This document shows positions 1 to 64,000 of a stretch of DNA of 64,000 nt, one piece after another. The stretch comes from a virus. The translations under genes and the position numbers were made by a program. The notes under the pieces were generated by a model. It did not search any database and had not been told where the DNA came from. It was given only the letters and a program-made list of their open reading frames with translations. Position 1 is the stretch's first letter, and each line of letters opens with the position of its first letter. The stretch spans positions 1 through 64,000 of IMG/VR virus record IMGVR_UViG_3300028559_002342; one strand, given 5' to 3'.

Positions 1-465
1 AGAGGCCAGGTTGCCCAAACTGTCAATGCTGATGATGAACTTGCCCTTGGCATTGTTCTCAATGACACTGTCCAGGAATGCAGCAATTTGATTTCTGCAT
101 TGATCAATGGTATCCACTGGCACATATTTGGTGTTCTCTGCATCCAGTCCCACACCTTTGGTGCTGTTTTCATCAATGGCTATTTCTGTGTCAAAGATGA
201 CTGGTGTCAATCCTCTTTTTTGAGCACTGGCCAGGATCTTGTTCACAATGAATGTCTTGCCAGTCTGACTGGGACCAGAGAATCCTATGATCCTGCCCTT
301 GGGTACACCACCATTGCGGCAGCTGCCACCCAGAATGGCATTGAGAGCATAACAACCTGTATCAAACCATTCATCCACTTTGCTCAAGGCATTTTCATTT
401 AACATGGAAGCTTCACTGTTGAGCTTGTCCAGTGACGCAAACACTTGTTTAAGATCTTTATTCAT
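1..465 (-). CDS. uvsX: UvsX RecA-like recombinase (partial, C-terminus beyond window)
   Basis: T4 UvsX-type strand-exchange recombinase, which pairs homologous DNA during recombination-dependent replication and repair. The visible 155 residues hold a RecA core: Walker A GPSQTGKT at about residues 65-72 and Walker B FIISIDSLGN near 144-153. The ATG at 463-465 sits exactly 6 nt downstream of a TATACT box, which fixes the start. The gene runs off the left edge, so the C-terminal DNA-binding loops are not seen. It lies upstream of genes 43, 46, 47, 55, uvsW and uvsY on the same strand, the T4 recombination-replication set. Identity is confident from the motifs and the context. Confidence 0.9.
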   Translation of the reverse strand, partial: MNKDLKQVFASLDKLNSEASMLNENALSKVDEWFDTGCYALNAILGGSCRNGGVPKGRIIGFSGPSQTGKTFIVNKILASAQKRGLTPVIFDTEIAIDENSTKGVGLDAENTKYVPVDTIDQCRNQIAAFLDSVIENNAKGKFIISIDSLGNLAS

Positions 466-471
466 AGATCC

Positions 472-499
472 AGTATATATGAAAGAGATTTAAAAACAA
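472..499 (-). promoter_or_regulatory. sigma70-like early promoter for uvsX
   Basis: On the minus strand TTGTTT (494-499), a 16-nt spacer and TATACT (472-477) are followed by 6 nt and then the ATG. The predicted transcription start falls at the start codon, so the message would be leaderless. Confidence 0.55.
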
Positions 500-507
500 G
501 TAAAAAA

Positions 508-873
508 TTACTCGTCAAACAACTTAATTACTTTGTCACCACCTTCAGGGGTGATGATACCGGTGGGCATTGCAAACAGTTTGTGATATTGTTCAATGAG
601 TCTTTCGTCATTATGAATGTCCACACCCATCACAATGCTGGCCAGATTGAACTTCCAGACTGTGCCGTCGTTCTTGTGCTTTTCACCAATGAACTCTCTG
701 AAGAACAGTGGAATAGTCTGCACGTTCAATTGACCCTGTTGGGTGGGTTGCACATGAATAATAGCAGGATTCTTAACTCTTAAGGATGTCTTGTCTGTTT
801 CTATGTGTTCAGCAAGAATTGTTCTGCCAATGTGATCAATAAAGGTTACCAAGTTATTTTTTTGTTCGTTCAT
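508..873 (-). CDS. Conserved-looking hypothetical protein between uvsX and 43
   Basis: A 121-residue protein that I do not recognise. Its N-terminal half is beta-rich in appearance (TFIDHIGRTILAEHI, then a strand containing NPAIIHVQP), which could be a small barrel, but there is no catalytic motif. It has no signal peptide or membrane segment. It sits alone between uvsX and DNA polymerase, 42 bp from uvsX and 33 bp from gene 43, in the same orientation, so a replication or recombination accessory role is plausible from position only. RegA occupies a comparable neighbourhood in T4, but I see no similarity to it. Confidence 0.75.
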   Translation of the reverse strand: MNEQKNNLVTFIDHIGRTILAEHIETDKTSLRVKNPAIIHVQPTQQGQLNVQTIPLFFREFIGEKHKNDGTVWKFNLASIVMGVDIHNDERLIEQYHKLFAMPTGIITPEGGDKVIKLFDE

Positions 874-906
874 AATGGTTATATTTTATGATATTAAAAT
901 TAATAA

Positions 907-3498
907 TCAACTGTCTGCTAGCAGATCAAATAAATCTGTTTGCACTTGTGTGCCAGGTGATTGAAGCTTCCAGCCAACTGCTTGATAGAATCTTTCCATT
1001 ACAGAGAAGATAATCTTTTCAAACATCAATTCATAATCCATTTCAAAGTATTCTCTGAATTCCTTAGGAAAATTATACTTGTATCCCATGGTGGATATGC
1101 CAAAACGATTGGGCTGCTTGGCATAGAAGTATCTCACTTTATCACCAGAAGATATTTTCTCATATTTTTTGCCAGTATTGAAACGATCCAATAAAATATT
1201 GTAAACATATGCAGCTTTGACGTGAATGGGCATATGTTTGGCAGTTTTAAATCCGTCACACTGAGCAGCATATTTTTCGTACCCCTTGATGCCCATCACA
1301 AATGCTATGTCTTCAATGGGTAACTTCTTGAAGATATCATATGTTTCATTGAAGAGCTTGTTGGTCTGCACCAGATCTTTTGTCAAGAGCATTGTCTCAA
1401 TGATTTTTTTGACATATGGTTTGATAGGAGCAGGCATGGTGGTACGCACCACTTCAACTCCTGTATACTTGAACTTGTCACAAGGTATGCCTTCTTCATC
1501 CAGCACATGTAACACATAGCGTTTCTTTTGTAAGAACAAACCTGCGTCTGCTATGGCTTCCCGCTTGAAAATGAGTCTGCAATCTAATGACCCCAGGGCT
1601 TGATGACCCCATTCAATGATATGTTTGTTTAAGTAGTCTTCTATGTCTTGCACTTGCTTGTAGTATTCTGGAGTAATTTTACCTTTGTCAGTTACCATCT
1701 TCAATCCTGTATTCTTTACAATGTGCTTGATGGACACATAGGAGCTGTCTGTGTCATTGTAGATGATGGGTGTATCTGCCTTTATGTCATCATCTGTAAG
1801 ATTTGCTTTGGCTTTGATATATTCTTCCAACAGTCTATTGGATTCCTTGATTACAGCTTGACCGGTGAGTGTGATTGATTCTGCCAGCTCATCATCACCC
1901 AGAGGGCTGTGTTTGTTGCCAAAATATCCATAGATTGTATTGATGAGAATCTTGATTGTGTGTTGCAAGATGTTAAGATTGTCCGTTTGATTTTTTAATT
2001 TTTTATACTCATCAGTTTTTTTGTCAACCTCCACTAATTTTTTTTGCAACAGCTTCAGCTGACGCTTGACTTCCACCCTCTTTTTGTAGTAGTGATCAAC
2101 TGTGAGCGGGATAATGCCTTTTTCTTTCTGTGTGAATAATACTTTAGCTTTGGATATGGCTATTTTCTCCTTTTTAACAAACTCAATAAAGTTTTTATTG
2201 GATAAAGTGAATGTCTGCCCGTTCACATGGCTGATGGTAATGTCTTTATCAGTCTTATCTGTTATGACACCCACCTTGGTTTCAGGTGAAAGATTGAGCG
2301 TGATCATCACATTGGGGTACAGACTGTTGGCGTCAAATGATACTATATTTTCTTGAAATCCTTGACGTGGTTCACCCACATAGGCACCAGCATTTTGCTC
2401 ATTATTATTTGTAACATCTTTCTTGAATGTGGGAATGCGCTGGTTATTAATTCGCGCACGGATTGAACATAACCCAGTAATAACAGAAAGTGAGCCCAGA
2501 GCTCCTTCAAATGTGGTCAGCCCTGCATAGGCTATCATTCTTAACAGCTTAAGATACTGAAGCTTCTCTTCCATGCGAACCAACAGGTTAACGTCCTGAA
2601 TGTTGTAATCCACAAACAACTCCCAATTATCATCAGCCAGGCTTGTTAAATTAGTATCACCATAATCCACCTTGCTTTCACCCAGTTCAGTGTTGCCAAT
2701 GTTATCCAACTTGTAAGATTCGCGCAACACAGGGCAAAATCTCTTGTAAATATCCAAATAGTCAACACATGATACCCCTTCAATGTGCCAGCGTGTTTGC
2801 TCTCTACCGAATTTGCCAGTGAACACAATGGGCCTGATGTACCCCACAGGGGAAAGTTTTTTTGATTCATCTTCTCCTAAGATGCGTGTCATTCTATTGA
2901 CAATGTAAGGCACATCAAAAAATTCGCTGTTCCATCCTGAAAGAATGTCAGGATAGTCAGACATGAAATAACTTAAAAACTTTGATAGGAGATCCTTTTC
3001 TGTCTTGCAATATATGTAAGTTAATCCTTCTTTCTTTTTACTATACGCCTTCAACCCCCATGTAATAAACTGTTTGCGCAATGTGTCATAAACAGTTATA
3101 ATGTTAATGGGATGGGTAGGATTGTCTGGAACGGGGAACACATCTGGACTGTATGTCTCAATATCAATGAACAACACTCTGATTGGTTGATTGGAAAATT
3201 CTTCTTTTTCATTTTCTTGCCAAAAGCTATCAATTAGATATTGTTGCTGAATATTAAGGTTTTCAAATACTCTGGTAATTTTATTTTCTCGTAAATAATG
3301 AGCTCTTTCAGCTTGATTGCGAAACTTCTTTCTTTTTAATTTTGTATTAAAGATGCTGGTAGCATCAGAATGATTATTAGTTTCAAGAAAAATATAGGGC
3401 TCAAAAGTAGTGTCAATGGCAATCCTCTTACCATCTTTGTCCCATGTGAAGAGCCGCATCAATTGGCTTTTGGGCACGTAAGCTACATTTCTATACAC
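907..3498 (-). CDS. 43: DNA polymerase, family B (T4 gp43-like)
   Basis: Replicative DNA polymerase with 3'-5' proofreading. At 863 residues it is close to the T4 enzyme (about 900). Exonuclease motifs are visible: Exo I FIDIETYSPD (D112, E114), Exo II NSEFFDVPYI (N190, D195) and Exo III YNIQDVNLL (D302). Polymerase motif A is FDANSLYPNV (D389), motif B includes NTIYGYFGN and motif C is YNDTDSSYV. All metal-binding carboxylates are present, so it should be active. The start is a GTG, supported by a TATAAT box exactly 6 nt upstream. Neighbours are T4-type recombination genes. The polymerase would have to copy a template that may carry 7-deazaguanine bases. Confidence 0.97.
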   Translation of the reverse strand: MYRNVAYVPKSQLMRLFTWDKDGKRIAIDTTFEPYIFLETNNHSDATSIFNTKLKRKKFRNQAERAHYLRENKITRVFENLNIQQQYLIDSFWQENEKEEFSNQPIRVLFIDIETYSPDVFPVPDNPTHPINIITVYDTLRKQFITWGLKAYSKKKEGLTYIYCKTEKDLLSKFLSYFMSDYPDILSGWNSEFFDVPYIVNRMTRILGEDESKKLSPVGYIRPIVFTGKFGREQTRWHIEGVSCVDYLDIYKRFCPVLRESYKLDNIGNTELGESKVDYGDTNLTSLADDNWELFVDYNIQDVNLLVRMEEKLQYLKLLRMIAYAGLTTFEGALGSLSVITGLCSIRARINNQRIPTFKKDVTNNNEQNAGAYVGEPRQGFQENIVSFDANSLYPNVMITLNLSPETKVGVITDKTDKDITISHVNGQTFTLSNKNFIEFVKKEKIAISKAKVLFTQKEKGIIPLTVDHYYKKRVEVKRQLKLLQKKLVEVDKKTDEYKKLKNQTDNLNILQHTIKILINTIYGYFGNKHSPLGDDELAESITLTGQAVIKESNRLLEEYIKAKANLTDDDIKADTPIIYNDTDSSYVSIKHIVKNTGLKMVTDKGKITPEYYKQVQDIEDYLNKHIIEWGHQALGSLDCRLIFKREAIADAGLFLQKKRYVLHVLDEEGIPCDKFKYTGVEVVRTTMPAPIKPYVKKIIETMLLTKDLVQTNKLFNETYDIFKKLPIEDIAFVMGIKGYEKYAAQCDGFKTAKHMPIHVKAAYVYNILLDRFNTGKKYEKISSGDKVRYFYAKQPNRFGISTMGYKYNFPKEFREYFEMDYELMFEKIIFSVMERFYQAVGWKLQSPGTQVQTDLFDLLADS

Positions 3499-3504
3499 AA
3501 ACCT

Positions 3505-3532
3505 ATTATAACTGCTATTTTAAAGAAGCCAA
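3505..3532 (-). promoter_or_regulatory. sigma70-like promoter for gene 43
   Basis: Minus-strand TTGGCT (3527-3532), a 16-nt spacer and TATAAT (3505-3510) stand exactly 6 nt before the GTG start. The -35 is imperfect. The bases overlapping the -10 also read TAGGTTTG, which fits the Bacteroidota TAnnTTTG box, possibly by chance. Confidence 0.5.
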
Positions 3533-3540
3533 AAGATACT

Positions 3541-4773
3541 TCATGATGCCACGATGTTATTAATTTTGTTCAATATTTTGCGGTCCTTGTGACCATAGGG
3601 CAGGGTGTACAGCTCTTGATAAGCATTGATATTGTCATCGTTCTCCAGCCAACGCCCTTCAGCCACCTTTCTGAATCTGGCGCACATGTTCATGTATTTG
3701 CCTTTTTTTGCCAATGTCTCATCTATGCAATTGATCATTTCATCCCCTGTGTTGAACTTGATGGGTGCGTCCTTGTAGGTGATCATGTCTTGACATGCAA
3801 TGGGCAGTCCTAAACAACATGCTTCAACATACTTGAGATCACTCTTGGCTCTGTTGAAGGTATTGTCTTGCAAGGGTGCAACTAACATGTTGACATTAAG
3901 ATTGTAGAGTTTTTCTGGATAGCTGTACAAATGCTGCCATGGATGGAATTCTAGCTCACCGTTTTTTACAAATTGCTGCAACTTGAGAGGAAATGCACCT
4001 AAAAATATCCATCTGTACTTGTGGCGTGTCTTAATGATGGCTTCAATGACATGATCAAAATCATCTCTCTGGTTAACACGGTTTTCCACATCAAAGTGAG
4101 CTCCAGAACCTGCATAAAGAATTCTTGGACGTGAAACATTTTTGTCGTAATTTTCTGAGATGCGTTTTTCATTGTAATAATGGCCAAACCAAAACTTGGG
4201 TGGAAAATTAGGTATGACAGTTATGTTCTTATTGTTCTGCTTGCCCTGATAATACTCTTTCATGAAATCACATGTGACTGTAATTTCATCACATAATTCC
4301 ATGATACTCTGCGCAGTTTTTCGAATCTCGGGATCAGCAAAAGCTGGTTTAAACTTATTGTATTCAGGAATATCCTCAATGAAGACCAAGTCGTCAATCT
4401 CATAGATGAGTCTGAAATTGAGTTTTTGACTCAGTTCTTTTAAAAATTGCACAAATTTAAGCTGGTGTGGTGTGGCCTGTCTTTGAATGCGAATGGACTT
4501 CACACCACGGTAATAGTTGGGATCAAAACACATGACAGTGCTGCCATGCACAATGAGCTTTTGGTGTGCATTCAGAAAGTGTTCTGGCCAGATCATGCGC
4601 CAAAATCCGCAACCACTGTAATCAGCGTAATAATTCAAACAGCGCTGCAAATCCAGTTCTGGTGGCCTTGGGACTAGACCACTGGTCGATGCATTGCGCT
4701 CTTGCATGGGGAAAGGTGACACAAAAGGTGAAGCAAAAGGTGAGGCAAAGGGAGCAGAATTGGGTAAGAACAT
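3541..4773 (-). CDS. Glycosyltransferase, GT4-like GT-B fold, in the replication cluster
   Basis: A 410-residue protein resembling GT-B glycosyltransferases. Features include YEIDDLVF near residue 122, a central VIPNFPP segment, an RILYAGSGAHFD segment that usually opens the nucleotide-sugar domain, and the late donor-binding region with DLKYVEACCLGLPIAC, like the E-x7-E loop of GT4 enzymes. The N-terminus has an unusual repeat, roughly (A/S)PFAS, at residues 7-21. It lies between gene 43 and gene 46, only 7 bp from 46, so it is probably transcribed with replication genes rather than with the glycan operon at 27-35 kb. The acceptor is unknown. A DNA base is possible, as with T4 beta-GT, and so is a cell-surface glycan. 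Confidence 0.8.
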   Translation of the reverse strand: MFLPNSAPFASPFASPFVSPFPMQERNASTSGLVPRPPELDLQRCLNYYADYSGCGFWRMIWPEHFLNAHQKLIVHGSTVMCFDPNYYRGVKSIRIQRQATPHQLKFVQFLKELSQKLNFRLIYEIDDLVFIEDIPEYNKFKPAFADPEIRKTAQSIMELCDEITVTCDFMKEYYQGKQNNKNITVIPNFPPKFWFGHYYNEKRISENYDKNVSRPRILYAGSGAHFDVENRVNQRDDFDHVIEAIIKTRHKYRWIFLGAFPLKLQQFVKNGELEFHPWQHLYSYPEKLYNLNVNMLVAPLQDNTFNRAKSDLKYVEACCLGLPIACQDMITYKDAPIKFNTGDEMINCIDETLAKKGKYMNMCARFRKVAEGRWLENDDNINAYQELYTLPYGHKDRKILNKINNIVAS

Positions 4774-4780
4774 ACTTTAT

Positions 4781-6592
4781 TTAACTTGCATACTCCTTGT
4801 AATCAACTCTTCTTGTTATGCCATTTGTCTTCTCAAGGAAGATAATATCACCAGTAGCAGCTTTGATGCTTTCTTTTCTGTGACTAATAACCATGATGCA
4901 TTCATTATACTTCTCAACACGTTCCTTGAGAATGTTGATAACAAGTTCCACCCCTCTTTCATCTAAACTGGAGTCAAATAGCTCATCATAAATGCTGAAG
5001 TTGAAAGACACATCACCTTGAAGTCGTCTGATGTCCATGAAAGTGAACAAGCATGCCAGATCAATATTCTTTCTTTCAGCTCCACTAAAGTTAAAATATG
5101 AACATTGTTTGCCTTTGTTATCCACTATTTCTTCTTCAAAATATTCGTTAAAAGCGCATGTGCAGTTGGCATCCATTTTCTTTAAATAATACGCTAACTT
5201 GGTATTGAACAGCTGCAATATTTTCTTCACAATGTATGATTTGACGCCTTCTTCTGAAACTACAAATTTAACTATATCAAGAACATTGAGTGAATCATTG
5301 GTTGTCTCTATGCTGCGCTTCACATCTACTAATCTGACATTCTGTTCAGCTATCAAGCTATCAAAAGCGCTAGAATCTTTTTCTATATCTTTTAGATCTT
5401 GCTCAAGTTCGATCTGCCATTTGTTAAGTTGATCCAGTCTTTCTTCCAGATTCTTCTTTTCTGTTAGCTTTGATTTGTATGTGAATGCTTCATTGCGCAA
5501 ATTTTGTATTTTAGTATCCAACTTGTTGCGAGCAGCAACAAATTGTTTCTCTTCTTCCTTGAGCTTGGTAATCCTGTCTTCATGTGCCTCAATCTCTGCA
5601 TTGAGCTTTTTCTTTTCACTTTTAATATGATTTCTGTCTGTATCCTCTATTGTGCGCAGACATGTGGGGCAAGCATCCTTGTCTGTGCCAACAGAATTTA
5701 TCTTCTTGTTAATCTGTGCTATTAATGTGGTGCTCTCAGATATAGTGTGGCGAATGTCTTGTATCTTTTTATCTATTTTATTGTAGTTTGCATCTTGTGT
5801 ATCAATTTCTTCTTTAATTTTTTTAACATCAGGTAATACAAATTTTTCAAGATCCTTAGTACTGTCTTTGATTTCCTTTGCATTGTTGGTTTGTCTGGTT
5901 TCGTATTTTTCTTTTTTTCTCTGTCTTTCAAGAGCAGAGTTTTCTTTTTGTTTTTGATAAGTTAAAATGGTTTTTTGTATTTCATCATGTTTGGCTGTTT
6001 CAATATCAAACGTTTTCTTACTATCAGCCACATCCACTTTTAAAAGATTGAGCATGTCACCGAAAACTCCCAGATTGAAAATATCTTCAATAAACTTGCG
6101 CTTCTCCTGTTTCTTTTTGGCCATGAACGGAATAGTATTGTTTATGGTCATGATGACACAATTTTGAAATATTTCAGGTGTACAATTGAACCGATTGGTA
6201 ATAAACATGTTTGTATTGGAAATGCTGTCACGTGTCTTGTCTTCACCATTTACAAATATGAAGCACTTGGAAGGTTCTAGAGTTCTAATGATTTGTATCT
6301 CATCTGTCTGATCTAAGCTCTTGATGGTTACATCTAGACATACTTCACAATTCTTACGATTAACATTATTGATGATATTTTCTTTTTTAAGGTCTCTCAG
6401 CGTCTCACCAAACACAGCAAAATAAACTGCATCAGCAATAGTAGACTTGCCCACACCATTGCGTCTGTCTTCTTTATCTTTGTTGATGCCTGTGATGATG
6501 TGCAGACCTCTTTTGAAGTCCACAGTTACAGGGTGGTTGCCAACTGAAAGAAAGTTTTTAATGCTAATCTTATTAAAGATGATGTTTTTCAT
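4781..6592 (-). CDS. 46: Recombination endonuclease ATPase subunit (T4 gp46, Rad50/SbcC-like)
   Basis: SMC-like ATPase of the gp46-gp47 (Rad50-Mre11) complex, which resects DNA ends and helps degrade host DNA. The N-terminus has the Walker A region NGVGKSTIAD (about residues 46-55). Two long coiled-coil arms flank a zinc hook CPTC near residue 310. The C-terminus carries the signature NFSGAERKNID and Walker B FSIYDELFD. At 603 residues it is close to T4 gp46 (560). Its start overlaps the 3' end of gene 47 by 4 bp, so the two subunits are translationally coupled. All expected motifs are intact. Confidence 0.96.
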   Translation of the reverse strand: MKNIIFNKISIKNFLSVGNHPVTVDFKRGLHIITGINKDKEDRRNGVGKSTIADAVYFAVFGETLRDLKKENIINNVNRKNCEVCLDVTIKSLDQTDEIQIIRTLEPSKCFIFVNGEDKTRDSISNTNMFITNRFNCTPEIFQNCVIMTINNTIPFMAKKKQEKRKFIEDIFNLGVFGDMLNLLKVDVADSKKTFDIETAKHDEIQKTILTYQKQKENSALERQRKKEKYETRQTNNAKEIKDSTKDLEKFVLPDVKKIKEEIDTQDANYNKIDKKIQDIRHTISESTTLIAQINKKINSVGTDKDACPTCLRTIEDTDRNHIKSEKKKLNAEIEAHEDRITKLKEEEKQFVAARNKLDTKIQNLRNEAFTYKSKLTEKKNLEERLDQLNKWQIELEQDLKDIEKDSSAFDSLIAEQNVRLVDVKRSIETTNDSLNVLDIVKFVVSEEGVKSYIVKKILQLFNTKLAYYLKKMDANCTCAFNEYFEEEIVDNKGKQCSYFNFSGAERKNIDLACLFTFMDIRRLQGDVSFNFSIYDELFDSSLDERGVELVINILKERVEKYNECIMVISHRKESIKAATGDIIFLEKTNGITRRVDYKEYAS

Positions 6593-7662
6593 GTGCTTTG
6601 TGTTCTTTTGTACAGGTCAATGCAATACCGAGAGATGTCAGCTTTTTTATCCACATCTAGCAGTGTAACGAACTCTTCTATTGCTTTGATAGTATCCACC
6701 CCAGAGAGATCATAGGATTGGTCTTCGTTCACAGTGATAGTGTCATTATACACGGTGTAATCAACTGACAGATTGAATGGCTTGTAGGTTGAAATCTTTT
6801 GTATTAGAATATCAATGTTATCACTTGTTACCTTTTTATCGATGACCAGTTTAACAATATTGTTATTAACTGTGTCTTTTACTTCAGTAGCACTCAAGGA
6901 TTTTAAATTGGCTATGTCAGTAAGGGAGAGCTTGATATGTTTTGGTGAAAGAAGATTTTCATAAAATTTGTAGCTCAGATCTTCAAAGTCGAGAATAAAA
7001 TACCCTTTGGTTGAACCTGTGTCACCAAAATCCATTTCAAAGGGATTACCAACATACACTATTGTCTTGTTGTTGTATTTTCTTTCGTCTCTGAGGTGAA
7101 AATGACCTGTCATGATGAGATTGGCTTTGGCAAGCAAGTCTTTTGTCTTTATGCCATGATCACATGCCTTGTGACTGTTCATTTTAAATGTTTCAATTTC
7201 CAGATGACCAAACAACACATCACTCTCTGGTACTGCTTTGATGTCTGCACCCCATGGTAAAAACGTGCATTCTTTGCCCAGTATTGTGTGTGTTTCAATC
7301 TCACTTATGACAGTAATATTCTTCCATCCATTTAAAATGGAAAGAGAATTGATATCAGCTCTGTCTTTGTAGAACGCATCATGATTACCTACCAGAATTA
7401 CTATATTAAAATCAGACCATAGATTTAAAATTTGATTGACCACATGTATGGTATTGACTGCAATTTCATCTCTGTAGTGATACAGATCACCCAGAATAAA
7501 GATGTCCTTGATATTTTTTTTAGTCAACTCATCTTTCAGCCATGAAGCCCATTGAAGAGCTGTTTCATGCCAAAAGATACTGTTTTGATGCACGCCAATG
7601 TGCAAATCGGCAATGCAGCAAACTTTGGAATTGCTGATTGTTAGTTCTTTTTTAGTCTTCAC
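6589..7662 (-). CDS. 47: Recombination endonuclease nuclease subunit (T4 gp47, Mre11/SbcD-like)
   Basis: Metallophosphoesterase-fold nuclease partner of gp46. The two-metal motifs are all present: ADLHIG near residue 18, GDLYHYRD near 58, VGNHDAF near 92 and the late GHFHLRD near 196. The length of 357 residues matches T4 gp47 (339). It overlaps gene 46 downstream and gene 55 upstream by 4 bp each (ATGA-type junctions), giving a tightly coupled 55-47-46 unit. It is expected to be catalytically active, with end-processing controlled by gp46 ATP hydrolysis. Confidence 0.96.
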   Translation of the reverse strand: MKTKKELTISNSKVCCIADLHIGVHQNSIFWHETALQWASWLKDELTKKNIKDIFILGDLYHYRDEIAVNTIHVVNQILNLWSDFNIVILVGNHDAFYKDRADINSLSILNGWKNITVISEIETHTILGKECTFLPWGADIKAVPESDVLFGHLEIETFKMNSHKACDHGIKTKDLLAKANLIMTGHFHLRDERKYNNKTIVYVGNPFEMDFGDTGSTKGYFILDFEDLSYKFYENLLSPKHIKLSLTDIANLKSLSATEVKDTVNNNIVKLVIDKKVTSDNIDILIQKISTYKPFNLSVDYTVYNDTITVNEDQSYDLSGVDTIKAIEEFVTLLDVDKKADISRYCIDLYKRTQST

Positions 7663-8252
7663 TCAGAACTGTTGTAATTGCCGTCTGCCGGTTCAATGTA
7701 TATGTTATACGTATTGCCGTTGTCATCTGGGTTGAGCATTAGCTCAGTGTACACCTTGTCACGATATTCATTGAGCACTGCATGATGTTTATTCTCTTTC
7801 TTGATCCTGTTGATAAAGGCATGAAATGCAATGGTCGTGAAATATGAGAAAGGACTGAACCCTGTGTCAAGCCTGAATTTTTGATTTCTTAGAGCAGAGA
7901 ACATCTTCACAATGGCATCTCCTATCATGTCATCTTTGTAGGAATAATTAATAAAATTAGGTGCATAAGATAACCCGTTGGCAATCTTTGTCAAGCTTTC
8001 ACCTAGCTTCTCTGTAATGTTTCCAGATTTATAATACTGTCTTATTTCATCCTCAAACTCTTTGCCATTTACATAATGCACCTTATCTTTGGCTTTAACC
8101 TTTTTGCGCACAGTTGGTGCAGATTCTGCAGTTGCGACCTTGTTAGGATCTAGGACATTTTCAGTAGAATTACCATCTGATTCTGCCGGTTGCTTCTGTT
8201 TTTTACGTTTCATTGACTTCTTTGATGGAGTATTTAATTTGTTCTTTTTCAT
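7659..8252 (-). CDS. 55: Late-transcription sigma factor (T4 gp55-like)
   Basis: T4 gp55-family sigma factor, which directs host RNA polymerase to phage late promoters of the TATAAATA type. The central and C-terminal region has sigma region-2 character (DDMIGDAIVKMFSALRNQ, then FSPFSYFTTIAFHAFINRI). The N-terminal 60 residues are Lys-rich and look disordered. It has 197 residues, against 185 in T4. The start could be the ATG at 8252 or a second in-frame ATG at 8213, which would cut the overlap with uvsW from 50 to 11 bp. Its presence matches the many ATAAATA boxes seen before structural genes in this window. Confidence 0.9.
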   Translation of the reverse strand: MKKNKLNTPSKKSMKRKKQKQPAESDGNSTENVLDPNKVATAESAPTVRKKVKAKDKVHYVNGKEFEDEIRQYYKSGNITEKLGESLTKIANGLSYAPNFINYSYKDDMIGDAIVKMFSALRNQKFRLDTGFSPFSYFTTIAFHAFINRIKKENKHHAVLNEYRDKVYTELMLNPDDNGNTYNIYIEPADGNYNSSE

Positions 8253-9672
8253 AAAGGGCTATGCGCTTCTCCAAGTGAGCAGTGCTATATTTAAATTCAT
8301 CGGCGATGTCGAATATTATAAGCTTATCTTTGTCCTTATGCAACCGAAGACCTCTTCCTATGGATTGGACTATTTTGATTTTTGCTTTGCCGCCACAACA
8401 GAAAATAATGTAATGCAAGTTTTTAATATTGATGCCAGTGGAGAATATCTTGGAAATGGCAACAACTACAATATCAGATCTGTCCTCCATGAGCGATCTA
8501 ATCTTCTCTCTTTCAGTTATTTCCACTTCTCCTCGAATAAAGTATACTTGTTTATTGGGGCATAATTCTTTAATAGAATGATACAGGGTGTCACCATGTT
8601 CAATAAAATCTACCAATATGAGAACATTATTTGTAAGTTTGCAGGAAAGCTTGCCAATGACTGTGTTTCTAAAAATGTTGCGCATTAAAAACTTTTGTTC
8701 TTCACGATACAAGTTAGCGGAAGAAATGACAGCATCCTTGAATGGATCTTCTCTGTACAACAGTTTAATAATTTGCACAGCCACATTGCTAACATAATTT
8801 TCTAAACGAAGCTCATAGCTATGCTTTTCATATATGATGGGTCCAATCTTGCCTATGATATTCCACTGGTCAATTAAATTCTCTGGCATTGTGCCAGTAA
8901 ATCCAAAGCGTACACAAGTTTTTATTCTTTTTATGATCTTGTTGACTTCATTTCCTTTTCGTATTTTATGCACTTCATCAACAAGCAAACAGTCAATGTC
9001 CTCTATCCAGGACAGATCTGTGTTTTTGCTTTGTAATATGCCCAGATTAGCTATTATGACATTTGTTGTGTTCACTATGTCACTGTCTATGGGGTTACTG
9101 CCTGTCCACTTGCACACAGAAAACGGCACATTATATGAAGCAAAGTCCTTGCATGTTTGTTCCACCAATCCCAAGTCAGGCACAATGTAGAGACATTTAA
9201 ACTTTGATCCATGCAAAAGAAATATCTTGGTAAGCAAGGAAGCAGCTGTCAATGTTTTACCACCAGCAGTGGCCAGTACAATTGTGCCTCTGCCAATTGA
9301 GAAAGCTTTCTTTACTATCTCTTCCTGATAATCTCTTAGATGCAGGGCAAGAGGTGTTATATCATTTGTATAATGCGGGCTTGATGTCCATTTATGAGCA
9401 GGTTTAATTTGCTCAAACAAACTATTGTCTGTGTTCACATCACCCACATATTGATTGTTGGTGAGATACTTTCTTATTTCAAAATATAACCCAGGTTCAA
9501 ATCTGCCTGTGGGTGTGATGGCATAAGTTCGTTGGGGTAAAAATCTGCCATAACGCTTGCGAATAAAAAAAGCAGCTTCATTTTTTACAGAAAATGCTTC
9601 TCTAATATCTTCAAACTTATCACCAGAAAGAATACCTGTGTTCTTCTTGGGATCATATGCAAAATTTATCAT
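8203..9672 (-). CDS. uvsW: ATP-dependent helicase UvsW
   Basis: Superfamily 2 DNA/RNA helicase. In T4 it unwinds R-loops and recombination intermediates and switches replication to the recombination-dependent mode. An N-terminal wedge-like domain of about 110 residues precedes motif I ATAGGKTLTAA, motif II LLVDEVHK (DEVH variant), motif III FTGTMP, and a C-terminal helicase domain ending with motif VI QSIGRGLRLH. The length of 489 residues equals the T4 enzyme within a few per cent. It overlaps uvsY by 4 bp and gene 55 by about 50 bp. Confidence 0.95.
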   Translation of the reverse strand: MINFAYDPKKNTGILSGDKFEDIREAFSVKNEAAFFIRKRYGRFLPQRTYAITPTGRFEPGLYFEIRKYLTNNQYVGDVNTDNSLFEQIKPAHKWTSSPHYTNDITPLALHLRDYQEEIVKKAFSIGRGTIVLATAGGKTLTAASLLTKIFLLHGSKFKCLYIVPDLGLVEQTCKDFASYNVPFSVCKWTGSNPIDSDIVNTTNVIIANLGILQSKNTDLSWIEDIDCLLVDEVHKIRKGNEVNKIIKRIKTCVRFGFTGTMPENLIDQWNIIGKIGPIIYEKHSYELRLENYVSNVAVQIIKLLYREDPFKDAVISSANLYREEQKFLMRNIFRNTVIGKLSCKLTNNVLILVDFIEHGDTLYHSIKELCPNKQVYFIRGEVEITEREKIRSLMEDRSDIVVVAISKIFSTGINIKNLHYIIFCCGGKAKIKIVQSIGRGLRLHKDKDKLIIFDIADEFKYSTAHLEKRIALYEKEQIKYSIKEVNET

Positions 9673-10061
9673 GTCGTTTCAAGCTTAATAATCTCAACAA
9701 GATTCTTGATATCATAAGATGCAGAGCTCAAAGTCCTTTCAGATTTTTCAAGCAACTCAACTATTAATTCCAATTCTTTTATTCTGCAATCGATTTCTAT
9801 CACTTCACTGTGTTTCTCTGCTGTGCGCTCAATCACTGGCAAGGCCAATTTTACAGGGCTTTGTTCTTGTATTTTAACAACCAATTCCTTCTTTAGAAGT
9901 TCGCGTTTCTTGCGTAACCCGTTGATATCCATCTTGTGTCTGATTAATCGACCTGTCCATTTGTGCTTGATGCCAGGCAACTTGAGCTGATATTCCTTTA
10001 GAATTAATTCGTCAATCTTCAAATCATCTTGTAACTCATTTATGTAATCTTCTAGTAGCAT
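9669..10061 (-). CDS. uvsY: Recombination mediator UvsY
   Basis: Small helical protein (130 residues from the chosen start) matching the T4 UvsY type, which loads UvsX onto gp32-coated single-stranded DNA. It opens with LLEDYINELQDDLKID and a basic central helix, as in UvsY of T4-like phages. I chose the ATG at 10061. An in-frame ATG at 10097 would add 12 residues and run into the divergent gene at 10088. It overlaps uvsW by 4 bp. Identification rests on the N-terminal pattern, size and neighbourhood, since UvsY has no catalytic motif. Confidence 0.8.
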   Translation of the reverse strand: MLLEDYINELQDDLKIDELILKEYQLKLPGIKHKWTGRLIRHKMDINGLRKKRELLKKELVVKIQEQSPVKLALPVIERTAEKHSEVIEIDCRIKELELIVELLEKSERTLSSASYDIKNLVEIIKLETT

Positions 10062-10087
10062 TAACTTAAATAATAGTATAGAGTTAT

Positions 10088-10354
10088 ATGAAATCAATTA
10101 ATATATTTGAAGAAGCGTTTTTACAAGCGTTGAATGAAACCAATGTTGCTGGTGGCATAGGCAGCTTGTTTGGTGGGGGCATTCTGGATATAGGTGACAC
10201 AGCAGGAAAAGTGCCAGGATCACCCAATGATATCTATGCCCCAAATGATGCACGCATTCCAAAAATTTTGGGCATGGGGAAAAAGAAGAAAAAAGAAAAG
10301 ATGGGCATCATGCGCAGACCTCTCCCCGGGCTGGGCAAAGAAGTTGTAAATTAA
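10088..10354 (+). CDS. Small putative head-internal protein with capsid-targeting-like N-terminus
   Basis: An 88-residue protein of unknown function. The first 17 residues (MKSINIFEEAFLQALNE) form an amphipathic helix-like peptide ending in L-N-E before T, similar to T4 capsid-targeting peptides cut by gp21. The rest is Gly/Pro-rich with a Lys-rich stretch (GKKKKKEKMG) that could contact DNA. It is divergent from uvsY, with 26 bp between the two starts. No enzyme motif is visible. Packaging in the head is inference from the N-terminus alone. Confidence 0.7.
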   Translation: MKSINIFEEAFLQALNETNVAGGIGSLFGGGILDIGDTAGKVPGSPNDIYAPNDARIPKILGMGKKKKKEKMGIMRRPLPGLGKEVVN

Positions 10355-10374
10355 TATATTGCGCTAATTATAGT

Positions 10375-10788
10375 ATGGATTTAGGTCACTGGATTTTAAC
10401 TGAAGGTGTTTCTGTTGACATGGACACTTTTGGATTCATCTACGAAATAACAAATACAGTTAACGGGAAAAAATACATAGGAAAAAAACAATGCAAATCC
10501 AAGTTAAAAAGGAAGCCTTTGAAGGGAAAGAAGAACAAGAGAATAGAGATAAAGGAATCAGATTGGAAGGCATATACCAGCTCTTCTAATGACCTTAATG
10601 CAGATATTATAAAATATGGCAAAGACAAGTTCATATTCAAAATTTTAAGAAAATGCAATTCAAAATGGGAATTGGCTTATTTTGAGATCAAGCAACAACT
10701 TGATAGAGATGTGATTTTGAGAGATGATTACTATAATGGAATCATAAATGTCAGAATTGGAAGACCACCAAAGAATTTTCTTGAATAA
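10375..10788 (+). CDS. GIY-YIG domain protein with capsid-targeting-like N-terminus
   Basis: A 137-residue protein with a GIY-YIG nuclease N-terminal region: GFIYEITNTVNGKKYIGKKQ at about residues 19-38 gives the G(F)IY...YIG pair, followed by a Lys-rich stretch. No separate DNA-binding domain is seen, so a freestanding homing endonuclease of the usual length is unlikely. The first ten residues, MDLGHWILTE, precede a Gly and look like a gp21-type cleavage site (I-L-T-E / G). If so, it would be packaged in the head and injected. It stands 20 bp after the previous small gene on the same strand. Nuclease activity is inferred. Confidence 0.75.
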   Translation: MDLGHWILTEGVSVDMDTFGFIYEITNTVNGKKYIGKKQCKSKLKRKPLKGKKNKRIEIKESDWKAYTSSSNDLNADIIKYGKDKFIFKILRKCNSKWELAYFEIKQQLDRDVILRDDYYNGIINVRIGRPPKNFLE

Positions 10789-10813
10789 TTTCTAGTTTCA
10801 TGCATAATAGAGT

Positions 10814-11374
10814 ATGCTAAAAAAGCTTGATTTTAAGCAATATAATTTTCAACTCATCAATTTTAACTTTATAATGCGCAAGGTGGAGGTTGATATCATA
10901 AACGATTTGCACAAATATCACCTCCTGAAGGAAAGAATAACCACAAACGCCAAGCAGTTTTTTTACCATCATATTATTTTTGGCATTTGTGAGTATCTTC
11001 TGGCTAATAAAACAAATGAAAAGAGCATTATATATTTTAACAACACTCAATTGGAACCATTGATGCTTTTGAAGTATTTCAAAGAAGAGGACTTGAAAAG
11101 ATTGTTGGATCAAATACTATGCAAAGTGAAGAAATTGCTTCCCATTAAGGTTTACCGTTCCAATATATCGTTTGAATTCTTGGATCACTTGCTGGTTGAG
11201 AATGAAGGCAGAGGCATAGAAGTGATTAGCGGCATAAGATCTTACTTGGACAGTGTTAATATTGAACGCTTTACATTTGCTAAAGTCAAGACTTTTACAA
11301 AGAAAAATAATCTCATATTTCTTAATAAAGAATACTTTGATCTGCTCAAGACTAAACAACTTCTCTTCAGGTAA
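10814..11374 (+). CDS. Hypothetical protein
   Basis: A 186-residue protein, Lys/Leu/Phe-rich, that I do not recognise. It has no membrane segment, signal peptide or catalytic motif. Predicted helices are scattered throughout (LKRLLDQILCKVKKLL near residues 95-110). The start could be the ATG at 10814 or the in-frame ATG at 10874 (MRKVEVDIIND). It sits between the GIY-YIG gene and an appendage gene in a plus-strand late block. Confidence 0.65.
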   Translation: MLKKLDFKQYNFQLINFNFIMRKVEVDIINDLHKYHLLKERITTNAKQFFYHHIIFGICEYLLANKTNEKSIIYFNNTQLEPLMLLKYFKEEDLKRLLDQILCKVKKLLPIKVYRSNISFEFLDHLLVENEGRGIEVISGIRSYLDSVNIERFTFAKVKTFTKKNNLIFLNKEYFDLLKTKQLLFR

Positions 11375-11378
11375 ATCA

Positions 11379-11385
11379 ATAAATA
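11379..11385 (+). promoter_or_regulatory. Late promoter box ATAAATA
   Basis: ATAAATA ends 5 nt before the ATG at 11391. With T4 late-promoter geometry the transcript would begin at the A of ATG. Confidence 0.65.
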
Positions 11386-11390
11386 ATTAA

Positions 11391-12302
11391 ATGGCAGATA
11401 TAGCTATTTCACAGTTGACCTATGGGCTACCATCTTCAACTGCATCTATACCATTTTCACAAGACGGTAATACTTTAAGAGTAGCTCCCTCCGGTCTTCT
11501 TGTAAATGCAGGTAAAGTTGGTATTAATACAGGCACAACACCGCTAACAGCTGAATTAACTTTGGCAAGACCTGTGCAAACACAGGGTAGAGAATCAATA
11601 GAATTAAATGTAAGTTCAGGGATTGCAGGCGGGTATTTTGATGGTCTTAAATTTACACAAACGGCAGGTACTTACAATACCTTGGCAAGTATACGTTGCA
11701 ACGTATTTAATAGTGGGCAAACAGCATTAGAATTTTCTACTAGAGATAATACTGGAACTACGCTCAATGCAAGCCCATTGCTTACTTTAGACCGTAATAA
11801 CGGTAATGTTTTAAATCACGGATTAATTTTAAGCGGCAGCCCTCAATATAATGATGGTTTGCATAATTTGCCAGATGCCGGTATGGTCTCACAAAATGTT
11901 GCAAGAGGTTTTTATCATTCTAGGGAAAACTCGGGAACTAATGCAATATATGCTCATATTTTACTACCTTCAGATTTTAACAATACAAATTCTCAAATGT
12001 TTTTGCTAGAAGTAAAAGGATATAATTTTACTAACTCTTATCTATTAAATTTAATGATAGGTGGATATGTGACTCTCGCTAGTAATGGCGGGCCTATTAG
12101 AAATGTTACTAGTTGGTCTGCGCAAGGAGATTTTGCACCGACTGCATATTACAGTAATACATATAACAGAGGTATTGCAAGGTTTTATCTATCTAGACCA
12201 TACTACACTTCTTTTGTAGTTAATTCAATATGCGTAGGAAATGGTAGAATAATAAAACCGGGTGAGCTTCAAATCATTTACAGCACTAACGCTACAATCT
12301 AA
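11391..12302 (+). CDS. Tail or appendage protein with MADxxI N-terminal module
   Basis: A 303-residue beta-rich virion appendage protein. The first 45 residues (MADIAISQLTYGLP, then IPFSQDGNTLRVAPSGL) match the N-termini of the proteins at 17477 and 20293, so this looks like a common anchoring module with exchangeable distal parts. The middle has LTLDRNNGNVLNHG-type segments as in tail-fibre shafts. The C-terminal 150 residues are Asn/Ser/Tyr-rich and may bind a receptor glycan. Its codon choice is more A/T-biased than that of neighbours such as 12314, hinting at separate acquisition. Preceded by an ATAAATA late box. Confidence 0.75.
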   Translation: MADIAISQLTYGLPSSTASIPFSQDGNTLRVAPSGLLVNAGKVGINTGTTPLTAELTLARPVQTQGRESIELNVSSGIAGGYFDGLKFTQTAGTYNTLASIRCNVFNSGQTALEFSTRDNTGTTLNASPLLTLDRNNGNVLNHGLILSGSPQYNDGLHNLPDAGMVSQNVARGFYHSRENSGTNAIYAHILLPSDFNNTNSQMFLLEVKGYNFTNSYLLNLMIGGYVTLASNGGPIRNVTSWSAQGDFAPTAYYSNTYNRGIARFYLSRPYYTSFVVNSICVGNGRIIKPGELQIIYSTNATI

Positions 12303-12308
12303 TAAATA
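12302..12308 (+). promoter_or_regulatory. Late promoter box ATAAATA
   Basis: The box ends exactly 5 nt before the ATG at 12314 and overlaps the stop of the preceding appendage gene. It predicts a leaderless late transcript. Confidence 0.65.
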
Positions 12309-12313
12309 ACTAT

Positions 12314-12766
12314 ATGAGCTTTAATGATACACTGTCCAAATTTTTAAGATTGTATAATGAACAAGGTGAAGAACAGCCTCTGGATGCTGCAGCTCCTGCA
12401 CCTCAGCAAGCTCCACCACCTGCGCCACCACAAGCTCAAGGTGAACCAGGTGCCCTGCCACCTGAAGGTTATGTGGACATGGTTAGAATGTTGGCCAAGG
12501 CATTGGTAATGAATGTGCCAGCCGGCACCATTGATGCATTGTTTACTAAGCCCATCAATCAAGAGTCAGCTGCTGAAACAAGAGAAGCATTGCAGTTGGC
12601 CATAGCCACAAACGAAAATTATGAAGACAATCCACGCAGAATCACTAATCCTCACATAAAGCAGTTTGTGGACTCCATTAATGAAAATAACTTCATGGCA
12701 AAGTATAAAGAGATTCTTAATATAATGAAGCGTTTCAGCAATGATCCTAATCTTAAAACAAAATGA
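12314..12766 (+). CDS. Putative head-internal protein, Pro/Ala/Gln-rich linker
   Basis: A 150-residue protein of unknown function. Residues 1-16 (MSFNDTLSKFLRLYNE) resemble a capsid-targeting peptide ending in L-Y-N-E. A Pro/Ala/Gln-rich linker of about 40 residues follows (AAAPAPQQAPPPAPP), then a helical domain (YVDMVRMLAKALVM to the end). It has its own ATAAATA late box. It overlaps nothing but ends 1 bp before the next gene's start, so it heads a late operon with the nuclease-like, ligase-like and nucleotidyltransferase genes. Packaging is an inference. Confidence 0.75.
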   Translation: MSFNDTLSKFLRLYNEQGEEQPLDAAAPAPQQAPPPAPPQAQGEPGALPPEGYVDMVRMLAKALVMNVPAGTIDALFTKPINQESAAETREALQLAIATNENYEDNPRRITNPHIKQFVDSINENNFMAKYKEILNIMKRFSNDPNLKTK

Positions 12767-12767
12767 T

Positions 12768-13931
12768 ATGCGCAAGCTCAAGGTCAAAAAACCATACAAG
12801 TCTCTGGATGACATTTATCTAAGAGAATCTTTTGCAAAATCAGTACCGCTTTTGCCGTATCAAATAACTGAAAGAGTAACTATCTCTGTAGTTACAGATA
12901 GCGGTGAACAAGAAAATTTTACTGTATCTGATTCATGGTATAACAAAGCTATTAAAGATAAGCTTAAGATGGGCAGTCAAAATTTAGATACGTTTTATGA
13001 GCTTATTCATTATAGGTGTGTCGATTCAGGCATTCTACCACCCGGTCATGATGATATTAATGCACGAGAAGTAAAAGTATTCTATGATTATATTCTTTCT
13101 TTAACCGGTCCAGAGAATATTAATTCCTTTTTTGAAAAGTTTGTTGATAATGGTTTTAAAATAGCAGCGTTATTTTTAGATGCTATTAATAAAAACGAAA
13201 AGTTTAATGTTTTTGATGTCTTATCTAATTTTTATGGTGTTAAGTTTGCATATTCGGATGAAGTATTTAAAGTAAGGCCATTTTCCGCAGCACAAAAAAC
13301 AAGAGGTGCACCCGGGCCCGGTGAAGCATTTATTGCATTCTTTTTCTATAGTAAAAAACCTGTTGTGGGTGATTTGAGTATTCCCTCAGGCGGTAAAACA
13401 GTAGAAATAGAAATTAAAAAACAAGGAGGAAGAATAGGTAAAGGATTAAATGTGGAGGCAGGTAAGCTGGGTAGAAAGCTGTATCCTGATTTAGCTAATC
13501 TGGACATGAATGTATTAAAGCAATTTGTTGAGTATTTTGATTTACAGAGTGTAGGAGATATTCTTCTTGGGAAGGGTCAGGGTAAATTCACAGGCATCTC
13601 AGGTGTAAATCATTATGCACAAGAGCAATTAGATGCTCAGTTTTTAAAGAATAACTTAGATTATTTTATAAAATATTTTGCAAAACTTGATAATTTACAA
13701 CAATATATTGGCACAATACAAATGAAGGATTATTTTTCAAAAATTAAGGAATTTGATAGTATATTAATTTTTACAGAAAGCGGAGTATCTATTGGAATAA
13801 AGAGAGATTATATAATTAGCACACCTATTTTACAGCTTGCGCCAGCATTGCAACAAAAACAGGTGTTTTTAAAACGCAAAACAGCTGCAGGATTTTTATT
13901 TGATTCAGACGGATTTAAGATAACAATATGA
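12768..13931 (+). CDS. Putative PD-(D/E)XK nuclease-like protein
   Basis: A 387-residue protein from the ATG at 12768, chosen because an upstream in-frame ATG at 12741 lies inside the preceding gene. The central part, GEAFIAFFF followed by GDLSIP and VEIEIKKQGGRIG (about residues 190-235), has the D-x(n)-E-x-K spacing and GGR of restriction-like nucleases. The N-terminus contains DDIYLRE/S, a possible gp21-type cut site at residue 20. Codon use is noticeably more A/T-rich than in 12314 and 13928, suggesting recent transfer. It overlaps the ligase-like gene by 4 bp. Nuclease activity is inferred from one motif. Confidence 0.6.
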   Translation: MRKLKVKKPYKSLDDIYLRESFAKSVPLLPYQITERVTISVVTDSGEQENFTVSDSWYNKAIKDKLKMGSQNLDTFYELIHYRCVDSGILPPGHDDINAREVKVFYDYILSLTGPENINSFFEKFVDNGFKIAALFLDAINKNEKFNVFDVLSNFYGVKFAYSDEVFKVRPFSAAQKTRGAPGPGEAFIAFFFYSKKPVVGDLSIPSGGKTVEIEIKKQGGRIGKGLNVEAGKLGRKLYPDLANLDMNVLKQFVEYFDLQSVGDILLGKGQGKFTGISGVNHYAQEQLDAQFLKNNLDYFIKYFAKLDNLQQYIGTIQMKDYFSKIKEFDSILIFTESGVSIGIKRDYIISTPILQLAPALQQKQVFLKRKTAAGFLFDSDGFKITI

Positions 13932-15121
13932 TACCGTTTAAACAATTTCTATTGGAAGGTGGTGCAGCAGGTCACATGGCACATCCTTTTGATTTGCCTA
14001 ATGTGAATTCAGGTAAAGATCTCATCAACACCTTCAATAAAATTGTCAAAAGTTTGCAGAAAAAGCCTTCAGTAGTAAAAATTGATGGTGCCAATGCTGC
14101 CATAAAATTGATTGCAAATGCAGAAGGTAAGAAAGAGTTTGCCATGGACAGAGGATCCAATAAACCAGAAGATGTTGAAGGTGTTACAGTGGCAAGATTG
14201 GGCACACGCTTTCCAGAGGGTCATGGAATGAGAGACATAGGTTCAACTGTGTTGGGCATTTTTAACTCAGCCATCCCTGCCATAGAAGCAGATTTGAAGA
14301 AGCTCAAGATGTGGGATAACAATAAAATCCTCTTCAACATGGAGTATGTGCAAGGGGCAACAAATGTCATAGGTTATGCAAACAACTTTCTGGCCATTCA
14401 TGGTTTGAATGAAATTGTGCAGGTGAGAAGTCCAGTTCGCGGCAGTGTGAGCAGAGCATCGCGAGAGATACCTTATGATAAAAAGACATTGCAAAATTTA
14501 ATTGCCAAAGTGGATCCCATAGCCAAGAAGAAAGGATTTGATGTGGCACATGAATTTGTTGTGAAGCTGGGCAAACCAGATTTGAATAAACCTCTGAATG
14601 AGCCTTTTTCTGTTAGCTACGATTCCAAGAACATAGTAACAAAGCCTTTGAGAGAGTGGCTGGGTGCAGTTAAGAATCCCAAAGCTGAGAAGATTAAGCT
14701 TGCATCAGGAAAAACTATCAGTGCCATGAGCATGGAAAACTATAAAAACGTCACTGGCAGTGTTCCCATGCATGTATACATTGGTGCAAACAAGAAGGAC
14801 ATTGACAAGGCAATTTCAGGTGCTGTCATGTATCATGCCACACTTGTGTTGGGACAGGCCATCAAAGATGCTGCTTCATCTGATTTGGGTACTCTTTCCA
14901 CACAAGAAGGCATTGTGATAAGAGATGCAGCAATATCTTCCAATCCAGTCAAGGTCACTGGTAATTTTATCTTGGGCAAAGAACAGGGTAAGTTTGCACA
15001 AGCAAAAAAAGCAGAAAATGAAGAGCAACAAAGACAATTGTCCAATAATAACTACATGATGAACCCAGAGTATGGCAAAGAAGGTGCTCGTTTGACGCAC
15101 ACACCAGGAATGGCTTTATGA
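13928..15121 (+). CDS. Nucleic-acid ligase-like nucleotidyltransferase (DUF6267-type), CTS-like N-terminus
   Basis: A 397-residue protein with the landmarks of covalent nucleotidyltransferases (RNA/DNA ligase or capping fold). KIDGANAAIK at about residues 51-60 gives the K-x-D-G lysine motif, NMEYVQG (near 138-144) fits the motif III region, and EGIVIRD (near 329-335) fits motif IV. It is probably an RNA or DNA ligase relative. In marine T4-like phages such proteins are usually labelled DUF6267, from memory. Residues 1-10 (MIPFKQFLLE) before GG look like a gp21 cleavage site, so the protein may be packaged. It overlaps both neighbours by 4 bp, coupling it to the nucleotidyltransferase at 15118. 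Confidence 0.75.
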   Translation: MIPFKQFLLEGGAAGHMAHPFDLPNVNSGKDLINTFNKIVKSLQKKPSVVKIDGANAAIKLIANAEGKKEFAMDRGSNKPEDVEGVTVARLGTRFPEGHGMRDIGSTVLGIFNSAIPAIEADLKKLKMWDNNKILFNMEYVQGATNVIGYANNFLAIHGLNEIVQVRSPVRGSVSRASREIPYDKKTLQNLIAKVDPIAKKKGFDVAHEFVVKLGKPDLNKPLNEPFSVSYDSKNIVTKPLREWLGAVKNPKAEKIKLASGKTISAMSMENYKNVTGSVPMHVYIGANKKDIDKAISGAVMYHATLVLGQAIKDAASSDLGTLSTQEGIVIRDAAISSNPVKVTGNFILGKEQGKFAQAKKAENEEQQRQLSNNNYMMNPEYGKEGARLTHTPGMAL

Positions 15122-15768
15122 AATTTGATCAACTGGTAAATGAAATACTAACCCATCAGAAAAATAATTTAATAGTTATTTTTCCAGGACGCTTTCAACC
15201 ATTCCACATGGGCCATAAAAAGCTTTATGACATGGCCAAGAGTCAGTTTCCAGGAGCAGATTTTTTTATTGCTACAACAGATGAAGTGGCCAAAAACGAA
15301 GATGCTTCCAGATATCCTTTCAACTTCAATGAAAAGAAAGAAATAATAAAAGCCGCAGGCATACCTGACAATGTGGTAAAACAGGTGAAGCAGCCTTACA
15401 AACCTTTGGAGATTCTGAAAAACTATGATCCTAATGTTACCAAGGTGATCTATCTTGTGGGCAAAAAGGACATGCAATCAGATGCAAGATTCACTTTTGG
15501 CATGACAAAAAAAGGCACTCCCAGTTACTTTCAGCCATTCAAAGATCTTCAATCCATGCAACCATTCAAAGAACAAGGTGGCCATGGGTACATTTATGCA
15601 CCAAGTACCATACAGTTCAACATAGGTGATAAGAGCATCACCAGTGCCACTGAATTAAGAGACATATACAAGGCTTCTAATGAAGCTACAAGAAAGCAAA
15701 TAATTGCAGCTGTTCTGGGCAAATTTAATGCCACAGTTTTCAAGTTGTTCAATACTAAGTTAAGCTAA
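15118..15768 (+). CDS. NMNAT-like cytidylyltransferase-fold nucleotidyltransferase
   Basis: A 216-residue HIGH-superfamily nucleotidyltransferase. It has FPGRFQPFHMGHKKL near residues 22-36 (the GRFxPxHxGH signature) and the late SITSATELRDIY near 180-191, equivalent to the ISxTxxR motif. NMN, nicotinate-nucleotide or phosphopantetheine adenylyltransferases share this layout, so the substrate is not certain. Residues 1-9 (MKFDQLVNE) resemble a capsid-targeting peptide. The ATG overlaps the stop of the ligase-like gene (ATGA), implying a functional pair. Convergent with, and overlapping by 9 bp, the gene at 15760. Confidence 0.8.
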   Translation: MKFDQLVNEILTHQKNNLIVIFPGRFQPFHMGHKKLYDMAKSQFPGADFFIATTDEVAKNEDASRYPFNFNEKKEIIKAAGIPDNVVKQVKQPYKPLEILKNYDPNVTKVIYLVGKKDMQSDARFTFGMTKKGTPSYFQPFKDLQSMQPFKEQGGHGYIYAPSTIQFNIGDKSITSATELRDIYKASNEATRKQIIAAVLGKFNATVFKLFNTKLS

Positions 15769-16371
15769 CTTCTTCTTTTTTTCAAGAATTAAAATAGTCT
15801 CAAGCAACACTTTTTCCACCGTCTCTGTACTCTCTTTCTTGAGAGCGTTGTTTAAATTTCTCACCAACTCATCACCACCTTTGGCTATGGCACTGTACAG
15901 GTCTTCTTCATTACTTTCATCAAAATTGTCTGCACCACACATGCCATGTTGAGGGTTTTTAGCTGCTTCATAATCTTCATAACCAAGCACAGAATCCAAC
16001 TGATCATGAGCATTGGTAATTTTGCTCAGAACCCAAGCTTCAATGTTATTCTTGCCTTGCAGGATGCCATGCAGCATTGCAGAAATTTTATGTATTCTGA
16101 AAATTAATTGTCTGGACATCTCGCCATTGCTGCTTGATGTGGAGGGGTCATATCCTTCACAATCTTCACTCTTATTATTGGCATGTTCTTCCTGTTCATC
16201 ATCTCCACAATTTCTCTTGGGAGGCATGGAAGCTTTAACAATTCTAACAGGTGTGGCACTTGCACCTGCACCTGCACCTGCATCAACAGCTCTTGGTCCT
16301 AAGCCAAGATTCTCTTTAACGATCTTCTGATCATATATCTCGTTGAGCAAATGAAAGTCATTGTAAAACAT
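15760..16371 (-). CDS. Late virion-type protein with Ala/Gly linker
   Basis: A 203-residue protein. The N-terminal MFYNDFHLLNE resembles a capsid-targeting peptide. A linker with AGAGAGAS and a patch CGDDEQEEH follow, then a helical C-terminal domain (SAMLHGILQGKNNIEAWV, then HDQLDSVLGYEDYEA). The helical pattern recalls a conserved structural family of marine T4-like phages, seen from memory only. The final residues are Lys-rich. An ATAAATA box precedes it by 8 nt on the minus strand. Function unknown; packaging in the head is likely but not proven. Confidence 0.75.
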   Translation of the reverse strand: MFYNDFHLLNEIYDQKIVKENLGLGPRAVDAGAGAGASATPVRIVKASMPPKRNCGDDEQEEHANNKSEDCEGYDPSTSSSNGEMSRQLIFRIHKISAMLHGILQGKNNIEAWVLSKITNAHDQLDSVLGYEDYEAAKNPQHGMCGADNFDESNEEDLYSAIAKGGDELVRNLNNALKKESTETVEKVLLETILILEKKKKLA

Positions 16372-16379
16372 GCCATTGA

Positions 16380-16386
16380 TATTTAT
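16380..16386 (-). promoter_or_regulatory. Late promoter box ATAAATA (minus)
   Basis: Minus-strand ATAAATA precedes the ATG at 16371 with 8 nt between, giving a predicted leader of about 3 nt. Confidence 0.55.
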
Positions 16387-16790
16387 TCTAATTTTAAGAA
16401 ATTATTGTTGTTTAGTGAATAATAAATTTTCTTGAAGTTCAACTGCTTTATTAGCGAAGTGCATCCATCACAAGGTTTTGACAAGTCAATTTTATTGTTT
16501 CTGTTGATTCTGGTGTTAACCATTGTGAATTTGGAGCAATCCTCATCACCCAATCTTATGATGGCGGAAAGCTCAGAATGCACACCAATGGAAGTTGATA
16601 TGTCTTCACCGTTTCTGTTGAAAAAGCCTATTTTTAAATTTTTGGGATGAGTTTTGGTTGGATTGTTAATTCCAATGGATAACAACCTGTTTTTATGGAA
16701 AATAAAGGAAAAGTGTTTGCAACGGTAATCACCATGTTTATCCAATAAAGCATAGGAAATTTCGCAGCATTTCTTGAGTATGTTTTCCAT
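16383..16790 (-). CDS. Cytidine/dCMP deaminase-like zinc protein
   Basis: A 135-residue protein with the deaminase zinc signature: GVHSELSAII near residue 70 (H-x-E) and KPCDGCTSLI near 106-115 (P-C-x-x-C). Family members deaminate dCMP, cytidine or related substrates. The size fits a minimal domain. A dCMP deaminase would feed dUMP to thymidylate synthesis, as in T4, but the flanking loops are not standard and an unrelated nucleobase or polynucleotide substrate is possible. It ends 11 bp upstream of the 16371 gene on the same strand. Confidence 0.7.
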   Translation of the reverse strand: MENILKKCCEISYALLDKHGDYRCKHFSFIFHKNRLLSIGINNPTKTHPKNLKIGFFNRNGEDISTSIGVHSELSAIIRLGDEDCSKFTMVNTRINRNNKIDLSKPCDGCTSLIKQLNFKKIYYSLNNNNFLKLE

Positions 16791-16824
16791 GTTGTTATAC
16801 TACATAAAAAGATGTTATATTTCC

Positions 16825-16831
16825 ATAAATA
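16825..16831 (+). promoter_or_regulatory. Late promoter box ATAAATA
   Basis: The box ends exactly 5 nt before the ATG at 16837, which supports that start over an in-frame ATG 63 nt upstream. Confidence 0.65.
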
Positions 16832-16836
16832 TTTAC

Positions 16837-17484
16837 ATGGAATCGTTCAAGAAGTTCTATGACAAGCCTGTATTTGGCGTGAATGAATTCATTGATGTGG
16901 ATGGACTGGGTCGCATCAAAGCCAAGATAGATTCAGGCAATGAAGCATACAATGTGCTGCATGGTGTGGACATTTCTGAAGATGGTGAACACATCTCTTT
17001 TACAACTGTTGATAACAAGAAAATGAAAGCGCCTCGTGCCGGTGACATCAAGATTCACATTGGCAGTGGTGTCAAAGAAGACAGACCCATTGTGAAACTC
17101 AACATCAAGATCAATGGCAAGCAATACAAGGATGTGCCTTTCAGCATAGCAGATCGTTCTGAGAATGAAGATCCTATTCTGGTGGGTGAACCTTTTCTCA
17201 AGAAACTGAATGCAGTCATTGATGTGAACAAACAAGTGAATGAATCAGTGCGTTACAATGTGATTGCCATCAATAGGAAAGACCCTCTTTCCAAAGAGTG
17301 GATGCGTCCTAGTTTTTCTGAGAATGCCATTCGTCACATTGCCAACAAGCAGAAGACTTTGATTGTGAACCATCATGGAGGAGCCAAATTCAAGGGCAAA
17401 GATGTTCTTAAAATATACAACCCACAGACAAAAGAACCTTTCATAGTTTTTCGCAAGAAAAAGAAAGTAGATACAGATGGCTGA
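16837..17484 (+). CDS. Retropepsin-like aspartic protease (RimK-associated / Zn_protease type)
   Basis: A 215-residue protein related to the retropepsin-like family annotated as ATP-dependent zinc protease (PF05618). It has IKAKIDSGNEAYNVLHG near residues 25-41, where D-S-G takes the place of the D-T-G catalytic triad, and ILVGEPFLKKLNAVIDVN near 128-145, the conserved second half. Such domains often occur next to RimK-like ligases; none is seen here. The Lys-rich C-terminus overlaps the next appendage gene by 8 bp, suggesting coupled late expression and possibly a role in virion protein maturation. The start is fixed by the late box. Confidence 0.7.
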   Translation: MESFKKFYDKPVFGVNEFIDVDGLGRIKAKIDSGNEAYNVLHGVDISEDGEHISFTTVDNKKMKAPRAGDIKIHIGSGVKEDRPIVKLNIKINGKQYKDVPFSIADRSENEDPILVGEPFLKKLNAVIDVNKQVNESVRYNVIAINRKDPLSKEWMRPSFSENAIRHIANKQKTLIVNHHGGAKFKGKDVLKIYNPQTKEPFIVFRKKKKVDTDG

Positions 17485-18691
17485 TGTGACCATCTCTGAA
17501 TTGACTCCAGGTGCACCTGCTGACAATAACATCATACCCTACAGCACAGGTACTGATACACTGGGTGTGCCTGTGTCTGCCATGTTTCAAAACACATCAG
17601 TTATTAAGACTAACACCCTAGGGGGTCTGAATGGTCTGCAACTGTACACCAACAAGCTGACAAGAAAAAGTTTTTGGTTCATTGAGAAAACAATGGCCAC
17701 AACGGGACCTGGAGCAGGTCCCAATGCAGGTGATTGGACCAGTCTGGGCTACATCACACCCCCAGAATTTGGAACTGGATGGGGGAGAGAAATTAAAATA
17801 TTTGCCACCCATCACATCCCAGATTCTGTTAATTCTGTTACCTATCAGTTACATGATAGTTATAGAACTCGCTCGTTAACATATGCAGATTGGGTGAAGG
17901 TGCCCTCTGTGAGCAATTACAACTATTCCGCAAAACAGGATTTCAGTCTGGAAGCAAGAAGAACCAGAACAACAAATAGTTATTCTAATTTAGAATTGAG
18001 ATACAGGGCCATAGACCCTTCAGCTGCAGCTAGCACCTATGGTGGGAATGTGGCTTTTGCCATAGAAATTCTTGGAGGAGGTGAATTTTTCGAGACCACA
18101 GGTGGTGGCAATGATTTGACAGTGCCAGCAGGTTACCTGGGCAACACTTTTTATCAATTTCCCTTGAGAACATATGCTGATGACACGCATACATCATTTG
18201 AACCATCTACCAGGGGGTTGTTCATGGTGCAACCAGGCCGAGTGGGCATCAACACCATTGCCCCTGCAGCAACATTGGATGTGAATGGTGTCATAACAAC
18301 CAACACAGCACTGTTGTTTGACCGTACAGAAAAAACAGCCAATATAATGTCTGCAGGTGGCCCAGCTGGCGCATCAGGCATTGCAAATTTTAATGTGCTG
18401 GTCCAGCCCGGTGTTTGGACAACGATTGCAACAACATCATGGGGTGGGCAGGTGCAGGCAGCATTTGTTACAGAACCTAACACCACATACAATTTGCAAG
18501 GATTTCATATTGTGCCATGCTCTTATGGTGCAAGCAACAATGCACGCCTACCATCTTATACTGATAGCTTTGTGAATGCAGGTGGGTGGACACAATACAA
18601 CATTCAATGGAGATCCACTGGGTACAATTTGCAGGTCTATCACACTGGACCTGTGCCAATTAGATTCTGGGGAACGTTTAGCGGGGTATAG
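17477..18691 (+). CDS. Tail or appendage protein with MADxxI N-terminal module
   Basis: A 404-residue virion appendage protein. The N-terminus (MADVTISELTPGAP, then IIPYSTGTDTLGVPVSAMF) is the module shared with 11391 and 20293. The central part is beta-rich and contains a typical fibre segment, GRVGINTIAPAATLDVNGV, near residues 253-271. The C-terminal region is Trp/Tyr/Ser-rich (WTQYNIQWRSTGYNL), suited to glycan binding. It begins inside the protease-like gene, so it is translationally coupled to it. It is convergent with folE. It probably forms part of a tail fibre or head decoration. Confidence 0.75.
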   Translation: MADVTISELTPGAPADNNIIPYSTGTDTLGVPVSAMFQNTSVIKTNTLGGLNGLQLYTNKLTRKSFWFIEKTMATTGPGAGPNAGDWTSLGYITPPEFGTGWGREIKIFATHHIPDSVNSVTYQLHDSYRTRSLTYADWVKVPSVSNYNYSAKQDFSLEARRTRTTNSYSNLELRYRAIDPSAAASTYGGNVAFAIEILGGGEFFETTGGGNDLTVPAGYLGNTFYQFPLRTYADDTHTSFEPSTRGLFMVQPGRVGINTIAPAATLDVNGVITTNTALLFDRTEKTANIMSAGGPAGASGIANFNVLVQPGVWTTIATTSWGGQVQAAFVTEPNTTYNLQGFHIVPCSYGASNNARLPSYTDSFVNAGGWTQYNIQWRSTGYNLQVYHTGPVPIRFWGTFSGV

Positions 18692-18710
18692 AAAACTAAG
18701 ATTAGTTTTT
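18692..18710. terminator. Possible bidirectional terminator
   Basis: AAAACT, a 6-nt loop, AGTTTT and a T-run lie at the junction of two converging genes (an appendage gene and folE). The stem is short and A/T-only, so it is weak. Confidence 0.35.
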
Positions 18711-19349
18711 AATCTGCGCAAACTCCACAAACTTGTAAAACTCAGCTCGGGAATTGTCATTGTTATCCAAGAACGCACCAGACATTCTGGCTGTGCGCAT
18801 GGTGGAATCATGTCGGATGCCACGGTTGGAACAACATGTGTGATTGGCTTCAATCATGACTGCCACACCATTGTTCTTCTCACATACCAAATCAATGTGT
18901 GCATGAATTTGCATGGTGAGATTTTCTTGCACTTGTGGTCGACGGGCAAACCAATCCACCACACGATTGAGCTTGCTCAATCCAATGACTTTGCCTTCTT
19001 TGGAAGGAATATACGCCACATGGGCCACACCAGTGAAAGGTGCATGATGATGTGAACACAGTGAGGTCAATTTGATGTTGTTCTGACACACCATGCCATC
19101 ATATTGGTCAATGTTATCAAAGGCTGTGATCTTGGGTGGCTTGCTGTAGCAGCCCCATGCAAAGTCTTCTACAAAGGCCTTGGCCACGCGATGTGGGGTG
19201 TTGTCACTGTTGGGATCATTTCTCCAATCATACCCTAGTGCATCCATGTACATTTCATAAGCCTTGGATGCTCTTTGAATGATTTGATCTCTTTCTTCTT
19301 GTGTGTGAGGGTGATTGTGATTGGCAAAAGCAAGCTTTACATTGGACAT
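18702..19349 (-). CDS. folE: GTP cyclohydrolase I, FolE
   Basis: FolE converts GTP to 7,8-dihydroneopterin triphosphate, the first step of the 7-deazaguanine (queuosine/preQ0) and folate pathways. The 215 residues include the zinc-site region LCSHHHAPFTGVAHVAY near 105-121, IGLSKLNRVVDWFARR, and the second Cys region TCCSNRGIRHDS near 167-178. All expected catalytic segments are seen. Together with queD, queE, queF and dpdA in this window it supports phage-encoded synthesis of a modified guanine. A sigma70-like promoter sits 7 nt upstream, so it is probably expressed early. Confidence 0.93.
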   Translation of the reverse strand: MSNVKLAFANHNHPHTQEERDQIIQRASKAYEMYMDALGYDWRNDPNSDNTPHRVAKAFVEDFAWGCYSKPPKITAFDNIDQYDGMVCQNNIKLTSLCSHHHAPFTGVAHVAYIPSKEGKVIGLSKLNRVVDWFARRPQVQENLTMQIHAHIDLVCEKNNGVAVMIEANHTCCSNRGIRHDSTMRTARMSGAFLDNNDNSRAEFYKFVEFAQIKN

Positions 19350-19356
19350 ATGTGGT

Positions 19357-19384
19357 ATTATATGATATATTCAAATGAGATCAA
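19357..19384 (-). promoter_or_regulatory. sigma70-like promoter for folE
   Basis: Minus-strand TTGATC (19379-19384), a 16-nt spacer and TATAAT (19357-19362) stand 7 nt before the ATG. This is a near-consensus promoter giving a leaderless or 1-nt leader mRNA. Confidence 0.65.
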
Positions 19385-19387
19385 CGG

Positions 19388-20236
19388 TCAGTACATACAA
19401 TTTTTACGTTTAAAGACGTGCACATTATGAAAGTTTTGCCTCAACAAACATATGTAGAAAGACATGTTGCCCGGATACCCCACAAAAGTGTTGCTCTTGG
19501 AAGCAACATTCAGCAATGCCAGTATGCGTGCCATGTGCACCGGGTATGAGTGCCCAAATAAATTTTCATATTCATTTTCAGATAAATTGTTCACATAATG
19601 ATGCCCTCCTGTTCTGTCTGGATCCCTGGGCAGCACATCCAGCATGTTCATTTGTTTGCCTTTTAACATGTTGTACACATGGTTGTCATCTGTGTGCACA
19701 AAAACATTGTCAAGAGTTTTGAAACATTGCAATGCATCATCCAGTTCAGGGTAATCATGCACAGGAATATCTTGTGTTTTATCTGTTAATCTCCACAATA
19801 AAAAATTAAAGTTATCTCTGTCCATGTGGTAGTCATTATATATTTTTTCTGTCTCAACAGCTATTAAGTTGCTACAGTTCAAATAAACATCTCTAATAAC
19901 ATTGGTTGTCTCCATGTCTATGTCTTCTTTGCAATTGCCCCAGCCCACCCAACTGGGTGTGGCTCTGGAAAGCATGTTTTTGACGTTATCTGTGCTGTAA
20001 TTTTTCCATTTTTCTAATTTATCAATATAAAACAGATTGTCATAAATGTTGCAATCTTTGTATTTTGCAAATCTTGTAACTATTCTTTCTGGAACAAAGT
20101 TCTTTTCTGCTTTAAGATGGGCAATTAGATGTATTAATATGCCCAAATTGGAGCAAAGACCAGCTCCTCTGTTAAAATGCAACGTTTTACTGTGTGTATC
20201 AAATTGATGGTTTCCCCAGTATTCTATATCAAACAT
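19388..20236 (-). CDS. Putative GT-B glycosyltransferase, fucosyltransferase-like
   Basis: A 282-residue protein. Early on it has RGAGLCSNLGILIHLIAH, an N-terminal loop typical of GT-B enzymes. The late part, VFVHTDDNHVYNMLKG, then HMARILALLNVASKSNTFVGYPGNM, resembles the donor-site end of O-fucosyltransferase-like or GT23-like proteins. The donor and acceptor are unknown. It is isolated from the main glycan operon, between folE and an appendage gene, and has a late-type box upstream. It may glycosylate a virion appendage or a host surface glycan. Confidence 0.55.
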   Translation of the reverse strand: MFDIEYWGNHQFDTHSKTLHFNRGAGLCSNLGILIHLIAHLKAEKNFVPERIVTRFAKYKDCNIYDNLFYIDKLEKWKNYSTDNVKNMLSRATPSWVGWGNCKEDIDMETTNVIRDVYLNCSNLIAVETEKIYNDYHMDRDNFNFLLWRLTDKTQDIPVHDYPELDDALQCFKTLDNVFVHTDDNHVYNMLKGKQMNMLDVLPRDPDRTGGHHYVNNLSENEYENLFGHSYPVHMARILALLNVASKSNTFVGYPGNMSFYICLLRQNFHNVHVFKRKNCMY

Positions 20237-20243
20237 TAATAAA

Positions 20244-20250
20244 TATTTAC
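20244..20250 (-). promoter_or_regulatory. Late promoter box GTAAATA (minus)
   Basis: Minus-strand GTAAATA lies 7 nt before the ATG at 20236, giving a predicted 2-nt leader. Confidence 0.5.
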
Positions 20251-20292
20251 ATGATTCATATGATCATTCAACCACTTTTAAGTGCATAATTT

Positions 20293-21114
20293 ATGGCAGA
20301 CGTAACAATTAATAATTTAACTTATAGCTTACCTTCTAGTAGCGCTTTTATTCCTTTTACAGATAACGGTGTAACGTTTAAAGTTTCACCTTCCGGGTTA
20401 TATGCTAAGCCTGGTAATACCTTATTAGTAGGCGGTGAATCATTAGCAGATCTACTTCCTACAACAAATACAAGTTTATTAGCCTTATCTACCGATAGCG
20501 GAATCATAAGAGGTGGGTGGCTTTTGTGTATTACAGAAAGAAATACTTCGTGGGGTGATTCTGCTGCAAGAATAGGGGTTTTAAGAAGTGGTGCAGGAAA
20601 CGGATGGTGGTTATCACATAATTTAGATGGATCAGGAGCTATTCATCAAAGTACACAAGGCGATCGTTTGTTAATTACTTCAGAAGGTTATGTAAAAACA
20701 CCTTATCAACCAGGATTTAAAGCCACAATTACAACACAATCACAATCCACCGGTCAGACGGTATTATGGGATACTGTAGAATACGCCATACCTGCAGGGT
20801 CATTTAATACTAGCACCGGTGAATGGACGGTACCTCAAACAGGTAGATACCTAATAATAGTTAATTTACTTTCACAAAGAAATACAACTGGTGGTGATTG
20901 GTATGTTGATCTCTACGTAAATAGCGGGCAACCATATGGTGGAAGAATGTATACTAGTAAAGCTGGTAATTCTAGTGTACATGCACAGCTAAATGCCAGT
21001 GGTATCTTTTATTTAAATACAGGTGATAAAATAAAAACTGTTCTGACTAGTCAAGTGGGTAACGTTGCCCCTACAATTTTTCACAATCTATTTTGTGCGG
21101 AGTTATTAGGATAA
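20293..21114 (+). CDS. Appendage protein: MADxxI module plus C1q-like C-terminal domain
   Basis: A 273-residue virion protein. The N-terminal module (MADVTINNLTYSLP, then IPFTDNGVTFKVSPSGL) is shared with 11391 and 17477. The C-terminal 130 residues resemble a C1q/TNF-like jelly roll: a segment with WDTVEYAIPAGSFNTSTGEW, then VPQTGRYLIIVNLL, NTGDKIKTVL and a final hydrophobic strand. Such domains form trimers and bind ligands. Codon use is strongly A/T-biased relative to its neighbours, as in 11391, suggesting exchange between phages. No clear late box is seen at the expected distance. Confidence 0.75.
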   Translation: MADVTINNLTYSLPSSSAFIPFTDNGVTFKVSPSGLYAKPGNTLLVGGESLADLLPTTNTSLLALSTDSGIIRGGWLLCITERNTSWGDSAARIGVLRSGAGNGWWLSHNLDGSGAIHQSTQGDRLLITSEGYVKTPYQPGFKATITTQSQSTGQTVLWDTVEYAIPAGSFNTSTGEWTVPQTGRYLIIVNLLSQRNTTGGDWYVDLYVNSGQPYGGRMYTSKAGNSSVHAQLNASGIFYLNTGDKIKTVLTSQVGNVAPTIFHNLFCAELLG

Positions 21115-21117
21115 ATA
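21111..21117 (+). promoter_or_regulatory. Late promoter box ATAAATA
   Basis: The box ends exactly 5 nt before the ATG at 21123 and supports this internal start. Confidence 0.65.
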
Positions 21118-21122
21118 ATTGT

Positions 21123-21557
21123 ATGCATTACAACAAAATAATACAAGAGAGCTTGAAGAACACAGCTTTGAAGCGCATTCGCATCAAAGTGGATCCAGCA
21201 CTAGTGAATGCCAGCGCTGACTTGGCTGGCTTGGATGGTTATGAAGGTTATGTGCTGGAAGAATGCATGGGCAGATTGAAGATACTTGTGCTTTCACCCA
21301 ACATGCCCATTTGTGATTTGCCTGAAGAAGCAATTGAGATGTTGGCCACCCAACATGATGCAGATGTGTTTGAAGAATACAAGGCTTTTGTTATTGTCAA
21401 ATTAATCAAAGATGGTAAAACCGTGAATGATCCTTTGCTTGAGCAGATTAAATGCAGTTCTGATATAAATAGTATAGAACAGTTAATAGGTCAATTTGGT
21501 TATTCTGGTGATCGATTGGCTGCACTGTACAGAGATTTTATTACCAATGAAAATTAA
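21123..21557 (+). CDS. Putative head-internal protein with CTS-like N-terminus
   Basis: A 144-residue protein of unknown function. The ATG at 21123 is chosen because of the ATAAATA box; an upstream in-frame ATG at 21093 lies inside the preceding gene. The opening MHYNKIIQE followed by S resembles a gp21-cleaved targeting peptide. The body has a beta-rich segment (GYVLEECMGRLKILVLSP, residues 40-57) and a helical C-terminus. The 3' end overlaps the next gene by 11 bp. Confidence 0.7.
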   Translation: MHYNKIIQESLKNTALKRIRIKVDPALVNASADLAGLDGYEGYVLEECMGRLKILVLSPNMPICDLPEEAIEMLATQHDADVFEEYKAFVIVKLIKDGKTVNDPLLEQIKCSSDINSIEQLIGQFGYSGDRLAALYRDFITNEN

Positions 21558-22206
21558 TCAATTTGATGAATTAGTAGAGCGAATATTAAGTGAAGCTGAA
21601 GGCAGCTTTCTGAGCAGGTTGGGAAGTGCTGCCGCCAACGTGGGCAGAGGTGTAGCTCAAGTGTATAATGCTCCAGCCAATTTTGCCAAAGGTGCAGCTG
21701 CAGTTAGAAGTGCTGTGCAAGGTGGTGTCATACCTTTGAAAGACAAGCCAAAACCTGATGCATCAGGTCAGGGCCAAACGCCAGCATCAAAAGAATTGCC
21801 CAAACCAGGGGATCCAGTGAGAGTGCAATTGAGAGGCTTGGGTGCAGCTCCAACTGGTGTTGCTGGCAGGCTTGAAAATCCAAAAGATTATGATGGTGGC
21901 AAGTTGTATGATGTGAAATTGACAGGCAACCCTCAAGTGGATAAACTAAGAATTCTGGACAAACCAGATCCCAAGGGCACCATGATGAGACAGGTATTTT
22001 ATTTTGATAAAACTGGCATGGAAGTCAATCCTGGCTATCTGAAGCAAAAGAAACTGAACACCTCTGGTTACTTTGGCATGAATCCCAACGTTGACAAATC
22101 CAAGATCCCTGGAGGACGGGAATGGATATTTTCAGACAATGAAGTGCCCTTCTTGCCACAAGATCAACAGGCACCGGGCACACCTGGCAAGCCACCGGTC
22201 AGATAA
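21547..22206 (+). CDS. Putative head-internal protein, strong gp21-type site
   Basis: A 219-residue protein of unknown function. Residues 1-16 (MKINQFDELVERILSE) end in I-L-S-E before A-E-G, the best match in the window to the gp21 consensus. An Ala/Gly-rich region follows, then a Pro/Lys-rich linker, and a beta-rich C-terminal domain with GDPVRVQLRGLG near residue 90, which could be a small barrel. The start is inside the previous gene, which suggests translational coupling. The C-terminus is Pro/Gly-rich. Confidence 0.7.
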   Translation: MKINQFDELVERILSEAEGSFLSRLGSAAANVGRGVAQVYNAPANFAKGAAAVRSAVQGGVIPLKDKPKPDASGQGQTPASKELPKPGDPVRVQLRGLGAAPTGVAGRLENPKDYDGGKLYDVKLTGNPQVDKLRILDKPDPKGTMMRQVFYFDKTGMEVNPGYLKQKKLNTSGYFGMNPNVDKSKIPGGREWIFSDNEVPFLPQDQQAPGTPGKPPVR

Positions 22207-22246
22207 TAAATATGCATGTGTTTGATGCATTGCAAAAAGGAATCTG

Positions 22247-22420
22247 ATGCGCCCCAAGTTAATCAACGGCAGATACGTCATAACAAAGTGTGGTTTCTAC
22301 TTGTTGGATACACAGGGCAAAGTTATTTTTAATGAAGAGGGTAATCCTCTGCTTTTCTCTGAGAAGAATGAGGCAGAAAAATATTTAAAAGACAATCAGA
22401 TTGATGGCACAGTCAAGTGA
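22247..22420 (+). CDS. Small hypothetical protein, 57 aa
   Basis: A short ORF beginning MRPKLINGRYVITKCGFYLL and ending IDGTVK. It is beta-rich at the start and ends with a charged helix. No motif is recognised. Its stop overlaps the GTG start of the following glycosyltransferase-like gene (GTGA), typical of genuine coupled genes in this genome. Confidence 0.6.
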   Translation: MRPKLINGRYVITKCGFYLLDTQGKVIFNEEGNPLLFSEKNEAEKYLKDNQIDGTVK

Positions 22421-23109
22421 AACATCTGTACATTCATCAACATCAAGCACTTGGTGATCATGTGATATGCAATGGTCTCTGCAGAGAGATTATAAAGAAT
22501 AAGAAACAACAAGGATACACCCATTTTGTTTTATGGACATATGATTGGCTCATGCCCACAGTAAGCTTCATGTTTAGAGATCTGGAAAATGTGGAAATAA
22601 AAGATAATACCCATGATAGAGAATATTGTGACCGTTTTTATGCACAACAAGGAGTCACCTCAAATGACACTGTTGGTATCAATTTGGGTAATTTTAGTAA
22701 TTCTGTTAATTGGGACCAAAGATTTTATTTGGGCCAGAACATACCTTTTGAAACCAGATGGTCCTCTTTCTATGCTCAAAGAGATGCAAATAGAGAGAAA
22801 GATCTGTACAATCAAATTAACCCTCATGATGAACCTTATGTAGTTGTACACAACAGATTTAATTTGGTAAATTATGCAAAAATAAGATCAGATTTGAAGC
22901 GCATTGAAATAAGCCCAGGCATTACTAATAATGCATTTGACTATCTAACCCTCCTGGAGAAAGCCGCAGAAATTCATGTGTGTGATTCATCATTCAAACA
23001 CATAGTTGAATCTTTTGATATGTTCAAGCAGAATCTATTTTACCATAACAATCCTCCCAGAAATGCCAATCATTATCATACCTCCAGGAAAGAATGGATA
23101 ATGGCATGA
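22417..23109 (+). CDS. Putative glycosyltransferase, GT9/heptosyltransferase-like
   Basis: A 230-residue protein with GT-B features: the N-terminal HQALGDHVICNGLCREII (residues 9-26, the GD...G..R loop of heptosyltransferase-like proteins), a short HNRFNLVNYAK segment, and a final part EIHVCDSSFKHIVES that matches the donor-end motif. Half the usual GT9 length (about 350) is present, so it may be a minimal or divergent enzyme. The start is a GTG that overlaps the previous stop. Function in surface or virion glycosylation is inferred. Confidence 0.5.
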   Translation: MKHLYIHQHQALGDHVICNGLCREIIKNKKQQGYTHFVLWTYDWLMPTVSFMFRDLENVEIKDNTHDREYCDRFYAQQGVTSNDTVGINLGNFSNSVNWDQRFYLGQNIPFETRWSSFYAQRDANREKDLYNQINPHDEPYVVVHNRFNLVNYAKIRSDLKRIEISPGITNNAFDYLTLLEKAAEIHVCDSSFKHIVESFDMFKQNLFYHNNPPRNANHYHTSRKEWIMA

Positions 23110-23118
23110 CATTCACAG

Positions 23119-23146
23119 TTGATTTTTTTAATGCAATGCATAAAAT
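23119..23146 (+). promoter_or_regulatory. sigma70-like promoter for queD
   Basis: TTGATT (23119-23124), a 16-nt spacer and TAAAAT (23141-23146). The ATG follows at 23168, so the predicted leader is about 15 nt. Confidence 0.5.
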
Positions 23147-23167
23147 ATTAAGGATAGTTGATAAAAA

Positions 23168-23845
23168 ATGAAATATAGTAGTGCTAAGATCATTGAGTTG
23201 GGTAGTTGCGCATTTAGACAATGGAGGGCTGATAGTCATTGCAGATATATTCATGGATACAGATTGGTGGCTAAATTTTGGTTCAATTGCAATAATTTAG
23301 ATGCAAACAATTGGGTAGTAGATTTTGGTGGATTGAAAGAGTTGAAAGAAATATTAGAGAAGCAATTTGATCATACATTGTGTGTTGCAAGTGATGACCC
23401 TTTGTTAGAAGGCTTGCAATCATTGCATACAGCAGGTGGTTGTGATTTGAGAGTAATGCCAGATGGTGTGGGCATTGAGAAGACTGCAGAATGGTGTTTG
23501 AAGGCAGCAGATGCATTCATAAGACAACAGACAGGCAACCGTTGCTGGGTGGAGAAGGTGGAAGTGTGGGAACATGAGAAGAATTCAGCATTGATTACAA
23601 ATGAAATGGTGCAACCCATTGCTAGTGCTTATTCAATTGCAGAGCAAACTGTGCCCATAAGGCATGTTGAAAATTTCCTGGAAGAAGTGCACAAGGAAAC
23701 AGGTGTGAACGTTGCAGCTGTTCTGAAGCAAGCACCCATGGGTAGCAAACAACCACAACCTGCTGCTTTGAAGCCAGCAAATGTGGGCAGAAATGTGACC
23801 ACTGGTTATGGTAATTTGTTTGGTGGCACTTCATGGGGAAATTGA
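23168..23845 (+). CDS. queD: QueD-like 6-carboxytetrahydropterin synthase
   Basis: PTPS-family enzyme that would convert dihydroneopterin triphosphate to 6-carboxytetrahydropterin in preQ0 synthesis. Residues 13-29 include FRQWRADSHCRYIHGYR, where the usual HGH zinc motif reads HGY and the first His of FxAAH is missing, so the zinc site is altered. WVVDFGGLKELKEIL and QFDHTL are well conserved, as is the later VEKVEVWEHEKNSA. The C-terminal 60 residues form a Pro/Gly-rich tail not found in short QueD enzymes (about 120 aa). It is 225 residues long. A TGA is followed directly by an in-frame ORF. Confidence 0.85.
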   Translation: MKYSSAKIIELGSCAFRQWRADSHCRYIHGYRLVAKFWFNCNNLDANNWVVDFGGLKELKEILEKQFDHTLCVASDDPLLEGLQSLHTAGGCDLRVMPDGVGIEKTAEWCLKAADAFIRQQTGNRCWVEKVEVWEHEKNSALITNEMVQPIASAYSIAEQTVPIRHVENFLEEVHKETGVNVAAVLKQAPMGSKQPQPAALKPANVGRNVTTGYGNLFGGTSWGN

Positions 23846-24022
23846 TTGGACGCTGAGACAAAACAACAGTTGTATGGTGGTGAGATATCAGATCACCTTT
23901 GCAAACCAAAAGAACCAAATGCAAAGAATGACAATAAAAAAATTGAAGACCTGTATTCTAAGATAAAATCAAAATCACTTAAATTTGATGCTCGCGATTA
24001 CTTTGACAATAAACTTAAGTAA
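23846..24022 (+). CDS. Short ORF in frame with queD after one TGA
   Basis: A 58-codon ORF begins with TTG right after the queD TGA and stays in frame. It reads LDAETKQQLYGGEIS and ends LKFDARDYFDNKLK, with a composition typical of coding DNA. It is either a separate gene with a TTG start, a product of TGA readthrough that extends QueD, or a fragment. The last 48 bp overlap the 3' end of phoH on the other strand. No motif is recognised. Confidence 0.45.
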   Translation: MDAETKQQLYGGEISDHLCKPKEPNAKNDNKKIEDLYSKIKSKSLKFDARDYFDNKLK

Positions 24023-24721
24023 TTTGCTTCTGGTGATGTCATCTTCAGTGAAATGAAATGCATGAATGCCGTTTTCATGACTTTGATCTGTATCAAAAGC
24101 TTTCATAATGTTTGCAAACCCTGACTTTTGAATGTCAGATTGCAAAGAATCTCCAATAACAAACAATTTACAGTTTTTACCAAATCGTGTGAGAATAGTG
24201 ACTAATTCACTGTGCTCTAGGTTTTGAGCTTCATCCACTATCACCACATTGTTCATGAACGTGGCACCTCGCAAGAAATTAACTGGTATGCTCTTCAAGT
24301 AATCACTTTCAAACAACATCTCGGTTATTTGCTTACCAACAAGTTCGTCACACTTCTCCACAAGAGGAATGCTCCAAGGTTTGAATTTTTCATCCACTTC
24401 ACCAGGCAAGCTGCCTAGCTTTCTTGTGGCAGATTCTACTATGCTTCTTATGTACACAATTTCATCTATCTTTTTGTCCCTGAGCATGGACAAAGCAACA
24501 TACACAGCCAGGTATGTTTTTGAGGAACCTGCTGGACCATCACAGAACAGGATCTGCGAGGTGTCTTCCATGGCCTTTTCAACGAAAGATTTGTGATGAT
24601 CATTTAAATGAAATTTTTGATCAATTCTAAAGTTTAAAAAAATATCATTTCTAATGATACCATTCTCGTCTTTGGCTTGTGATTTGGCAGCTTTTTTAAG
24701 CTGTCTGTCTTTTTTTGACAT
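23975..24721 (-). CDS. phoH: PhoH-like P-loop ATPase
   Basis: PhoH-family ATPase, common in marine phages and host phosphate regulons, with a suspected RNA-helicase or RNase-linked role. The 248 residues have Walker A GPAGSSKTYLAVY near 61-73, a mid region ATRKLGSLPGEVDEK, and Walker B NVVIVDEAQN near 152-161 followed by LTRFGKNCKLFVIGD. The N-terminal Lys-rich stretch is variable. A late-type ATAAATA box lies 7 nt before the start. The 3' end overlaps the small ORF downstream of queD. Confidence 0.93.
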   Translation of the reverse strand: MSKKDRQLKKAAKSQAKDENGIIRNDIFLNFRIDQKFHLNDHHKSFVEKAMEDTSQILFCDGPAGSSKTYLAVYVALSMLRDKKIDEIVYIRSIVESATRKLGSLPGEVDEKFKPWSIPLVEKCDELVGKQITEMLFESDYLKSIPVNFLRGATFMNNVVIVDEAQNLEHSELVTILTRFGKNCKLFVIGDSLQSDIQKSGFANIMKAFDTDQSHENGIHAFHFTEDDITRSKLLKFIVKVIASIKFK

Positions 24722-24728
24722 CTGTTAT

Positions 24729-24735
24729 TATTTAT
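24729..24735 (-). promoter_or_regulatory. Late promoter box ATAAATA (minus) for phoH
   Basis: Minus-strand ATAAATA followed by 7 nt and the ATG at 24721, giving a predicted 2-nt leader. Confidence 0.55.
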
Positions 24736-24833
24736 TCCGGATGTCATTGTTTTAATTGATAATATATTATATAGCATGCAGTCTGCATAAAAAACAAGTT
24801 GAAACAAGCAGAGATTAATATAATATCAATACA

Positions 24834-25571
24834 TTGAGCGATAAGACTATATTTCTAAGTGATGACAAAATATTCTATACTTTAGAAGGTGAAGGTGAGT
24901 ATGTTGGGTGTCCTTCTGTGTTCATGCGCCTTTCCATGTGCAACTTGACATGCAAAGGGTTTGCATCTGCTGACTCTCCCAACGGTTGTGATAGTTTTAT
25001 TAGCTGGTCAGTTAAAAACAGAATGACGTTTGATGAAATTTTTGAATACATGTCCAGCAACAGGTACAACTGTTATCTCAAAGATGGTGCCATATGGAAG
25101 ATCACTGGTGGTGAACCTTTGATTCAACAGAATGCTTTACTTGAGCTTGTTGATCAATATATTTTCAGGTTTGGTTATGTGCCCAAGATTGATTTTGAAA
25201 CCAACGCGACCATTATGCCAGATCAGCAATGGCTTGATTGGAAGGCAACATTTACAACATCACCAAAATTGAGCAACAATGGTGATCCAGTTGAGAAGAG
25301 ATACAAGCCGGTGGTGTTAAAATGGCACGCAAAGAATCGATCAGGGTTCAAGTTTGTTGTGAATAGTGAGACGGAAGTGAGAGAAATATTGGAAAAATAT
25401 GTTTATGAATGTGGGGTACCTATGGATCGTATTTGGCTCATGCCTTGTTGTGGCAGCAGGGATGAACATACCGAAAATTGTCCTATTGTGGCAGAGTTTT
25501 GCAAAAAATATAACTTTAAATTTAGTCCAAGATTGCAGCTGGTGATCTGGAACAAAGCCTTGAAGGTTTGA
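24834..25571 (+). CDS. queE: QueE-like 7-carboxy-7-deazaguanine synthase (radical SAM)
   Basis: Radical SAM enzyme that forms CDG from carboxytetrahydropterin. The 245 residues open with FYTLEGEGEYVGCPSVFMR; the cluster region reads MCNLTCKGFASADSPNGCD, so the three cysteines are C-x3-C-x11-C instead of the usual C-x3-C-x2-C. A longer spacing is known in some QueE clades, from memory. ITGGEPL near residue 98 is the conserved SAM-binding GGEP motif, and FETNAT follows. The start is TTG. It lies between phoH and a kinase, with a weak TTGAAA / TATAAT pair upstream (14-nt spacer). Confidence 0.88.
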   Translation: MSDKTIFLSDDKIFYTLEGEGEYVGCPSVFMRLSMCNLTCKGFASADSPNGCDSFISWSVKNRMTFDEIFEYMSSNRYNCYLKDGAIWKITGGEPLIQQNALLELVDQYIFRFGYVPKIDFETNATIMPDQQWLDWKATFTTSPKLSNNGDPVEKRYKPVVLKWHAKNRSGFKFVVNSETEVREILEKYVYECGVPMDRIWLMPCCGSRDEHTENCPIVAEFCKKYNFKFSPRLQLVIWNKALKV

Positions 25572-25595
25572 AAAATTACTAGTGTAGATTAAATT
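25568..25595 (+). promoter_or_regulatory. sigma70-like promoter for the kinase gene
   Basis: TTGAAA (25568-25573), a 16-nt spacer and TAAATT (25590-25595) stand 5 nt before the ATG at 25601. The -35 overlaps the queE stop region. Confidence 0.45.
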
Positions 25596-25600
25596 ATTTT

Positions 25601-26341
25601 ATGAGAATTGCTATTTCAGGCAGCGCGTGTCAGGGTAAATCAACATTGGTAGACGATTTTATTAAAAATTGGCCTGCCTATAAGCGGTCAAATGAGTCAT
25701 ATCGTGCTCTTATCAAAGAACAACACATTAATATTAACAAAAAAGTAGACAAAGACGGGCAGTGGAAAATTTTAAATTGCTTGATAGATGACTTGCAACA
25801 AACAAGCAAAAGTGATAATATTATTCTTGACAGGTGTCCGCTAGACAATATTGTGTATTCTCTTTGGGCTGAAGAGAAGCAGACTTCAGATATTGACAGA
25901 GATTTTATTAAAAAATGCATTCCCTTGGTGCAGGAAAGCATGAAAGCAGTGGACATAATCTTCTTCCTGCCAATTACAAAAGTTGCACCCATAATAGTGG
26001 AAGAAAAGTCCAACAGAGAGATTGATAAGCATTTTATTGAAGAAATTGATCATATTTTTAAAGCCATATCGCATGCTCTTGCAGCAAAAGGTGCATGCCC
26101 ATTCATGGCTTCTGATGACAGGCCACCTGTCATTGAAGTCTTTGGTTCACCTGAAGAGCGCATTGAAATTATAAAATTGTATCTGGATCAAAATGGTGAA
26201 TTGATACATGAATCCTCCAGTATACTAGATTCGGAAAACCTTAGCAACATGGAAACCATATTGAGAGCACAGAACAAAGCTTTAAAAGAAGAGAAATACG
26301 AGCAGAAAATAAAAAATAAGATAATAACTGGCAATAAATAA
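25601..26341 (+). CDS. P-loop kinase of the NadR-like AAA family
   Basis: A 246-residue P-loop protein: Walker A GSACQGKSTLVD near residues 7-18, and ILDRCPLDNIVYSLW near 78-92, the DR-x-x-x-D region of NadR ribosylnicotinamide kinases and related nucleoside kinases. The substrate is unknown; nicotinamide riboside or a deoxynucleotide are the main options. The C-terminal 50 residues form a charged helix. It is 30 bp after queE and 7 bp before a small late gene. A second, shorter protein of the same type lies at 47557. Confidence 0.7.
   Translation: MRIAISGSACQGKSTLVDDFIKNWPAYKRSNESYRALIKEQHININKKVDKDGQWKILNCLIDDLQQTSKSDNIILDRCPLDNIVYSLWAEEKQTSDIDRDFIKKCIPLVQESMKAVDIIFFLPITKVAPIIVEEKSNREIDKHFIEEIDHIFKAISHALAAKGACPFMASDDRPPVIEVFGSPEERIEIIKLYLDQNGELIHESSSILDSENLSNMETILRAQNKALKEEKYEQKIKNKIITGNK
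26334..26340 (+). promoter_or_regulatory. Late promoter box ATAAATA
   Basis: The box overlaps the stop codon of the kinase gene and stands 7 nt before the ATG at 26348, giving a predicted 2-nt leader. Confidence 0.55.
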
Positions 26342-26347
26342 TTACAT

Positions 26348-26560
26348 ATGTCTAAATTCAACAATAAGTTTGAAGAACTCTTGGAAAACTTCAATTGCAT
26401 TAGAACTGTGAGACGCGAGTTTTACCCTAAAAACTTCAGGTTATCAGAAGATTTTGTTAAATCGTTTAAAAGTGAATACGTGAGACTTGTGAAAGAGGGC
26501 AATCATCCTCGCAAAGTGCTTGCAAGAATCAACAAAGCACTCCTGTTTCACGCAAAATAA
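26348..26560 (+). CDS. Small hypothetical basic protein
   Basis: A 70-residue basic protein (Lys/Arg/Asn-rich) of unknown function. It reads FEELLENFNCIRTVRREF and ends INKALLFHAK. It is likely helical, with no membrane segment. It has its own late box, and its stop is adjacent to that of the convergent gene at 26561. Confidence 0.65.
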   Translation: MSKFNNKFEELLENFNCIRTVRREFYPKNFRLSEDFVKSFKSEYVRLVKEGNHPRKVLARINKALLFHAK

Positions 26561-27271
26561 TTAGTAAGTTACTAACAATCTCCAGAAAATAGTGGGAAAC
26601 CCTTGTATAGGCTGTGTTAGAGGAGTTGTCAAACCAAGATGTATTTCAAAAGACAGATCACTGGTATTCAGAGGTCTGTTTATATTGAAAACATATGGCA
26701 CAACAGCAGCAGATTGATTTAGCATCAATGTAACATTGTAAGGCTTGATGTTGCCTATGACCAGAGGATATGCATTGAAAAATTGTGAGATGGTTATTGT
26801 TGCGAATTCTGTGCTGGCACCAAATGTTACACTGCCTGTTTGATCAGCTATTCTCTTGTATATTGTATTTTGATAGGCAGATAAAGCAGGTAGCTTATTG
26901 AGTACTATGTCGCTGTAATCTGGAGATGTACCTGACAGATATGAGGCATTAGTTACTAAGCCATTGTCCACAGTAAAATAATTGCAATACTGTGGACCCA
27001 CACTATCCCCTGCAGCTCTGTTAGTTCTAAATGCATCTGCTACAATTTGCACACCAGAAATGGAATTAAAATTGCAAGTATTACCAGACAGTGTGCCAGG
27101 CAATATGGCATCACCATTTGCCTCTGTCTTTAACACATTAAAATTTTGAAAGGTGATTGTTTGTGTGCCGCTATCTGTTTGCAATATGAGCAGATCTGTA
27201 TCCAATGCTTCTTGAGATTGAGGTAATCCATTTATATTAACGAAATTACTGTTTGAATTATTGATAGCCAT
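26561..27271 (-). CDS. Virion appendage or fibre-like protein
   Basis: A 236-residue beta-rich protein, Asn/Ser/Thr-rich. The N-terminus (VNINGLPQSQEALDTDLLIL, then TDSGTQTITFQNFNVLKT) resembles a fibre attachment domain, though it is not the MADxxI module. GTLSGNTCNFNSISG near residue 80 recalls fibre shafts. The C-terminus is hydrophobic. An exact TATAAATA lies 6 nt upstream of the ATG, so it is late. It is divergent from the glycan operon; the 32 bp between contain both start regions. Confidence 0.65.
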   Translation of the reverse strand: MAINNSNSNFVNINGLPQSQEALDTDLLILQTDSGTQTITFQNFNVLKTEANGDAILPGTLSGNTCNFNSISGVQIVADAFRTNRAAGDSVGPQYCNYFTVDNGLVTNASYLSGTSPDYSDIVLNKLPALSAYQNTIYKRIADQTGSVTFGASTEFATITISQFFNAYPLVIGNIKPYNVTLMLNQSAAVVPYVFNINRPLNTSDLSFEIHLGLTTPLTQPIQGFPTIFWRLLVTY

Positions 27272-27277
27272 TGTTAA

Positions 27278-27285
27278 TATTTATA
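27278..27285 (-). promoter_or_regulatory. Exact late promoter TATAAATA (minus)
   Basis: Full TATAAATA on the minus strand, 6 nt before the ATG at 27271, with a predicted 1-nt leader. On the plus strand a weaker TACAAATA-like element (27292-27299) precedes the divergent gene at 27304. Confidence 0.7.
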
Positions 27286-27303
27286 TTATAATACAAATAA
27301 TAT

Positions 27304-28161
27304 ATGGATAAAATTGGTGTAGGCATAATTACGTGCAATCGTCTAAACTTTCTGGAAAGCTGCATCAACTCATTGCCTGATGCAGTAGGCAATGATATCC
27401 CGCTAGTTATTGTAAATGATGGAGATATCGATGTTCCGAAAAAAATAATCTCTAAAAAAAATGTGCATATCATCAAGCACAGTAAAAATAGCGGTGTGGG
27501 TGTATCTAAAAATGATGCTTTAAAACAACTTATGCAACTACATGTAGACCATCTCTTCTTGCTTGAAGATGATATTATTATACTAGATAAGGACATCTTT
27601 AACAAGTATGTTGATGCATCAAAACGAACAGGCATTATGCACTTTAATTATGGCCCAGGCAGCCCCTTCAATCGCAAGCAAGATAATGATGAAACATTTG
27701 ATCTACATAACAGACATCTGGCCAAGCAAAATACTGAACCTCATCCTCGCATAATTGTTGATTACGGCAATGACCTAAAGATTGCTTTGTACATGCACAC
27801 TGTTGCCATGTTCAGTTACTTTAATAGAAGAGCCATCGATATGGCAGGGTACATTGATGAAGAGTTTTTTAATGCCTGGGAGCATGTGGATCATACCTAC
27901 AGAATCATAAAAGCAGGCATGCACCCACCTTTCTGGTGGTTTGCTGATCTTGAGAATAGTCATCATCTTCTCACTGAAGCTCCTGGTGCCATAGACAACA
28001 GTTCCATTGCTAATAAAACTGATCAATGGCAGAAAAACGTCATGACAGGCAGAGAGATTTATTACCGCAAGCATGGCCATTATCCAAATCAACCACCTTA
28101 TTATGGTGAAGCAGACGCCATACAAGCATTAAAAGAAATACACAAAAAATATGTTAAATAG
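27304..28161 (+). CDS. Glycosyltransferase family 2 (GT-A)
   Basis: A 285-residue GT-A enzyme that opens the glycan operon. The first residues, KIGVGIITCNRLNFLESCI, are the family 2 nucleotide-binding strand. The DXD-like motif is LLEDDIII near residue 90. A C-terminal acceptor segment AWEHVDHTYRIIKAGMHPP near 196-214 is typical. The sugar is unknown. The stop overlaps the start of 28151 by 11 bp. Genes from here to 34784 all point the same way with 1-11 bp overlaps, so they form one unit. Confidence 0.85.
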   Translation: MDKIGVGIITCNRLNFLESCINSLPDAVGNDIPLVIVNDGDIDVPKKIISKKNVHIIKHSKNSGVGVSKNDALKQLMQLHVDHLFLLEDDIIILDKDIFNKYVDASKRTGIMHFNYGPGSPFNRKQDNDETFDLHNRHLAKQNTEPHPRIIVDYGNDLKIALYMHTVAMFSYFNRRAIDMAGYIDEEFFNAWEHVDHTYRIIKAGMHPPFWWFADLENSHHLLTEAPGAIDNSSIANKTDQWQKNVMTGREIYYRKHGHYPNQPPYYGEADAIQALKEIHKKYVK

Positions 28162-29503
28162 TTTTTTTGATTGTGTGTATGTGATTAATCTCAAGAGACG
28201 GCTTGATCGACTGGACCACATAACCAATGAATTTAAAAAAATTTATACTACGTTTAAGCTTGTTGAAGCTGTTGATGGTAATAATGTAGAATGCAATTTA
28301 AAAGTGGGCAATGGATGGAATTACAAGGGTGTAACAGGTTGTGCCTATAGTCATAGAAAAGTCTACACTGACGCTCTGGCTAATAATTACAAACAAATCT
28401 TAGTAGTAGAAGATGATAATATTTTTGCAGATAATTTTAATGCATTGTTTGAGTCTTTCATCAAGCAGGTGCCTGATAATTGGGACATGCTCTACTTTGG
28501 TGGTAACCATCAAGCAAAAACAAAAGCTGTTAATATAAACGTAGAAAGATTAATGCACACGTACACCACAAATTGCTATGCCATTCGCTGCAACATAATA
28601 CCAGATCTGTTGAACCATCTACCAGAAGATACCCAAAAACTTGCAACACCAATAGATGTGTTACTAACCACCATTCAAAAGAAAGGCGCCTGTTATTCAC
28701 ATAAACCTCACATATGCTGGCAGCTAGGAGACTTTTCAGATATAGAAAATAAGCAGCAGGAAATTTCTTATTTAAAATCACATTCGATCAAGGCATCTTT
28801 AATTATCTCTTCTTTTAATCAAGCCAAGAGACTAAAGTTTAGCTTGCAGAGTGCCATCTTACAGACATATGAAAATTATGAAGTTATTTTAGCGGATGAT
28901 AATTCAACAGATAGTTCTGTTAATATGGTAAAAGAGCTGTTTCCAGGTGTAAGAATATCTTTAAATACCAAATCAAAATCTAACAAATACACATTAGCGG
29001 ATAACTGGAACACTGCCGCACAGCTTGCTTGTGGTGAGCGCTTAATATTCACCAATGGTGATAATTTATTTTGCTCTGGCTTTGTTGCTGCTCATATGGA
29101 TGTGCATATGCAGAATGATATTATATTTGGTCCAAACGAACGCTCCACGGATGAAATTGAACCTCTGCTGGACTCATGCGCCAATCATCATGAAATATTA
29201 CGATCCATAAAAACTATCGAGAGAGACTTGAGACATGATGATAGTGCTTATACATACAATCAGATCTACAACACCTGGTATCCTTGGGGCAACAATTTCT
29301 CTATTCCTACAAAAATCTTTAAAGATGTGGGTGGTTTTCCGCCTAGAGATTATTATGGTGGCGAGGAAAAAGAGCTGTTAGATAACGTAATAACTAAATT
29401 TAATACACCCATAAAATCAAACAAACACACCTACACACTGCATCTGTGGCATCCACAATTTAATAACGCAAAAAGTAAAGAGAGAGCAGGGTATAAATTA
29501 TGA
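28151..29503 (+). CDS. Two-domain glycosyltransferase: GT25-like plus GT2
   Basis: A 450-residue fusion. Residues 1-205 resemble GT25 LPS galactosyltransferases: CVYVINLKRRLDRLDHI, GVTGCAYSHRKVY near 57-69 and ILVVEDDNIF near 82-91. From about 212 a second GT-A domain begins, ASLIISSFNQAKRLKFSLQS, with VILADDNSTDSS (family 2), and the WYPWGNNFSIP acceptor region. Two active sites could add consecutive sugars. It overlaps 29500 by 4 bp (ATGA). Confidence 0.85.
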   Translation: MLNSFFDCVYVINLKRRLDRLDHITNEFKKIYTTFKLVEAVDGNNVECNLKVGNGWNYKGVTGCAYSHRKVYTDALANNYKQILVVEDDNIFADNFNALFESFIKQVPDNWDMLYFGGNHQAKTKAVNINVERLMHTYTTNCYAIRCNIIPDLLNHLPEDTQKLATPIDVLLTTIQKKGACYSHKPHICWQLGDFSDIENKQQEISYLKSHSIKASLIISSFNQAKRLKFSLQSAILQTYENYEVILADDNSTDSSVNMVKELFPGVRISLNTKSKSNKYTLADNWNTAAQLACGERLIFTNGDNLFCSGFVAAHMDVHMQNDIIFGPNERSTDEIEPLLDSCANHHEILRSIKTIERDLRHDDSAYTYNQIYNTWYPWGNNFSIPTKIFKDVGGFPPRDYYGGEEKELLDNVITKFNTPIKSNKHTYTLHLWHPQFNNAKSKERAGYKL

Positions 29504-30267
29504 TTTGTTATCCATTATTGGGTAAAAATGGGGAGTTTGGCAACCAGCTTTTTCAAATTGCTGCTACTGTGTCACATGCCATAGATTGTAATGATGAAGC
29601 CATTTTTCCGCAATATAATTACAATTATTTGTTTAAAAATAAAATCCATACAACTGCTAACGAGCCAATTATTGAAAATAATTATACAGAAGAACATTTT
29701 TACTACAGCCCTATTCCTAAGCTACCCAATTTATCGATTAACGGATATTTTCAAACAGAAAAATATTTTATTAATAACAAAAAGCAAATTTTAGATTTAT
29801 TCGAATTTGCAGATAGTTTCACAGAAACAGTAATCAATAAATATTCTAATTACCTTAAAAATAACCCTGTGGGCGTCCAATTAAGAACATACTCTCGTGG
29901 CTCTATAGATCCAAGAAATATACATTCTGATGTGTTTGAAAATGAAGGTTATCTGCAAAAAGCGTTCAATTACTTTGGAAAGGATAGGCTCTACGTTCTA
30001 GTAACAGATAACTTTGCATATGCACAGGCCAGACTACCCAAACGAGACAATATTATCCTATTGAACACATCAGATCTTTGTGAAGATTTTTGCCTGCTAA
30101 CACTGTGCACAGATTTAATATGCTCGGCTTCATCATTTGGCTGGTGGGCGTCATATTTAAACAAAAATAACAACAAGAAAATCATTATGCCTAAACGCTG
30201 GTTTAACGTTGCTGATGATTGGTATGATATAAGAGACATTTATCCTGCAGGAGTTATTAAATTTTGA
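29500..30267 (+). CDS. Fucosyltransferase family GT11 (alpha-1,2-FucT-like)
   Basis: A 255-residue GT11-like enzyme, expected to transfer fucose from GDP-fucose in alpha-1,2 linkage. The N-terminus LLGKNGEFGNQLFQIAATV matches the family's GGLGNQLFQ motif. GVQLRTYSRG stands where HxRRxD is usual, so the first His/Arg pair is not standard. YVLVTDNFAYAQARL fits motif II. The C-terminal DFCLLTLCTDLICSASSFGW then WASYL is the strong motif III. It overlaps the GT6 gene by 4 bp. Confidence 0.75.
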   Translation: MICYPLLGKNGEFGNQLFQIAATVSHAIDCNDEAIFPQYNYNYLFKNKIHTTANEPIIENNYTEEHFYYSPIPKLPNLSINGYFQTEKYFINNKKQILDLFEFADSFTETVINKYSNYLKNNPVGVQLRTYSRGSIDPRNIHSDVFENEGYLQKAFNYFGKDRLYVLVTDNFAYAQARLPKRDNIILLNTSDLCEDFCLLTLCTDLICSASSFGWWASYLNKNNNKKIIMPKRWFNVADDWYDIRDIYPAGVIKF

Positions 30268-30935
30268 ATATTCTTTTTAATATAATTGCTACTGGTGAAT
30301 ACTACGACATGTATGCTACACCTCTGATACAAACATTAAAAGATAAGACATTTCTGTCTTCAAAAAAAGACTTTCTAGTATTTTCTGATAACAAGAAGCT
30401 TCACGGTGCAGACAACTACATAGCGCATTTTCCATGGCCTATCAATACATTAATGAGGTTTTATTACATGTGCAGGTTTGTTGAGTTTTATAAAAAATAT
30501 GATTATATATATTATATAGATAGTGACATGCTGGTAAACAACATCATTAATGATGATCTATTACCAGATGATTCCGGCTTAGTGGGTGTGGAGCATCCAT
30601 TGCAAAAAAGAAAAATCTTAGGAGAAAGACCTTCATTTGAAACAAATAAGCACAGTTTAGCATATTTTGAAGAACAAAAAAATGAAGTTTATTTTCAAGG
30701 TTGTTTGTTTGGTGGGGTCGCAGTGGAGTTTGTCCACTTAATAAACACATTAAATGAAAGAACAAACAAGGATATTGGTAACAACATTATAGCTCGGTGG
30801 CATGATGAGTCATACCTGAACTGGTATTTTAATACTGTTAGGCAGCCCAAAGCATTAACGTCTGACTATTGCTACCCAGAAGCGTTTCCTAATCTGGGCT
30901 TGATCCCCAAAATTGTACATATACATAAAAAATAA
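30264..30935 (+). CDS. GT6-family glycosyltransferase (ABO-like alpha-1,3-transferase)
   Basis: A 223-residue GT6 enzyme. Vertebrate relatives add alpha-1,3 Gal or GalNAc (blood groups A and B). The sequence follows the family closely: IIATGEYYDMYATPLIQ at the N-terminus, HFPWPINTLMRF near residue 50, the metal site YYIDSDM near 76-82 (DxD present, not the NxN of many bacterial members), GCLFGG near 150, ARWHDESYLNWYF near 175, and a final DYCYPE. The start is TTG, overlapping the GT11 stop (TTGA). A GT6 is known in one cyanophage, from memory. Confidence 0.85.
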   Translation: MNILFNIIATGEYYDMYATPLIQTLKDKTFLSSKKDFLVFSDNKKLHGADNYIAHFPWPINTLMRFYYMCRFVEFYKKYDYIYYIDSDMLVNNIINDDLLPDDSGLVGVEHPLQKRKILGERPSFETNKHSLAYFEEQKNEVYFQGCLFGGVAVEFVHLINTLNERTNKDIGNNIIARWHDESYLNWYFNTVRQPKALTSDYCYPEAFPNLGLIPKIVHIHKK

Positions 30936-31156
30936 TGAATAATAATTTAGGAGCTTTTTACCAGTTGTTTGATAAGATTAATGCTGCAGATTTCGTATTA
31001 ACTAATTTCAAAAGATTTGCAGGTGGGCCTATAACAATTGTTTCAGATGGTGGTAAGGACTCAATTAACCCACAATTTACAGAGGTTAATAGAAACCCGG
31101 ATTGGAATAATAAAAGATATTCAATAGTCCACAATTATAAGGAGCTTTATAAATGA
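30935..31156 (+). pseudogene. Short glycosyltransferase-like fragment
   Basis: A 73-residue ORF (FVLTNFKRFAGGPITIVSDG, residues 20-39) that looks like the first strand and loop of a GT-A transferase, cut before the DxD motif. No catalytic half is seen. It could be a truncated remnant left by recombination in the operon, or a tiny protein. It overlaps the previous stop (TAATG) and the next start (ATGA), so it is still kept within the coupled reading pattern. Confidence 0.5.
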
Positions 31157-32097
31157 AAATAGCAATAGTTGGTCCAGGTATACTTGAAATACCTCCAAAA
31201 GGATGGGGTGCAGTAGAGATTCTCATTTGGGATTATAAGCAATCTTTAGAAAAAAAAGGACACAATGTCCTAATAGTTAATACACAAACAAAACAGGATA
31301 TTATTAATCAGGTGGATCAATTTGAGCCCGATTTTATACACATTCAATATGACGATTATTGGGAGCTCGAAAATTCATTTAAGTGCAAAAATATTGCCAT
31401 TACATCGCATTTTGGCTATCTGGAGCAAGAGGAAAAGCATAGTGACTACAGTAAAATATTTAATGGGTTCTTGCGTCTTAAGATTGCAAAGATCTTCTGC
31501 CTGTCTCCTGGCATTGCCAATGTATATAGAAAATGTGGGGTACCTGAGAGTAGAATATACATTACACCCAACGGCGTAAGGGATGACCTTTTTTCGTTTG
31601 AAGAATATCCCGAAAAACCTTATCTCTCGGTGTATCTTGCAAAAATTGACTATAGAAAGAGACAACATTTATTCCATAATATTCCAAATTTATATTTTGC
31701 TGGACAGATTGCAGATTCAAGATTTAAGAACAATGACAACTATTTAGGTGAAGTTAGCAAGCAATTTATATATAAAAATTTGACTAAGTTTGGTAATCTG
31801 GTTCTACTCAGTGATGGTGAAGCACATCCGCTGGTGTGCCTTGAAGCTCTAGTCACCGGATTAGGGGTAGTAATATCAGAATATGCTCATGCTAATCTTG
31901 ACGCTACAAAACCTTACATAACAGTTATTCCTGAAGCTAAGATTGGCGATACAAACTATGTGCATCAAAAAATTGAAGAAAACAGACTAGCTGCTGTTTC
32001 CATGAGAAAAGAAATACGTCAATATGCTATTGATAACTTTTCCTATCTGAACAGCAATTTAATTAATAATTATTTAAAATTTGCAAATGACAAATGA
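31153..32097 (+). CDS. Glycosyltransferase family 4 (GT-B)
   Basis: A 314-residue GT-B enzyme. The start has IVGPGILEIPPKGWGAVEIL (glycine loop near residues 4-23). The middle has CLSPGIANVYRKCGVPESRI and ITPNGV, the classic hinge of GT4. The C-terminus has the donor-site segment EAHPLVCLEALVTGLGVVIS near 221-240 (E-x7-E). The length is somewhat short for GT4 but complete. The donor sugar is unknown. It overlaps neighbours at both ends by 4 bp. Confidence 0.85.
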   Translation: MKIAIVGPGILEIPPKGWGAVEILIWDYKQSLEKKGHNVLIVNTQTKQDIINQVDQFEPDFIHIQYDDYWELENSFKCKNIAITSHFGYLEQEEKHSDYSKIFNGFLRLKIAKIFCLSPGIANVYRKCGVPESRIYITPNGVRDDLFSFEEYPEKPYLSVYLAKIDYRKRQHLFHNIPNLYFAGQIADSRFKNNDNYLGEVSKQFIYKNLTKFGNLVLLSDGEAHPLVCLEALVTGLGVVISEYAHANLDATKPYITVIPEAKIGDTNYVHQKIEENRLAAVSMRKEIRQYAIDNFSYLNSNLINNYLKFANDK

Positions 32098-32897
32098 TGG
32101 AAATACGTGGCAGTTCTGGTTGTAAGTTACACATAGAAGATAATACTATTTTAAAATATACAGAATGCAAAGACTATAGATCAAGACTATCAAAACAAAA
32201 AGATAAACAACTTTTTTTTAATAATAATATCACGTGTAAGAACATTGTTGCACCGAAAATCCTAGCAAGCAACAATTATTCCTTCACAATGGAGTATTTT
32301 AATTATTATAAAAACTTTATAGACTTTTTAAGCACATGTTCGAAGCTTGATATTCATAATCTTATTGCTAATATTCAGAATTTTATTAATATTCTCTTAC
32401 AAGATTCAAAGACAATACACATTGATTATGATGTTTTAACTAACAAATTTAATTCAATTGACAAAAAACAATATAGTAATCTTATTAATGCTCATTACAA
32501 GAAGTTTGATAAATGTGACTTAGTACTGCCTGTGGGCTTTTGTCATGGTGACCTCACCTTTTCCAACATGCTTTTTTATAATGAAAAGATAGTTATTTTT
32601 GATTTTTTAGATTCTTTTATTGAAACTCCACTACAAGATATGGTAAAGCTAAGACAAGATACAAAATACTTTTGGTCACTACTAAAGTGCAACAAAATTT
32701 ATGATAGAGTAAGAATTGAAATAATTTTGAATAATATTGACGAGCAACTAGACATGCATTTCATGAAATTTGATTTCTATAAAAAATATTATAAAATATT
32801 TCAGTTCATCAATCTAGTTCGAATTATACCTTATGCAAAATCCCTTAATGAAGAACAGCTACTAATAGACTCAATAAAGACCTTAGTTAATGAATAG
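32094..32897 (+). CDS. Aminoglycoside/choline-kinase-like phosphotransferase
   Basis: A 267-residue protein of the APH/choline-kinase fold. The catalytic loop FCHGDLTFSNMLF near 150-162 (HGDxxxxN) and the metal-binding IFDFLDSF near 170-177 are present. The N-lobe has EYFNYYKNFIDFL-like segments. In Lic1-type loci such kinases pair with a nucleotidyltransferase, as here, where the next gene is one. The substrate could be a sugar or an alcohol such as choline. It overlaps the next gene by 8 bp. Confidence 0.75.
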   Translation: MMEIRGSSGCKLHIEDNTILKYTECKDYRSRLSKQKDKQLFFNNNITCKNIVAPKILASNNYSFTMEYFNYYKNFIDFLSTCSKLDIHNLIANIQNFINILLQDSKTIHIDYDVLTNKFNSIDKKQYSNLINAHYKKFDKCDLVLPVGFCHGDLTFSNMLFYNEKIVIFDFLDSFIETPLQDMVKLRQDTKYFWSLLKCNKIYDRVRIEIILNNIDEQLDMHFMKFDFYKKYYKIFQFINLVRIIPYAKSLNEEQLLIDSIKTLVNE

Positions 32898-33942
32898 TAA
32901 TTTAATTCTGCCTGTTGCCGGCAAGTCATCCCGATTTCCAAACATGAGGCCAAAGTGGATGCTCACACATCCCAATGGCAATTTTATGCTCATAGAAGCT
33001 CTCAAGGGGTTAAATCTTAAGAAATTTAATAAAATTTATGTTATTATTCTTAAGAAGCATTTAGATGAATATAACTTTGAAAGTGGCTTGCGGCAGCAAT
33101 TCAAAGGCATTGGCATTAGCAATATTAACCTTGTGGCTCTTGCAAATGAAACAGAATCACAAGCTCAAACAGTGTATGAGGGAATTTTAAAAGGTAAGAT
33201 ATCTGGCAGCATATGCATCAAGGATTGTGATAATTATTTTTCTTTTGACCATAATTTAGAGAATTTTATATCTGTGGAGCATCTCTCAAGTTTTAATGAA
33301 ATTAACCCATCCAATAAAAGCTATGTGCAGACAAATGAGCTGGGACATGTTGTGAATATTGCTGAAAAACAAATAATAAGCAATATATTTTGCACCGGTT
33401 GTTATGGGTTTAGTTCATCTGAAGATTTTAAAAAATACTTCTTACTTTTAAAAGATAAAAAAGATTTGTACATATCTCACATTGTTTACAAAATGATTCT
33501 TGATGGTATTATTTTCAGGGCGTTCAAGTGCAGTAATTATTTGGACTGGGGTACCAAGACAGAATGGGACAAATACAGATCACAATATAAAACATTTTTT
33601 ATAGATTTAGATGGAGTTTTGGTTGAAAATGGATCGGAGCATTTTGATCCTAAATGGGGCCAAACCAATGTCATTAAAAATAATGCAGAGCTTATTCGCA
33701 ATCTCTATTCGTCTGGTAAAGTGCAGATTATTATAACCACTTCCAGAAAATCATATTTTAAGAAGCAAATTATTAAAGAATTAAAACAAAAAAATATTCC
33801 CTACCATCAACTTGTATTAGATCTATTACATGCTAAACGTATCCTAATCAACGACTTTTCTTGTACAAATAAGTATCCAACTAGCATTTCAATTAATATT
33901 CCTAGAAATAGTGATACATTAGATAACTTTATAACCTCATGA
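32890..33942 (+). CDS. Sugar nucleotidyltransferase fused to a HAD phosphatase
   Basis: A 350-residue fusion. Residues 1-225 are an NTP-transferase domain: LILPVAGKSSRFPNMRPKWM (residues 5-24) carries the G-x-S-x-R nucleotide loop and the Lys. From about 235 a HAD domain starts, FFIDLDGVLVENG (DxD motif I), with ITTSRKSYF as motif II and LINDF as motif IV. The fusion would make an NDP-sugar or NDP-alcohol and remove a phosphate from an intermediate. It follows the kinase at 32094, so the two may form a short activation route for one glycan building block. Confidence 0.8.
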   Translation: MNSNLILPVAGKSSRFPNMRPKWMLTHPNGNFMLIEALKGLNLKKFNKIYVIILKKHLDEYNFESGLRQQFKGIGISNINLVALANETESQAQTVYEGILKGKISGSICIKDCDNYFSFDHNLENFISVEHLSSFNEINPSNKSYVQTNELGHVVNIAEKQIISNIFCTGCYGFSSSEDFKKYFLLLKDKKDLYISHIVYKMILDGIIFRAFKCSNYLDWGTKTEWDKYRSQYKTFFIDLDGVLVENGSEHFDPKWGQTNVIKNNAELIRNLYSSGKVQIIITTSRKSYFKKQIIKELKQKNIPYHQLVLDLLHAKRILINDFSCTNKYPTSISINIPRNSDTLDNFITS

Positions 33943-34784
33943 AAATATTATTCTCTCTCACGGTGCACGATTTTTTTCCGTTCTTAAAAGAACAAATAGA
34001 CAACATTTTAAAATTTAATAATGACTGCATAGTTTTAATACATGTAAATAAAGAAAGAGAAATTACTAGTGAAGAGCAGTGCATATTTGACGAAATACTT
34101 AAAGATGAAAGAATCATTTTTAACATTAACAGAGTTGTCTCTTATAATTACAAGGTACATCTCCCTCAAATAGCAAACGTATTATTTGCAAAGGCAATAC
34201 AGTATGACTATTTAGTTATGCTGGCATCTAATGAAATGTTTTTTAGAAGAGGATGTGTAGATTATATAAAAAAATATGATGCAGGTTGTGGTATTAATAT
34301 TGCAACCGAAATGCATGATGGCATGGATTGTGCGATTGCACTAAAACAATTTTTAAATGGTCATAATGTCTACAACGGGCAACATGAAGGTACTTTCTAT
34401 AAAAAGCATATAATAGAGCAAGTAGTAGATAGAATATTAGCATTTAAAGCTAAGGAAGAATTACATTCATTAAAGGGTACAGTCGAGGAATGGGTATTTC
34501 AAACTGCTTTACACAATTTATTTAAAGATATTAAGATAGGATATCCTATCACTATTCTTAGAGATAGGGCTCCAGGCTTACTAGAAGCAGATGTTGAAAG
34601 AGGAATAAGCAAGGTAGAGCAGTTTATAGCAGAATTAAGATCTAATGGAGAAGTGAATAGTACTTATGTACTACAAACTCCTATTAAGAGTATATTCTCC
34701 ATAAAACGAGTTTCTAGAAATTACGGAAAAGATTATCATGATGCTATTAATAAGTTCTTGAAAAATTTAAATCCTAATATATAA
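33939..34784 (+). CDS. GT14-like putative glycosyltransferase
   Basis: A 281-residue protein resembling the core-2/I-branching GT14 fold. It has FSLTVHDFFPFLKEQIDNIL at the start, NINRVVSYNYKVHLPQIAN near residues 63-81, and YLVMLASNEMFFRRGCVDYI near 91-110, equivalent to the LSGxDxPL region. The acceptor end is not clear, and some conserved residues differ, so assignment is tentative. It ends the glycan operon, 7 bp before the DUF366 gene, which has its own promoter. Confidence 0.55.
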   Translation: MKILFSLTVHDFFPFLKEQIDNILKFNNDCIVLIHVNKEREITSEEQCIFDEILKDERIIFNINRVVSYNYKVHLPQIANVLFAKAIQYDYLVMLASNEMFFRRGCVDYIKKYDAGCGINIATEMHDGMDCAIALKQFLNGHNVYNGQHEGTFYKKHIIEQVVDRILAFKAKEELHSLKGTVEEWVFQTALHNLFKDIKIGYPITILRDRAPGLLEADVERGISKVEQFIAELRSNGEVNSTYVLQTPIKSIFSIKRVSRNYGKDYHDAINKFLKNLNPNI

Positions 34785-34785
34785 T
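34758..34785 (+). promoter_or_regulatory. sigma70-like promoter for the DUF366 gene
   Basis: TTGAAA (34758-34763), a 16-nt spacer and TATAAT (34780-34785) stand exactly 6 nt before the ATG at 34792. This is one of the best promoters in the window. It lies at the end of the glycan operon and could uncouple DUF366 and genes 62 and 31 from it. Confidence 0.65.
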
Positions 34786-34791
34786 CAATTT

Positions 34792-35379
34792 ATGATTATT
34801 TCTGACATTAAAACATACGACGGGACATTATTACACTCTAGATTTGCATATAAATTTTTTAGAGAAAAGACATTGCCCATTGGCAACATCATTGCTTTTA
34901 GAGCTCCAATGAAAGTGGAGGTGGAGGGAATGATAGACCGTGAAGATGTTTTAAACAACGACTACATATACAGTGATGATGCAATTAATTTTCTCTGGGA
35001 GATACCTTATCTGGATGCATTTGGTGCAGTAGCTTACCAGCGTCTCCTCAATACGCAAATTGCAAATATTTTAAGTGTAAAATATCTGAACGCACCCATT
35101 GAAGTAAATGGTGATGACCTCATTGTGCACAAGGAACATATGCAAGGTGGTGTGACACAGGCCAAAGGCAAATGCAGTGTCAGTATCACATACACCAAGA
35201 ATGGTGTTGCTTTGGGTCATACCGGAATCAATATCAATGCAGGAAAGAAAGCTCCAGCATTTGCCTTCTCAACTAATCTAACTGATGACCAAGCAAAAAT
35301 GTTTATGCAAGAGGTAATCAATTTGTTCTATGCAATGAATGATGATATCTTTATTGCCACCTCTAAAGTTATCAGTTAA
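34792..35379 (+). CDS. DUF366 family protein (candidate DpdL)
   Basis: A 195-residue DUF366 (PF04017) protein. The family pattern is visible along its length: TYDGTLLHSRFAYKFFREK, GNIIAFRAPMKVEVEGMIDR (a GDsIV-FRGP-VDxEDV-like segment), DDAINFLWEIPYLD, YQRLLNTQI, VNGDDLIV and KCSVSITYT. From memory, DUF366 in some phages was proposed to be DpdL, a 7-carboxy-7-deazaguanine decarboxylase giving 7-deazaguanine. With folE, queD, queE and dpdA here, that role is attractive. The function is not proven, and QueF with a formyltransferase would give another product. It overlaps gene 62 by 1 bp. Confidence 0.8.
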   Translation: MIISDIKTYDGTLLHSRFAYKFFREKTLPIGNIIAFRAPMKVEVEGMIDREDVLNNDYIYSDDAINFLWEIPYLDAFGAVAYQRLLNTQIANILSVKYLNAPIEVNGDDLIVHKEHMQGGVTQAKGKCSVSITYTKNGVALGHTGININAGKKAPAFAFSTNLTDDQAKMFMQEVINLFYAMNDDIFIATSKVIS

Positions 35380-35753
35380 TGACAATATTTGATTTTATCT
35401 CAAACATACTCTTTACCAAGAAACATAATAATATTGATTTGGATGATGAGACAGAGTTTACTCCATTCATTGTCAACAGATGGTTGAGCATGTATTCACC
35501 ACAAGTAGCAAGTGTCTGCAATGATATAAACAAATATTATAGCATTTTTGACAACAAGCAGGATTTGTATAAGCTTTTTTTTGGCATAGTTCCAAAGGTG
35601 CCTTCCAAGAAAATAACTTATTTCAAGAGAATAAAAGAAACAAAGGATCAATCCAATACTGATACCTTGAAGCTCATGGCAAAAACACGCGAACTTTCGT
35701 TAAGAGAGATCAAAGAGTACGTTGAATTATGCAATGATGTAACTAAATCATAA
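35379..35753 (+). CDS. 62: Clamp-loader small subunit (T4 gp62-like)
   Basis: A 124-residue protein fitting the short form of gp62 seen in marine T4-like phages. EFTPFIVNRWLSMYSPQVAS near residues 27-46 is the best block, followed by DNKQDLYKLFFGIVPK and KITYFKR. It joins gp44 to load the sliding clamp gp45; neither gp44 nor gp45 is in this window. T4 gp62 is longer (187), so this is a minimal version. It overlaps DUF366 by 1 bp and precedes the cochaperonin-like gene by 1 bp. Confidence 0.7.
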   Translation: MTIFDFISNILFTKKHNNIDLDDETEFTPFIVNRWLSMYSPQVASVCNDINKYYSIFDNKQDLYKLFFGIVPKVPSKKITYFKRIKETKDQSNTDTLKLMAKTRELSLREIKEYVELCNDVTKS

Positions 35754-35754
35754 T

Positions 35755-36216
35755 ATGCCTGCAGACATTGAATCATTGCCTGTACAGAAAAGTGTCATTG
35801 ACTTTTCAGAACTACCCAAAAATTCATTTAATTCAGTATTCTATGGTTATAACCTCAAAGCTGTTCTTGATGATGTTTTGCTAGTAAAACATGTCGATGA
35901 GACTGAAGATGGTACATCTATCATGAGAAACGGTATTGTTGTTCCAGTTAATGCTGATACCAAGGCTTGGCGCATTGGTGAAGTGATACTTGTGGGTCCC
36001 AACGCTAAATATGTAAAACTGGGTGATCATGTCTGTTTTCCAAACAACCTAGGTGTGCCTGTAGCCAATCTTGACATTGATGGCTATGGAACACTCAAGA
36101 AAGGTCTATTCTTAAATGAGCAACGTATTTTCGGCATCTGTTCAATAAGAAATGATAATGAAAGTGTCGCTTCCCACATTAAAAAATCTTCTGTTAAGCA
36201 ACGTAGCAGAGATTAA
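35755..36216 (+). CDS. 31: GroES/gp31-like cochaperonin
   Basis: A 153-residue protein with a GroES-like barrel. DDVLLVKHVDETEDGTSIMR near residues 39-58, GIVVPVNADTKAWRIGEVIL near 61-80, VKLGDHVCFPNN, and a C-terminal strand match the co-chaperonin outline, including the mobile-loop position. In T4, gp31 replaces GroES so that GroEL can fold the major capsid protein gp23. It may do that here. The C-terminal 20 residues are a charged extension. It overlaps the next gene by 65 bp if that gene starts at 36152. Confidence 0.7.
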   Translation: MPADIESLPVQKSVIDFSELPKNSFNSVFYGYNLKAVLDDVLLVKHVDETEDGTSIMRNGIVVPVNADTKAWRIGEVILVGPNAKYVKLGDHVCFPNNLGVPVANLDIDGYGTLKKGLFLNEQRIFGICSIRNDNESVASHIKKSSVKQRSRD

Positions 36217-36535
36217 ATTTCTCCGCCGCCGCCCCAAGCCTGGGTTTCCACAGAGCAGGCGAATGTTGTGTACCAACTCCCTGTCGTTGCTCAGCAGTCC
36301 CGAAGGACGCATTGCTTTGAATTACCGTCGTGCGATTAATTACCCAAAATATAACCCAGAGACCAAGACGCTGTTAATTACTTGGGATATTTTTATGCAA
36401 GATTACAGGTGTGTCAACATGTCAGCTTGCGATTTAATAAATGTGATCCCGGCAAATAAAAGCTTTTGGCAATATTTTAATGAGCAACTTGGAGTGATGT
36501 CCACAGATCAAAAAGTAAGGTTCATGAACACATGA
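36152..36535 (+). CDS. WYL_2/DUF2693-like small protein
   Basis: A 127-residue protein with an SH3/Sm-like pattern: IKFLRRRPKPGFPQSRRMLC near residues 21-40 and LNYRRAINYPKYNPETKTLL, then ITWDIFMQDYRCVNMS. This recalls the DUF2693 (WYL_2) family found in T4-like phages, where a CTL or CTN motif follows a basic strand. Function is unknown. The start could be the ATG at 36152 or 36158, both inside the cochaperonin gene. It overlaps the next gene by 4 bp. Confidence 0.6.
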   Translation: MIMKVSLPTLKNLLLSNVAEIKFLRRRPKPGFPQSRRMLCTNSLSLLSSPEGRIALNYRRAINYPKYNPETKTLLITWDIFMQDYRCVNMSACDLINVIPANKSFWQYFNEQLGVMSTDQKVRFMNT

Positions 36536-36879
36536 CATCAATAGAAGAGATAGAGAGGAATATTTCTAAATTTTTGCAAAAAAATATAGTGTTTACTATT
36601 GAGCATAAGACTCTCAAGAAAGGCAGATTGCTTTTGTTTTGTGTTAAGGATTTCTTTTGCGCATTCACATTGTTGTGCGAAGAAAAAAATAATAAAAAGA
36701 TTGTGTATGAAATACCCTACCCCTTTGATGTTGCGGTAATGCCAAATAAATTAATCTTTGACTACACCTTAAAGCGGTTCTGCAAGAATAATACAGAACT
36801 GGAAGAGGCAGTTAAGTTGATATTGCCAGAAAAGCCATCCAAAATTTTCAATAAAAAGATTACCATAACATCGCTTTAA
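36532..36879 (+). CDS. Hypothetical protein
   Basis: A 115-residue protein of unknown function. It is Lys/Phe-rich, with a beta-rich centre (GRLLLFCVKDFFCAFTLLCE, residues 27-46, two Cys) and a charged C-terminal helix. There is no signal peptide or clear zinc motif. It overlaps the previous gene by 4 bp (ATGA) and lies 28 bp before the helicase. Confidence 0.65.
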   Translation: MTSIEEIERNISKFLQKNIVFTIEHKTLKKGRLLLFCVKDFFCAFTLLCEEKNNKKIVYEIPYPFDVAVMPNKLIFDYTLKRFCKNNTELEEAVKLILPEKPSKIFNKKITITSL

Positions 36880-36907
36880 TACTGGAGAGGTTAGTATATA
36901 ATGAGTT

Positions 36908-38539
36908 GTGTTCAGTAGATACGTTCAGCACTTTCCTAAAGAATATAATCCCAGTGATCACCAAGTAAAACTCATCAAAGGGGTGGAGAAGGCGTTCAAT
37001 AGTGGCAAGAAGTTCGTTATATGTTGTGCGCCAACAGGCACAGGAAAGAGTTTCTTGGCCAAAACGCTTTCAGGGCTAAGCTCCAATCCAACTGAAAAGT
37101 TTGTCAATTTTGTAAAAAGCTATGCAGCCTACAGGCAGGATTTCACTGGCAACTATATCAATGAAGTTGACTGTATCTCTCAGCCACCGTTTGGTACTTT
37201 TGCTCTCACAATAACCAAATCTTTGCAAGATCAATATTTGAAACTGTTTCCAGATACTGATGTCCTCAAAGGTAAAACCAATTATCTTTGTGATATAGAC
37301 AATAATTATGATGTTGAAACAGCTCCTTGTGTGCTGGTTCCAAAGATCAAAGAAGATTGTTGGGAACAAAATCGTTGCCCCTATTATAACAAACGCAATG
37401 ATGCAGTTTTATCTAAGTTTGCTGTTTTAAACTACAAGATGTTTCTCTCGCTACCAAATCATATCAAAAGAAAAAATTTTATTATTTGTGATGAAGCCTC
37501 AGAGCTTGAAGATGAGCTTGTAAAACAATTTTCTGCAGAAATAAACTATGATAGACTTCGTGCATATGGTCTTGAGGTGCCAACTCTTTTAACTGAGAAT
37601 CGTGAAAAAACGCGCTCATGGCTTTGTGATCTTGTATTTTCAATAAGCGAGCAGATCAATCAACTTATCAACAAGGCAAATAAAAAGCAGAGAACATTTT
37701 CCCAGCCAGAAAAGATAAGAGTGCAATATCTTAAGAATATTCACAGTGCTCTTACAACTGTTGATACATTGTGGTGTGAGTGTGAATATGTCATTGATCG
37801 AGATTCTAAGAAAGTATTATTCACCCCACTCAAAGTCTGCAAGCTTACCAAATATATTTTCGATTGTGCAGATAATGTCTTATTAATGTCGGCAACCATC
37901 ATTGATCATAAAAACTTTGCAAAAACATTAGGCATTACAGATTATGAGTATGTGGAAGTGGAGAGCGGATTTGATCCACAAAAATCACCAATTTATGTGT
38001 CATCACAAAACAAGTTAAATTATAAAAACTTACATCACATGCTTCCTGGCATATGTGATCAAATCAGTGCCATTGTTGAACATCATAAAACTGAAAAGGG
38101 TATCATCCATACCCATTCCATGGAAATAACCAAAATGATCAATCAAAGATTGTCTGCAAATAAGCGGTTTTTATTCAGAGATGAATTGGCTAATAATGGG
38201 AGCATTTTAAAAGAGCATTATGAGACAGATTTACCTACTGTACTTGTGTCGCCATCACTGGCTTTTGGTGTGGATCTGAAAGATCATCTGGCGCGCTTTC
38301 AAATCATAGTGAAGCTGCCTTTTCCACCACTATCATCAAAATATGTTAAACAATTGTTTGATGTAGATAAGAATTGGTATGAAAACAAGATGTTAAATGC
38401 TTTGGTACAGGCATGCGGCAGAGCCACTAGAAGCAAGGATGATTTTTCCACAACCTACATATTGGATGGAAATGCTGTTAATGTGTTGAAGCGAGCAAAA
38501 ACAAAGCTACCTAAGTCCTTTATTGATCGTATTAATTAA
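36908..38539 (+). CDS. XPD/DinG-like Fe-S helicase
   Basis: A 543-residue superfamily 2 helicase. Motif I is CCAPTGTGKSFLAK near residues 37-50 and motif II is FIICDEASEL near 192-201. A four-Cys cluster lies between them: YLC near 124, APC near 138, EDC and NRC with PYYN near 148-156, as in the Fe-S domain of XPD/DinG. The C-terminal part has LMSATI, SPSLAFGVDLKDHLA and QACGRATRS (motif VI). It probably unwinds 5'-3'. The start is a GTG. It is clustered with replication accessory genes. Confidence 0.85.
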   Translation: MFSRYVQHFPKEYNPSDHQVKLIKGVEKAFNSGKKFVICCAPTGTGKSFLAKTLSGLSSNPTEKFVNFVKSYAAYRQDFTGNYINEVDCISQPPFGTFALTITKSLQDQYLKLFPDTDVLKGKTNYLCDIDNNYDVETAPCVLVPKIKEDCWEQNRCPYYNKRNDAVLSKFAVLNYKMFLSLPNHIKRKNFIICDEASELEDELVKQFSAEINYDRLRAYGLEVPTLLTENREKTRSWLCDLVFSISEQINQLINKANKKQRTFSQPEKIRVQYLKNIHSALTTVDTLWCECEYVIDRDSKKVLFTPLKVCKLTKYIFDCADNVLLMSATIIDHKNFAKTLGITDYEYVEVESGFDPQKSPIYVSSQNKLNYKNLHHMLPGICDQISAIVEHHKTEKGIIHTHSMEITKMINQRLSANKRFLFRDELANNGSILKEHYETDLPTVLVSPSLAFGVDLKDHLARFQIIVKLPFPPLSSKYVKQLFDVDKNWYENKMLNALVQACGRATRSKDDFSTTYILDGNAVNVLKRAKTKLPKSFIDRIN

Positions 38540-38545
38540 TAAATA
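38539..38545 (+). promoter_or_regulatory. Late promoter box ATAAATA
   Basis: The box overlaps the helicase stop and ends exactly 5 nt before the GTG start of gene 15. Confidence 0.65.
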
Positions 38546-38550
38546 ATATC

Positions 38551-39360
38551 GTGAAGAACGAAACGTTTCATTTTGAAATCAAAGATCTACTGACTCAGTT
38601 TGTAGCTGCTTTTGATGACATCATCATCAAGCGCTTTGATAGAAACAGAACACCTCAACAAAGAGTGCAAGTCAGATATGTATATGCACCCAAAGAGCGT
38701 GTAATATATGATTTAGTAAACAAGGCTCAAAATCTAACTGTGCCAGTCATATCCATCAACATCAACAGTATCAGCAGAGATGAAGCACGAGTGTTCAACA
38801 AGCTGGCCGGGTTTTACACATCTCGTGGGGTCAGTGAAACAGATACCAGACTAATATCTCAATTTTATCGAACACCTGTGCCAGTGAACATACAGATCAA
38901 CATGTCCATTTTAACAAAATTTCAATCTGATTTGGACCAGATCATATCCAATTTCATACCTTACAGCAACCCCTACATTATTCTGTCATGGAAAGTGCCA
39001 ACAGATTTAATAGGTGGCACTGTGCCTCAAGAGATACGAAGTGAAGTGTTGTGGGATGGAGGGCTTACATTAAACTACCCAACAGATTTAGCAGCAAATG
39101 AAAAATATAAGATTTCAGGTGATACAGCGTTTACCATCAAAGGATGGCTATTTCCATATGCATCCAATCCATCCTCCAACATTTACAACATCAACACGAA
39201 TTTCTATGTATCCAGAATCATCACTGATTTTGAGGCACTATCGAGCAATAGCTACACATACCCATTGAGCTCCAATCTAGTTAATGAAAGAGAGAGTTTC
39301 ACTGTGATGAGCGCACCGGACTTGACAAATGTGGAATACGTTAACATAGAATACTTGTAA
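38551..39360 (+). CDS. 15: Tail sheath stabiliser / completion protein (T4 gp15-like)
   Basis: A 269-residue protein matching T4 gp15 (272 residues), the hexameric ring that caps the tail and joins it to the head. FDDIIIKRFDRNRTPQQRVQ near residues 18-37, YVYAPKERVIYDL, and PVPVNIQINMSILTKFQSDL, then NFIPYSNPYIILSWK near 132-146, line up with the T4 protein (IQIKRQ, ITYASKEHFM, FTRYEDDMFQIVEQILPYF). The C-terminal region is Ser/Tyr/Asn-rich. The start is GTG, fixed by the late box. It precedes the portal gene. Confidence 0.8.
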   Translation: MKNETFHFEIKDLLTQFVAAFDDIIIKRFDRNRTPQQRVQVRYVYAPKERVIYDLVNKAQNLTVPVISININSISRDEARVFNKLAGFYTSRGVSETDTRLISQFYRTPVPVNIQINMSILTKFQSDLDQIISNFIPYSNPYIILSWKVPTDLIGGTVPQEIRSEVLWDGGLTLNYPTDLAANEKYKISGDTAFTIKGWLFPYASNPSSNIYNINTNFYVSRIITDFEALSSNSYTYPLSSNLVNERESFTVMSAPDLTNVEYVNIEYL

Positions 39361-39388
39361 ATAATAGTTTAAGTCTTATTCTTTAATA

Positions 39389-39395
39389 ATAAATA
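39389..39395 (+). promoter_or_regulatory. Late promoter box ATAAATA for gene 20
   Basis: The box lies in an A/T-rich 44-bp gap, 9 nt before the ATG at 39405, with a predicted 4-nt leader. Confidence 0.55.
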
Positions 39396-39404
39396 ATATA
39401 TTAT

Positions 39405-41195
39405 ATGGCAGATTCAAATAGGGAGAGTACTTTCGGCAGAGACATAATGAAGTTTATTTCATCCAAGCTTCCCTATCAATCTGTAAGTGTGCATGATAAA
39501 ATCAAAGCTCTTAATCCAAAGTATGATGAATTCTATGACAAGGGCACAAAGCGAGAAGAAGCATTATCAAGACAATCAGTTTCCTCATCAATAACTTTCA
39601 CAGATGATCTTTATGCAAATGTAGTTCAGAATAAAGATTATCATAATTTCATGTATGCCAACCTGCAACCTGACAAAGGTCGCAGATTAGTAGATTACAG
39701 AGTGATGGCTGCATTCTCTGAGGTAGCTGACGCATTAGATGAAATATGTGATGAGTTCATCAATGTTGATGACAATGGTGACATTGTCAAATTAACATAT
39801 AAAACAACCAAATTATCAGATGAACAAAAAGAAAAAATAAGAGTCGAATTTCAAAAATACATAGGGTTTTTTGATTTGGAAAATAAAGGGTGGGAATATC
39901 TCAGACAATTGCTGGTTGATGCTGAAGTTTATTTTGAGCACATAGTTCATAAGAAATTTCCACAAGAAGGCATCTTGGGTGTAATTACTGTGCCATCAGA
40001 TCTAATAGATCCCATTTTTGAAAATGTACAGAATCAAATAGTGCGCGGCTTTTTGCTTAGAAAAAATATCTACGACACCAAGAATCCAGGCAAAGTGGCC
40101 AAGGTTGAACTGGTGCCCATGGACATCAATCAAGTGAGCTATATCAATTCAGGAATTTGGAATGAAACAAAAACAGTGCGTCTACCTTTCATTGAGAATT
40201 CACGTCGTGCTTACAGACAACTTTCTCTTATTGAGGATTCCATAGTAATTTATCGCCTGGTCCGAGCACCAGAGCGCCTAGTCTTCAATGTGGATGTGGG
40301 TAATATGCCTCCACCCAAAGCAGAAGCTTACTTGCGCAAATTAATGCAGAACTATTGGTCTCGCAGAACATATGATGCAGATCAGGGTGCTTCTGTGCAA
40401 AAATTCAACCCCCAATCCATGCTTGACAGCTTCTGGTTTGCCAAGAGAGCAGGCAGCACAGGCACTGAAGTGCAGCAATTGCCTGGTGGTGCCAACCTGG
40501 GTGAATTGACCGATTTAATGTATTTTGTGCAAAAGCTTTACAAGTCTCTCAAAGTGCCAGTCACAAGAATAAATGTTGAGGATGTGTTCAAGGATGGCAC
40601 AGATATTCTTCGTGAAGAGTTAAAATTTGCCAGATTCATCATAAGACTGCAGCAAAGATTTGCTGCTGGATTGAAACCAGGTTTCATAACACATCTGAAG
40701 TTAAAAAATATCTGGGATGAACTCAAGCTTAAAGAAGCAGACTTTGAGCTTGTGTTCAATGTGCCAACCAATTTCTATGAGCTCCGTGAAAATCAAAAAT
40801 TCCAACTCAAAGCGGAGAATTTCAACAGCATCACACAAGGTGATCTGGTGTCCAAGACATTTGCTCAAAAGAAATATTTGGGTTGGTCAGATTCAGACAT
40901 GATGGCCAATAGAGAGTTTCTTAGAAAAGATAGAGAGATGCTTTGGGAGCTGGATCAAATTACCAACGGTGGACCCAATTGGAAAGATCTGGGTGCTGTG
41001 CAACCTGGTCAAGGTGGCGGTGCTGGTGAGGCTCCTGGTGGTGGAGGCGGTGGTGCTGGCTCAGCTCTGCCACCGCAATTTGGACCAGCACCTGCTGCAG
41101 CAGGTGCACCTGGCGCTGAAGGTGGTGCAGCTACTGTTGCTGATGGAGGCGCAGCTGCAGCAGGTACAGCAACTCCTGGTGCACCGACAGCTTAA
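39405..41195 (+). CDS. 20: Portal protein (T4 gp20-like) with Gly/Ala/Pro-rich tail
   Basis: The dodecameric portal through which DNA enters and leaves the head. The 596-residue protein matches the T4 type (524): FSEVADALDEICDEFINVDD near residues 106-125, PSDLIDPIFENVQNQIVRGF, a clip segment KNYWSRRTYD-like region near 320, and GSTGTEVQQLPGGANLGELT near 349-368, one of the best-conserved gp20 blocks. The last 65 residues are Gly/Ala/Pro-rich (GAPGAEGGAATVADGG), an extension not present in T4 gp20. It may be an exposed flexible tail or a core contact. Confidence 0.95.
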   Translation: MADSNRESTFGRDIMKFISSKLPYQSVSVHDKIKALNPKYDEFYDKGTKREEALSRQSVSSSITFTDDLYANVVQNKDYHNFMYANLQPDKGRRLVDYRVMAAFSEVADALDEICDEFINVDDNGDIVKLTYKTTKLSDEQKEKIRVEFQKYIGFFDLENKGWEYLRQLLVDAEVYFEHIVHKKFPQEGILGVITVPSDLIDPIFENVQNQIVRGFLLRKNIYDTKNPGKVAKVELVPMDINQVSYINSGIWNETKTVRLPFIENSRRAYRQLSLIEDSIVIYRLVRAPERLVFNVDVGNMPPPKAEAYLRKLMQNYWSRRTYDADQGASVQKFNPQSMLDSFWFAKRAGSTGTEVQQLPGGANLGELTDLMYFVQKLYKSLKVPVTRINVEDVFKDGTDILREELKFARFIIRLQQRFAAGLKPGFITHLKLKNIWDELKLKEADFELVFNVPTNFYELRENQKFQLKAENFNSITQGDLVSKTFAQKKYLGWSDSDMMANREFLRKDREMLWELDQITNGGPNWKDLGAVQPGQGGGAGEAPGGGGGGAGSALPPQFGPAPAAAGAPGAEGGAATVADGGAAAAGTATPGAPTA

Positions 41196-41212
41196 ATTTA
41201 AGCTACTTACCC

Positions 41213-41219
41213 ATAAATA
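41213..41219 (+). promoter_or_regulatory. Late promoter box ATAAATA
   Basis: The box ends 6 nt before the ATG at 41226, with a predicted 1-nt leader. Confidence 0.6.
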
Positions 41220-41225
41220 ATACAT

Positions 41226-42302
41226 ATGGAATGTACAGAGATAACACCGATCACGGCTTTTCAAAGTACCAATCTATCAAGCAGAATAGACACCTTCACT
41301 AGATTGGGCGATAGAATAGTGAGATCCATGGGTGCGCCTCTCATAAATCTCGAAATACATCATGATCAACTGTTTGAAAACATCTCCATTGCTTGTGAGA
41401 TGTTCACTAAATTTGCTGGATACACAGAAGAAATATTAATATTTGATTCCAATTTGTACATAGATAATGTAGGCATTAGATTGGATGAGCTTTTCACCAT
41501 CACACCGTATTTTAATAAATTAGTTAAACCACCTTCTGTAGCTTATGTGGCCAACACGACTATGCCTGCCAGTACATTTTCAATTTCCAATACACTTTCT
41601 GCTGAATACAAGGATGGTATTTTTCAGAATCAAATTTTAACACAAACAAAATATCTGAGTGTAATTAATTTTGAAGGCACTCTGGCACAAAACTTCACTC
41701 CCACCGGTGCCGGTGAACAAAAGTATGTCAATAGTTTTGACTATGATATCATGGAATACAGAAAAGTCATGGACATAATAGATTTTGAAGAAGGTAGCAG
41801 CACTGGTGTCAACACACTCTTCACAATTGAACAAACCCTTGCACAACAAACATATTTTAGCTATGCAATGGGTAATTATGGGTTTGATTTAATCAGTTGG
41901 TATGTGCTTAAGAATTGGCTTAAAGACAGAGAAAAGCTTCTGGCGACCAGAAGATATCTTCAATTCGATGAGCGTACACAATACCTCACAATGTTCCCGC
42001 CTCCGCGCACCCCGGGTTCAGGCTCCAGATTTTTTGGTGTGGTGAATTGTTATGTGGAACGCAGACTCAAGGATATCATCAAAGAGCCTTGGGTTTATCA
42101 ATATGCATTGGCTTTGTCCAAGATCTCTGTTGGCAATGTGAGAGGAAAATACACTGGCACCACCATGTTTGGTGGCGGTCAAATTAATTACAATGATTTG
42201 CTAAGCCAAGGTTTGCGAGAAAAGGAAGAATTAGAAAAGAGGCTTTATGAAGGAACCCCTGGGTTTGGTGATGCAGCACCACCCTCCTTCTTTGTTGGCT
42301 AA
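41226..42302 (+). CDS. 13: Neck protein (T4 gp13-like head completion)
   Basis: A 358-residue protein resembling gp13, part of the neck ring under the portal. The best match is IVRSMGAPLINLEIHHDQLF near residues 32-51, followed by NISIACEMFTKFAGYTEEIL, which lines up with [20 protein letters not shown] of T4 gp13 (309 residues). The middle has a helical QTYFSYAMGNYGFDLISWYV segment. A C-terminal GGQINYNDLLSQGLREKEEL is typical of the end of this protein. It overlaps gene 4 by 1 bp. Confidence 0.75.
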   Translation: MECTEITPITAFQSTNLSSRIDTFTRLGDRIVRSMGAPLINLEIHHDQLFENISIACEMFTKFAGYTEEILIFDSNLYIDNVGIRLDELFTITPYFNKLVKPPSVAYVANTTMPASTFSISNTLSAEYKDGIFQNQILTQTKYLSVINFEGTLAQNFTPTGAGEQKYVNSFDYDIMEYRKVMDIIDFEEGSSTGVNTLFTIEQTLAQQTYFSYAMGNYGFDLISWYVLKNWLKDREKLLATRRYLQFDERTQYLTMFPPPRTPGSGSRFFGVVNCYVERRLKDIIKEPWVYQYALALSKISVGNVRGKYTGTTMFGGGQINYNDLLSQGLREKEELEKRLYEGTPGFGDAAPPSFFVG

Positions 42303-42760
42303 TGATACCTCTTAACAACACAAACAAATACAGACAAGGTATTTTTAGGCCTAAGCATCTTAAAAAATACATTGGCAGGTCTCACCCCATATATCGCTCC
42401 GGGTGGGAGCTTAAATTCTTCAGATGGTGTGATGAGAATACCAACATCTTGGAATGGGCTTCTGAAGCAATAATCATTCCATACATTAACCCTGTGGATG
42501 GCAAGGCTCATAGATATTATACAGATGGTGTAATAGTCATCAAGGAAGGTGATACAATTAAGAAATACATAATAGAGATCAAGCCCAGCTCGCAATTGGT
42601 GGCGCCGGCACGGGGAAAGAAGCGGCAATCCACGTTATTATATGAAAGCGCCAGATACATCCAGAACCAAGCCAAGTGGAAAGCCGCACGCAAATGGTGT
42701 GAAGCAAGAAACTATTCATTCCTCATATTGACAGAGAAAGAGTTAGGATTAAGTAGATAA
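42302..42760 (+). CDS. 4: Head completion nuclease-like protein (T4 gp4-like)
   Basis: A 152-residue protein matching T4 gp4 (150), which completes filled heads and resembles TnsA/PD-(D/E)XK nucleases. GRSHPIYRSGWELKFFRWCD near residues 25-44 (E-L-K), IPYINPVDGKAHRYYTDGVI near 59-78 and YIIEIKPSSQLVAPARGKK near 88-106 keep the D-x(n)-E-x-K spacing. It should be able to bind or trim DNA ends. It is coupled to gp13 by a 1-bp overlap. Confidence 0.85.
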   Translation: MIPLNNTNKYRQGIFRPKHLKKYIGRSHPIYRSGWELKFFRWCDENTNILEWASEAIIIPYINPVDGKAHRYYTDGVIVIKEGDTIKKYIIEIKPSSQLVAPARGKKRQSTLLYESARYIQNQAKWKAARKWCEARNYSFLILTEKELGLSR

Positions 42761-42782
42761 TAAAATTATATGCTTAAATTAG

Positions 42783-42789
42783 ATAAATA
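42783..42789 (+). promoter_or_regulatory. Late promoter box ATAAATA for gene 21
   Basis: The box ends exactly 5 nt before the ATG at 42795, so the predicted transcript begins at the start codon. Confidence 0.65.
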
Positions 42790-42794
42790 ATTGT

Positions 42795-43466
42795 ATGTCC
42801 CTACGCCTATTAGTAGAAGCACCTGCTCCTGATGAGCAATTTGAATACATTCTAGAGGAAAAGAATCCTAAAGAACCGGCACGCTTGCACATTCAGGGAC
42901 CTTACATGATATGCAATGAGGTGAATCGCAATCAAAGAATTTATGAAAAATCCGACATGGAGAGAGAAGTTAACAGATACATCAAGGAGATGGTCAATAC
43001 AAATCGCGCCATGGGTGAACTTAACCATCCTGCTTCTGCAGAAGTGAATCTGGAGAGAGCTTGTCACGTGGTGACAAACCTCCGGTTGGAAGGCAATGTT
43101 GTCATAGGCAAATCACAAGTGCTTAGCACACCCATGGGTCAGATTGTGCGCTCTCTAATCAATGATGGTGTAAAAGTTGGCATGTCAAGCCGCGCTCTGG
43201 GCAAGCTCAATGAAGAATCAGGTGGCGTGAATCGTGTCACTGACATGCGCTTGGTGGCTGTTGACTGTGTTGCAGATCCCTCGTGCCCCAAAGCATTTGT
43301 GAATGGAATCCTGGAAAGCAAACAATTTGTTGTGGCTGCAAATGGTGAACTGGAAGAAATATATAATAAATTTGAAAACAGTTTGCGGAATTTGCCAAGA
43401 AAAGACATGCAGGTGTATCTGAAGGAACAGCTGATCACCTTCTTTAAATTCCTAAAGACTGCATAA
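42795..43466 (+). CDS. 21: Prohead core protease (T4 gp21-like)
   Basis: Serine protease that matures the prohead by cutting core proteins, capsid protein and internal proteins after hydrophobic-x-Glu. At 223 residues it is close to T4 gp21 (212). MGELNHPASAEVNL near residues 72-85 carries the catalytic His and VGMSSRALGK near 126-135 the catalytic Ser. Its own N-terminus, MSLRLLVE before APAP, looks like an auto-cleavage site. Its expected substrates in this phage may include the 13 proteins with CTS-like starts described here. Confidence 0.93.
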   Translation: MSLRLLVEAPAPDEQFEYILEEKNPKEPARLHIQGPYMICNEVNRNQRIYEKSDMEREVNRYIKEMVNTNRAMGELNHPASAEVNLERACHVVTNLRLEGNVVIGKSQVLSTPMGQIVRSLINDGVKVGMSSRALGKLNEESGGVNRVTDMRLVAVDCVADPSCPKAFVNGILESKQFVVAANGELEEIYNKFENSLRNLPRKDMQVYLKEQLITFFKFLKTA

Positions 43467-43493
43467 AATAATGGAAAATTCCATTGTTTAACA

Positions 43494-43500
43494 ATAAATA
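43494..43500 (+). promoter_or_regulatory. Late promoter box ATAAATA
   Basis: The box ends exactly 5 nt before the ATG at 43506. Confidence 0.65.
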
Positions 43501-43505
43501 ATAAT

Positions 43506-43697
43506 ATGGCTAAAAAGAATATGAAGAGCAAAAAGAAGGTTGCCTATAAGAAGGTGGATGAGAGTGCGGAAATAATTAACTTTCTTAAGTCTATTTCTCA
43601 AAAAAATTATTCTGAGGCTAATAAATATTTACAGAACGTCATTGACTCCAAGATCAAATCTAAGATCGGTGTCGCTCTAAAAGAAAAACTTTTTTAA
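43506..43697 (+). CDS. Small prohead core protein (gp67/68 position)
   Basis: A 63-residue very basic protein (MAKKNMKSKKKVAYKKVDES) with an amphipathic C-terminal half. It stands between the protease 21 and scaffold 22, where T4-like phages have small prohead core proteins, so a core role is probable. No similarity to T4 gp67 or gp68 is clear from sequence. It is preceded by an exact late box and followed 3 bp later by gene 22. Confidence 0.65.
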   Translation: MAKKNMKSKKKVAYKKVDESAEIINFLKSISQKNYSEANKYLQNVIDSKIKSKIGVALKEKLF

Positions 43698-43700
43698 TTT

Positions 43701-44585
43701 ATGGAAAACAACATCACAAAAGTATTGAGAGAAGCCACTAAGGATATCCTCACAGAGGATGTGCTCAAGGAAATAGAAGCAGCTTTTGATAGCACTGTCA
43801 ATGAAAGAGTGCAGATTCATGTTGAAAAGGCTCTGTCTGAACAAGATGCTGATTATTCTAAAAAGCTAGAGACATTAGTGGAAGCCATTGACACTGACCA
43901 TACTAACAAATTAAAGAAAGTTGTTGAAGCTGTTGATTCTGATCGTGCCAACAAACTCAAGGCAGTGATTAAGAAGTATGAAACAGCTCTTAACAAAGAA
44001 GCAGTAAATTTCAAAGAAACCATTGTGGAGCAAGTTAGCAAATATCTAGACATCTACCTTGAAGAAAAACTTCCTTTAACTGATGTTAAAGAAGCTGTGA
44101 AGAACAAGAAGGCCTTGGCTGTTCTTGAAAGTCTTCGCTCAACACTTTCCGTGGATATGGCATTGTCGAAAGATACTATTCGTGATGCCATAGTAGATGG
44201 AAAGAAAAGAATAGATGAAGCTGCTGGCCAGCTTGAAGCTGCGAACAAATCTGTCGCAAAATTATCTGAGGAAAATAAAAAAATGTCTGCCTCTTTGTTA
44301 TTAGAGACTAAGATCAGAAGTCTTAGCGATGATAAAAAGGTGTACATGAAGAAATTACTTGGATCTAAATCTGCAGAGTTTATCAAAGAAAATTTTGATT
44401 ACACTCTGAAGTTGTTTGAAAAGACAGAAGATGAGCGGCTGACAAATCTAAAGAATGAAGCTACCGCTGAGACCATGGCCACCACAGTGGATCGTCCAGT
44501 TATTGAAGAGAGCTTGAATTCTGTTGAGCAAACTGAGAATGAGCCTTCATTTGGCTTGTATCTCAATGAACTCAAAAAGTACTAA
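43701..44585 (+). CDS. 22: Prohead scaffold protein (T4 gp22-like)
   Basis: Major core scaffold, removed by gp21 during head maturation. The 294 residues are acidic and mostly helical or coiled-coil, with repeats such as KKLETLVEAIDTDHTNKLKK and VVEAVDSDRANKLKAVIKK near residues 53-90. The region KKVYMKKLLGSKSAEFIKEN near 213-232 and the C-terminal NEPSFGLYLNELKKY are typical of the family in T4-like marine phages. Several L/I-x-E sites are available for cleavage. It lies directly upstream of the capsid gene. Confidence 0.85.
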   Translation: MENNITKVLREATKDILTEDVLKEIEAAFDSTVNERVQIHVEKALSEQDADYSKKLETLVEAIDTDHTNKLKKVVEAVDSDRANKLKAVIKKYETALNKEAVNFKETIVEQVSKYLDIYLEEKLPLTDVKEAVKNKKALAVLESLRSTLSVDMALSKDTIRDAIVDGKKRIDEAAGQLEAANKSVAKLSEENKKMSASLLLETKIRSLSDDKKVYMKKLLGSKSAEFIKENFDYTLKLFEKTEDERLTNLKNEATAETMATTVDRPVIEESLNSVEQTENEPSFGLYLNELKKY

Positions 44586-44640
44586 TTTCGTAAGATTTGT
44601 TAAGAGTACATATACTCTGAACAGTAGAAAACGGTCGACA

Positions 44641-44647
44641 TATAAAA
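44641..44647 (+). promoter_or_regulatory. Probable late promoter TATAAAA for gene 23
   Basis: TATAAAA would start transcription near 44653, leaving a 16-nt leader beginning AAGGA. A second box, TATAAATA (44660-44667), is only 1 nt from the ATG, too close to start the gene 23 message. Confidence 0.5.
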
Positions 44648-44668
44648 TTGTTAAGGATTTATAAATAA

Positions 44669-46159
44669 ATGGCTAAACAAATTCGTCCTACACAGGCTTA
44701 CATTGATGAGTCTCGCGCTAAGGTGCTTCTCGAGAAGTGGGGTCCAGTATTGGATTACACCTCCGATAACGTCCGCGCAATTGAAGACGATCATACCCGG
44801 TTAAATACCGCCATTCTTTTGGAAAACCAAGAGAAATGGTGCTTTGAAGCCCACGGCAACAACAGTGCTGGTGGTTCAGGGTCTGTATTTAATCAAGCTG
44901 GAGCTGGTGCACCTAATGTAGGTGGCACTGGTGGTAACTTCGGTAATACCGATAGTTATGCAGCAAATGATACACGTCTCCCTAAGATACTCATTCCAAT
45001 GATCCGCCGTACGTTCCCTGAGTTGATCACCAACGAAATCGTTGGCGTTCAGCCCATGAGCGGTCCAGTAGGTCTCGCTTTTGCCCTCCGTTATAAGTAC
45101 GAAGCTGATGCTCTAGGTTCCCAGATTAATTCTGGGGATGGCGCACCAGGAGTAAGTGGCCCAACCCAAGGTTGGACCAACGCTTCTGATGGTGCTGAAC
45201 TAGGCTATCAATACCTCGACACCAGATTCACTGGCGCATCCACCACAGCCCTCACAGGCTTAGGAACTGGAAGCGACTTTGATATTCTTGGTCAAGATCG
45301 AGGTGTTGCTGCTGCATTAGCTAGTTTCGAGCTTACATCCAAGATTCCACAGATACTCGTCTCTTTCGAGAAGACGGCTGTTGAAGCTGGGACCCGTAGA
45401 CTCGCCGCTCGCTGGTCGGTTGAATTAGAGCAGGATCTTAAGAATATGAATGGCATCGATATCGATACCGAACTCACTAACGCTATGTCGTATGAGTTGC
45501 AGGCCGAAATTGATCGCGAAATGATTATTCGTATGATCCAAACCGCTCTAAACGCCGGTCTTGGAACAGGCTTCTCAGTCTGGTCCCCACTCTCGGCCGA
45601 TGGCCGTTGGTTGGTTGAGCGTAATCGTGACTTCTATCAGAGGTTAATCATCGAAGCTAATCGTATTGCAGTTCGTAATCGTCGTGGTGCTGCCAACTTT
45701 GTTGTTGCTACACCTCGCGTTTGCGCAATCTTGGAAATGCTCCCTGAATTTCAGTGGGTGCCTGTCCAGGGTAATGTCAATACACAGCCCGTCGGTGTTG
45801 CAAAAGTAGGCTCATTGGGTGGCAGGTTTAACGTTTATCGCGATACACGTACAGAAGCGCAAGCTGAAGCAAAGACAGGGAATTTCCCTACCGGTGCAAC
45901 ACGCGACCGGCGCCTTGAGTACGCCCTCCTTGGTTACAAGGGTCCTGAATTTTACGACACTGGTATCATCTATTGTCCGTATATTCCGGTCATGGTTCAG
46001 AGAACTATTGGTCCTAATGATTTCTCCCCTCGTGTTGGTCTATTAACCCGTTATGGCGTTGTAGACAACATCTTTGGAGCAAATCTTTACTACCACGTAA
46101 TTATTCTGAAGAATCTCGGTACTGCGTTTACACCTGGAACTCAAGCGGTTTACTTCTAA
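44669..46159 (+). CDS. 23: Major capsid protein (T4 gp23-like)
   Basis: The HK97-fold shell protein. The 496 residues match T4 gp23 (521): IPMIRRTFPELITNEIVGVQ near residues 110-129, GPVGLAFALRYKY, AARWSVELEQDLKNMNGIDI near 248-267, RGAANFVVATPRVCAILEML and a late GPEFYDTGIIYCPYIPVMV. The N-terminal segment with CFE/AHGNN near 58-66 is a candidate gp21 cleavage point. Codon use is richer in G/C-ending codons than in neighbours, as expected for a very highly expressed gene. It has the only clear SD-like AAGGA in the structural block. Confidence 0.97.
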   Translation: MAKQIRPTQAYIDESRAKVLLEKWGPVLDYTSDNVRAIEDDHTRLNTAILLENQEKWCFEAHGNNSAGGSGSVFNQAGAGAPNVGGTGGNFGNTDSYAANDTRLPKILIPMIRRTFPELITNEIVGVQPMSGPVGLAFALRYKYEADALGSQINSGDGAPGVSGPTQGWTNASDGAELGYQYLDTRFTGASTTALTGLGTGSDFDILGQDRGVAAALASFELTSKIPQILVSFEKTAVEAGTRRLAARWSVELEQDLKNMNGIDIDTELTNAMSYELQAEIDREMIIRMIQTALNAGLGTGFSVWSPLSADGRWLVERNRDFYQRLIIEANRIAVRNRRGAANFVVATPRVCAILEMLPEFQWVPVQGNVNTQPVGVAKVGSLGGRFNVYRDTRTEAQAEAKTGNFPTGATRDRRLEYALLGYKGPEFYDTGIIYCPYIPVMVQRTIGPNDFSPRVGLLTRYGVVDNIFGANLYYHVIILKNLGTAFTPGTQAVYF

Positions 46160-46220
46160 TTGAAGTACATCGGTTAAGAACAAAGAAAACGTTTCACCTG
46201 GTAAGTCCCAGGAAGTTTCA

Positions 46221-46252
46221 AAAAAAGGGCCTCTTGCGAGGCCCTTTTTTTT
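46221..46252 (+). terminator. Strong intrinsic terminator after gene 23
   Basis: A run of A, then GGGCCTC, a TTGC loop, GAGGCCC and eight T. The stem of 7 G/C-rich pairs is the strongest terminator seen in the window and would end the head operon. Because the A-run is also present it may work in both directions. Confidence 0.9.
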
Positions 46253-46283
46253 ATAATATACACTAAAAAACACAATCAAAAGA

Positions 46284-46290
46284 ATAAATA
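46284..46290 (+). promoter_or_regulatory. Late promoter box ATAAATA
   Basis: The box ends exactly 5 nt before the ATG at 46296. Confidence 0.65.
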
Positions 46291-46295
46291 ATTTT

Positions 46296-46655
46296 ATGCC
46301 ATCCACAGTATTTTCTAATCAAGTAGCTAATCCAAATGCAACAGACCCTACGTCTTTAAATCTTTCATTAACATCTAATGGTGTTACCATTGATTCCTTT
46401 GGTAACCAGGTTAATTCTATTCTTTTTAATGATACATCAAAAACTCTAACAGGTATTCTTGTAGGATTAACAGTTAATGGCTGCACTATCAGAGTTGATC
46501 AAGCTTACAATGATGTTCAATTTGCCGTGTTAAGTGCAAATGGTGCTTCTACTTTGTTCACATGTGTAACAAGCACAGCAGCACAAACAGGTACTTTCAA
46601 TGGCTTTGACACAGTGGGTCCAGAGAAGATTCGCATGTGGAATCTTAACGGTTAA
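46296..46655 (+). CDS. Small beta-rich virion-type protein
   Basis: A 119-residue protein, Asn/Ser/Thr-rich and beta-strand-like throughout (LNLSLTSNGVTIDSFGNQVN, residues 21-40), ending GPEKIRMWNLNG. It looks like a decoration or small fibre protein. No known family is recognised. It follows the capsid gene after the terminator and has its own late promoter. The stop is adjacent to the queF stop on the other strand. Confidence 0.65.
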   Translation: MPSTVFSNQVANPNATDPTSLNLSLTSNGVTIDSFGNQVNSILFNDTSKTLTGILVGLTVNGCTIRVDQAYNDVQFAVLSANGASTLFTCVTSTAAQTGTFNGFDTVGPEKIRMWNLNG

Positions 46656-47576
46656 TTACTGACGAACTGTTTTGGTAAAGTACTTGTACTTGTCCCACAT
46701 GGCACTATTTTGTGCCAGCAGCTCCTGACTACTGGCACGGATAGGATTGATGTCAATACCGCCACGACGCACATACATGCATGCCACCATCAACTCTTCT
46801 GGCTTGGTCAAATCATGCAACCGCTTGTATATGGTTTCACATATTTCTTCATGAAAATGGCATTCATCACGGAATGAAACTATGTATTGCAACAAAGAGG
46901 TTTGATTGAGTTCACATGGTCCTTTATAATGAATGTAAACATCACCCCAATCTGGTTGGGATGTGACCCTGCAATTGCTCTTTAACAGGGCTGAATGAAA
47001 TCGTTGCACCTTGTTTGTGTCACTGTGCATCCATCCAAGTAATGCAGGATCTTCTTTATAGCCTCTGGATTTGATGGACGTCACATCAATGTTATTCTCC
47101 AGTGTAGGATATGCAGCACTTGGAAACAAGGGTGGATAGTGCATTGCATCATCAACAGCTTTGGTAAGGCGTACATAGACCTGCACATCAGTTTCTAATA
47201 GAGTGGATAGATCCTTGGCAATCACCTGTTCCAGTTGCTGCAAAGCACTCACTATGTTGCCACTGTATTTCTCCATGTTGAAAGAATTCATGTACAGCTT
47301 GATGGATTTGGACTCCACAATGTATTTGTTGGTTGCAGGATACACAATCTTGGCAATGGCAGCAATGGGCATGCCGTCAGTTGTCAAACAAGACACTTCA
47401 TAAGCATTCCAAATGTCATACCCCACAAAGGGTGGTGCATCATCAGATATGTGCAGATGCTTGCGATTGTTGGCTCTGGGTTCACGCACCAACAGAGAAG
47501 GATCATAGGTGCACTTGTAGCCTGTTATTTTACCCAAATGTTTTGATATGTTACTGTTATCTAATTCCGTATTCAT
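46656..47576 (-). CDS. queF: QueF, NADPH-dependent preQ0 reductase (long form)
   Basis: Reduces preQ0 (nitrile) to preQ1 (aminomethyl) with NADPH. The 306 residues are of the E. coli long type (282): the QueF motif ESKSIKLYMNSFN at 88-100, the catalytic Cys202 in LLKSNCRVTSQPDWG, and VSFRDECHFHEEICE with a late YVRRGGIDINPIR. All essential parts are intact. It is the last gene of the dpdA operon, overlapping the kinase gene by 20 bp. Its presence implies that preQ1-type bases can be made, although no QueC is found in the window. Confidence 0.95.
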   Translation of the reverse strand: MNTELDNSNISKHLGKITGYKCTYDPSLLVREPRANNRKHLHISDDAPPFVGYDIWNAYEVSCLTTDGMPIAAIAKIVYPATNKYIVESKSIKLYMNSFNMEKYSGNIVSALQQLEQVIAKDLSTLLETDVQVYVRLTKAVDDAMHYPPLFPSAAYPTLENNIDVTSIKSRGYKEDPALLGWMHSDTNKVQRFHSALLKSNCRVTSQPDWGDVYIHYKGPCELNQTSLLQYIVSFRDECHFHEEICETIYKRLHDLTKPEELMVACMYVRRGGIDINPIRASSQELLAQNSAMWDKYKYFTKTVRQ

Positions 47577-48135
47577 TAAGTTTTATTTTAATTGCTTGCA
47601 TGCGTTCTTCCACTGTTCCTTTTAAAATAGTTATTTTTCCTTTTAACCGCTCATCCTTAAGCCAGCAATTTTCATATGAATCAATAATTGCATCCCTGAA
47701 TTCTTTATTTGTACTTCTCTCACCATCATCCTCCAGAGGCACATCATGAGGACTTGGATAAAAGATATGATCATATCTGTGAATATGATTCACATAGTAC
47801 ATGAGACCCAGACTATTTGATACAGGAAAATCTTTTGGCTTATTATAAGCAAAGTAACTCGTATAGATCATGCCATCCATCAGGCAGCGATCATGCAGTG
47901 TACCCTCGAACTTGCTCAACTTGTAATTGAACATCAAATTCTCAAATTCTTTATTCAATATTAGAGTTTGAGTCACATCATTTGCTCCTGACTCATTCAT
48001 ATCAACCCCATACTCGCGGCTAATCAATCTTGTGACTTCATCCACATACCATAACTTGGAACCATAGAACAGTTTGCACTCCTTGAGCAGAGTAGTCTTG
48101 CCTGAACACTGAGGACCTGTGAAAGTGAATATCAT
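47557..48135 (-). CDS. NadR-like P-loop kinase
   Basis: A 192-residue P-loop protein: Walker A GPQCSGKTTLLKE near residues 7-19, LHDRCLMDGMIYTSYF near 80-95, and the family signature HDVPLEDDGERSTNKEFRDA near 129-148 (D-x-P-x-x-x-D-G-x-R). This is typical of the NadR C-terminal (AAA_28) ribosylnicotinamide-kinase domain, and of deoxynucleotide kinases annotated in T4-like phages. The substrate is not certain. It is within the 7-deazaguanine operon, overlapping queF and the small gene at 48132. Confidence 0.75.
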   Translation of the reverse strand: MIFTFTGPQCSGKTTLLKECKLFYGSKLWYVDEVTRLISREYGVDMNESGANDVTQTLILNKEFENLMFNYKLSKFEGTLHDRCLMDGMIYTSYFAYNKPKDFPVSNSLGLMYYVNHIHRYDHIFYPSPHDVPLEDDGERSTNKEFRDAIIDSYENCWLKDERLKGKITILKGTVEERMQAIKIKLNEYGIR

Positions 48136-48302
48136 TTGCGTCGCAACAAGGAAGTATACTCTATCTCCAGGTCATACACAAGCTTTTTAAACATTTTTAT
48201 TTCTTCCTTAAGAATTTTGTTCTCTTGCATGATCATGTCATAATCTTTCTCTAGCTGTTTCACCTTGCCATTCCATGCCCGCCATGCATTCATTAATGAC
48301 AT
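48132..48302 (-). CDS. Small coiled-coil protein, 56 aa
   Basis: A short ORF that reads MSLMNAWRAWNGKVKQLEKD and continues as a charged helix (IMQENKILKEEIKMFKKL) ending LLRRK. It has a heptad-like pattern and could form a coiled coil. The stop overlaps the ATG of the kinase gene (ATGA), and the start is 4 bp from the stop of the membrane-protein gene at 48307, so it is a plausible gene of the operon. It has no known function. Confidence 0.6.
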   Translation of the reverse strand: MSLMNAWRAWNGKVKQLEKDYDMIMQENKILKEEIKMFKKLVYDLEIEYTSLLRRK

Positions 48303-48306
48303 ACAG

Positions 48307-48504
48307 TTATTTCATAATGCCAAACACTTTAAGTGCAATGAGCATGGATAACCAGAAGCCGGTGAATGATGACAAGGTGCGCAACAGTTCCATCTTATGA
48401 TTATGAAAATCGAGCAACACTTCAAAATCGCTTCTTAATTTGTTCTGTTTCATTAATTTACGCAATTGTTTTTTTGGAAGCTTGTTAATGTTAATAAGAT
48501 TCAT
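48307..48504 (-). CDS. Small single-pass membrane protein
   Basis: A 65-residue protein with a basic N-terminal half (LPKKQLRKLMKQNKLRSDF) and a hydrophobic C-terminal helix of about 18 residues (TGFWLSMLIALKVFGIMK). It looks like a tail-anchored inner-membrane protein. Its start follows the Nmad1-like gene stop with no gap. The function is unknown; membrane tethering of an operon product is one idea. Confidence 0.6.
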   Translation of the reverse strand: MNLININKLPKKQLRKLMKQNKLRSDFEVLLDFHNHKMELLRTLSSFTGFWLSMLIALKVFGIMK

Positions 48505-48852
48505 TCATTTGCCCCATTTGCCATTATACACTATTTCTGCAATAATGCCATACACTGCAGAATCTCTGAATGCATCCATGACTGGCTCATTGGCAGAGTT
48601 CATGTCTTTTTTCTTCAAGACCAAATTGATCAATCGCTGTATCTTGTCATTGAGTCGCACCACAACTGCAGATATGGCAGCAAATATGTCCTCTTGTTTG
48701 ACTAAATCTGAACCCAGAGAAATATTTCCTGGACCGTAATCAAATTGCTTTCTGCAAAACGTTTCATATAGCTCTGCCTGTATCTTGTGAAACTCTTTAC
48801 ACGTTTCCGGGAAATTTTTTTCCACGTACTTGATGGCATCATCCTTATTCAC
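48505..48852 (-). CDS. DUF1599 / Nmad1 nucleotide-modification-associated protein
   Basis: A 115-residue helical protein of the DUF1599 (Nucleotide modification associated domain 1) type. FCRKQFDYGPGNISLGSDLV near residues 32-51 and RLNDKIQRLINLVLK near 71-85 match the family, then DAFRDSAVYGIIAEIVYNGK at the end. The fold is MazG-like from memory, and predicted roles involve modified nucleotides. The position between GMP reductase and a small membrane protein, in the dpdA operon, supports a link to base modification. It overlaps guaC by 4 bp. Confidence 0.75.
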   Translation of the reverse strand: MNKDDAIKYVEKNFPETCKEFHKIQAELYETFCRKQFDYGPGNISLGSDLVKQEDIFAAISAVVVRLNDKIQRLINLVLKKKDMNSANEPVMDAFRDSAVYGIIAEIVYNGKWGK

Positions 48853-49820
48853 AATCGTACTCCATGAGATACTTTATTTAAATTTAAAGCACCCAGATTG
48901 CAACCACCTGCATAACTAATAGCGCTCTGCAAGTCTTGCCTTATCTCTTCCATTTTTTCAAGATATGTGAAGGCATCCGTGTCCATGAGCTTCATTGTAC
49001 CTTCAATATTCTTTTTTTCAATCTTATTGTGTGCACTGGCTGATCCAAAGTACTGTTTGTAGCGTCTGCCATTTGCATCCTTTACAAGCGGTGCCGGGCT
49101 GTCTGAACATGCAGCAAATATGGAACCGCACATCACCATGCTGGCACCTGCCACAAGAGCTTTGGCAATATCACCATTGCAGCGCACACCGCCATCTGCA
49201 ATGATGGGTATGTCTCTATCCCTGGCGCACTCTATGATGCAACTAAACATGGGGTATGTAAACCCTGTCTTATCTTTGGTTGTGCAGGCATACCCACCAC
49301 CAACGCCCACCTTCACTGCATCTGCACCTGCACTGTGCAAGTATTCAACACCTGTGAAAGTAGCAACATTACCAGCAATAATTTTTGTATCTGGTAGGCT
49401 CTGCTTGATGTGTTTGATCTGATCAGCAACCTTGGAGTGATGACCATGAGCCACATCTATGGTGATAAAATCAACACGAAGATGCCGATTAGCCAATTCA
49501 GTAATGATGGTAGCATCCTTGGATTGTGTGCCAACACTAATAGAGATGGTCTTGAGATCACCCATCCAGGCTCTGTTGTTGGCATCTTCAACAAACTTAA
49601 CGATATCAACATTAAACCGATGCATGATGTAAAAATAATTGTCCTGATCCAGCATTTTGCAAATATCAAAATCAATGCAGCACTTCATGTTGGCTGGTAC
49701 CACAGGTAGCTTGAACCGCTTGCCACAAAGCATCACATCTGTATCAATTTCAGCTCTGGATTGAATGGAATTAAAATTCGGTTTGAGAAAAATATTCCCA
49801 TAGTGTAGAGATATGTCCAT
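48849..49820 (-). CDS. guaC: GMP reductase (GuaC)
   Basis: NADPH-dependent enzyme converting GMP to IMP. The 323 residues match short bacterial GMP reductases: GKRFKLPVVPANMKCCIDFD near residues 33-52, YFYIMHRF, ITIDVAHGHH, IIAGNVATF, and the catalytic loop VKVGVGGGYACTTK with Cys near residue 175, then FGSASAHNKIEKKNIEG near 256-272. The ATG at 49820 is chosen because it directly follows the formyltransferase stop; a longer frame to 49904 would overlap that gene. In this operon it may help handle guanine nucleotides from base exchange. Confidence 0.9.
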   Translation of the reverse strand: MDISLHYGNIFLKPNFNSIQSRAEIDTDVMLCGKRFKLPVVPANMKCCIDFDICKMLDQDNYFYIMHRFNVDIVKFVEDANNRAWMGDLKTISISVGTQSKDATIITELANRHLRVDFITIDVAHGHHSKVADQIKHIKQSLPDTKIIAGNVATFTGVEYLHSAGADAVKVGVGGGYACTTKDKTGFTYPMFSCIIECARDRDIPIIADGGVRCNGDIAKALVAGASMVMCGSIFAACSDSPAPLVKDANGRRYKQYFGSASAHNKIEKKNIEGTMKLMDTDAFTYLEKMEEIRQDLQSAISYAGGCNLGALNLNKVSHGVRL

Positions 49821-49821
49821 G

Positions 49822-50394
49822 TTACTGTTCAAGAATTCTAAACGCAGTAAAGAAACTCTTCCAAAGATCCAGTGCAGTGACACGCAGGGCACCATACACC
49901 TCACTTAACGTCTTATTTTTTATATCTATGCCTTGACTCATTAGTATTTCTCCTTCATCCACCCCTGGTGTGACTCTGTGAATAACACAACCAGCCACAT
50001 CATATCCCTCTGTAAAAGCTCTCTGTTGTGGATTGAACCCCTTCAATGAGGGAAATTTATCAATGAGCCCTGGATGTAAATTATAGATTTCATATTTTTC
50101 ACATATTTGTTTAGGAATAATTCTCAGATAGCCATGCAGTGTTACAATCGGATTATTATACCTGGATAAAACATTCTCATAATTTACCACACTTGGTTTG
50201 GGTGGCAAATGCTGCCAGCAATGCATCATGTTGAGCTTGGTTGCCCTGAAAGTGGTCAACTCAACAAGCTTCTGATTAACGCCATCATTGTCGTGTTTGT
50301 TGTGCACAACACAATCAGGATAGACACCAAGTGCATTACTGAGATCATATATCTCAGTGCCCGTTTGCGAGAAAAATGTTACCCAAGGTCTCAT
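49822..50394 (-). CDS. dpdN: PurN-like formyltransferase (candidate DpdN)
   Basis: A 190-residue formyltransferase-fold protein. The catalytic triad is visible at positions like those of PurN: N105 and H107 in YNLHPGLIDKFPSLKG, and D146 in TPGVDEGEIL, with H139 in GCVIHRV. LHGYLRIIP near residue 86 is also typical. A PurN role is possible, but the ATGA overlap with dpdA makes it a good candidate for DpdN, a dPreQ1 formyltransferase predicted from work on phage 7-deazaguanines (from memory). The formyl donor would be N10-formyl-THF. Function is inferred from fold and position. Confidence 0.8.
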   Translation of the reverse strand: MRPWVTFFSQTGTEIYDLSNALGVYPDCVVHNKHDNDGVNQKLVELTTFRATKLNMMHCWQHLPPKPSVVNYENVLSRYNNPIVTLHGYLRIIPKQICEKYEIYNLHPGLIDKFPSLKGFNPQQRAFTEGYDVAGCVIHRVTPGVDEGEILMSQGIDIKNKTLSEVYGALRVTALDLWKSFFTAFRILEQ

Positions 50395-51197
50395 CTGCGA
50401 ATAATCTTCTTAAACATTGTAGTATTATATTTTACAAGATCAAGTTGATCATCAGTGAAGATATGTTCAATCAAGTCGGCTAGCTTTGTTGCAGGCTTGC
50501 TCTGCAAGCCATAATCTGCATCATATTTTAACCCATTGATGGCTGCAACAATGGGGTTGCTGGTATCACAACTTACAATGTTGTAGATATTTTTATCCAC
50601 ATAAAATCTAAATTCTTTAGCTAGAGAGCATCCCAGCAGGTGATGTGGTTTGTTCCATTCCCAAATTCCTGACTCAATTAAATCTGTAATAAATCTTTGT
50701 CTACCAGAACAAAACCGCTCCAGTTCTGTATTGCCCTCTCCAATGGCTTGATAGTAACTAAAGTCAAAGCTTATTGCAATCATGTCAGCTTCATATGACA
50801 TGAAACGATAGCAATTCTTTAATTCCTGCCAACATTTGCCTTGCACTGCACCTATGGATTTTGTTAAAAAAGAGCTTTGCAGGTCTTTGGCTTTGTCTCT
50901 GAACCCCAGGTAGCTGACCATAGTCTCTTGTGAGTTCTCCAGAACATCTGGTATGATGAACATGTTGGGCTGCAGATCTTTAGCAGCTTCATAAAACATC
51001 TGTGGGTCAAAGGACTTGCCAAGTTCAAATATTGAGTTGTCGAGTAGCACTTCTCTGTTGTATACATGTCTGGCAGACTTGAAGTAATTGTAATAATCTG
51101 GATAACGTTCAAATAGATGCACTAATGCATAGTCAAAATCATTGTATGACTTGGATGCAGGTAATATGGATAAGGGAGATTCGTGGGATACTTTCAT
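50391..51197 (-). CDS. dpdA: DpdA-like DNA guanine transglycosylase
   Basis: A 268-residue TGT-like protein of the phage DpdA type, which exchanges guanine in DNA for a 7-deazaguanine. LLDNSIFELG (residues 51-60) stands at the place of the DSGGFQ motif of TGT, IIPDVLENS at 81-89, and HHLLGCS at 185-191. SCDTSNP at 209-215 supplies a candidate nucleophile Asp211. It is shorter than tRNA TGT (about 375), as expected for a phage DpdA subfamily. It heads the operon dpdA, formyltransferase, guaC, Nmad1, two small genes, kinase, queF. Subfamily assignment needs a tree. Confidence 0.85.
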   Translation of the reverse strand: MKVSHESPLSILPASKSYNDFDYALVHLFERYPDYYNYFKSARHVYNREVLLDNSIFELGKSFDPQMFYEAAKDLQPNMFIIPDVLENSQETMVSYLGFRDKAKDLQSSFLTKSIGAVQGKCWQELKNCYRFMSYEADMIAISFDFSYYQAIGEGNTELERFCSGRQRFITDLIESGIWEWNKPHHLLGCSLAKEFRFYVDKNIYNIVSCDTSNPIVAAINGLKYDADYGLQSKPATKLADLIEHIFTDDQLDLVKYNTTMFKKIIRR

Positions 51198-51208
51198 AGC
51201 ATAATTAT

Positions 51209-51237
51209 ATTATACTTGTAAATAATACATATATCAA
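51209..51237 (-). promoter_or_regulatory. sigma70-like promoter for the dpdA operon
   Basis: Minus-strand TTGATA (51232-51237), a 17-nt spacer and TATAAT (51209-51214). A second overlapping TATAAT ends exactly 6 nt before the ATG. The region is shared with the divergent late promoter of the gp5-like gene. Confidence 0.65.
51218..51224 (+). promoter_or_regulatory. Late promoter box GTAAATA for the gp5-like gene
   Basis: GTAAATA followed by 14 nt and the ATG at 51239, so a leader of about 9 nt is predicted. It overlaps the spacer of the divergent dpdA promoter, so early and late transcription could exclude each other. Confidence 0.5.
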
Positions 51238-51238
51238 C

Positions 51239-54031
51239 ATGAGATATCCAAAATATCACGGACATTACCTTGGCATGGTAGTACAGAACAATGATCCGGA
51301 AAAACGTGGTCGTGTCAAAGTTTTTGTCCCACATATAACTCCAACAGTTTATAAGAAATGGGTAGAAAATAATAAAGATAAAAATTTTAAATTTATTGGA
51401 AAAAATTTAACCAATGACATCACAGACATAACAGAGGATCTTAAGAAAATATTACCCTGGGCTGAGATATCATCACCACTTGCAGGCGAAAACAGCAGCG
51501 GCAGATACAATGCCTTTAAGAATGTTGGCACAATAAGTGATTCCAGCAGTCTCAGCGGTGCAATAGATAATCCAAACAATAGCAACATAGATGTAGCAAA
51601 GATAAATTATTTTAGTCCTAACCTGGATAACATTGGTGAAAAACCTGGTAATTTATTTGATATATCTTATTACAAGCTCAAAGATGCTTTTAGTAATCCC
51701 AGCGAAACTAATGCTAATAACGCCAACAAATATAGCTACAATTATACTCCTGAATGCTACAGCAATTGTGCCAAGGGGTCCTTTCCAATTGTAAGTGTTG
51801 GTGCCCACGTGTGGGTCTTTTTTAACAACGGTAATCCTCTCAACCCTGTTGTGTTTGGTGCATCGTTTGGCACAGAAGATTGGAAGAGCATTGCCAGCAT
51901 ACCCACCACCAACGCACTGGAGCTTTCGGCATTGAATGCACCTGGTGTAGATTACCCAGGCACATATGAAAATAAGCCTTTACCCAATGCACAAGAGTAT
52001 GACTACAATGTTGACATCTATAGAAACAAATATGTGATCAATCAAAAAGGTGGCACCATATCTTTCATCAATACAGACAATAGAGAGGTGTTAAAAATGA
52101 CTCATTACTCTGGGTCGTTCAAGGAATTTAATAACTTTGCCAACATTGAATTGGCCACTAATAATGATCAAAAATTAGTTTTGAATGATCAATTTTTAAC
52201 AGTTAAAGGCACCCGCAATGAATTTACACAGTTTGATTATGATTGCATCACACGTGGTGACAACTATAAAAAAATAGGAAATTTAAATAGAGATTTAAAT
52301 TTGCAATGGAGAGAGATAGCAAGAGAAATTGCAAATGTAAAACAATTGTTTGATATACAAAGAGCAGACAAGTACACCTCGCAGAGTGGTATGTTATTAA
52401 CATCACCCTTTCAATCCCGGGGAGGTGGCACACCAGGCAATTGCCCTGTATGCAACCAAGCAGTCAGTCAATACTTCACAGTTAACAATTCATATAATGA
52501 AAACTTTTCAACTGTGTTATTTCCTTCTCTAGCTGATAGCAGTGGTGATTTTATTTTTGGCAAATCAATTACTCCTGATGGCATTGTGAGTAGCATTGAT
52601 TTTCCAGGCAACATGGGCACCCCTCAATATGTTTCTCCCATTGACAATTTGGTTGGATCAGCTGATGGTTCTACAGGCAGCAACAGACCAGGACAAATAT
52701 TTGGTATATCTTGCCCTGCATGTGGTGGCACTGGACAGAGTCCCAGCTCACAAGGTGGCACATGGCCCAGAGACCAAAGAAAAGCAACTTTAAATATTTT
52801 AATTAAGAGCAAGTTGAAGGATCTGCTGGAGATTGAGAAACAGCTTGGTGCTGGTGGCAGCGAGATAGTAGAAATAACAAAACATAAAGTGGAGACCATT
52901 GGCACAGTGATGAATGACTTTGGTTCCATCAGAGTGGACATGAAGGGCAAGATGTATGTTTCAGATGTGCAAGTAGCAAAATATGGCGCATTCTATAACA
53001 GAACACCATCACCGTTGGTTGAGCTGGTGCATGTGGATGACCTGCCAGGAGGCAATTATACTATGAACGTTTGCAACAGATACAATGTGATGGTGGGTGC
53101 CGGTGGGTTGAATCTCAAGTCCTATGGACCTGTTAATATCAGCGGATCCTTAACAAATGTGGCAGGTGCACAGGTGAACATTTCAAGTGAGCTGGAAACA
53201 AACATTGATGGAGGCAAGAGACTCTCCCTGGTAGGTGACATTGTTAGTATCAGACAGCGCAACAAAGAACAGGTAGTAATAGAAGGCTCACTGGGTGTAA
53301 CAAACAATTTAATTGTTGCTGGTGGCCTGCACGTTGAGGGTGAATTCACAGCCAATCATATCACCATGCCCACAGAAGTGCAGGCCACAGAACAAACACA
53401 TTCCTTTGCAGCTGCAGCTACTGATGAGAGTAACATGAACGGTAAGATCATAGGGTTTGGTGTGCCAATGTCAAACTTTGCATCAGTAAAAAACCCCAAG
53501 GACAGATCTTATCAAGAAGGCAGTCCCAACACCACTGGTGCTCCTTATCTAGGCTTTACAGATTATAATGAGAAATGCGGTAGATTGAAGAAAGATGAAG
53601 TTATAGGCTACATAACTGGCACAATAGGCTGGATACCTCATCCAATTACACCAAATGCGTTCATACCAGTAACAGCAGGAACTTTGCCTGGTACCCTGGG
53701 GTTTGTTGAAGTAAGAGCTGCAAACATTGTTACTGCTGCAGGTGGCACCAGTGATGTACCTGTATTTGGTTCAGGCCCAGGAAGCGCTCTCAATGTTAAG
53801 GGATGTGTCAAGGGAGCCGATACCGGCAGTGGTGGTGTTGATGCCATGCAGATGCCCATAGTTGTATATGGCACAGGCAGAGACAGAGACAGCATATATG
53901 TTGAGAAACATTCCCACATGTTCAAGGGATTGCCTTCATCTTTGACTGAAACCAATTCAAAGACAAGAGAAAAAATTTCTGGCAAACTATCACCAGTTAA
54001 TGCCGAACCAGTATCAAACTACAAGAAGTAA
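51239..54031 (+). CDS. 5: Baseplate hub protein (T4 gp5-like, long form)
   Basis: A 930-residue central baseplate hub or spike protein. The N-terminus, RYPKYHGHYLGMVVQNNDPE with KRGRVKVFVPHITP (residues 2-35), is the OB-fold of gp5. Two zinc-type pairs, CPVC near residue 402 and CPACGGTG near 493, lie in an insertion. The C-terminal third has repeated beta strands (NISGSLTNVAGAQVNISSEL), compatible with a spike helix. No T4-lysozyme catalytic motif is visible, so tail lysozyme activity is doubtful. It is divergent from dpdA. The length exceeds T4 gp5 (575) because of the insertion. Confidence 0.8.
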   Translation: MRYPKYHGHYLGMVVQNNDPEKRGRVKVFVPHITPTVYKKWVENNKDKNFKFIGKNLTNDITDITEDLKKILPWAEISSPLAGENSSGRYNAFKNVGTISDSSSLSGAIDNPNNSNIDVAKINYFSPNLDNIGEKPGNLFDISYYKLKDAFSNPSETNANNANKYSYNYTPECYSNCAKGSFPIVSVGAHVWVFFNNGNPLNPVVFGASFGTEDWKSIASIPTTNALELSALNAPGVDYPGTYENKPLPNAQEYDYNVDIYRNKYVINQKGGTISFINTDNREVLKMTHYSGSFKEFNNFANIELATNNDQKLVLNDQFLTVKGTRNEFTQFDYDCITRGDNYKKIGNLNRDLNLQWREIAREIANVKQLFDIQRADKYTSQSGMLLTSPFQSRGGGTPGNCPVCNQAVSQYFTVNNSYNENFSTVLFPSLADSSGDFIFGKSITPDGIVSSIDFPGNMGTPQYVSPIDNLVGSADGSTGSNRPGQIFGISCPACGGTGQSPSSQGGTWPRDQRKATLNILIKSKLKDLLEIEKQLGAGGSEIVEITKHKVETIGTVMNDFGSIRVDMKGKMYVSDVQVAKYGAFYNRTPSPLVELVHVDDLPGGNYTMNVCNRYNVMVGAGGLNLKSYGPVNISGSLTNVAGAQVNISSELETNIDGGKRLSLVGDIVSIRQRNKEQVVIEGSLGVTNNLIVAGGLHVEGEFTANHITMPTEVQATEQTHSFAAAATDESNMNGKIIGFGVPMSNFASVKNPKDRSYQEGSPNTTGAPYLGFTDYNEKCGRLKKDEVIGYITGTIGWIPHPITPNAFIPVTAGTLPGTLGFVEVRAANIVTAAGGTSDVPVFGSGPGSALNVKGCVKGADTGSGGVDAMQMPIVVYGTGRDRDSIYVEKHSHMFKGLPSSLTETNSKTREKISGKLSPVNAEPVSNYKK

Positions 54032-54035
54032 CCGG

Positions 54036-54236
54036 TTAATTTTTATTATCTTTTATCCAGTCGCTTCTGTGATTAGTAACCCAGTCCATCAACGCTCGCT
54101 CAAACCCCACATCAGATCCTTGTTTCTCTGACATGCACCATTTGTTTTTCAATATCTCCTCACGCTCTTCACTGAAGCGTTTGTAAAGAGCGGTACTATC
54201 TACTGTAAGATGTGCCGATGACAATGAAGCCATCAT
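54036..54236 (-). CDS. Small conserved phage protein
   Basis: A 66-residue protein starting at the ATG at 54236, fixed by a late box that ends 5 nt upstream. It contains YKRFSEEREEILKNKWCMSE and GFERALMDWVTNHRSDW, a pattern I know from small proteins of T4-like marine phages but without assigned function. It is charged and helical. It lies between the gp5-like and nrdB genes. Confidence 0.65.
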   Translation of the reverse strand: MMASLSSAHLTVDSTALYKRFSEEREEILKNKWCMSEKQGSDVGFERALMDWVTNHRSDWIKDNKN

Positions 54237-54241
54237 GTGTA

Positions 54242-54248
54242 TATTTAA
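54242..54248 (-). promoter_or_regulatory. Late promoter box TTAAATA (minus)
   Basis: TTAAATA ends exactly 5 nt before the ATG at 54236. This is the variant box also found at 61366-61372 and 62726-62732. Confidence 0.55.
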
Positions 54249-54249
54249 T

Positions 54250-54471
54250 TTATTCTTGAAGTTTCTTCTTGAGACCATCAAAAATAGTTTGATTTGTTTC
54301 AATGGCTTGTGGCTTGAGCACATCCAATATCTTGCACACCACATCTATGTGAAGCATTTTTATGTAATCCATATGCACTGTGCCAAATGTGGATAGAAAC
54401 CTATCTGCAATAAAATATAATATTGCATGCTCATCTTCTGTTAGACTATCTATGGTGCTTTGATATATCAT
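54250..54471 (-). CDS. Small hypothetical protein next to nrdB
   Basis: A 73-residue helical protein (SLTEDEHAILYFIADRFLST, residues 9-28). Unknown function. The ATG overlaps the nrdB stop by 4 bp (ATGA), so it is translated together with the reductase genes. Confidence 0.65.
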   Translation of the reverse strand: MIYQSTIDSLTEDEHAILYFIADRFLSTFGTVHMDYIKMLHIDVVCKILDVLKPQAIETNQTIFDGLKKKLQE

Positions 54472-55532
54472 AGCTCCACATCAGCAAAAACATTTTCAGA
54501 AATACTTGTGTCGCGAGCGCCAATCTTATATGCACCTATTTCTGTTTCTTGTGGAGCCACCTGCACCTTGCTGCTATCCAAATAACTGTTGAGCCAACCA
54601 GAGATAGGATTTTCCTTTTGATTAAAAATCTTCTTATAACCAAGCGACCGCAATCTGGTATCACAAAGCCATTTGGAGTATCCACCAAGAACATCTGCAT
54701 TGAGACCTAGCAAGCTGCCTTTGCTGAACAAGTATTGTGCCCACTCCATTTCACTCTTAGCAGCATTTTCATAAACTTCATAAATTCTGTCTTCACTCTT
54801 TTTTACAACAGATGTGAAACCTTCCTTGTCTTCTTCTTTTAATATCCTTATAAGATTTTGTGTTGTTGCAAAATGCAGTGCTTCATCTCTTTGAATAAAT
54901 TTTATAATCTTGGCATTACCCTCCATCTTGCCTCTGTAACCAAAATAAAATGAACAAGCGAAGCTCACATAAAACACAAGGCCTTCCATGCAATTGATGG
55001 CAAGAATACAATTGAAAATGCTCTCTTTGGAGTTTCTATCTTTACTGGAGTTAAGAATTTTATCAAAATTTTCACGTATGAGTGATGCGCGATTTACAAT
55101 CTCTTTATCTTCCATGATGCTGTCAAAGAAAGCTGATGCATCTGGATGAACATTGTTGAGCAGATAGGAGTAGCTGTAGCTATGAATGCCTTCAAATCTC
55201 TGCCATGTGTTCATGCATATTTCCAATTCAGGGTTTGATACATGATCTTTTAGAGAATGGATTGATCTGGACAGCATGCTGTCTCCCAAAGTTTGAAATT
55301 TTAGATTAGTATCAAAAACAAAACGCTCCTCTTTTGTTAATTCCTTATAATCACCACGATCCTTTTGCAGACTTATTTCATGAGGCCACCAGAAGAACTC
55401 TTCCTGCTTTTTAAACAGTTCAAAGAATACAGGGTACTTGAATTTGTCGTAACGCTGTAAATTGAGATCTTCACCAAAAAACAATGGTTGTTTGGTATAA
55501 TCTACATTCCTTAAATTGAGTACACTCTTCAT
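54468..55532 (-). CDS. nrdB: Ribonucleotide reductase small subunit, NrdB
   Basis: Class I small subunit that carries the di-iron or tyrosyl centre for deoxynucleotide synthesis. The 354 residues have KLTKEERFVFDTNLKFQTLG-like helix near 73-92, EICMNTWQRFEGIHSYSYSY near 104-123 (E-x6-E-x2-H ligands), NCMEGLVFYVSFACSFYFGY near 180-199, and a second ligand set FIQRDEALHFATTQ near 211-224. The C-terminus (ISENVFADVEL) fits the NrdA-binding tail. It is 17 bp after nrdA. Confidence 0.95.
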   Translation of the reverse strand: MKSVLNLRNVDYTKQPLFFGEDLNLQRYDKFKYPVFFELFKKQEEFFWWPHEISLQKDRGDYKELTKEERFVFDTNLKFQTLGDSMLSRSIHSLKDHVSNPELEICMNTWQRFEGIHSYSYSYLLNNVHPDASAFFDSIMEDKEIVNRASLIRENFDKILNSSKDRNSKESIFNCILAINCMEGLVFYVSFACSFYFGYRGKMEGNAKIIKFIQRDEALHFATTQNLIRILKEEDKEGFTSVVKKSEDRIYEVYENAAKSEMEWAQYLFSKGSLLGLNADVLGGYSKWLCDTRLRSLGYKKIFNQKENPISGWLNSYLDSSKVQVAPQETEIGAYKIGARDTSISENVFADVEL

Positions 55533-55549
55533 GACAATCTATTATATAC

Positions 55550-57808
55550 TTATAGTTTGCAAGCTCCACTTGCACAATCTGATTCTTTGTTCATGGACTG
55601 CTCTCTGTCACCATCATCTGTGTTGTTGTAATACAAGGAAATAAGCCCTATGCTGTATGCATACATGATCTCCTTCATGACCTTGCTATCAGGCAACACG
55701 TTATTGGCATAATGCGCATAATTGTAATATATGTTGGTTGAAATTGCCATGTCCAAGTACTTCTGGATGACAGCATTTATGTTGATGATATCTGTGTTAT
55801 TCTCAAAAGAGAAAGCAAGTTGGTAGTAAGATTCAAATTTGCCTATGCCTGGCACCAACACAGGCAGCTTGCCCATCTTAGAGGCTTTGTATGTTATCAA
55901 TGATCTGACTGGTTCAATGCCATTAGTAGAGCACTGAATGACAGAACTAGATTCACAAGGCATAACACATGACAGAGTCGAATGTCTCAATCCATGCTCT
56001 TTGATCTCTTTTCTCAATGCTTCCCAATCCAGGGAAAGCTTTCTTTTAACAATGTCATCAACTTTTTTCTTGTATGTGTCTATGGGCAATATGCCCTGAG
56101 CATATTTTGTATTATTGAACTTCTCGCAACGACCTTTTTCTTTGGAGAGAGTCAAACTGGATTTGAGTAGATAGTATTGAAAATGTTCCATCCATTCATC
56201 AACAAGAGATAAAGCTGACTTGTCAGAATATTTCTTTTCATTTCTGGCTAAAAATGCAGCGAAATTAGTAATGCCTATTCCTAAGCTTCTGCGTTTTTTG
56301 GTAAAATTAGCTGCAGCTTTATTGAAATACGTTTGAACATCAATAATTTCCTCCAAGAATCTAACAACCAAGTCACATGTCTTCTCAAGATCCTTCCAAT
56401 CTTTGATCTCCAGCATGTTGATGGCAGACAAGATGCACATGCCTATTTCAGCTTCAGGATCATTATAATCATTGAGAGGTATGGTGGGGTGAATAACTTC
56501 TGTGCACAAGTTGCTCATGGTCACCTTGTCTGACCATGCACCATGTTCATTTGCTGTATCCACATTAAGAATATAAATTCTACCTGTCTCAACACGTTCT
56601 TTGACTATCAATCCAAACAATTTTCGTGCTGATATTTTTTTCTTTAGCTTTATTTTTTTGCTCTCTTCATGCTCTCTATACACCTTGTCAAACTTGGGTG
56701 TGCCCCAAGCTTCCCATAGTTCAGGCACTTCATGAGGAGAGAACAGAGTGATCTGTTCATCCTTCAATACTCTGTCATAAAACATCTTGGACATGCCCAC
56801 TGTATAATCAAGTTTTCTCACTCTATTATCATCAGTCCCTGCGTTGTTCTTGAGAACAACAATATCCTCTATCTCATAATGCCACCACTGAATGTTAGTA
56901 GTGGCTGAACCACCCCTCAATCCATTCTGCTGCCATGCTTTGACTGAGGCTTCAAAAATCTTTAAAAACGGAATAACACCTGTGTGCACAACTTCACCAT
57001 TGTTGACTGGTGCACCAATGGCTCTTATCTTGGAGACATCAATGCCAATTCCACATCTACTGGCAGTGGCAATGGAGACAGCTGTGCCAGATGCTGTGAT
57101 TGATTCTTTGTTGTCCTCCACACCTATCAAGCAGCAGCTTGCATAACTTTTCGAATTGGTACGCACACCTGCCATGATGGGGGTGGGCAAGTTAATCTTG
57201 TGCCTGGATATGGCATTATAAAATCTTTGCACATATTCCAGTCTTGTTTCTTTGGGGTAATTTATAAAAGCATATGCAGCAATGAGAATATAAGCAAACT
57301 GGGGTGTTTCATAAATTACATCTGTGACCCGGTTCTTAACCAGATACTTGTCACACAGCTGCTTGATACCAGCATATGTAAACAGAAAGTCGCGGTCATG
57401 ATCAATAAATTCGCCAATCTTGTTTATTTCATCTTTTGTGTATCTCTCTAAAATTGCCTTGTCATAAATTTCTTTTCTTAGCCCAGTATAGATCACGTCA
57501 ATTAGTCTTGGTGCATGCTTGCCACCCCACACATCTTTTCGTAACTGATAATTAAGAAGTCGACCAGCCACAAATTGATAATTTGGCTTTTCAAGAGAAA
57601 TTAAGTTTGCAGCTGATTCAATTAATACTTGATGAATGTCACATGTGGAGATGTTTTCAACAATGTTCAGTTTGGCATTGATCTCCACTTCAGATAAACT
57701 AACACCAGATATGCCTTCTGTGGCCCACAGAATGACCTTATTAATTTTTTCAATATTAAATTTTTCTAATACACCATCTCTTTTTTTGACATAGGTTTGT
57801 GAACTCAT
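55550..57808 (-). CDS. nrdA: Ribonucleotide reductase large subunit, NrdA
   Basis: Class I large subunit. The 752 residues have an N-terminal ATP-cone (SQTYVKKRDGVLEKFNIEKI), the catalytic-loop Cys in SYASCCLIGVEDN near 215, the NxCxE loop as MSNLCTEVIHP near 428-438 (N430, C432, E434), PCESSSVIQ near 615 and a C-terminal CASGACKL Cys pair. It supplies dNTPs, including those replaced by modified bases after synthesis. No intron or intein is visible. It is located upstream of nrdB in the same orientation. Confidence 0.96.
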   Translation of the reverse strand: MSSQTYVKKRDGVLEKFNIEKINKVILWATEGISGVSLSEVEINAKLNIVENISTCDIHQVLIESAANLISLEKPNYQFVAGRLLNYQLRKDVWGGKHAPRLIDVIYTGLRKEIYDKAILERYTKDEINKIGEFIDHDRDFLFTYAGIKQLCDKYLVKNRVTDVIYETPQFAYILIAAYAFINYPKETRLEYVQRFYNAISRHKINLPTPIMAGVRTNSKSYASCCLIGVEDNKESITASGTAVSIATASRCGIGIDVSKIRAIGAPVNNGEVVHTGVIPFLKIFEASVKAWQQNGLRGGSATTNIQWWHYEIEDIVVLKNNAGTDDNRVRKLDYTVGMSKMFYDRVLKDEQITLFSPHEVPELWEAWGTPKFDKVYREHEESKKIKLKKKISARKLFGLIVKERVETGRIYILNVDTANEHGAWSDKVTMSNLCTEVIHPTIPLNDYNDPEAEIGMCILSAINMLEIKDWKDLEKTCDLVVRFLEEIIDVQTYFNKAAANFTKKRRSLGIGITNFAAFLARNEKKYSDKSALSLVDEWMEHFQYYLLKSSLTLSKEKGRCEKFNNTKYAQGILPIDTYKKKVDDIVKRKLSLDWEALRKEIKEHGLRHSTLSCVMPCESSSVIQCSTNGIEPVRSLITYKASKMGKLPVLVPGIGKFESYYQLAFSFENNTDIININAVIQKYLDMAISTNIYYNYAHYANNVLPDSKVMKEIMYAYSIGLISLYYNNTDDGDREQSMNKESDCASGACKL

Positions 57809-57851
57809 GAGTATTTTTACTTAGTACAATAACGCAACATACAGAAAGTAT

Positions 57852-58439
57852 TTATTTGTTTTTATCGTTGCTGTAGTTAGTTAGTGCTGATTTAATAAAT
57901 TTTTTTGTTGTTGTATTTTGTATATTTTTATTGCTCAAAACATAAATAGAAAAATATCCATACGATTGAAAGCCACTTTCAGTATTGAGAACCTTTGAAT
58001 AAAGATCATCCATGTTTATTTTTGAATCAGTCAAATTGTTCAAATATTCACCATTGATTGGATAGATGCCCCGGTTTAAAAAAGCATAACAATCATCACA
58101 CTTCAGGTTGTATTTGGTCAGAAGGTTATCATAAAAATTCTTAGTTAACTTGATGCTATGGTCTGTGCCCAGGTCATCCAATTGCTTCAACAGGGGTAAG
58201 TATTTATTTTTAAATGCAATCCTTATGCCTTTAAAAAATTTAGGCTCCAACGGCTCATTGGGAACAAAATGAATGACACTAATTGGATTGAAGTTTTTAT
58301 TTATGACCAGTCTTTTTTGATCATACAGATTTTTAATCTGAAATCCCAGCATGCACAAGGGGTAATCTGTATCAGAGAGATAAGAGAACTCTTCTACATC
58401 GAGCGGTTGCTCACAGAGATTCACATCTAATAATGCCAT
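57852..58439 (-). CDS. Hypothetical protein
   Basis: A 195-residue protein of unknown function. It has Lys/Asn-rich regions (KLTKNFYDNLLTKYNLKCDD near residues 98-117, a lone C-D-D-C) and a variable C-terminus. No motif or membrane segment. It is isolated between nrdA and a membrane protein gene on the same strand, 43 and 39 bp away. Confidence 0.65.
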   Translation of the reverse strand: MALLDVNLCEQPLDVEEFSYLSDTDYPLCMLGFQIKNLYDQKRLVINKNFNPISVIHFVPNEPLEPKFFKGIRIAFKNKYLPLLKQLDDLGTDHSIKLTKNFYDNLLTKYNLKCDDCYAFLNRGIYPINGEYLNNLTDSKINMDDLYSKVLNTESGFQSYGYFSIYVLSNKNIQNTTTKKFIKSALTNYSNDKNK

Positions 58440-58478
58440 AGGCGTATTATATGAACAAATATTTGTAGATCAACACTA

Positions 58479-58889
58479 TTAATGAACTCGCTTCAAAAAA
58501 TCTGTGATTAGAACCACCAAAAACGATGTTATGGAAGCAAGTACTGCTGTGGTCAGAGCAATTCTAAAATTCCACATGTTAGTTGACTCTGATCTTTTGC
58601 GACCAAATTCACTTGTTATTTGCACTGTAATGCTGTTGAATTTTTCTGTTACCACATCTGTAATATTTTTAAACTTGAGCTCTATCTCTCTCTCCAATCC
58701 ATCGATCTTCTCATCCACATGCTGCAAGCATGTTTCCACATGTTCTGAGTGCGCTTTAAGTTTGCCAGTGAGCTCTGATAATTGTGTTGTAATTGCTGGT
58801 TTGCCGTTGCCCTGAAAAACAACCTTGTAAACCTCTTTTACCTCATCCTGAAGCTTTTTTACATTTAATATGGGGCTGTTTTTCTTCAT
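58479..58889 (-). CDS. Coiled-coil membrane protein, holin-like candidate
   Basis: A 136-residue protein. An N-terminal helical region (LQDEVKEVYKVVFQGNGK), a coiled-coil centre (KIDGLEREIELKFKN) and one C-terminal transmembrane segment (ALTTAVLASITSFLVVLITD near residues 111-130) followed by a basic end (FLKRVH). The layout recalls hemolysin XhlA or T4-type holins and tail-associated membrane proteins. It is near a lysozyme and a 3D-domain gene, so a lysis role is plausible, not shown. Confidence 0.55.
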   Translation of the reverse strand: MKKNSPILNVKKLQDEVKEVYKVVFQGNGKPAITTQLSELTGKLKAHSEHVETCLQHVDEKIDGLEREIELKFKNITDVVTEKFNSITVQITSEFGRKRSESTNMWNFRIALTTAVLASITSFLVVLITDFLKRVH

Positions 58890-58890
58890 A

Positions 58891-59124
58891 TTACTTGATT
58901 TGAAATGAGTAAGACAATATGCCTTTGGGCAGGCTGTACACTTTGCCTCTCACATTGCCATTGGCTTCCTTGGTGACAATTGTCATTCTGTCTTGTGTAA
59001 CTATGGGGCCATTGATGATCTCTGCAGTGCCCAGATTGAGACTGTAGGTCTTGATGCCCTTCATGACATCAAATACATTTATTGTATTTTTACCTGCAAG
59101 TACTGCAGAATATAACTTGTTCAC
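58891..59124 (-). CDS. Small beta-rich hypothetical protein
   Basis: A 77-residue protein, beta-strand-rich (TYSLNLGTAEIINGPIVTQD, residues 26-45), ending SLPKGILSYSFQIK. It looks like a small beta-barrel or a propeller blade with no identified family. It is 1 bp upstream of the holin-like gene, so the two are probably co-transcribed. Confidence 0.6.
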   Translation of the reverse strand: MNKLYSAVLAGKNTINVFDVMKGIKTYSLNLGTAEIINGPIVTQDRMTIVTKEANGNVRGKVYSLPKGILSYSFQIK

Positions 59125-59159
59125 AATAAGTACTTATTGTTGTTAAATCACTAATTTTA

Positions 59160-59166
59160 ATAAATA
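59160..59166 (+). promoter_or_regulatory. Late promoter box ATAAATA
   Basis: The box stands 8 nt before the ATG at 59175; predicted leader 3 nt. Confidence 0.6.
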
Positions 59167-59174
59167 TATAAAAT

Positions 59175-60641
59175 ATGGCCGACATAGTATCAAAAATCTT
59201 AGTCCGACAAGGAACAGATGTTCAAAGAAGAACAGCTAATTCTGGTGGTATCATATTCAGTTCTGGTGAGCCTGCATACTGCACAGATACAAGGAGATTG
59301 TTTATTGGTGACGGGACTACTAAAGGCGGCACTGTAGTGGGCAGCAGAAACTTGGGCATAGTCAGTGCATTATTTGGATCATCGACAAACGGGTTCACTA
59401 GTGAAGCTATTGCACTGTTCAATGCACAGGGTGCATCAGTTGGTGACTTTTTGTATGACAAAGCCACAAGAAACATATATTCACTTTCTGCTGTGACAGC
59501 TTTTCCTCCTCTATCCACCAATCTGGCAAAGTATGATTCTGTGGTTGTCATCAACACAGATCAATTCCAATTGATCAACAACTCAGTATTGACAATAAAG
59601 AGTGGTGGTGTAAGAAAGGAACAGCTGTTTTTTGATGTGGTTGATGGTGTATCACTAGAAAAAACAGCATTCAATCAGCCCATCCGCATCAAGACAGGCG
59701 GGGTGCAAAATTATCATTTTTCCAACCCCCCTGCTTTCACTGTGAAGGGTAATAGCCAGAGTACTGATGCAGCATTGAATGACATCTTTGTATATGAGAA
59801 TCATTTGGTAGGTAGGACATCACTATCAACTTTAACATCCATTCCATTCTCCACAGTGGTGGGTGGTGGCTTGAACAGTGACAATGGTGTAGATATTAAT
59901 GGCAATTCTGTTTCTCTGGATTTAACCTATTTTAGAATTACTCCTGACCCGATCAGAAGACTTACTTTTGTTTCTGCTACTTCTGCTCACAGTGATTTCA
60001 GTATAAATGGCACTACAACTACAAAAGCAATTACCATCAATGGCAACACAACCATGAACACTGGTGCTCTTGTGAACAATGGTACAACAAATCTCATTGG
60101 TGCTGCAAATGCAGGAGTGCTTCGAGTCAACACAAATCTGGTTGTGTCAACAATTTTAGCGGACAACATGGTCACCATAAAAGCACCTGCACGCGTGGAG
60201 GGCAACCTTGAGGTGAATAGCACATCCACAAACTCAATCACTGGCAACATTAATGTGACAGGAGGCATAAGTACCACTGCAAACAGCAGTGTCGGTGGCA
60301 CACTCACTGTGACAGGAGATGTTGTAGCATTCTATACTTCCTCAGATCTCAGATTAAAAGAAGATTTGAATGTATTGCAAGACCCTCTGGATAAAATCGG
60401 CAGTCTTGTTGGATACGAATTCACATTCAACTCCAATTCTCCTGCACATTTAAAAGGCAAGAAAAATTATGGGCTCATTGCACAAGATGTGGAGCGAGTG
60501 CTGCCTCTGTCTGTTGAACACAGAGCAGATGGCTATATGGGTGTAAATTATGAATCTGTCATACCATTGCTTGTGGAGTCTATCAAGGCACTGCAAACCA
60601 AAGTGAATAATCTACAGGATGAAATACGAAAAACTAGTTAA
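59175..60641 (+). CDS. Tail fibre with Mtd-like N-terminus and S74 chaperone domain
   Basis: A 488-residue tail fibre. The N-terminus (ILVRQGTDVQRRTANSGGII, then GEPAYCTDTRRLFIGDGT) is like the N-terminal domain of major tropism determinant proteins. The shaft is beta-rich with repeated Asn/Thr/Gly (VNSTSTNSITGNINVTGGIS). The C-terminal 100 residues form an intramolecular chaperone of the Peptidase_S74 type: SSDLRLKEDLN near residue 391, LIAQDVERVLP near 435, MGVNYESVIPLLVESIKAL and a coiled end. The catalytic Ser-Lys pair is in the SDLRLK region, so self-cleavage is expected. It is followed by an overlapping small gene. Confidence 0.9.
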   Translation: MADIVSKILVRQGTDVQRRTANSGGIIFSSGEPAYCTDTRRLFIGDGTTKGGTVVGSRNLGIVSALFGSSTNGFTSEAIALFNAQGASVGDFLYDKATRNIYSLSAVTAFPPLSTNLAKYDSVVVINTDQFQLINNSVLTIKSGGVRKEQLFFDVVDGVSLEKTAFNQPIRIKTGGVQNYHFSNPPAFTVKGNSQSTDAALNDIFVYENHLVGRTSLSTLTSIPFSTVVGGGLNSDNGVDINGNSVSLDLTYFRITPDPIRRLTFVSATSAHSDFSINGTTTTKAITINGNTTMNTGALVNNGTTNLIGAANAGVLRVNTNLVVSTILADNMVTIKAPARVEGNLEVNSTSTNSITGNINVTGGISTTANSSVGGTLTVTGDVVAFYTSSDLRLKEDLNVLQDPLDKIGSLVGYEFTFNSNSPAHLKGKKNYGLIAQDVERVLPLSVEHRADGYMGVNYESVIPLLVESIKALQTKVNNLQDEIRKTS

Positions 60642-60810
60642 GTCTTTACTGGAAGATTTTAATGTATTTCCTGGCACTCAGACAGCTGTAAATTCAGGAC
60701 CAGACATGGGAATGACATCTGGTGATATACAGAACACATTTCCAAGTAAAATGAGCACAGTAAAAATTAAATTACCAAAAAAGAAGATTAAGAAGTCAAA
60801 AAAAGATTAA
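60619..60810 (+). CDS. Small basic CTS-like protein
   Basis: A 63-residue protein that starts within the 3' end of the fibre gene. MKYEKLVKSLLE before DF has the shape of a capsid-targeting peptide. The C-terminus is very basic (KLPKKKIKKSKKD), so it could bind DNA in the head. It overlaps the lysozyme gene tail to tail by 23 bp. Confidence 0.65.
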   Translation: MKYEKLVKSLLEDFNVFPGTQTAVNSGPDMGMTSGDIQNTFPSKMSTVKIKLPKKKIKKSKKD

Positions 60811-61360
60811 TTACACTCTTCACACGCTTGCCCACCTGGGTTGCCCATTTGCTGTTTTGCAATTCTTTTGCTGCAGCTTTATAATCTTTGGCAAGGATAA
60901 AATCTTTTGTTTTAATAAATTTGCTTAATCTGGCATATCCCATGTTGAAAGAAAGATCCAGCACTGCCAGCTTCATGTTCTTGGGCAGCGAATCAAAATT
61001 GGGCAACCATTGCTTTGCATCTTTGTATGCAATGTTAATTGTAATTTTAAATATCTCTCTTATCTGGTCGTCTGTGAGGTCAATGACACCTGCCTTGGCA
61101 TCATTATAATTAACACCCACCTGCTGCAGAATATTCTTTGCATCAGGTCTCATCAAGTTCAATCCAATGCCTATGGTGGGTATGCCCAAACTATCTTTGT
61201 ACACATGTGGCTTATAGCCTTCATGTTCTTTGACAAAATTGAAGATGTCGTCAAAAGTGAGCTTGGTATCTGTTGCCCTTTGCATTATGGCAGGTGGTGG
61301 CAGTGGAGGTGCATCTGCAACTGCTTCCATGAGTTCTTCAACAAGCTTATTAAATTTCAC
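60788..61360 (-). CDS. Phage lysozyme (GH24, T4 lysozyme-like) with CTS-like N-terminus
   Basis: A 190-residue muramidase that would cut peptidoglycan. The catalytic Glu is in FNFVKEHEGYKPHVYKDSLG near residues 40-59 and GIPTIGIGLNL follows, the typical T4-lysozyme signature. LAVLDLSFNMG near 131 is the conserved helix. The preceding 35 residues are MKFNKLVEELME before AVADAPPLPPP, a capsid-targeting-like peptide plus a Pro-rich linker. This suggests that the enzyme is packaged or virion-associated instead of, or as well as, acting at lysis. The start is GTG, at exactly the late-promoter distance. Confidence 0.9.
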   Translation of the reverse strand: MKFNKLVEELMEAVADAPPLPPPAIMQRATDTKLTFDDIFNFVKEHEGYKPHVYKDSLGIPTIGIGLNLMRPDAKNILQQVGVNYNDAKAGVIDLTDDQIREIFKITINIAYKDAKQWLPNFDSLPKNMKLAVLDLSFNMGYARLSKFIKTKDFILAKDYKAAAKELQNSKWATQVGKRVKSVINLFLTS

Positions 61361-61365
61361 CTAAT

Positions 61366-61372
61366 TATTTAA
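61366..61372 (-). promoter_or_regulatory. Late promoter box TTAAATA (minus) for the lysozyme
   Basis: TTAAATA ends exactly 5 nt before the GTG start at 61360, so a leaderless GTG message is predicted. Confidence 0.6.
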
Positions 61373-61929
61373 TTTAAAACAGCCACCTTTACAATTTTAG
61401 GATTATTATTTGCAAAGATCAATGCATCTCTTTTGTTGGTAAAAAACACATCAATCACAGGTAGCTTGCCACAGGATGCTGTCCTCTGTTTAACTGCAGT
61501 ACCTGTGTCAACAGCCCTGACCAAGCCTATGTTGGGTATGATCACATCTGACTTGTAAGGTATGATTCTGGGGTCTACGGCTATGGAATCACCTTGTTTG
61601 AGAGTATAACCAGTGGAGCTCCTGAGTCTGCTACTGTCACTGTCAGTGTCTCCACCTTTGGCCCAATACACTGTGAGACGCACAGTCAGTACTCTGTAGT
61701 TGTTTGTTTTAGGAATCAAATTGTCCATGTACTGTATACCATCATTCTTGATGGTAATATTTTTTGCCACTTCTTTCTCTCTGCTAAATGTCAACCCGTT
61801 AAGATCTTTCTTCAGTTCGTTCAATCCAATCCTAGTCTTCTCTTTGAATGATGTGATGCTAATGGGGGTAGCTATGAAAAGCACCATCAACATTAATATT
61901 AGCTTGTTTGTTTTTGTTTTTGTTATCAT
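61369..61929 (-). CDS. 3D-domain cell-wall protein with N-terminal hydrophobic segment
   Basis: A 186-residue protein from the ATG at 61929. TKTNKLILMLMVLFIATPIS at residues 4-23 is a signal peptide or membrane anchor. The C-terminal half is a 3D domain, as in MltA and YabE-type proteins: SIAVDPRIIPYKSDVIIP near residues 115-132, LVRAVDTGTAVK, then PVIDVFF (three aspartates). Such domains occur in lytic transglycosylases. The region contains a late-type box at 61980-61986, giving a leader of about 45 nt. It lies next to the lysozyme gene, so a role in lysis or spanin-like action is likely. Confidence 0.7.
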   Translation of the reverse strand: MITKTKTNKLILMLMVLFIATPISITSFKEKTRIGLNELKKDLNGLTFSREKEVAKNITIKNDGIQYMDNLIPKTNNYRVLTVRLTVYWAKGGDTDSDSSRLRSSTGYTLKQGDSIAVDPRIIPYKSDVIIPNIGLVRAVDTGTAVKQRTASCGKLPVIDVFFTNKRDALIFANNNPKIVKVAVLN

Positions 61930-61978
61930 AAAAAGTGCCAAATATGGCAGAGCATTTAACCGGTAACTTAAATGTTTA

Positions 61979-62437
61979 TTATTTATCCAGTTTAACTGAT
62001 TCCCAGGGAAAGTCAAGCCAGATGTTATCATCAAAACGTTTTATGTAAAAATTTGGAACATAACTTGTGGACTCTTTTATGTACAATGTGGCAAATTTGT
62101 AATGTGTAAATTGTTGCAATTCAAAGAAACTATTTAGCTCCATTATAGTTTTGCCTTTATCGGACAAGTCATCAATTATAATGACTCTTTTGTCACGGTA
62201 TTTTGTGACAAATTTAATGCCCAGTGTTTGATCAAACGCTATCTCTCCTGGCACATTGTCATCTGTGTAGCTTCTTATGCCAAAATTATATATGGGCACA
62301 TTTAATATGTGTGAAATGATCACACTGGGCACCAGTCCACCTCGACCTGCAGAAACAATGACATCACAGGAATCTATTTTATCTGCCAACAATTTGCAAT
62401 CCCGGGTGATGTCTTGCCAGGCCAATGTGGTTCGCAT
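61979..62437 (-). CDS. gpt: Xanthine/guanine phosphoribosyltransferase-like (Gpt)
   Basis: A 152-residue PRTase of the bacterial Gpt type, converting guanine or xanthine to the nucleotide with PRPP. VIVSAGRGGLVPSVIISHIL near residues 27-46, the PRPP loop RVIIIDDLSDKGKT near 88-101, and NIWLDFPWE near the end match the pattern of E. coli Gpt. The ATG at 62437 is chosen over a TTG one codon upstream. Together with guaC and dpdA it suggests recycling of guanine released from DNA. The downstream gene is the 3D-domain protein. Confidence 0.8.
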   Translation of the reverse strand: MRTTLAWQDITRDCKLLADKIDSCDVIVSAGRGGLVPSVIISHILNVPIYNFGIRSYTDDNVPGEIAFDQTLGIKFVTKYRDKRVIIIDDLSDKGKTIMELNSFFELQQFTHYKFATLYIKESTSYVPNFYIKRFDDNIWLDFPWESVKLDK

Positions 62438-62449
62438 CAAACGATTGTA

Positions 62450-62725
62450 TTATAGTTTATCAATAATGCTAGTTACATCTTCAAGTGTTTTCTTCAAAGA
62501 TGGTGCAATAAAAAGATAGTCTTCCTTTAATCCTCTGGCAGCCTTGTTGGCAAGATTGGATAAATCAGTAGAAATCTTCTTCTGCATGGAACTGACTTCT
62601 TCATTCTCACTTCTGGCTTGGGGATATTCCTTGGGTGCATACAAATATGAGTCAGTGTTGCGCTCAGTGTTGTTGATGCCCAGGCTTGCATAGGACTCTA
62701 TTATAGCTTTTGTATCTCTGTTCAC
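62450..62725 (-). CDS. Putative head-internal protein, CTS-like N-terminus
   Basis: A 91-residue protein. MNRDTKAIIE before SYAS is CTS-like with an I-I-E/S site. The rest is helical with Ser/Glu-rich segments (SSMQKKISTDLSNLANKAAR). Unknown function. The start is GTG and lies exactly at the predicted transcription start of the bidirectional promoter shared with the zinc-ribbon gene. Confidence 0.7.
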   Translation of the reverse strand: MNRDTKAIIESYASLGINNTERNTDSYLYAPKEYPQARSENEEVSSMQKKISTDLSNLANKAARGLKEDYLFIAPSLKKTLEDVTSIIDKL

Positions 62726-62737
62726 TTAAATATTTAT
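62726..62737. promoter_or_regulatory. 12-bp bidirectional late promoter
   Basis: TTAAATATTTAT separates two divergent GTG start codons. Read on the plus strand, TTAAATA plus 5 nt reaches the GTG at 62738. Read on the minus strand, CATAAATA plus 5 nt reaches the GTG at 62725. The last base of the minus-strand box is inside the plus-strand start codon. Both messages would be leaderless. Confidence 0.65.
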
Positions 62738-62962
62738 GTGAGTGGCAATGAAAAAAAGCTTAAAGCTGCTCAATTAATAATTAAACACGCTGATCTGTAC
62801 AAAATATGTGAATGTTGTGAGTCCATAATTTTATTTTCAGACATATTCTGTCCACTTTGCGAGGGTTACAGATTCAATGACAGTCTGCAAGACATAGAAA
62901 AGTTGGCTCTTGTGTTGGCAAAAAAAGATAAAACAGACATCCTACCTCGCAACGTTATCTAG
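62738..62962 (+). CDS. Small zinc-ribbon protein
   Basis: A 74-residue protein with two CxxC pairs: ICECCESIILFSDIFCPLCE near residues 23-42, so a zinc ribbon is likely. The start is GTG. It may be a regulator or a nucleic-acid-binding adaptor. Similar small zinc-ribbon proteins occur in T4-like marine phages, from memory. It overlaps the gene at 62942 tail to tail by 21 bp. Confidence 0.75.
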   Translation: MSGNEKKLKAAQLIIKHADLYKICECCESIILFSDIFCPLCEGYRFNDSLQDIEKLALVLAKKDKTDILPRNVI

Positions 62963-63103
62963 AGGCATGCATTGATTCAAATATTTGGAAAGCAGAATAA
63001 CTTTTTTCATTATTTCTTCTTTTCTGTATGGCTTCTTCTCTTTCTTGGCTTGCATGTACAGGTCAAGAATTTGATCGGCAGTAATTTTCTTTCCACTTGT
63101 CAT
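62942..63103 (-). CDS. Small basic hypothetical protein
   Basis: A 53-residue helical and basic protein (TADQILDLYMQAKKEKKPYR, residues 8-27). The ATG at 63103 is set by an ATAAGTA box exactly 5 nt upstream, although a longer frame to 63166 exists. Function unknown. Confidence 0.6.
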   Translation of the reverse strand: MTSGKKITADQILDLYMQAKKEKKPYRKEEIMKKVILLSKYLNQCMPLDNVAR

Positions 63104-63108
63104 GTTAA

Positions 63109-63115
63109 TACTTAT
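63109..63115 (-). promoter_or_regulatory. Late promoter box ATAAGTA (minus)
   Basis: Variant box with exact 5-nt spacing before the ATG at 63103. Confidence 0.5.
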
Positions 63116-63147
63116 TTTATTAGTAGTTGCTTTTCTTGCATGCCTCA

Positions 63148-63154
63148 ATAAAAA
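63148..63154 (+). promoter_or_regulatory. Late promoter box variant ATAAAAA
   Basis: ATAAAAA ends exactly 5 nt before the ATG at 63160 and so supports that start for the H1-like gene. Confidence 0.45.
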
Positions 63155-63159
63155 TATGT

Positions 63160-63352
63160 ATGTCAAACATCAATCCACTCACCCTTCAAGAACATGTTGC
63201 AACCTTTACTGCCGAATACGAGAAGTTTTGGCGGTAATAATGCTGCAGGAACACGCACACGCAAAGCACTTCAGGAAGTGATTAAATTTGCCCGTGAAGC
63301 CCGCAAGAGTGTTCAAGAAGAAAAAAATAATCGCAAAGCTGCTAAGAAATAA
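63160..63352 (+). pseudogene. Histone H1/Hc1-like protein gene with a frameshift
   Basis: Two overlapping frames make one Hc1-like (PF07432) protein. Frame one (63160-63237) reads MSNINPLTLQEHVATFTAEY then EKFWR and stops. Frame two (63224-63352) continues FGGNNAAGTRTRKALQEV, IKFAREARKSVQEE and a Lys-rich end. Family members read KFY-x-K-GN-AAGTR-x-RK, so the break lies at the TTTTGG near 63226-63231. One base too many in the T-run, or another indel, would explain it; programmed frameshifting is another option. If repaired, the product is about 60 residues, basic and DNA-binding. The start is set by the late box. Confidence 0.65.
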
Positions 63353-63357
63353 TTCTC

Positions 63358-63681
63358 TTATTGCTTTAATCCCAGCTGTCGCTTCCGTTCATTTCTGTGA
63401 ACGGAGGTGATAGTTTGGATCACTTCTGATGCACGTGTGAATGAGTCGACTGTCTTGTAGATGGCATCAACAATTTCGTAGGCAGCATGTATGGCCTTGC
63501 GTTCACTGTTGATATCTTCCAAGGAAATCTTCTGTTCTTTCTTTTCCTTGTGTTCTTCATTTTCAGTTGCAGGTGGTCTTGTGGGTGCAGTGTTCAATGG
63601 TTTGGATTGTGTTACAACAGGCACTGCAGGCACACCTGGGCTGGTGTATGCTTCAAATATGAGATGACAATCATTGTTCAC
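63358..63681 (-). CDS. Putative head-internal protein, CTS-like N-terminus
   Basis: A 107-residue protein. MNNDCHLIFE before AYTSP is a CTS-like peptide with an I-F-E/A site. A Pro/Thr/Glu-rich linker follows (APTRPPATENEEHKEKKEQK), then a helical C-terminus (IHAAYEIVDAIYKTVDSFTR). The start is GTG, with a CATAAATA box 6 nt upstream. Function unknown. Confidence 0.7.
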   Translation of the reverse strand: MNNDCHLIFEAYTSPGVPAVPVVTQSKPLNTAPTRPPATENEEHKEKKEQKISLEDINSERKAIHAAYEIVDAIYKTVDSFTRASEVIQTITSVHRNERKRQLGLKQ

Positions 63682-63856
63682 TGTTAGTATTTATGTTATC
63701 TAATGAATAAATACCATATATGGCAGACGTGGCAATATCTGAATTACACACTTGGATGCTGTAGCCTGGTCTTACTTTAACTTCATGTTCTGGTGTTAGG
63801 CTGTTAATTATATCACTTGCGAGATCTGCCAGCATCTGCGCGTTGCTTGCGAGCAT
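63671..63856 (-). CDS. Doubtful small ORF
   Basis: A 61-codon frame (SNAQMLADLASDIINSLTPE, residues 4-23, looks helical and plausible). Its last third is antisense to the MADVAISEL remnant and it overlaps the start of the gene at 63681, so the natural 3' end may have been lost. No box is seen at the usual distance. It could be a genuine short gene cut by recombination, or chance. Confidence 0.35.
   Translation of the reverse strand: MLASNAQMLADLASDIINSLTPEHEVKVRPGYSIQVCNSDIATSAIYGIYSLDNINTNSEQ
63688..63694 (-). promoter_or_regulatory. Late promoter box ATAAATA (minus)
   Basis: Minus-strand CATAAATA with 6 nt to the GTG start at 63681; predicted 1-nt leader. It faces the box at 63707-63713 on the other strand. 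Confidence 0.55.
63707..63713 (+). promoter_or_regulatory. Late promoter box ATAAATA in front of a remnant gene
   Basis: The box lies 6 nt before the ATG of the 14-codon MADVAISEL remnant, so a complete late promoter and start module have survived without the gene body. Confidence 0.5.
63720..63764 (+). pseudogene. Remnant of a MADxxI appendage gene
   Basis: A 14-codon frame reads MADVAISELHTWML and stops. The first nine residues equal the shared N-terminal module of the appendage proteins at 11391, 17477 and 20293. The rest does not continue the module. It looks like the 5' end of a fourth paralogue cut off by recombination near 63747. Confidence 0.65.
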
Positions 63857-63897
63857 TTACAAACTGTAGCGCTCATGCATACCATTGTAGCATGTGG

Positions 63898-64000
63898 TTA
63901 TTTGTTATCAAATGCTTTCTGCACAAACAATGCACTCTGACGCTCCAACACCTTCTGCACATATTGACATTGCGATTGGCCTCCTAATTTATCAATTATG
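63898..64000 (-). CDS. C-terminal end of an unknown protein (partial)
   Basis: The window ends inside a minus-strand gene whose last 33 codons read IIDKLGGQSQCQYVQKVLER and QSALFVQKAFDNK. It is helical and charged. Identity cannot be told from this part. It lies 41 bp upstream of the doubtful small ORF. Confidence 0.55.
   Translation of the reverse strand, partial: IIDKLGGQSQCQYVQKVLERQSALFVQKAFDNK

Follow-up and report, generated by a model that had tools for sequence, protein, structure and literature searches.

A movable N-terminal leader ending in a gp21-type site is, by sequence comparison, well supported on unrelated late proteins of a T4 relative known only from environmental DNA. About a dozen such proteins, enzymes included, are tagged in this way, most likely for loading into the head and thereby for entry into the next host along with the DNA. 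The leaders are very probably T4-type capsid-targeting sequences cut by the gp21 prohead protease, in an expanded arsenal. The movable leader, its conserved Glu site, late-type elements and a gp21 gene in the same genome were all found by computation here.

The window, a 64 kb stretch of IMGVR_UViG_3300028559_002342, was compared within a set of 11 related contigs that includes its own record (Table 1). A first-pass annotation had listed 13 unrelated proteins sharing a targeting-like N-terminus. All 13 starts and N-termini are present in the window sequence; those at 61360(-), 62725(-) and 63681(-) are GTG, read as Met, and the start at 12768 matches relatives, whereas the longer ORF from 12741 does not. 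The observation was largely right and is partly confirmed. The leader is movable and sits on late proteins, but 10375 probably does not belong to the set, the Glu20 site of 15760(-) is better than the one proposed, and 26348(+), which had been overlooked, should be added to the list.

Table 1. Head genes and candidate leader-bearing proteins of the window. Slashes mark candidate cleavage sites; hxE, family members with a hydrophobic P3 before x-Glu, the window gene counted too.
Protein	Coordinates	Strand	Leader or site	hxE	Features
88-aa protein	10088..10354	+	MKSINIFEEAFLQALNE/TNVAGG	10/10	
SegE-type GIY-YIG protein	10375..10788	+	MDLGHWILTE/G	11/11	Pfam SegE_GIY-YIG E 1.9e-30
150-aa protein	12314..12766	+	MSFNDTLSKFLRLYNE/Q	11/11	Pro/Ala/Gln-rich linker, conserved domain; late-type element upstream
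Cargo slot	12768..13931	+	KKPYKSLDDIYLRES..PLLP		Constant leader, then hypervariable body
RNA/DNA ligase-like protein	13928..15121	+	MIPFKQFLLE/GG	10/10	
NMNAT-like cytidylyltransferase	15118..15768	+	MKFDQLVNE/IL	10/10	HIGH-type domain; Pfam CTP_transf_like E 1.2e-9; phrog_395 E 3.5e-11
203-aa protein	15760..16371	-	likely KIVKE/N (Glu20), not LLNE/I (Glu11)	Glu20 9/11; Glu11 6/11	
144-aa protein	21123..21557	+	MHYNKIIQE/S	8/9	Late-type element
Variable locus	21547..22206	+	MKINQFDELVERILSE/A		Five body families across relatives
70-aa late protein	26348..26560	+	MSKFNNKFEELLE/N	9/11	Late-type element
gp21 prohead protease	42795..43466	+	MSLRLLVE/A	11/11	Peptidase_S77 E 7.6e-37; phrog_207 E 9.9e-58
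gp22-like scaffold candidate	43701..44585	+	ILTE/D		Between gp21 and gp23
gp23 major capsid protein	44669..46159	+	presumed WCFE/A near residue 60		phrog_138 E 1.6e-82
63-aa protein	60619..60810	+	MKYEKLVKSLLE/D	6/6	Lys-rich tail
Phage lysozyme	60788..61360	-	MKFNKLVEELME/A	3/4	Pro-rich linker; Pfam Phage_lysozyme E 1.2e-10
91-aa protein	62450..62725	-	MNRDTKAIIE/SY	6/6	MN-type leader
107-aa protein	63358..63681	-	MNNDCHLIFE/AY	4/4	MN-type leader

The T4-type head genes of this genome include gp4-, gp13-, gp21- and gp23-like genes and a portal gene. As had been claimed, gp21 is encoded in the window and its own start fits the pattern. The gp22-like candidate scores under the cut-off for Pfam T4_CASP (E 0.043) and matches no PHROG.

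Mobility is seen in the MN-type leader (like MNNDCHLIFE/AY), which is carried by 11 unrelated families in these contigs, the lowest E value between their bodies being 0.18. A scan of viral contigs returned 63 ORFs with MN-type leaders in 17 body clusters, of which 15 had sufficient length for comparison. Expressions for the MN, IP and A leaders were composed after the data had been seen; with them, MN-type leaders are found in 23/731 late-unit genes vs 1/594 others (p 1.1e-5), the IP form in 22/731 vs 10/594 (p 0.08, not significant) and the A form in 23 late-unit vs 6 other genes. The A expression also matches 6/258 called T4 genes, with no known head substrate among them. In the strict MN scan, a late element lies upstream of 43/63 ORFs, 37 of these belonging to one cluster; outside that cluster it precedes only 6/26. 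The records with a strict leader are mostly fragments, and gp21 is present in 9/50 and gp23 in 3/23. Likeness to the T4 leader MKTYQEFIAE is found in 13928 and in the NMNAT-like protein of contig G008, and is absent from MN-type leaders.

Hydrophobic-x-Glu is frequent in short N-termini, and the pattern could have been picked out by chance. Equal frequency among early enzymes of the phage had been named as counting against the proposal, and judged in the window alone the motif ([LIVMF]xE, Glu at 7-18) comes close to that, with 18/45 late-unit genes vs 10/38 others, and is not clearly beyond chance; 10375 on its own may fit this reading. Conservation across families argues otherwise. When a family is counted as keeping the motif if at least 75% of its members in the 11 contigs have it, hydrophobic-x-Glu is kept in 29/83 late vs 5/51 non-late families (Fisher p 7.7e-4), under a broad late-unit rule that marks 55% of genes, gp46- and gp47-like ones included. 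Shifted windows of the same late families give 38/249 (p 1.8e-4), and the Leu/Ile-only version, which is the gp21 rule, 21/83 late vs 4/51 other families. With each of the 20 residues substituted for Glu, p was 1.8e-4 for Glu, 0.01 for Gln and at least 0.19 for the rest; after correction Glu alone is still enriched. A narrower late definition requiring a gene's own promoter gives 17/34 vs 16/82, because operon mates fell into the non-late class. The 45 bases upstream contain the element [AT]TAAATA in 32% of genes, compared with 2.2% of random 45-mers. Several members are placed among the late genes by operon position only. Together with near-identical leaders on unrelated bodies and the leader swaps, the family-level conservation and Glu specificity make chance a very improbable explanation.

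At some loci the body changes behind the leader. In the 12768 slot, residues 9-32 are 66% identical across nine contigs, vs 10-15% in later segments. Its body contains GxGE..GD..ExK, with the GD and ExK columns invariant in seven proteins. No Pfam match to a nuclease was obtained and the structure model reaches pLDDT 35.6, so that the term nuclease-like reflects a reading of motifs only. The leader of the 21547 locus has the form FDxLVxxILNE in 8/9 contigs, the ninth carrying a shorter FDQLSE, and here the leader shows no higher identity than the body (0.19 vs 0.14-0.24). Some bodies at this locus have a C-terminal region in common. At the lysozyme locus, compared in six contigs, two relatives carry a similar leader and linker on a SleB/CwlJ-type hydrolase instead of lysozyme (Hydrolase_2 E 3.7e-12 in G003). 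The lysozyme of G001 has a different N-terminus.

Among the smaller proteins, 10088 is, behind its leader, homologous to the N-arm of gp23 just past the presumed maturation site. By blastp it matches gp23 in seven relatives (best E 3e-13, residues 62-119 there); the window's own gp23 is absent from the hits at E 1e-3. At the place matched, gp23 reads WCFE/A. The misses at Glu11 of 15760(-) consist of four Leu-Asn-Asp forms and one gene called too long, with LNE further in, and the single miss in the 21123 family is likewise a gene called too long.

For two enzymes the leader itself is in question, as the stretch around the Glu could be part of the fold. The hydrophobic-x-Glu of 10375 is fully conserved, yet GHW is equally kept in all 11 proteins, and the region resembles WIFNGHPF of a leaderless cyanophage relative. 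Because GHW is kept and the phrog_447 match already starts at residue 5, this stretch looks like a part of the enzyme, and 10375 is probably no leader-bearing member. The ligase-like 13928 has conserved KIDG and EGIVIRD motifs. It has no Pfam or PHROG match and no Foldseek match at E 0.001; its structure model (pLDDT 76.6) aligns with ligases or ligase-type adenylyltransferases in all 50 structural matches listed, at a middling best Z of 7.6. Three fusion proteins contain the EGGxxGHMxHPFD of 13928 in their interior, and the Glu of 13928 may belong to the enzyme because Glu-Gly-Gly persists there. Against this, P3 is kept as Leu or Ile at every fusion junction despite differing preceding sequence, and of the 50 listed ligase alignments 32 leave out the leader, starting at residues 11-13, and 18 start at residues 1-6. 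That some members carry folded enzyme instead of a leader at this position, 10375 and possibly 13928, is a real possibility, though not the favoured one.

The NMNAT-like protein at 15118 offers a link to virions. In G008 its leader is swapped for MKTFKQYISE, and one scan of 13 NMNAT loci found the leader in six close ones and a candidate in another (L249), with none seen in the remaining six. Virions of several T4-like cyanophages are reported to contain NMNAT-like cytidyltransferases: S-SM1 (GC190), S-CBWM1, S-SZBM1 and S-SCSM1 as cited in PMC10665884, and by implication S-CREM2. The S-SM1 protein shares phrog_395 with 15118, and its gene likewise sits directly after a KxDG ligase-like gene. 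It begins MKKFSAFLNE/A, a T4-type leader differing in sequence from that of 15118; Leu8, Glu10 and Ala11 are kept in 80/80 relatives while residue 9 varies. In tblastn at E 0.01, 15118 has no direct match among Synechococcus or Prochlorococcus phages, and it matches the Microcystis cyanophage Mel-JY01 (E 4e-18). The accessible text of the virion reports does not mention a targeting leader, and the S-CREM2 authors raise contamination as a possible reason why cytidyltransferases and other regulatory proteins turn up in cyanophage virions. The conserved L-x-E/A leader of S-SM1 argues for packing on purpose and against this doubt, and it predicts the exact mature end of the cytidyltransferase. It also speaks against the leaders being addresses for another phage structure or a membrane, as do the carriage of such a site by gp21 itself and the fit of the sites to the gp21 rule (L/I)-x-E as given in PMC9026906; such a destination is highly improbable.

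Targeting to the head would proceed as follows. Late in infection, tagged proteins would be synthesised with an N-terminal extension of 9-20 residues that resembles an amphipathic helix and would draw them into the prohead's gp22-type scaffold core. At head maturation gp21 would cut after hydrophobic-x-Glu, and the cargo would stay in the head, most of it to be injected together with the DNA. The arsenal would comprise the NMNAT-like enzyme beside the ligase-like one, the hypervariable nuclease-like slot, a wall hydrolase and small proteins; if leaders and cargos recombine, the arsenal of the clade would therefore keep changing. Targeting, cutting, retention, injection and cargo functions are what we infer for the window proteins, known here from their sequences, and detection in virions is published for NMNAT-like relatives. 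To this extent the earlier interpretation of a head-packaged, gp21-trimmed arsenal is partly supported. The tagged proteins might instead serve the core or scaffold only, being docked, trimmed by gp21 and then used in assembly or degraded, as T4 gp22, gp67 and gp68 are reported to be digested, with no injection. Several cargos are small or of low complexity, and similar starts occur in gp21 and the gp22-like protein. This is unlikely, as the NMNAT-like, ligase-like, wall-hydrolase and hypervariable nuclease-like bodies have no obvious role in assembly and mature virions are reported to contain NMNAT-like relatives.

The internal proteins IPI-III and Alt of T4 similarly carry a short leader on unrelated late proteins, usually with (L/I)-x-E/A, in a genome encoding gp21. 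In contrast to T4, leaders in the window clade are of several types and more widely reused; about 12 proteins are tagged within 64 kb, the cargo includes recognisable enzymes, and one slot joins a constant leader to a hypervariable body. The number of tagged proteins alone is not new, since at least ten Ips are reported in T4 relatives (PMC12373910). Giant phages such as phiKZ and SPN3US are also described as trimming many head or ejection proteins after Glu by a gp21-like prohead protease, but several of their propeptides are longer than 100 residues, and phiKZ uses the motif S/A-x-E.

A tentative and rather doubtful extension is that the prohead acts as an open loading dock, where any late gene need only gain one of a few leaders for its product to be packed into the head. 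It would deliver a time-zero enzyme kit, in which the NMNAT-like and ligase-like proteins would work as a pair in NAD or RNA repair, the hypervariable nuclease-like body would be a weapon, and a wall hydrolase would complete the set. In NMNAT-ligase fusions of other phages (three seen), the junction holds a candidate gp21 site, and the prohead protease would therefore double as a polyprotein processor. The proteins that phages inject besides DNA are mostly unknown and unmarked in genomes. Should sequence and conservation suffice to recognise the leader, one could list the proteins that uncultured T4-like phages inject, and such a list would include enzymes currently annotated as unknown.

The 13 N-termini that the first-pass annotation had read as leaders, short peptides ending in hydrophobic-x-Glu that would be T4-type capsid-targeting sequences cut by gp21, are exactly as it gave them, three of the genes having a GTG start. 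The window is 64 kb out of a 66,674-base viral record from a T4-like phage, and genes for DNA polymerase, an SbcC-like protein, ribonucleotide reductase, portal, gp13-like and gp4-like proteins, gp21 and gp23 are recognised in it. The nearest relatives of its gp21 are IMG/VR contigs (best 80 of 559); against annotated phage records identity is 41-44% (best 40 of 2,508), all except one being Synechococcus phages. Comparisons used the window record and ten related contigs (G001-G009 and G013), with 1,325 genes called by our own script. Four proteins (window 11391, 17477 and 20293, and record position 64362) begin with one pattern, MAD(V/I)xI..L..(G/S).P...(I/L)P(Y/F), perhaps a common attachment domain. 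One window gene matches QueD-type phage genes, and another is by its appearance of QueE type; 7-deazaguanine modification is possible.

That the pattern would be commoner outside early genes is poorly served by the window alone, where [LIVMF]-x-Glu with Glu at 7-18 begins 18/45 genes of late units (transcription units with a late promoter-like element) and 10/38 others; this raw count was too weak and was dropped as evidence. Family conservation across contigs is a better test than such counts, and it does separate late from non-late genes. Among families with three or more members that occur in three or more contigs, the motif is kept (in three quarters of members) by 29/83 late and 5/51 non-late families (p 7.7e-4), and shifted windows of the late families have it in 38/249 cases against 29/83 at the true position (p 1.8e-4); these families are not independent, and the late units, called on a short promoter-like element and gene spacing, take in 55% of genes. 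Of the five non-late families that keep the motif, gp23 itself makes up one. A Leu/Ile-only motif gives 21/83 late families, 4/51 non-late (p 0.009) and 19/249 shifted windows (p 5.8e-5), and when Glu was swapped for each of 20 residues, Glu alone was significant after correction for 20 tests. The first family test, in which only promoter-bearing genes counted as late (17/34 late vs 16/82 others; shifted window 4/34 and 5/82), was superseded by the transcription-unit version; its contrast was weaker. A position matrix from 13 families places only 4/36 late and 1/90 non-late families above its 99% threshold, so only its ranking is useful.

The proposal that the leader is a movable module is well supported: the MN-type leader stands on unrelated bodies, bodies have changed behind a leader at 12768, 21547 and the lysozyme locus, and at the NMNAT-like locus the leader itself has been exchanged. 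At 12768, a slot with a nuclease-like body, residues 9-32 have a mean identity of 66% across nine contigs and each later segment 10-15%; a seven-protein alignment has ten invariant columns within the first 30 residues and a further seven in GxGE, GD and ExK, and structure prediction for the slot protein reached a pLDDT of only 35.6. Both genes flanking 21547 occur in nine contigs, with a gene between them in 9/9 and bodies of five families (own clustering), some with a common C-terminal region. Eight of the nine starts have the form of MMHLNFDNLVDLILNE/A and the ninth is FDQLSE; identity is 0.19 in the leader vs 0.14-0.24 in the body, that is, not higher in the leader: what is conserved is the pattern rather than the exact letters.

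The lysozyme locus, seen in six contigs, encodes leader, Pro-rich linker and lysozyme in three, a similar leader and linker followed by a hydrolase in two (Hydrolase_2, tested in one), and a lysozyme bearing another N-terminus in one. The extra N-terminus of the G001 lysozyme (G001_68954-), MHPELRHQLYGGDISD, resembles the start of a small window ORF, MDAETKQQLYGGEISD. In contig G008 the NMNAT-like protein has MKTFKQYISE in place of the leader MKFDxLVNEIL. Eleven families in these contigs carry the MN-type leader found on 62450(-) and 63358(-), and so do seven proteins of seven families in G009; with the leader removed, the lowest between-family E is 0.18. DNA identity among the seven G009 genes is 58% in the leader, 34% upstream and 30% downstream. 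Searching viral contigs with a strict DNA pattern for MNKDxxLIFEAY yielded 62 stretches. Their 63 ORFs fall by body into 17 clusters, one with 37 members; at 20 and 32 residues, two of the ORFs are below comparable length. A late element lies upstream of 37/37 ORFs in the large cluster and only 6/26 others. Records carrying the strict leader, mostly fragments, contain gp21 in 9/50 and gp23 in 3/23 cases; among those 50, records longer than 100 kb have gp21 in 4/5.

A link to virion proteins comes from cyanophages. The putative citidylyltransferase T4-GC190 was detected in purified S-SM1 virions (Sullivan et al., 2010; PMC3037559), and in the S-SM1 record its product begins MKKFSAFLNE/AERSF, resembling in form the MKTYQEFIAE/A of T4 IPII and IPIII. 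Leu8, Glu10 and Ala11 are fixed and residue 9 is variable in 80/80 relatives among the matches listed, a conservation test of only moderate strength because these are 74-100% identical to the query. NMNAT-like proteins are named in further cyanophage virions, where contamination is not excludable according to the authors (PMC10665884). The NMNAT-like 15118 falls in one PHROG with GC190, and both directly follow a gene with a KxDG motif; a direct search with 15118 gave no Synechococcus phage match. Motifs and gene order are what link the preceding ligase-like gene, 13928, to GC71, its counterpart beside GC190 in S-SM1, since a profile comparison of the two gave only a weak match (E 0.035, probability 1.5). 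Plain Foldseek with the 13928 ligase model gave no match at E 0.001, and searching solved structures by sequence gave two matches, both irrelevant. With limits set, tblastn in annotated phages gave no match for 13928 or 21123 and two weak ones for 15760(-).

NMNAT-like and ligase-like enzymes are fused into one protein in Microcystis phage Mel-JY01 and at loci L248 and L249, with (I/L)-x-E/GGxxGHMxHPFD at the junction. This may mark a processed polyprotein, or else the Glu-Gly-Gly may belong to the ligase. One scan gave 13 NMNAT loci: the leader is present at six close ones, L249 carries the candidate LASKLVTE/A, and none was seen in the six loci L247, L248 and L250-L253. Cyanophage ligase-like and cytidyltransferase proteins are both spanned by phrog_455, in opposite order. 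In G009 an 858-aa protein with a leader-like start (G009_87695+) lies near the ligase gene's place; its Pfam RNA_ligase match (E 2.8e-5) is below threshold.

Features located by coordinate
Feature	Location	Strand	Remark
NMNAT-like/ligase-like fusion	L152:5920-7839		(I/L)xE/GG at junction
NMNAT-like/ligase-like fusion	L248:4980-7253		(I/L)xE/GG at junction
NMNAT-like/ligase-like fusion	L249:4740-6890		(I/L)xE/GG at junction
G009_87695+	L142:13695-16271	+	leader-like start
QueD-type match	window 23168-23845		
Presumed QueE-type gene	window 24834-25571		
Small ORF	window 23846-24022	+	
T4 gp61.1	NC_000866.4 18966-19130		begins MKTFKEFIKE/D

Two further leader search expressions were checked on known genomes. 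The IP-type expression, composed after ipII, ipIII and GC190 were already known to us, picks ipII, ipIII and gene 61.1 among the called T4 genes (3/258) and GC190 among those called over the scanned 94 kb of S-SM1 (1/118). T4 ipI, alt, gp21, gp22, gp23 and gp24 escape it. Across the eleven contigs its excess in late units (22/731 vs 10/594) is not significant (p 0.08). The start of T4 gp61.1 resembles an internal-protein leader. The A-type expression was given no weight because its 6/258 T4 matches include no known head substrate.

The proposed membership largely stands, with 10088, 12314, 12768, 15118, 21123, 21547, 60619, 60788(-), 62450(-), 63358(-) and 15760(-) retained, the site of the last moved to Glu20; the GIY-YIG gene 10375 is probably not a member, 13928 is a likely member, though an ambiguous one, and 26348 joins the list. 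Four relatives of 15760 have Asp at the first site; this is noteworthy, as in IPIII an Asp at position 10 prevents processing and leaves targeting intact (PMC9026906). Behind its leader, 10088 matches gp23 of seven relatives, starting just past the presumed gp23 site. Membership of 16837 (MESFKKFYDKPVFGVNE) is uncertain; its Zn_protease match is below cut-off. G001_23610+ and its relatives (L093, L101, L107, L110, L116 and L121), of 64-71 aa with a late promoter and a weak DUF3008 resemblance (E 0.032), have a C-terminal leader-like stretch, e.g. SFSSLVEDILTE/L, with ILxE kept in 5/6 members; by its sequence this is possibly a C-terminal tag. T4 Alt is also trimmed at its C-terminus (PMC9026906).

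Earlier work has described targeting leaders, phages with several internal proteins each, and NMNAT-like proteins in virions; the (L/I)-x-E rule and what the first ten residues do are likewise published (PMC9026906). None of the titles and abstract openings listed describes leaders of this sort for comparable phages, which does not prove absence. As far as searched, what is new is the reuse of leaders and their enzyme cargo within this uncultured clade, together with the slot of constant leader and variable body and the leader on the virion cytidyltransferase. Most likely, the leaders would carry their cargo proteins into the prohead core, and gp21 would trim them. Type IV restriction enzymes are inhibited by published internal proteins of T4, whose signal sequence led to the discovery of many ip genes (PMC12373910); we infer that the cargos of this clade may act against host defence.

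Follow-up and report, generated by a model that had tools for sequence, protein, structure and literature searches.

A DUF366 protein of a T4-like phage belongs to a QueC-linked family and is a probable accessory of preQ0 synthesis

The data show a genetic tie of DUF366 to QueC, QueE and QueD in bacteria; in phages, several lineages show such a tie to QueC. The DUF366 protein described here, encoded by a T4-like phage, is probably a so far uncharacterised enzyme that assists preQ0 synthesis beside QueC, upstream of the point at which the pathway splits. Its gene was found in a window of 64,000 nucleotides (the term denotes the whole stretch of DNA that was analysed) and no other DUF366 match was obtained in the 66,674-base virus record containing it. 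The portal and major head proteins of the source contig match PHROG phage families. The features of the window that bear on the argument are as follows:

18702..19349, minus strand: FolE, GTP cyclohydrolase I (PF01227, E 6.2e-48)
23168..23845, plus strand: QueD (PF01242, E 3.6e-16; phrog_2389, E 1.6e-36)
24834..25571, plus strand: QueE (phrog_2076, E 1.6e-41)
34758..34785, plus strand: promoter TTGAAA-N16-TATAAT in a leaderless layout (11/12 consensus matches)
34792..35379, plus strand: gene of the 195-aa DUF366 protein, of a QueC-linked family with a predicted biotin/lipoate-ligase fold (PF04017, E 2.5e-23)
35379..35753, plus strand: T4 gene 62-like clamp-loader small subunit, near DUF366 in relatives as well (phrog_225, E 1.6e-8)
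35755..36216, plus strand: GroES-like (gp31-like) co-chaperonin (PF00166, E 4.2e-5; phrog_3188, E 1e-5)
46656..47576, minus strand: QueF, long form (PF14819 and PF14489; TIGR03138 at 263 bits, under the cut-off of 293)
47557..48135, minus strand: thymidylate-kinase-like protein of the dpdA operon (phrog_2107, E 2.5e-18)
48849..49904, minus strand: GMP reductase / IMPDH-like protein (PF00478; NF003966 at 339 bits, cut-off 344)
49822..50394, minus strand: formyltransferase, which we take to be DpdN-like (PF00551, E 8.3e-17)
50391..51197, minus strand: DpdA, a relative of the immuto and CP220 proteins (phrog_19058, E 5.3e-51)

The reading frame at 34792-35379 is intact, with an ATG start and 195 codons, and its product matches Pfam family PF04017 over practically its full length (residues 3-193; 83 bits against a curated cut-off of 29.9). 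Together with the matches of the partner genes, this confirms that DUF366 occurs together with QueF and a DpdN-like enzyme in one phage, as the initial annotation had it. Glycosyltransferase genes (GT2, GT25, GT11, GT6 and GT4) lie upstream, the gene immediately preceding DUF366 (33939-34784) giving no family match in the Pfam and PHROG scans; downstream, the DUF366 stop codon overlaps the ATG of the gene 62-like clamp-loader gene (TAATG). The dpdA operon is located on the opposite strand at a distance of about 15 kb, with its QueF end 11 kb away, in agreement with the earlier description of a gene between glycan genes and gene 62, apart from that operon. The near-consensus leaderless promoter then assigned to DUF366 was also recovered: its TATAAT ends at 34785, six bases ahead of the ATG. 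Promoter-like sites in the region were not above chance (5 found, 4.6 expected). An exact TATAAT at positions -22 to -5 recurred in 96 of 152 distinct upstream sequences from the window and its phage relatives, against 8 of 152 after each had been shuffled once.

The window DpdA is a homologue of the immuto/CP220 subfamily, sharing 43% identity with DpdA ('DNA guanine transglycosylase') from Flavobacterium phage immuto and 44% with the homologues of Campylobacter phages CP220/CP21. The dpd operon of immuto resembles that of the window in that DpdA is followed by a formyltransferase, a thymidylate kinase and QueF, with QueC found elsewhere in the genome; it differs in that immuto gave no DUF366 match above the cut-off, nor did phages phiST, S-TIM5 and CP220. 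As immuto possesses QueC, DpdA, QueF and the formyltransferase without DUF366, the latter is not needed for that set. The dpdA/formyltransferase/QueF operon of the window also encloses the GMP-reductase-like gene; in other phages, relatives of this gene follow DUF366 on its downstream side at a distance of about 6.5-8 kb. QueC was not found in the 66,674-base record. In longer relatives it is present, outside the stretch matching the record, and 11 of 12 long DUF366 contigs carry QueC, DpdA and QueF; the simplest explanation of the gap is thus the position of the contig end.

In cells, DUF366 is for the most part located in the preQ0 operon. A genome scan using two short patterns returned 64 DUF366 loci, distributed over Vampirovibrio, Gastranaerophilales, Deltaproteobacteria, a Clostridiales MAG, Eisenbacteria, Thermococci and an Altiarchaeales archaeon. 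In one small phylum DUF366 was present in 44 of 46 genomes, and 30 loci were obtained from it; the two genomes lacking DUF366, whose assemblies may be incomplete, gave no QueC match in one case and only a match at E 3e-5 in the other. Across 94 cell loci (two genomes counted twice), a conserved operon arrangement was found in 75: queC immediately precedes DUF366 on the same strand (within 250 bp) in 71 and queE immediately follows it in 25, although the loci are not independent, with 43 of the 71 queC neighbours being Gastranaerophilales-like, 23 from one phylum and 5 from others. Neither neighbour was observed in the remaining 19 loci, Vampirovibrio and Thermococci among them. Gene orders include queD-queC-DUF366-queE and, in a single case, queD-queC-DUF366-queE-folE; for one such operon the identities of QueD, QueC and the radical SAM protein were confirmed by Pfam. 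The place between queC and queE raises the idea that DUF366 replaces QueD, which was rejected because queD shares the operon in several loci and the phages have a QueD of their own. Replacement of QueC or QueF was likewise rejected as a general rule, both being present in most genomes tested.

At a bar of E<=1e-30, chosen by us, QueC was found in 28 of 31 DUF366 genomes, a subset of the 64, comprising all 23 bacteria and five of eight archaea. The other three archaeal genomes, possibly incomplete, contain short weak matches that pass the Pfam cut-off. This low cut-off was passed by 32 of 33 genomes, several via short matches resembling other ATP pyrophosphatases, and one genome without DUF366 also passes it via short weak matches. 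QueF was over its cut-off in 19 of the 23 bacteria and in none of the eight archaea. Thus, with QueC kept and QueF present in most of the bacteria and in none of the archaea, DUF366 goes with QueC whatever the later fate of preQ0. As a separate observation, a phosphatase gene directly precedes DUF366 in six Thermococci loci (L484, L485, L486, L487, L489 and L492); in L485, the one scanned, it is MDP-1-like, and the phosphatase is a possible partner of DUF366 in archaea.

In phages, one scan for relatives gave 72 DUF366 loci, and a profile scan gave at least 560 matching coding stretches, which came from two patterns and therefore represent fewer contigs. Across 225 phage loci, some contigs being counted twice, a gene 62 relative was located no more than 3 kb from DUF366 in 219 and no more than 60 bp away in 178. 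In 31 of the 225, belonging to several phage lineages, QueC was located upstream at a distance of at most 3 kb; for 163 of the loci 3 kb of upstream sequence was available. One lineage displays the order QueC, class II glutamine-amidotransferase-like protein, glycosyltransferase-like protein, DUF366, gene 62; the glycosyltransferase-like protein is below the Pfam cut-off, as is the amidotransferase-like protein in L070, its counterpart in L049, from another lineage, being above. The separate amidotransferase-like gene after QueC (L070:5744-8493 and L049:5855-9209) looks as if a fused Gat-QueC had been split. In seven contigs read in long stretches QueC and DUF366 are 33-42 kb (six) or 113 kb (one) apart; here DUF366 adjoins gene 62, and the link to QueC is one of presence, not of adjacency. 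The contig of L055 contains two DUF366 genes about 7 kb apart (10001-10582 and 17127-17708), only the second of which adjoins gene 62.

A search of 54 DUF366 phage contigs, picked mainly by length from those found and mostly fragments, revealed QueC in 29, DpdA of the window type in 25 and QueF in 28. Among the 12 contigs of at least 120 kb, 11 carry all three together, QueF in G032 and G033 being under the Pfam cut-off and clear with our own QueF profile. The twelfth, G034 (130 kb), has DUF366, FolE, QueD and QueE, with QueC, DpdA and QueF not found in the part searched; synteny would put QueC past the end of the contig, though the position of DpdA varies. A 94-kb contig with DUF366 (G049) gave no match to FolE, QueD, QueE, QueC, QueF or DpdA. 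Eight contigs of a further lineage (lineage b; G035-G038, G050, G051, G053 and G054; fragments of 33-68 kb) contain QueC and gave no match to the window type of DpdA or to QueF.

The QueC proteins adjacent to DUF366 were compared at the YxQxHxxE motif given for QueC in PMC13329287. In the bacterial proteins the histidine is absent from 66 of 67 distinct resolved sequences (two unresolved), and Ala, Ser or Val takes its place (L435-L483, L504-L533). Conversely, it is kept in 45 of 47 QueC sequences of DUF366 phages (two unresolved) and in six of seven plasmid QueCs (picked from 25 of 243 matching records). Compensation by DUF366 for an altered QueC is consequently not a general explanation, as the phage and plasmid proteins mostly keep the histidine.

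The literature search returned no paper on the function of the DUF366 family (PF04017/COG2029, PH1033/2ddz), and no activity is shown for any DUF366 in the literature searched; the main text of the 2026 QueC paper does not contain 'DUF'. An AF2 model built from 102 sequences (pLDDT 95.1, pTM 0.91) has its best structural match in 2ddz, an unannotated structure of the same family from Pyrococcus horikoshii (Z 22.8 over 179 residues, 25% identity). The next matches are to BPL/BirA (Z 12-13), LipB (11.7) and LplA (11.3) over 145-167 residues, and Foldseek returned LipL1 at E 2.6e-7. The predicted model thus has the fold of the BPL/LplA/LipB superfamily, which does not by itself prove a common function with these ligases. 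The PF03099 profile gave no match to the window protein at E 0.001 and only 12.4 bits, under the cut-off of 21, with a bacterial DUF366. The phage proteins group in a single clade (support 100/100), separate from the cellular members, to which they are 28-36% identical in the alignment and from which they differ by a longer loop between GDD and K127. In the tree one Vampirovibrio sequence (L491) carries the archaeal label, so the count for that label is too high, while the phage clade is unaffected. Within 60 relatives of at least 80% identity the synonymous distance was below 3 in only two, with nonsynonymous distances of about 0.1 among the comparisons listed; these values are read only as purifying selection.

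The ATP/phosphate loop of the ligases has the motif GRGRxG. This loop is absent from the window protein, a single 195-residue domain, and at its position an acidic motif, D49-x-E51-D52, is conserved in 98-100% of the 102 sequences. The invariant or nearly invariant polar residues are D49, E51, D52, E70, Q83, K127 (102/102), S131, H143, N147 and K192, and no conserved cysteine of the LipB type is present in the alignment. The window protein keeps all columns that are invariant in the family alignment, and this set is shared by the phage and the cellular proteins. In weak hhalign alignments with a single BirA and a single LipB (E about 0.1), GDD109 pairs with PND176 and K127 with K183 of the KWPND-K region of BirA, whereas in LipB the HGLALN stretch is the part close to H143/N147. 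By this comparison a BirA-like Asp-Lys pair seems to be kept in DUF366.

QueC is the enzyme that consumes CDG. As DUF366 is found beside QueC in bacteria that keep QueF, its main job is unlikely to be the destruction of the QueC substrate, and we therefore assign it to the QueC step or to the stage immediately preceding it. Its fold and residues suggest binding of CDG, or of the pterin precursor of CDG, through the carboxylate: the ligand would be a carboxylated compound with a 2-amino-4-oxo ring, Lys127 and Asp109 would by analogy with BirA hold the carboxylate end, and the D49/E51/D52 motif would read the guanine-like edge. DUF366 would assist the conversion of CDG to preQ0 by QueC, and with CDG or its precursor as ligand it may help QueC, or carry, transfer or sense the compound. 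In the window phage it would then feed a single line, in which preQ0 is reduced to preQ1 by QueF, inserted by DpdA and formylated; from gene content, one line ending in formylated preQ1 would be the simplest product, and a second base would not be required. A more specific version is offered as a conjecture that is more likely wrong than right: DUF366 may be an unrecognised extra preQ0-pathway enzyme common to bacteria, archaea and T4-like phages, a biotin-ligase-fold protein whose ATP loop is replaced by an acidic motif that reads the base; CDG would be handled as an acyl compound and passed to QueC or joined to a carrier. The probabilities that we attach to the best explanation and its rivals overlap and add up to slightly more than one.

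The same position in the pathway would suit a non-catalytic sensor or carrier of CDG or preQ0 that tunes the flux, a role that overlaps with the preferred one in place though not in kind. The missing GRGRxG loop, the accessory and patchy distribution and the place in the operon are all consistent with it, but the many invariant or nearly invariant polar residues suggest chemistry, and we regard a purely non-catalytic protein as unlikely. The fold would also suit a BirA/LplA-like ligase or transferase that attaches CDG, or biotin or lipoate, to a carrier or a protein, a reading that merges into the best explanation if the substrate is CDG. The weakly aligned Asp-Lys pair (BirA D176/K183) argues in the same direction, and defence systems are reported, in PMC13279940 and PMC13329287, in which relatives of QueC attach deazaguanine to proteins. 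However, DUF366 has the acidic DxED motif instead of the GRGRxG loop and lacks a conserved LipB-type cysteine, and no candidate acceptor protein was seen beside DUF366. Such a coupling activity appears rather improbable.

DpdL, reportedly a predicted CDG decarboxylase, had been proposed as the identity of DUF366 in the initial annotation. DUF366 would in that case convert CDG to 7-deazaguanine, and the phage would carry both dDG and formyl-dPreQ1. The proteins would be alike in acting on CDG in a DpdA phage: the fold is of a carboxylate-binding kind, CDG is at hand since QueE is present, the phages carry DUF366 with QueE and DpdA, and G034 combines QueE and DUF366, QueC not being found in the part searched. 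DUF366 nevertheless travels with QueC and QueF. A branch leaving before QueC should, by our reasoning, be marked by QueE and DpdA without QueC or QueF, a context different from that of the 11 long contigs in which QueC, DpdA and QueF occur together; likewise, bacteria with QueC, and mostly with QueF, keep DUF366 in the preQ0 operon, where destruction of CDG would make little sense. Moreover, DpdL would have been described from named phages. A tblastn search of 50,697 named phage records with four DUF366 queries (two phage, one bacterial and one archaeal; E limit 1e-5 for the first and 1 for the others) gave a single match, in 'Microcystis phage MaAM05' (MW495066.1, 96417-136878, L074). The genes annotated over these 40 kb are bacterial, and the DUF366 encoded there shares 99-100% identity with that of Vampirovibrio genomes, so the record is probably a mislabelled bacterial contig. 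PHROGs contained no family matching the four phage DUF366 proteins scanned. With MaAM05 as the only named match and no PHROGs family, it is doubtful, judging from these searches, that DUF366 corresponds to any protein known from phage isolates, although these searches could miss a very distant relative. We therefore consider the decarboxylase assignment improbable. The conflict that had been seen between a DpdL branch and a QueF branch is not supported by the data, as DUF366 and QueF occur together in 19 of 23 bacteria as well as in 11 of 12 long phage contigs, and their coexistence is usual and not a paradox. Of the two options offered at the time, the linkage to QueC favours another job for DUF366 over two modified bases in one phage.

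That the phage protein is instead a replication accessory of gene 62, unrelated to deazaguanine, as the proximity in the phage loci and the stop/start overlap in the window might suggest, is very unlikely given that phage and cellular proteins have their invariant residues in common, that several phage lineages have QueC a short way upstream and that QueC, DpdA and QueF accompany DUF366 in the long contigs, a survey which covered DUF366 phages, where linkage may also be by common descent.

The preQ0 pathway (FolE, QueD, QueE, QueC) is, to our knowledge, taught as complete. An extra gene kept in the preQ0 operon of several bacterial groups, found in archaea and common in contigs of T4-like phages points to an unknown step, a helper or a form of control. 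Fold and operon context together narrow the candidate ligands of DUF366 to a short list, and there is no longer a seeming paradox of one phage with two base modifications in competition.

Follow-up and report, generated by a model that had tools for sequence, protein, structure and literature searches.

A phage operon with dpdA, a formyltransferase gene and queF: probable late half of a 7-deazaguanine DNA-modification pathway with a proposed guanine-recycling arm

The window analysed here comprises bases 1-64000 of a linear IMG/VR record of 66,674 bases, which is a fragment and for which no near DNA relative was found in the phage collection. Within this 64,000-base stretch, eight minus-strand ORFs run from 51197 down to 46656, and all of them are present in the content and order given by the original prediction: dpdA, a PurN-like formyltransferase gene, a GMP reductase gene (guaC), a DUF1599/Nmad1 gene, two small ORFs, a P-loop kinase gene and queF. 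The features of the operon are as follows.

51209..51237, minus strand: promoter-like element TTGATA-N17-TATAAT, directly 5' of dpdA, in most related loci
50391..51197, minus strand: dpdA, DpdA3-type short DNA-guanine transglycosylase, 268 aa (Foldseek, homology, conserved residues)
49822..50394, minus strand: PurN-like formyltransferase (DpdN-like), 190 aa (PF00551, E=8e-17)
48849..49820, minus strand: GMP reductase, GuaC type 2 (PRK05458, 3e-101; PF00478, E=2e-55)
48505..48852, minus strand: DUF1599/Nmad1 protein, 115 aa, all-alpha (PF07659 in family members)
48307..48504, minus strand: small ORF, 65 aa, not conserved (3/84 loci)
48132..48302, minus strand: small ORF, 56 aa, not conserved (11/84 loci)
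47557..48135, minus strand: P-loop nucleotide/nucleoside kinase, AAA_28, TMPK/NadR/dNK fold (PF13521, E=3e-12)
46656..47576, minus strand: queF, long type nitrile reductase, preQ0 to preQ1 (TIGR03138, E=3e-78)

Overlaps of up to 20 bp had been predicted and were found: 4 bp between dpdA and the formyltransferase gene (ATGA at 50391-50394, again as claimed), 4 bp between guaC and the DUF1599 gene (48849-48852), 4 bp between the 56-aa ORF and the kinase gene, and 20 bp between the kinase gene and queF. The claim of a single sigma70-like promoter for the operon is matched by the element ahead of dpdA, which agrees with a promoter at 11 of 12 positions, lies 11 bp ahead of the dpdA ATG and, by eye count, can be recognised at this position in about 18-20 of the 27 related loci. 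Since in many related loci it lies about 6 nt ahead of a conserved ATG that precedes the tblastn start by two codons, the dpdA transcript is probably nearly leaderless. For guaC, position 49820 (323 aa), 1 nt after the formyltransferase stop, is probably the start because relatives start there, and the ORF-list start at 49904 is probably too long. The two small ORFs exist as claimed but are not conserved.

The DpdA sequence gave no Pfam or NCBIfam match above cut-off. Its TGT-like TIM-barrel fold was confirmed at the level of a structure model (pLDDT 93), for which all 50 PDB matches listed by Foldseek were tRNA-guanine transglycosylases (TGT; best E 1e-8, TM 0.60-0.69 by query). Conserved residues, candidates for the catalytic aspartates and the substrate-pocket motifs, are D53, D84, Q119-G120, H185-H186-LLG and D211, of which D53, D84, Q119-G120, LLG188-189 and D211 are invariant or nearly so. 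A profile comparison with E. coli TGT placed QG and LLG plausibly, in a weak match (prob 1%). The phage relatives comprise 14 Campylobacter firehammervirus records and four Flavobacterium phage immuto records, with a distant relative in Chryseobacterium MA9V-3; identity is 43% to the immuto protein annotated DpdA and 44% to the firehammervirus homologues, over 91-95% of the length. Judged by this homology, the window DpdA belongs with the short DpdA of immuto and the firehammerviruses, the DpdA3 type, which is reported to replace guanine completely. By analogy only, complete replacement of G may be expected in the window phage. The net charge of DpdA3 (median -8) was considered as a discriminator between exchange at the DNA level and at the nucleotide level, and was dropped because E. 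coli TGT is acidic too.

The formyltransferase keeps the catalytic triad N105, H107 and D146 (at least 95% conserved in 61 relatives) and is 44-50% identical to its immuto counterpart. Its match to the PurN family covers only residues 76-163, the C-terminal part, with 57 bits against a cut-off of 150; a full-length PurN (GAR transformylase) was rejected, as the cut-off is missed and the N-terminal half of PurN is not kept. QueF is above the cut-offs of PF14819 and PF14489 and reaches 263 bits with TIGR03138, under its strict cut-off of 293; residues C202, D209 and H242-E243 and the ESKSIK motif are present. In all 55 formyltransferase loci with room for it queF was present, and the formyltransferase gene was never seen without queF, as is expected if the formyltransferase needs the amine that QueF makes, namely if it formylates preQ1. 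Fold, motifs and strict co-occurrence support, as predictions, the roles that had been proposed: DpdA as transglycosylase, QueF as the source of preQ1, and preQ1 as the substrate of the formyltransferase.

GuaC scores 339 bits with PRK05458 (cut-off 344), matches the PDB GMP reductase 1ypf at 1e-77 and has the active-site Cys CTT loop. The DUF1599/Nmad1 assignment comes from the family: of 24 aligned members, 15 matched PF07659 (best E 0.0023, with E values up to 10 accepted), but the window protein itself had no match to PF07659. A MazG-like fold for it was left unproven, since the search of its model (pLDDT 87) against the PDB gave no fold match under E=1. For the kinase, the NadR-like character that had been claimed stands for the fold only and no NAD role is indicated: there was no NCBIfam NadR match, and the context is dpdA and queF. 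A ribosylnicotinamide kinase (NadR) role was dropped, being without any NAD context. A paralogue of this kinase adjoins queE and has a counterpart in 11 of 11 long relatives.

25601..26341, plus strand: paralogue of the operon kinase (AAA_28), adjoining queE

An IMG/VR profile scan covered 80 loci out of at least 568 relatives, and co-occurrence was counted in the 70 loci having at least 3.5 kb after dpdA. The kinase gene was beside dpdA in 69 of these, queF in 67, the formyltransferase gene in 55, the DUF1599 gene in 48 and guaC in 25, most of the 70 loci being related phages rather than independent events (many share flanking capsid and baseplate genes). In this order the gene sets are nested, every set contained in the preceding one, with DUF1599 always accompanied by the formyltransferase and guaC always by DUF1599. 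The kinase occurs in independent lineages, among them CP220, immuto and our lineages L102, L103, L104 and L115. The kinase profile found nothing in 9g, Dp-1 and HVTV-1 and one faint match in nt-1; replacement of G is partial in Dp-1 (1.7% of Gs), nt-1 (about 0.1%) and HVTV-1 (about 30%) (PMC6884629). The P-loop kinase that accompanies DpdA varies between phage lineages: other kinases lie directly upstream of dpdA in phiST and MA9V-3 (AAA_18) and, in addition to its AAA_28 kinase, in CP220 (HD-AAA_33), and in Brevundimonas phage MaInes a T4-type dNMP kinase adjoins folE. The AAA_28 kinase was not found in a QueF-less DpdA clade (L116-L134). Judged from sequence, none of the recurrent gene families just upstream of the relatives' dpdA resembled a dGTPase.

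Genes for preQ0 supply had been claimed elsewhere in the window and were found there, the third being queE-like, together with a distant gene proposed for guanine salvage.

18702..19349, minus strand: folE, GTP cyclohydrolase I (PF01227, 6e-48)
23168..23845, plus strand: queD, PTPS family (PF01242, 4e-16)
24834..25571, plus strand: queE-like radical SAM protein (QueE models up to 6e-10)
61979..62440, minus strand: xanthine-guanine phosphoribosyltransferase (XGPRT-like), proposed guanine salvage (PF00156, 1e-13)

The original prediction took the lack of QueC to mean that preQ0 comes from the host or from another region. As to the host, this was not supported: QueC is encoded by 14 of 17 long records with this DpdA type (the three without it are contigs of 85-98 kb), so its absence from a fragment of 66.7 kb says little, and host-supplied preQ0 was dropped.

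The best matches of the window XGPRT are purine and xanthine-guanine phosphoribosyltransferases (PRTases), with a PDB purine PRTase at 3e-19 and PRK09177 at 6e-18 (65 bits, under the cut-off of 138). It has the PRPP-binding DD motif IIDDLSDKGKT and a C-terminal base-pocket motif, WLDFPWE (W-x2-FPWE). PF00156 detected a PRTase in immuto and in each of the 11 long relatives, and none in 9g, Dp-1, nt-1 and HVTV-1, four phages without this DpdA; the XGPRT of CP220 was missed by the PF00156 model and found by tblastn. No PRTase was found in MA9V-3 and the L112 clade.

XGPRT is rare in phages. Among 50,697 phage records its few relatives are in firehammerviruses, the Cellulophaga phiST group, immuto and two Brevundimonas phages, each with a DpdA3-like gene (annotated hypothetical in Brevundimonas), as well as in Synechococcus BUCT-ZZ01 (queE-XGPRT-x-queD-folE), where DpdA3 was not found, and in two unannotated faecal contigs and two tiny unannotated contigs. 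An exception is MT835497, a record with XGPRT and without DpdA3 or QueD. In IMG/VR, queD, queE, queC or dpdA lay within 10 kb of XGPRT in 62 of the best 80 of 510 loci, an upper estimate because the seed proteins came from 7-deazaguanine phages and just these best loci were retained, and folE was near it in 55 of the same 80; for the single control gene, RNR-beta, que or dpdA neighbours within 10 kb were found in 0 of 80 loci. In the QueF-less DpdA clade, HPRT is beside folE at the place corresponding to XGPRT. That PRTases of two types and kinases of several types have been recruited around DpdA points to function rather than chance. The accessory status that had been suggested for guaC, DUF1599 and the kinase is supported and can be extended: the kinase is core, and the distant XGPRT belongs to the set too.

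We lean towards reading the operon as the later half of a phage pathway for 7-deazaguanine DNA modification, of the DpdA3 complete-replacement type and coupled to a purine arm that recycles guanine. On our best reading, the modification itself (formyl-preQ1 for G) is of a known kind and the arm recycling displaced guanine is undescribed. FolE, QueD, QueE and an unseen QueC would make preQ0, which QueF would reduce to preQ1; DpdA would then put preQ1 in the place of guanine along the phage DNA once this has been replicated, and the PurN-like enzyme, with 10-formyl-THF as donor, would formylate the aminomethyl group to yield formyl-preQ1 DNA. With one guanine set free per exchange, the 64 kb of the window would release about 24,000. 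XGPRT would convert freed guanine to GMP and GMP reductase would convert GMP to IMP, while the kinase may take GMP to GDP, with GTP fed back to FolE, and the DUF1599 protein may act on a purine nucleotide. Of this scheme, the identities of the genes, the fold of DpdA and the co-occurrences are observed; the substrates, how much guanine is replaced and the direction in which the purine arm runs are inferred. Recycling alone does not explain a dedicated kinase or the MazG and PRA-PH genes beside dpdA.

These genes fit the needs of a nucleotide-pool pathway, and for this reason we give some weight, though distinctly under an even chance, to exchange on free nucleotides. DpdA3 would put preQ1 in place of the guanine of dGMP, the kinase encoded next to it would make the diphosphate and DNA polymerase would insert the product, so that complete replacement is installed in the nucleotide pool; a MazG, PRA-PH or DUF1599 pyrophosphatase would turn dGTP into dGMP, and XGPRT and GuaC would dispose of and recycle guanine. 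Such a scheme accounts for every gene and for complete replacement. It also agrees with the P-loop kinases of different families that adjoin DpdA in different lineages and with the all-alpha MazG or PRA-PH near folE or dpdA in phiST, immuto, L103, L131 and L112, and a modified dGTP route was left open for Campylobacter phages by Hutinet 2019 (PMC6884629). Exchange at the DNA level is nevertheless preferred because the TGT-fold enzymes characterised to date have polynucleotide substrates and because the DpdA of 9g, expressed with Gat-QueC, modifies plasmid DNA (PMC6884629). Large phages commonly carry dNMP kinases and MazG. In the 2019 work of Crippen, infected cells reportedly contained no dADG nucleotides, and Cui in 2023 reportedly argued for insertion after replication.

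That kinase, GuaC, DUF1599 and XGPRT are general nucleotide-metabolism cargo, near the modification genes by chance, is improbable in our view. Many large phages carry such genes, guaC is in just 25 of the 70 loci and its relatives are in Bacillus phage G and others; however, the kinase adjoins dpdA in 69 of these 70 loci, relatives of the operon kinase at E 1e-5 were found in the phage collection only in firehammerviruses, guaC is nested within the formyltransferase and DUF1599 loci, and XGPRT has its que/dpd neighbours in 62 of the best 80 of 510 loci against 0 of 80 for the control. GuaC might instead convert dGMP to dIMP, so that inosine-containing DNA is made first and DpdA3 then replaces hypoxanthine. 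The operon shared by guaC, the kinase and DpdA, and the deoxyinosine DNA of fletcherviruses (PMC8713573), are in line with this, but most relatives lack guaC, as do immuto and CP220, and we regard such a route as very unlikely. Least credible of all is that DpdA acts on tRNA and the genes raise queuosine in the tRNA of the host: although the fold is that of TGT, and FolE, QueD, QueE and QueF are queuosine enzymes, the window DpdA groups with proteins of immuto and the firehammerviruses, phages with modified DNA or annotated so, and neither QueA nor QueG was seen. Nor is a formyltransferase known to have a role in queuosine synthesis.

How a phage replaces every guanine is an open question, for which the tight link of DpdA3 with a kinase and guanine-salvage genes names concrete candidate proteins, and XGPRT or HPRT beside FolE is a sequence marker for finding such phages. 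The link also leads to the prediction that the disposal of guanine is a burden which phages with high-level replacement have to solve.

The known systems closest to the window are as follows. Flavobacterium phage vB_FspM_immuto (Immutovirus) has dpdA, formyltransferase, kinase and queF genes in the same order (41-50% identity for dpdA, the formyltransferase and queF; 27% for the kinase), and its XGPRT adjoins folE. Unlike the window, it has a family A DNA polymerase, guaC was not found in it, and a PRA-PH pyrophosphohydrolase is beside dpdA, whereas the window has its DUF1599 gene further down the operon. The CP220 group of Campylobacter firehammerviruses, whose base is reportedly dADG, shares with the window the dpdA gene and, after it, a kinase of the same family, the second kinase, QueD, QueE and XGPRT, and also has QueC. 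In firehammerviruses guanine is replaced by deazaguanine (PMC8713573). The group differs from the window in having no QueF beside dpdA, no formyltransferase and no guaC.

Cui et al. in 2023 reportedly defined DpdA3 as a complete-replacement transglycosylase subfamily and proposed DpdN as a dPreQ1 formyltransferase, and the window appears to have both in common with their system; a kinase, XGPRT, GMP reductase or DUF1599 partner of DpdA3/DpdN is not known to have been described there. The 2-aminoadenine and T4 hydroxymethylcytosine pathways also replace a base completely with nucleotide kinase and dNTP pyrophosphatase partners, as the window may do. They act on nucleotides, with no transglycosylase and no displaced base.

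In the QueF-less DpdA clade of phages, in which queC is also present and close to dpdA, an HPRT gene is located between queE and folE at two of the other phage loci compared (L-numbers):

L131:8944-9456, HPRT
L123:11506-12024, HPRT

The faecal phage contig MT835497.1 (L217) is an exception to the association of XGPRT genes with queD, queE, queC and dpdA: XGPRT is present, and searches for DpdA3 and QueD found neither there.

Shine-Dalgarno sequences were found at 5 of 49 gene starts in the window versus 7% expected by chance, and this lack of them suggests a host not using them, e.g., one of the Bacteroidota. The window dpdA looks leaderless. Window 15118-15768 encodes a protein that resembles cytidylyltransferases (PF01467) and whose N-terminus is NMNAT-like.

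Distant relatives of DpdA3 were found among hypothetical proteins of two phages:

L215:658-1458, Brevundimonas phage MaInes, E 2e-8
L221:12548-13327, Cellulophaga phiST gp042, E 2e-37

Several DpdA lineages have a MazG or PRA-PH pyrophosphohydrolase close to dpdA or folE; these, and kinases, are listed here:

L131:10472-10966, MazG or PRA-PH
L103:7143-7802, MazG or PRA-PH
L002:14279-14803, MazG or PRA-PH
L112:3141-3467, MazG or PRA-PH
L001:13868-14899, CP220 (firehammervirus group) gp055, fusion of an HD domain with an AAA_33 kinase domain, gene immediately upstream of dpdA
window 25601-26341, second AAA_28 kinase, adjoining a queE-like gene

CP220 and every long relative likewise have a second kinase paralogue.
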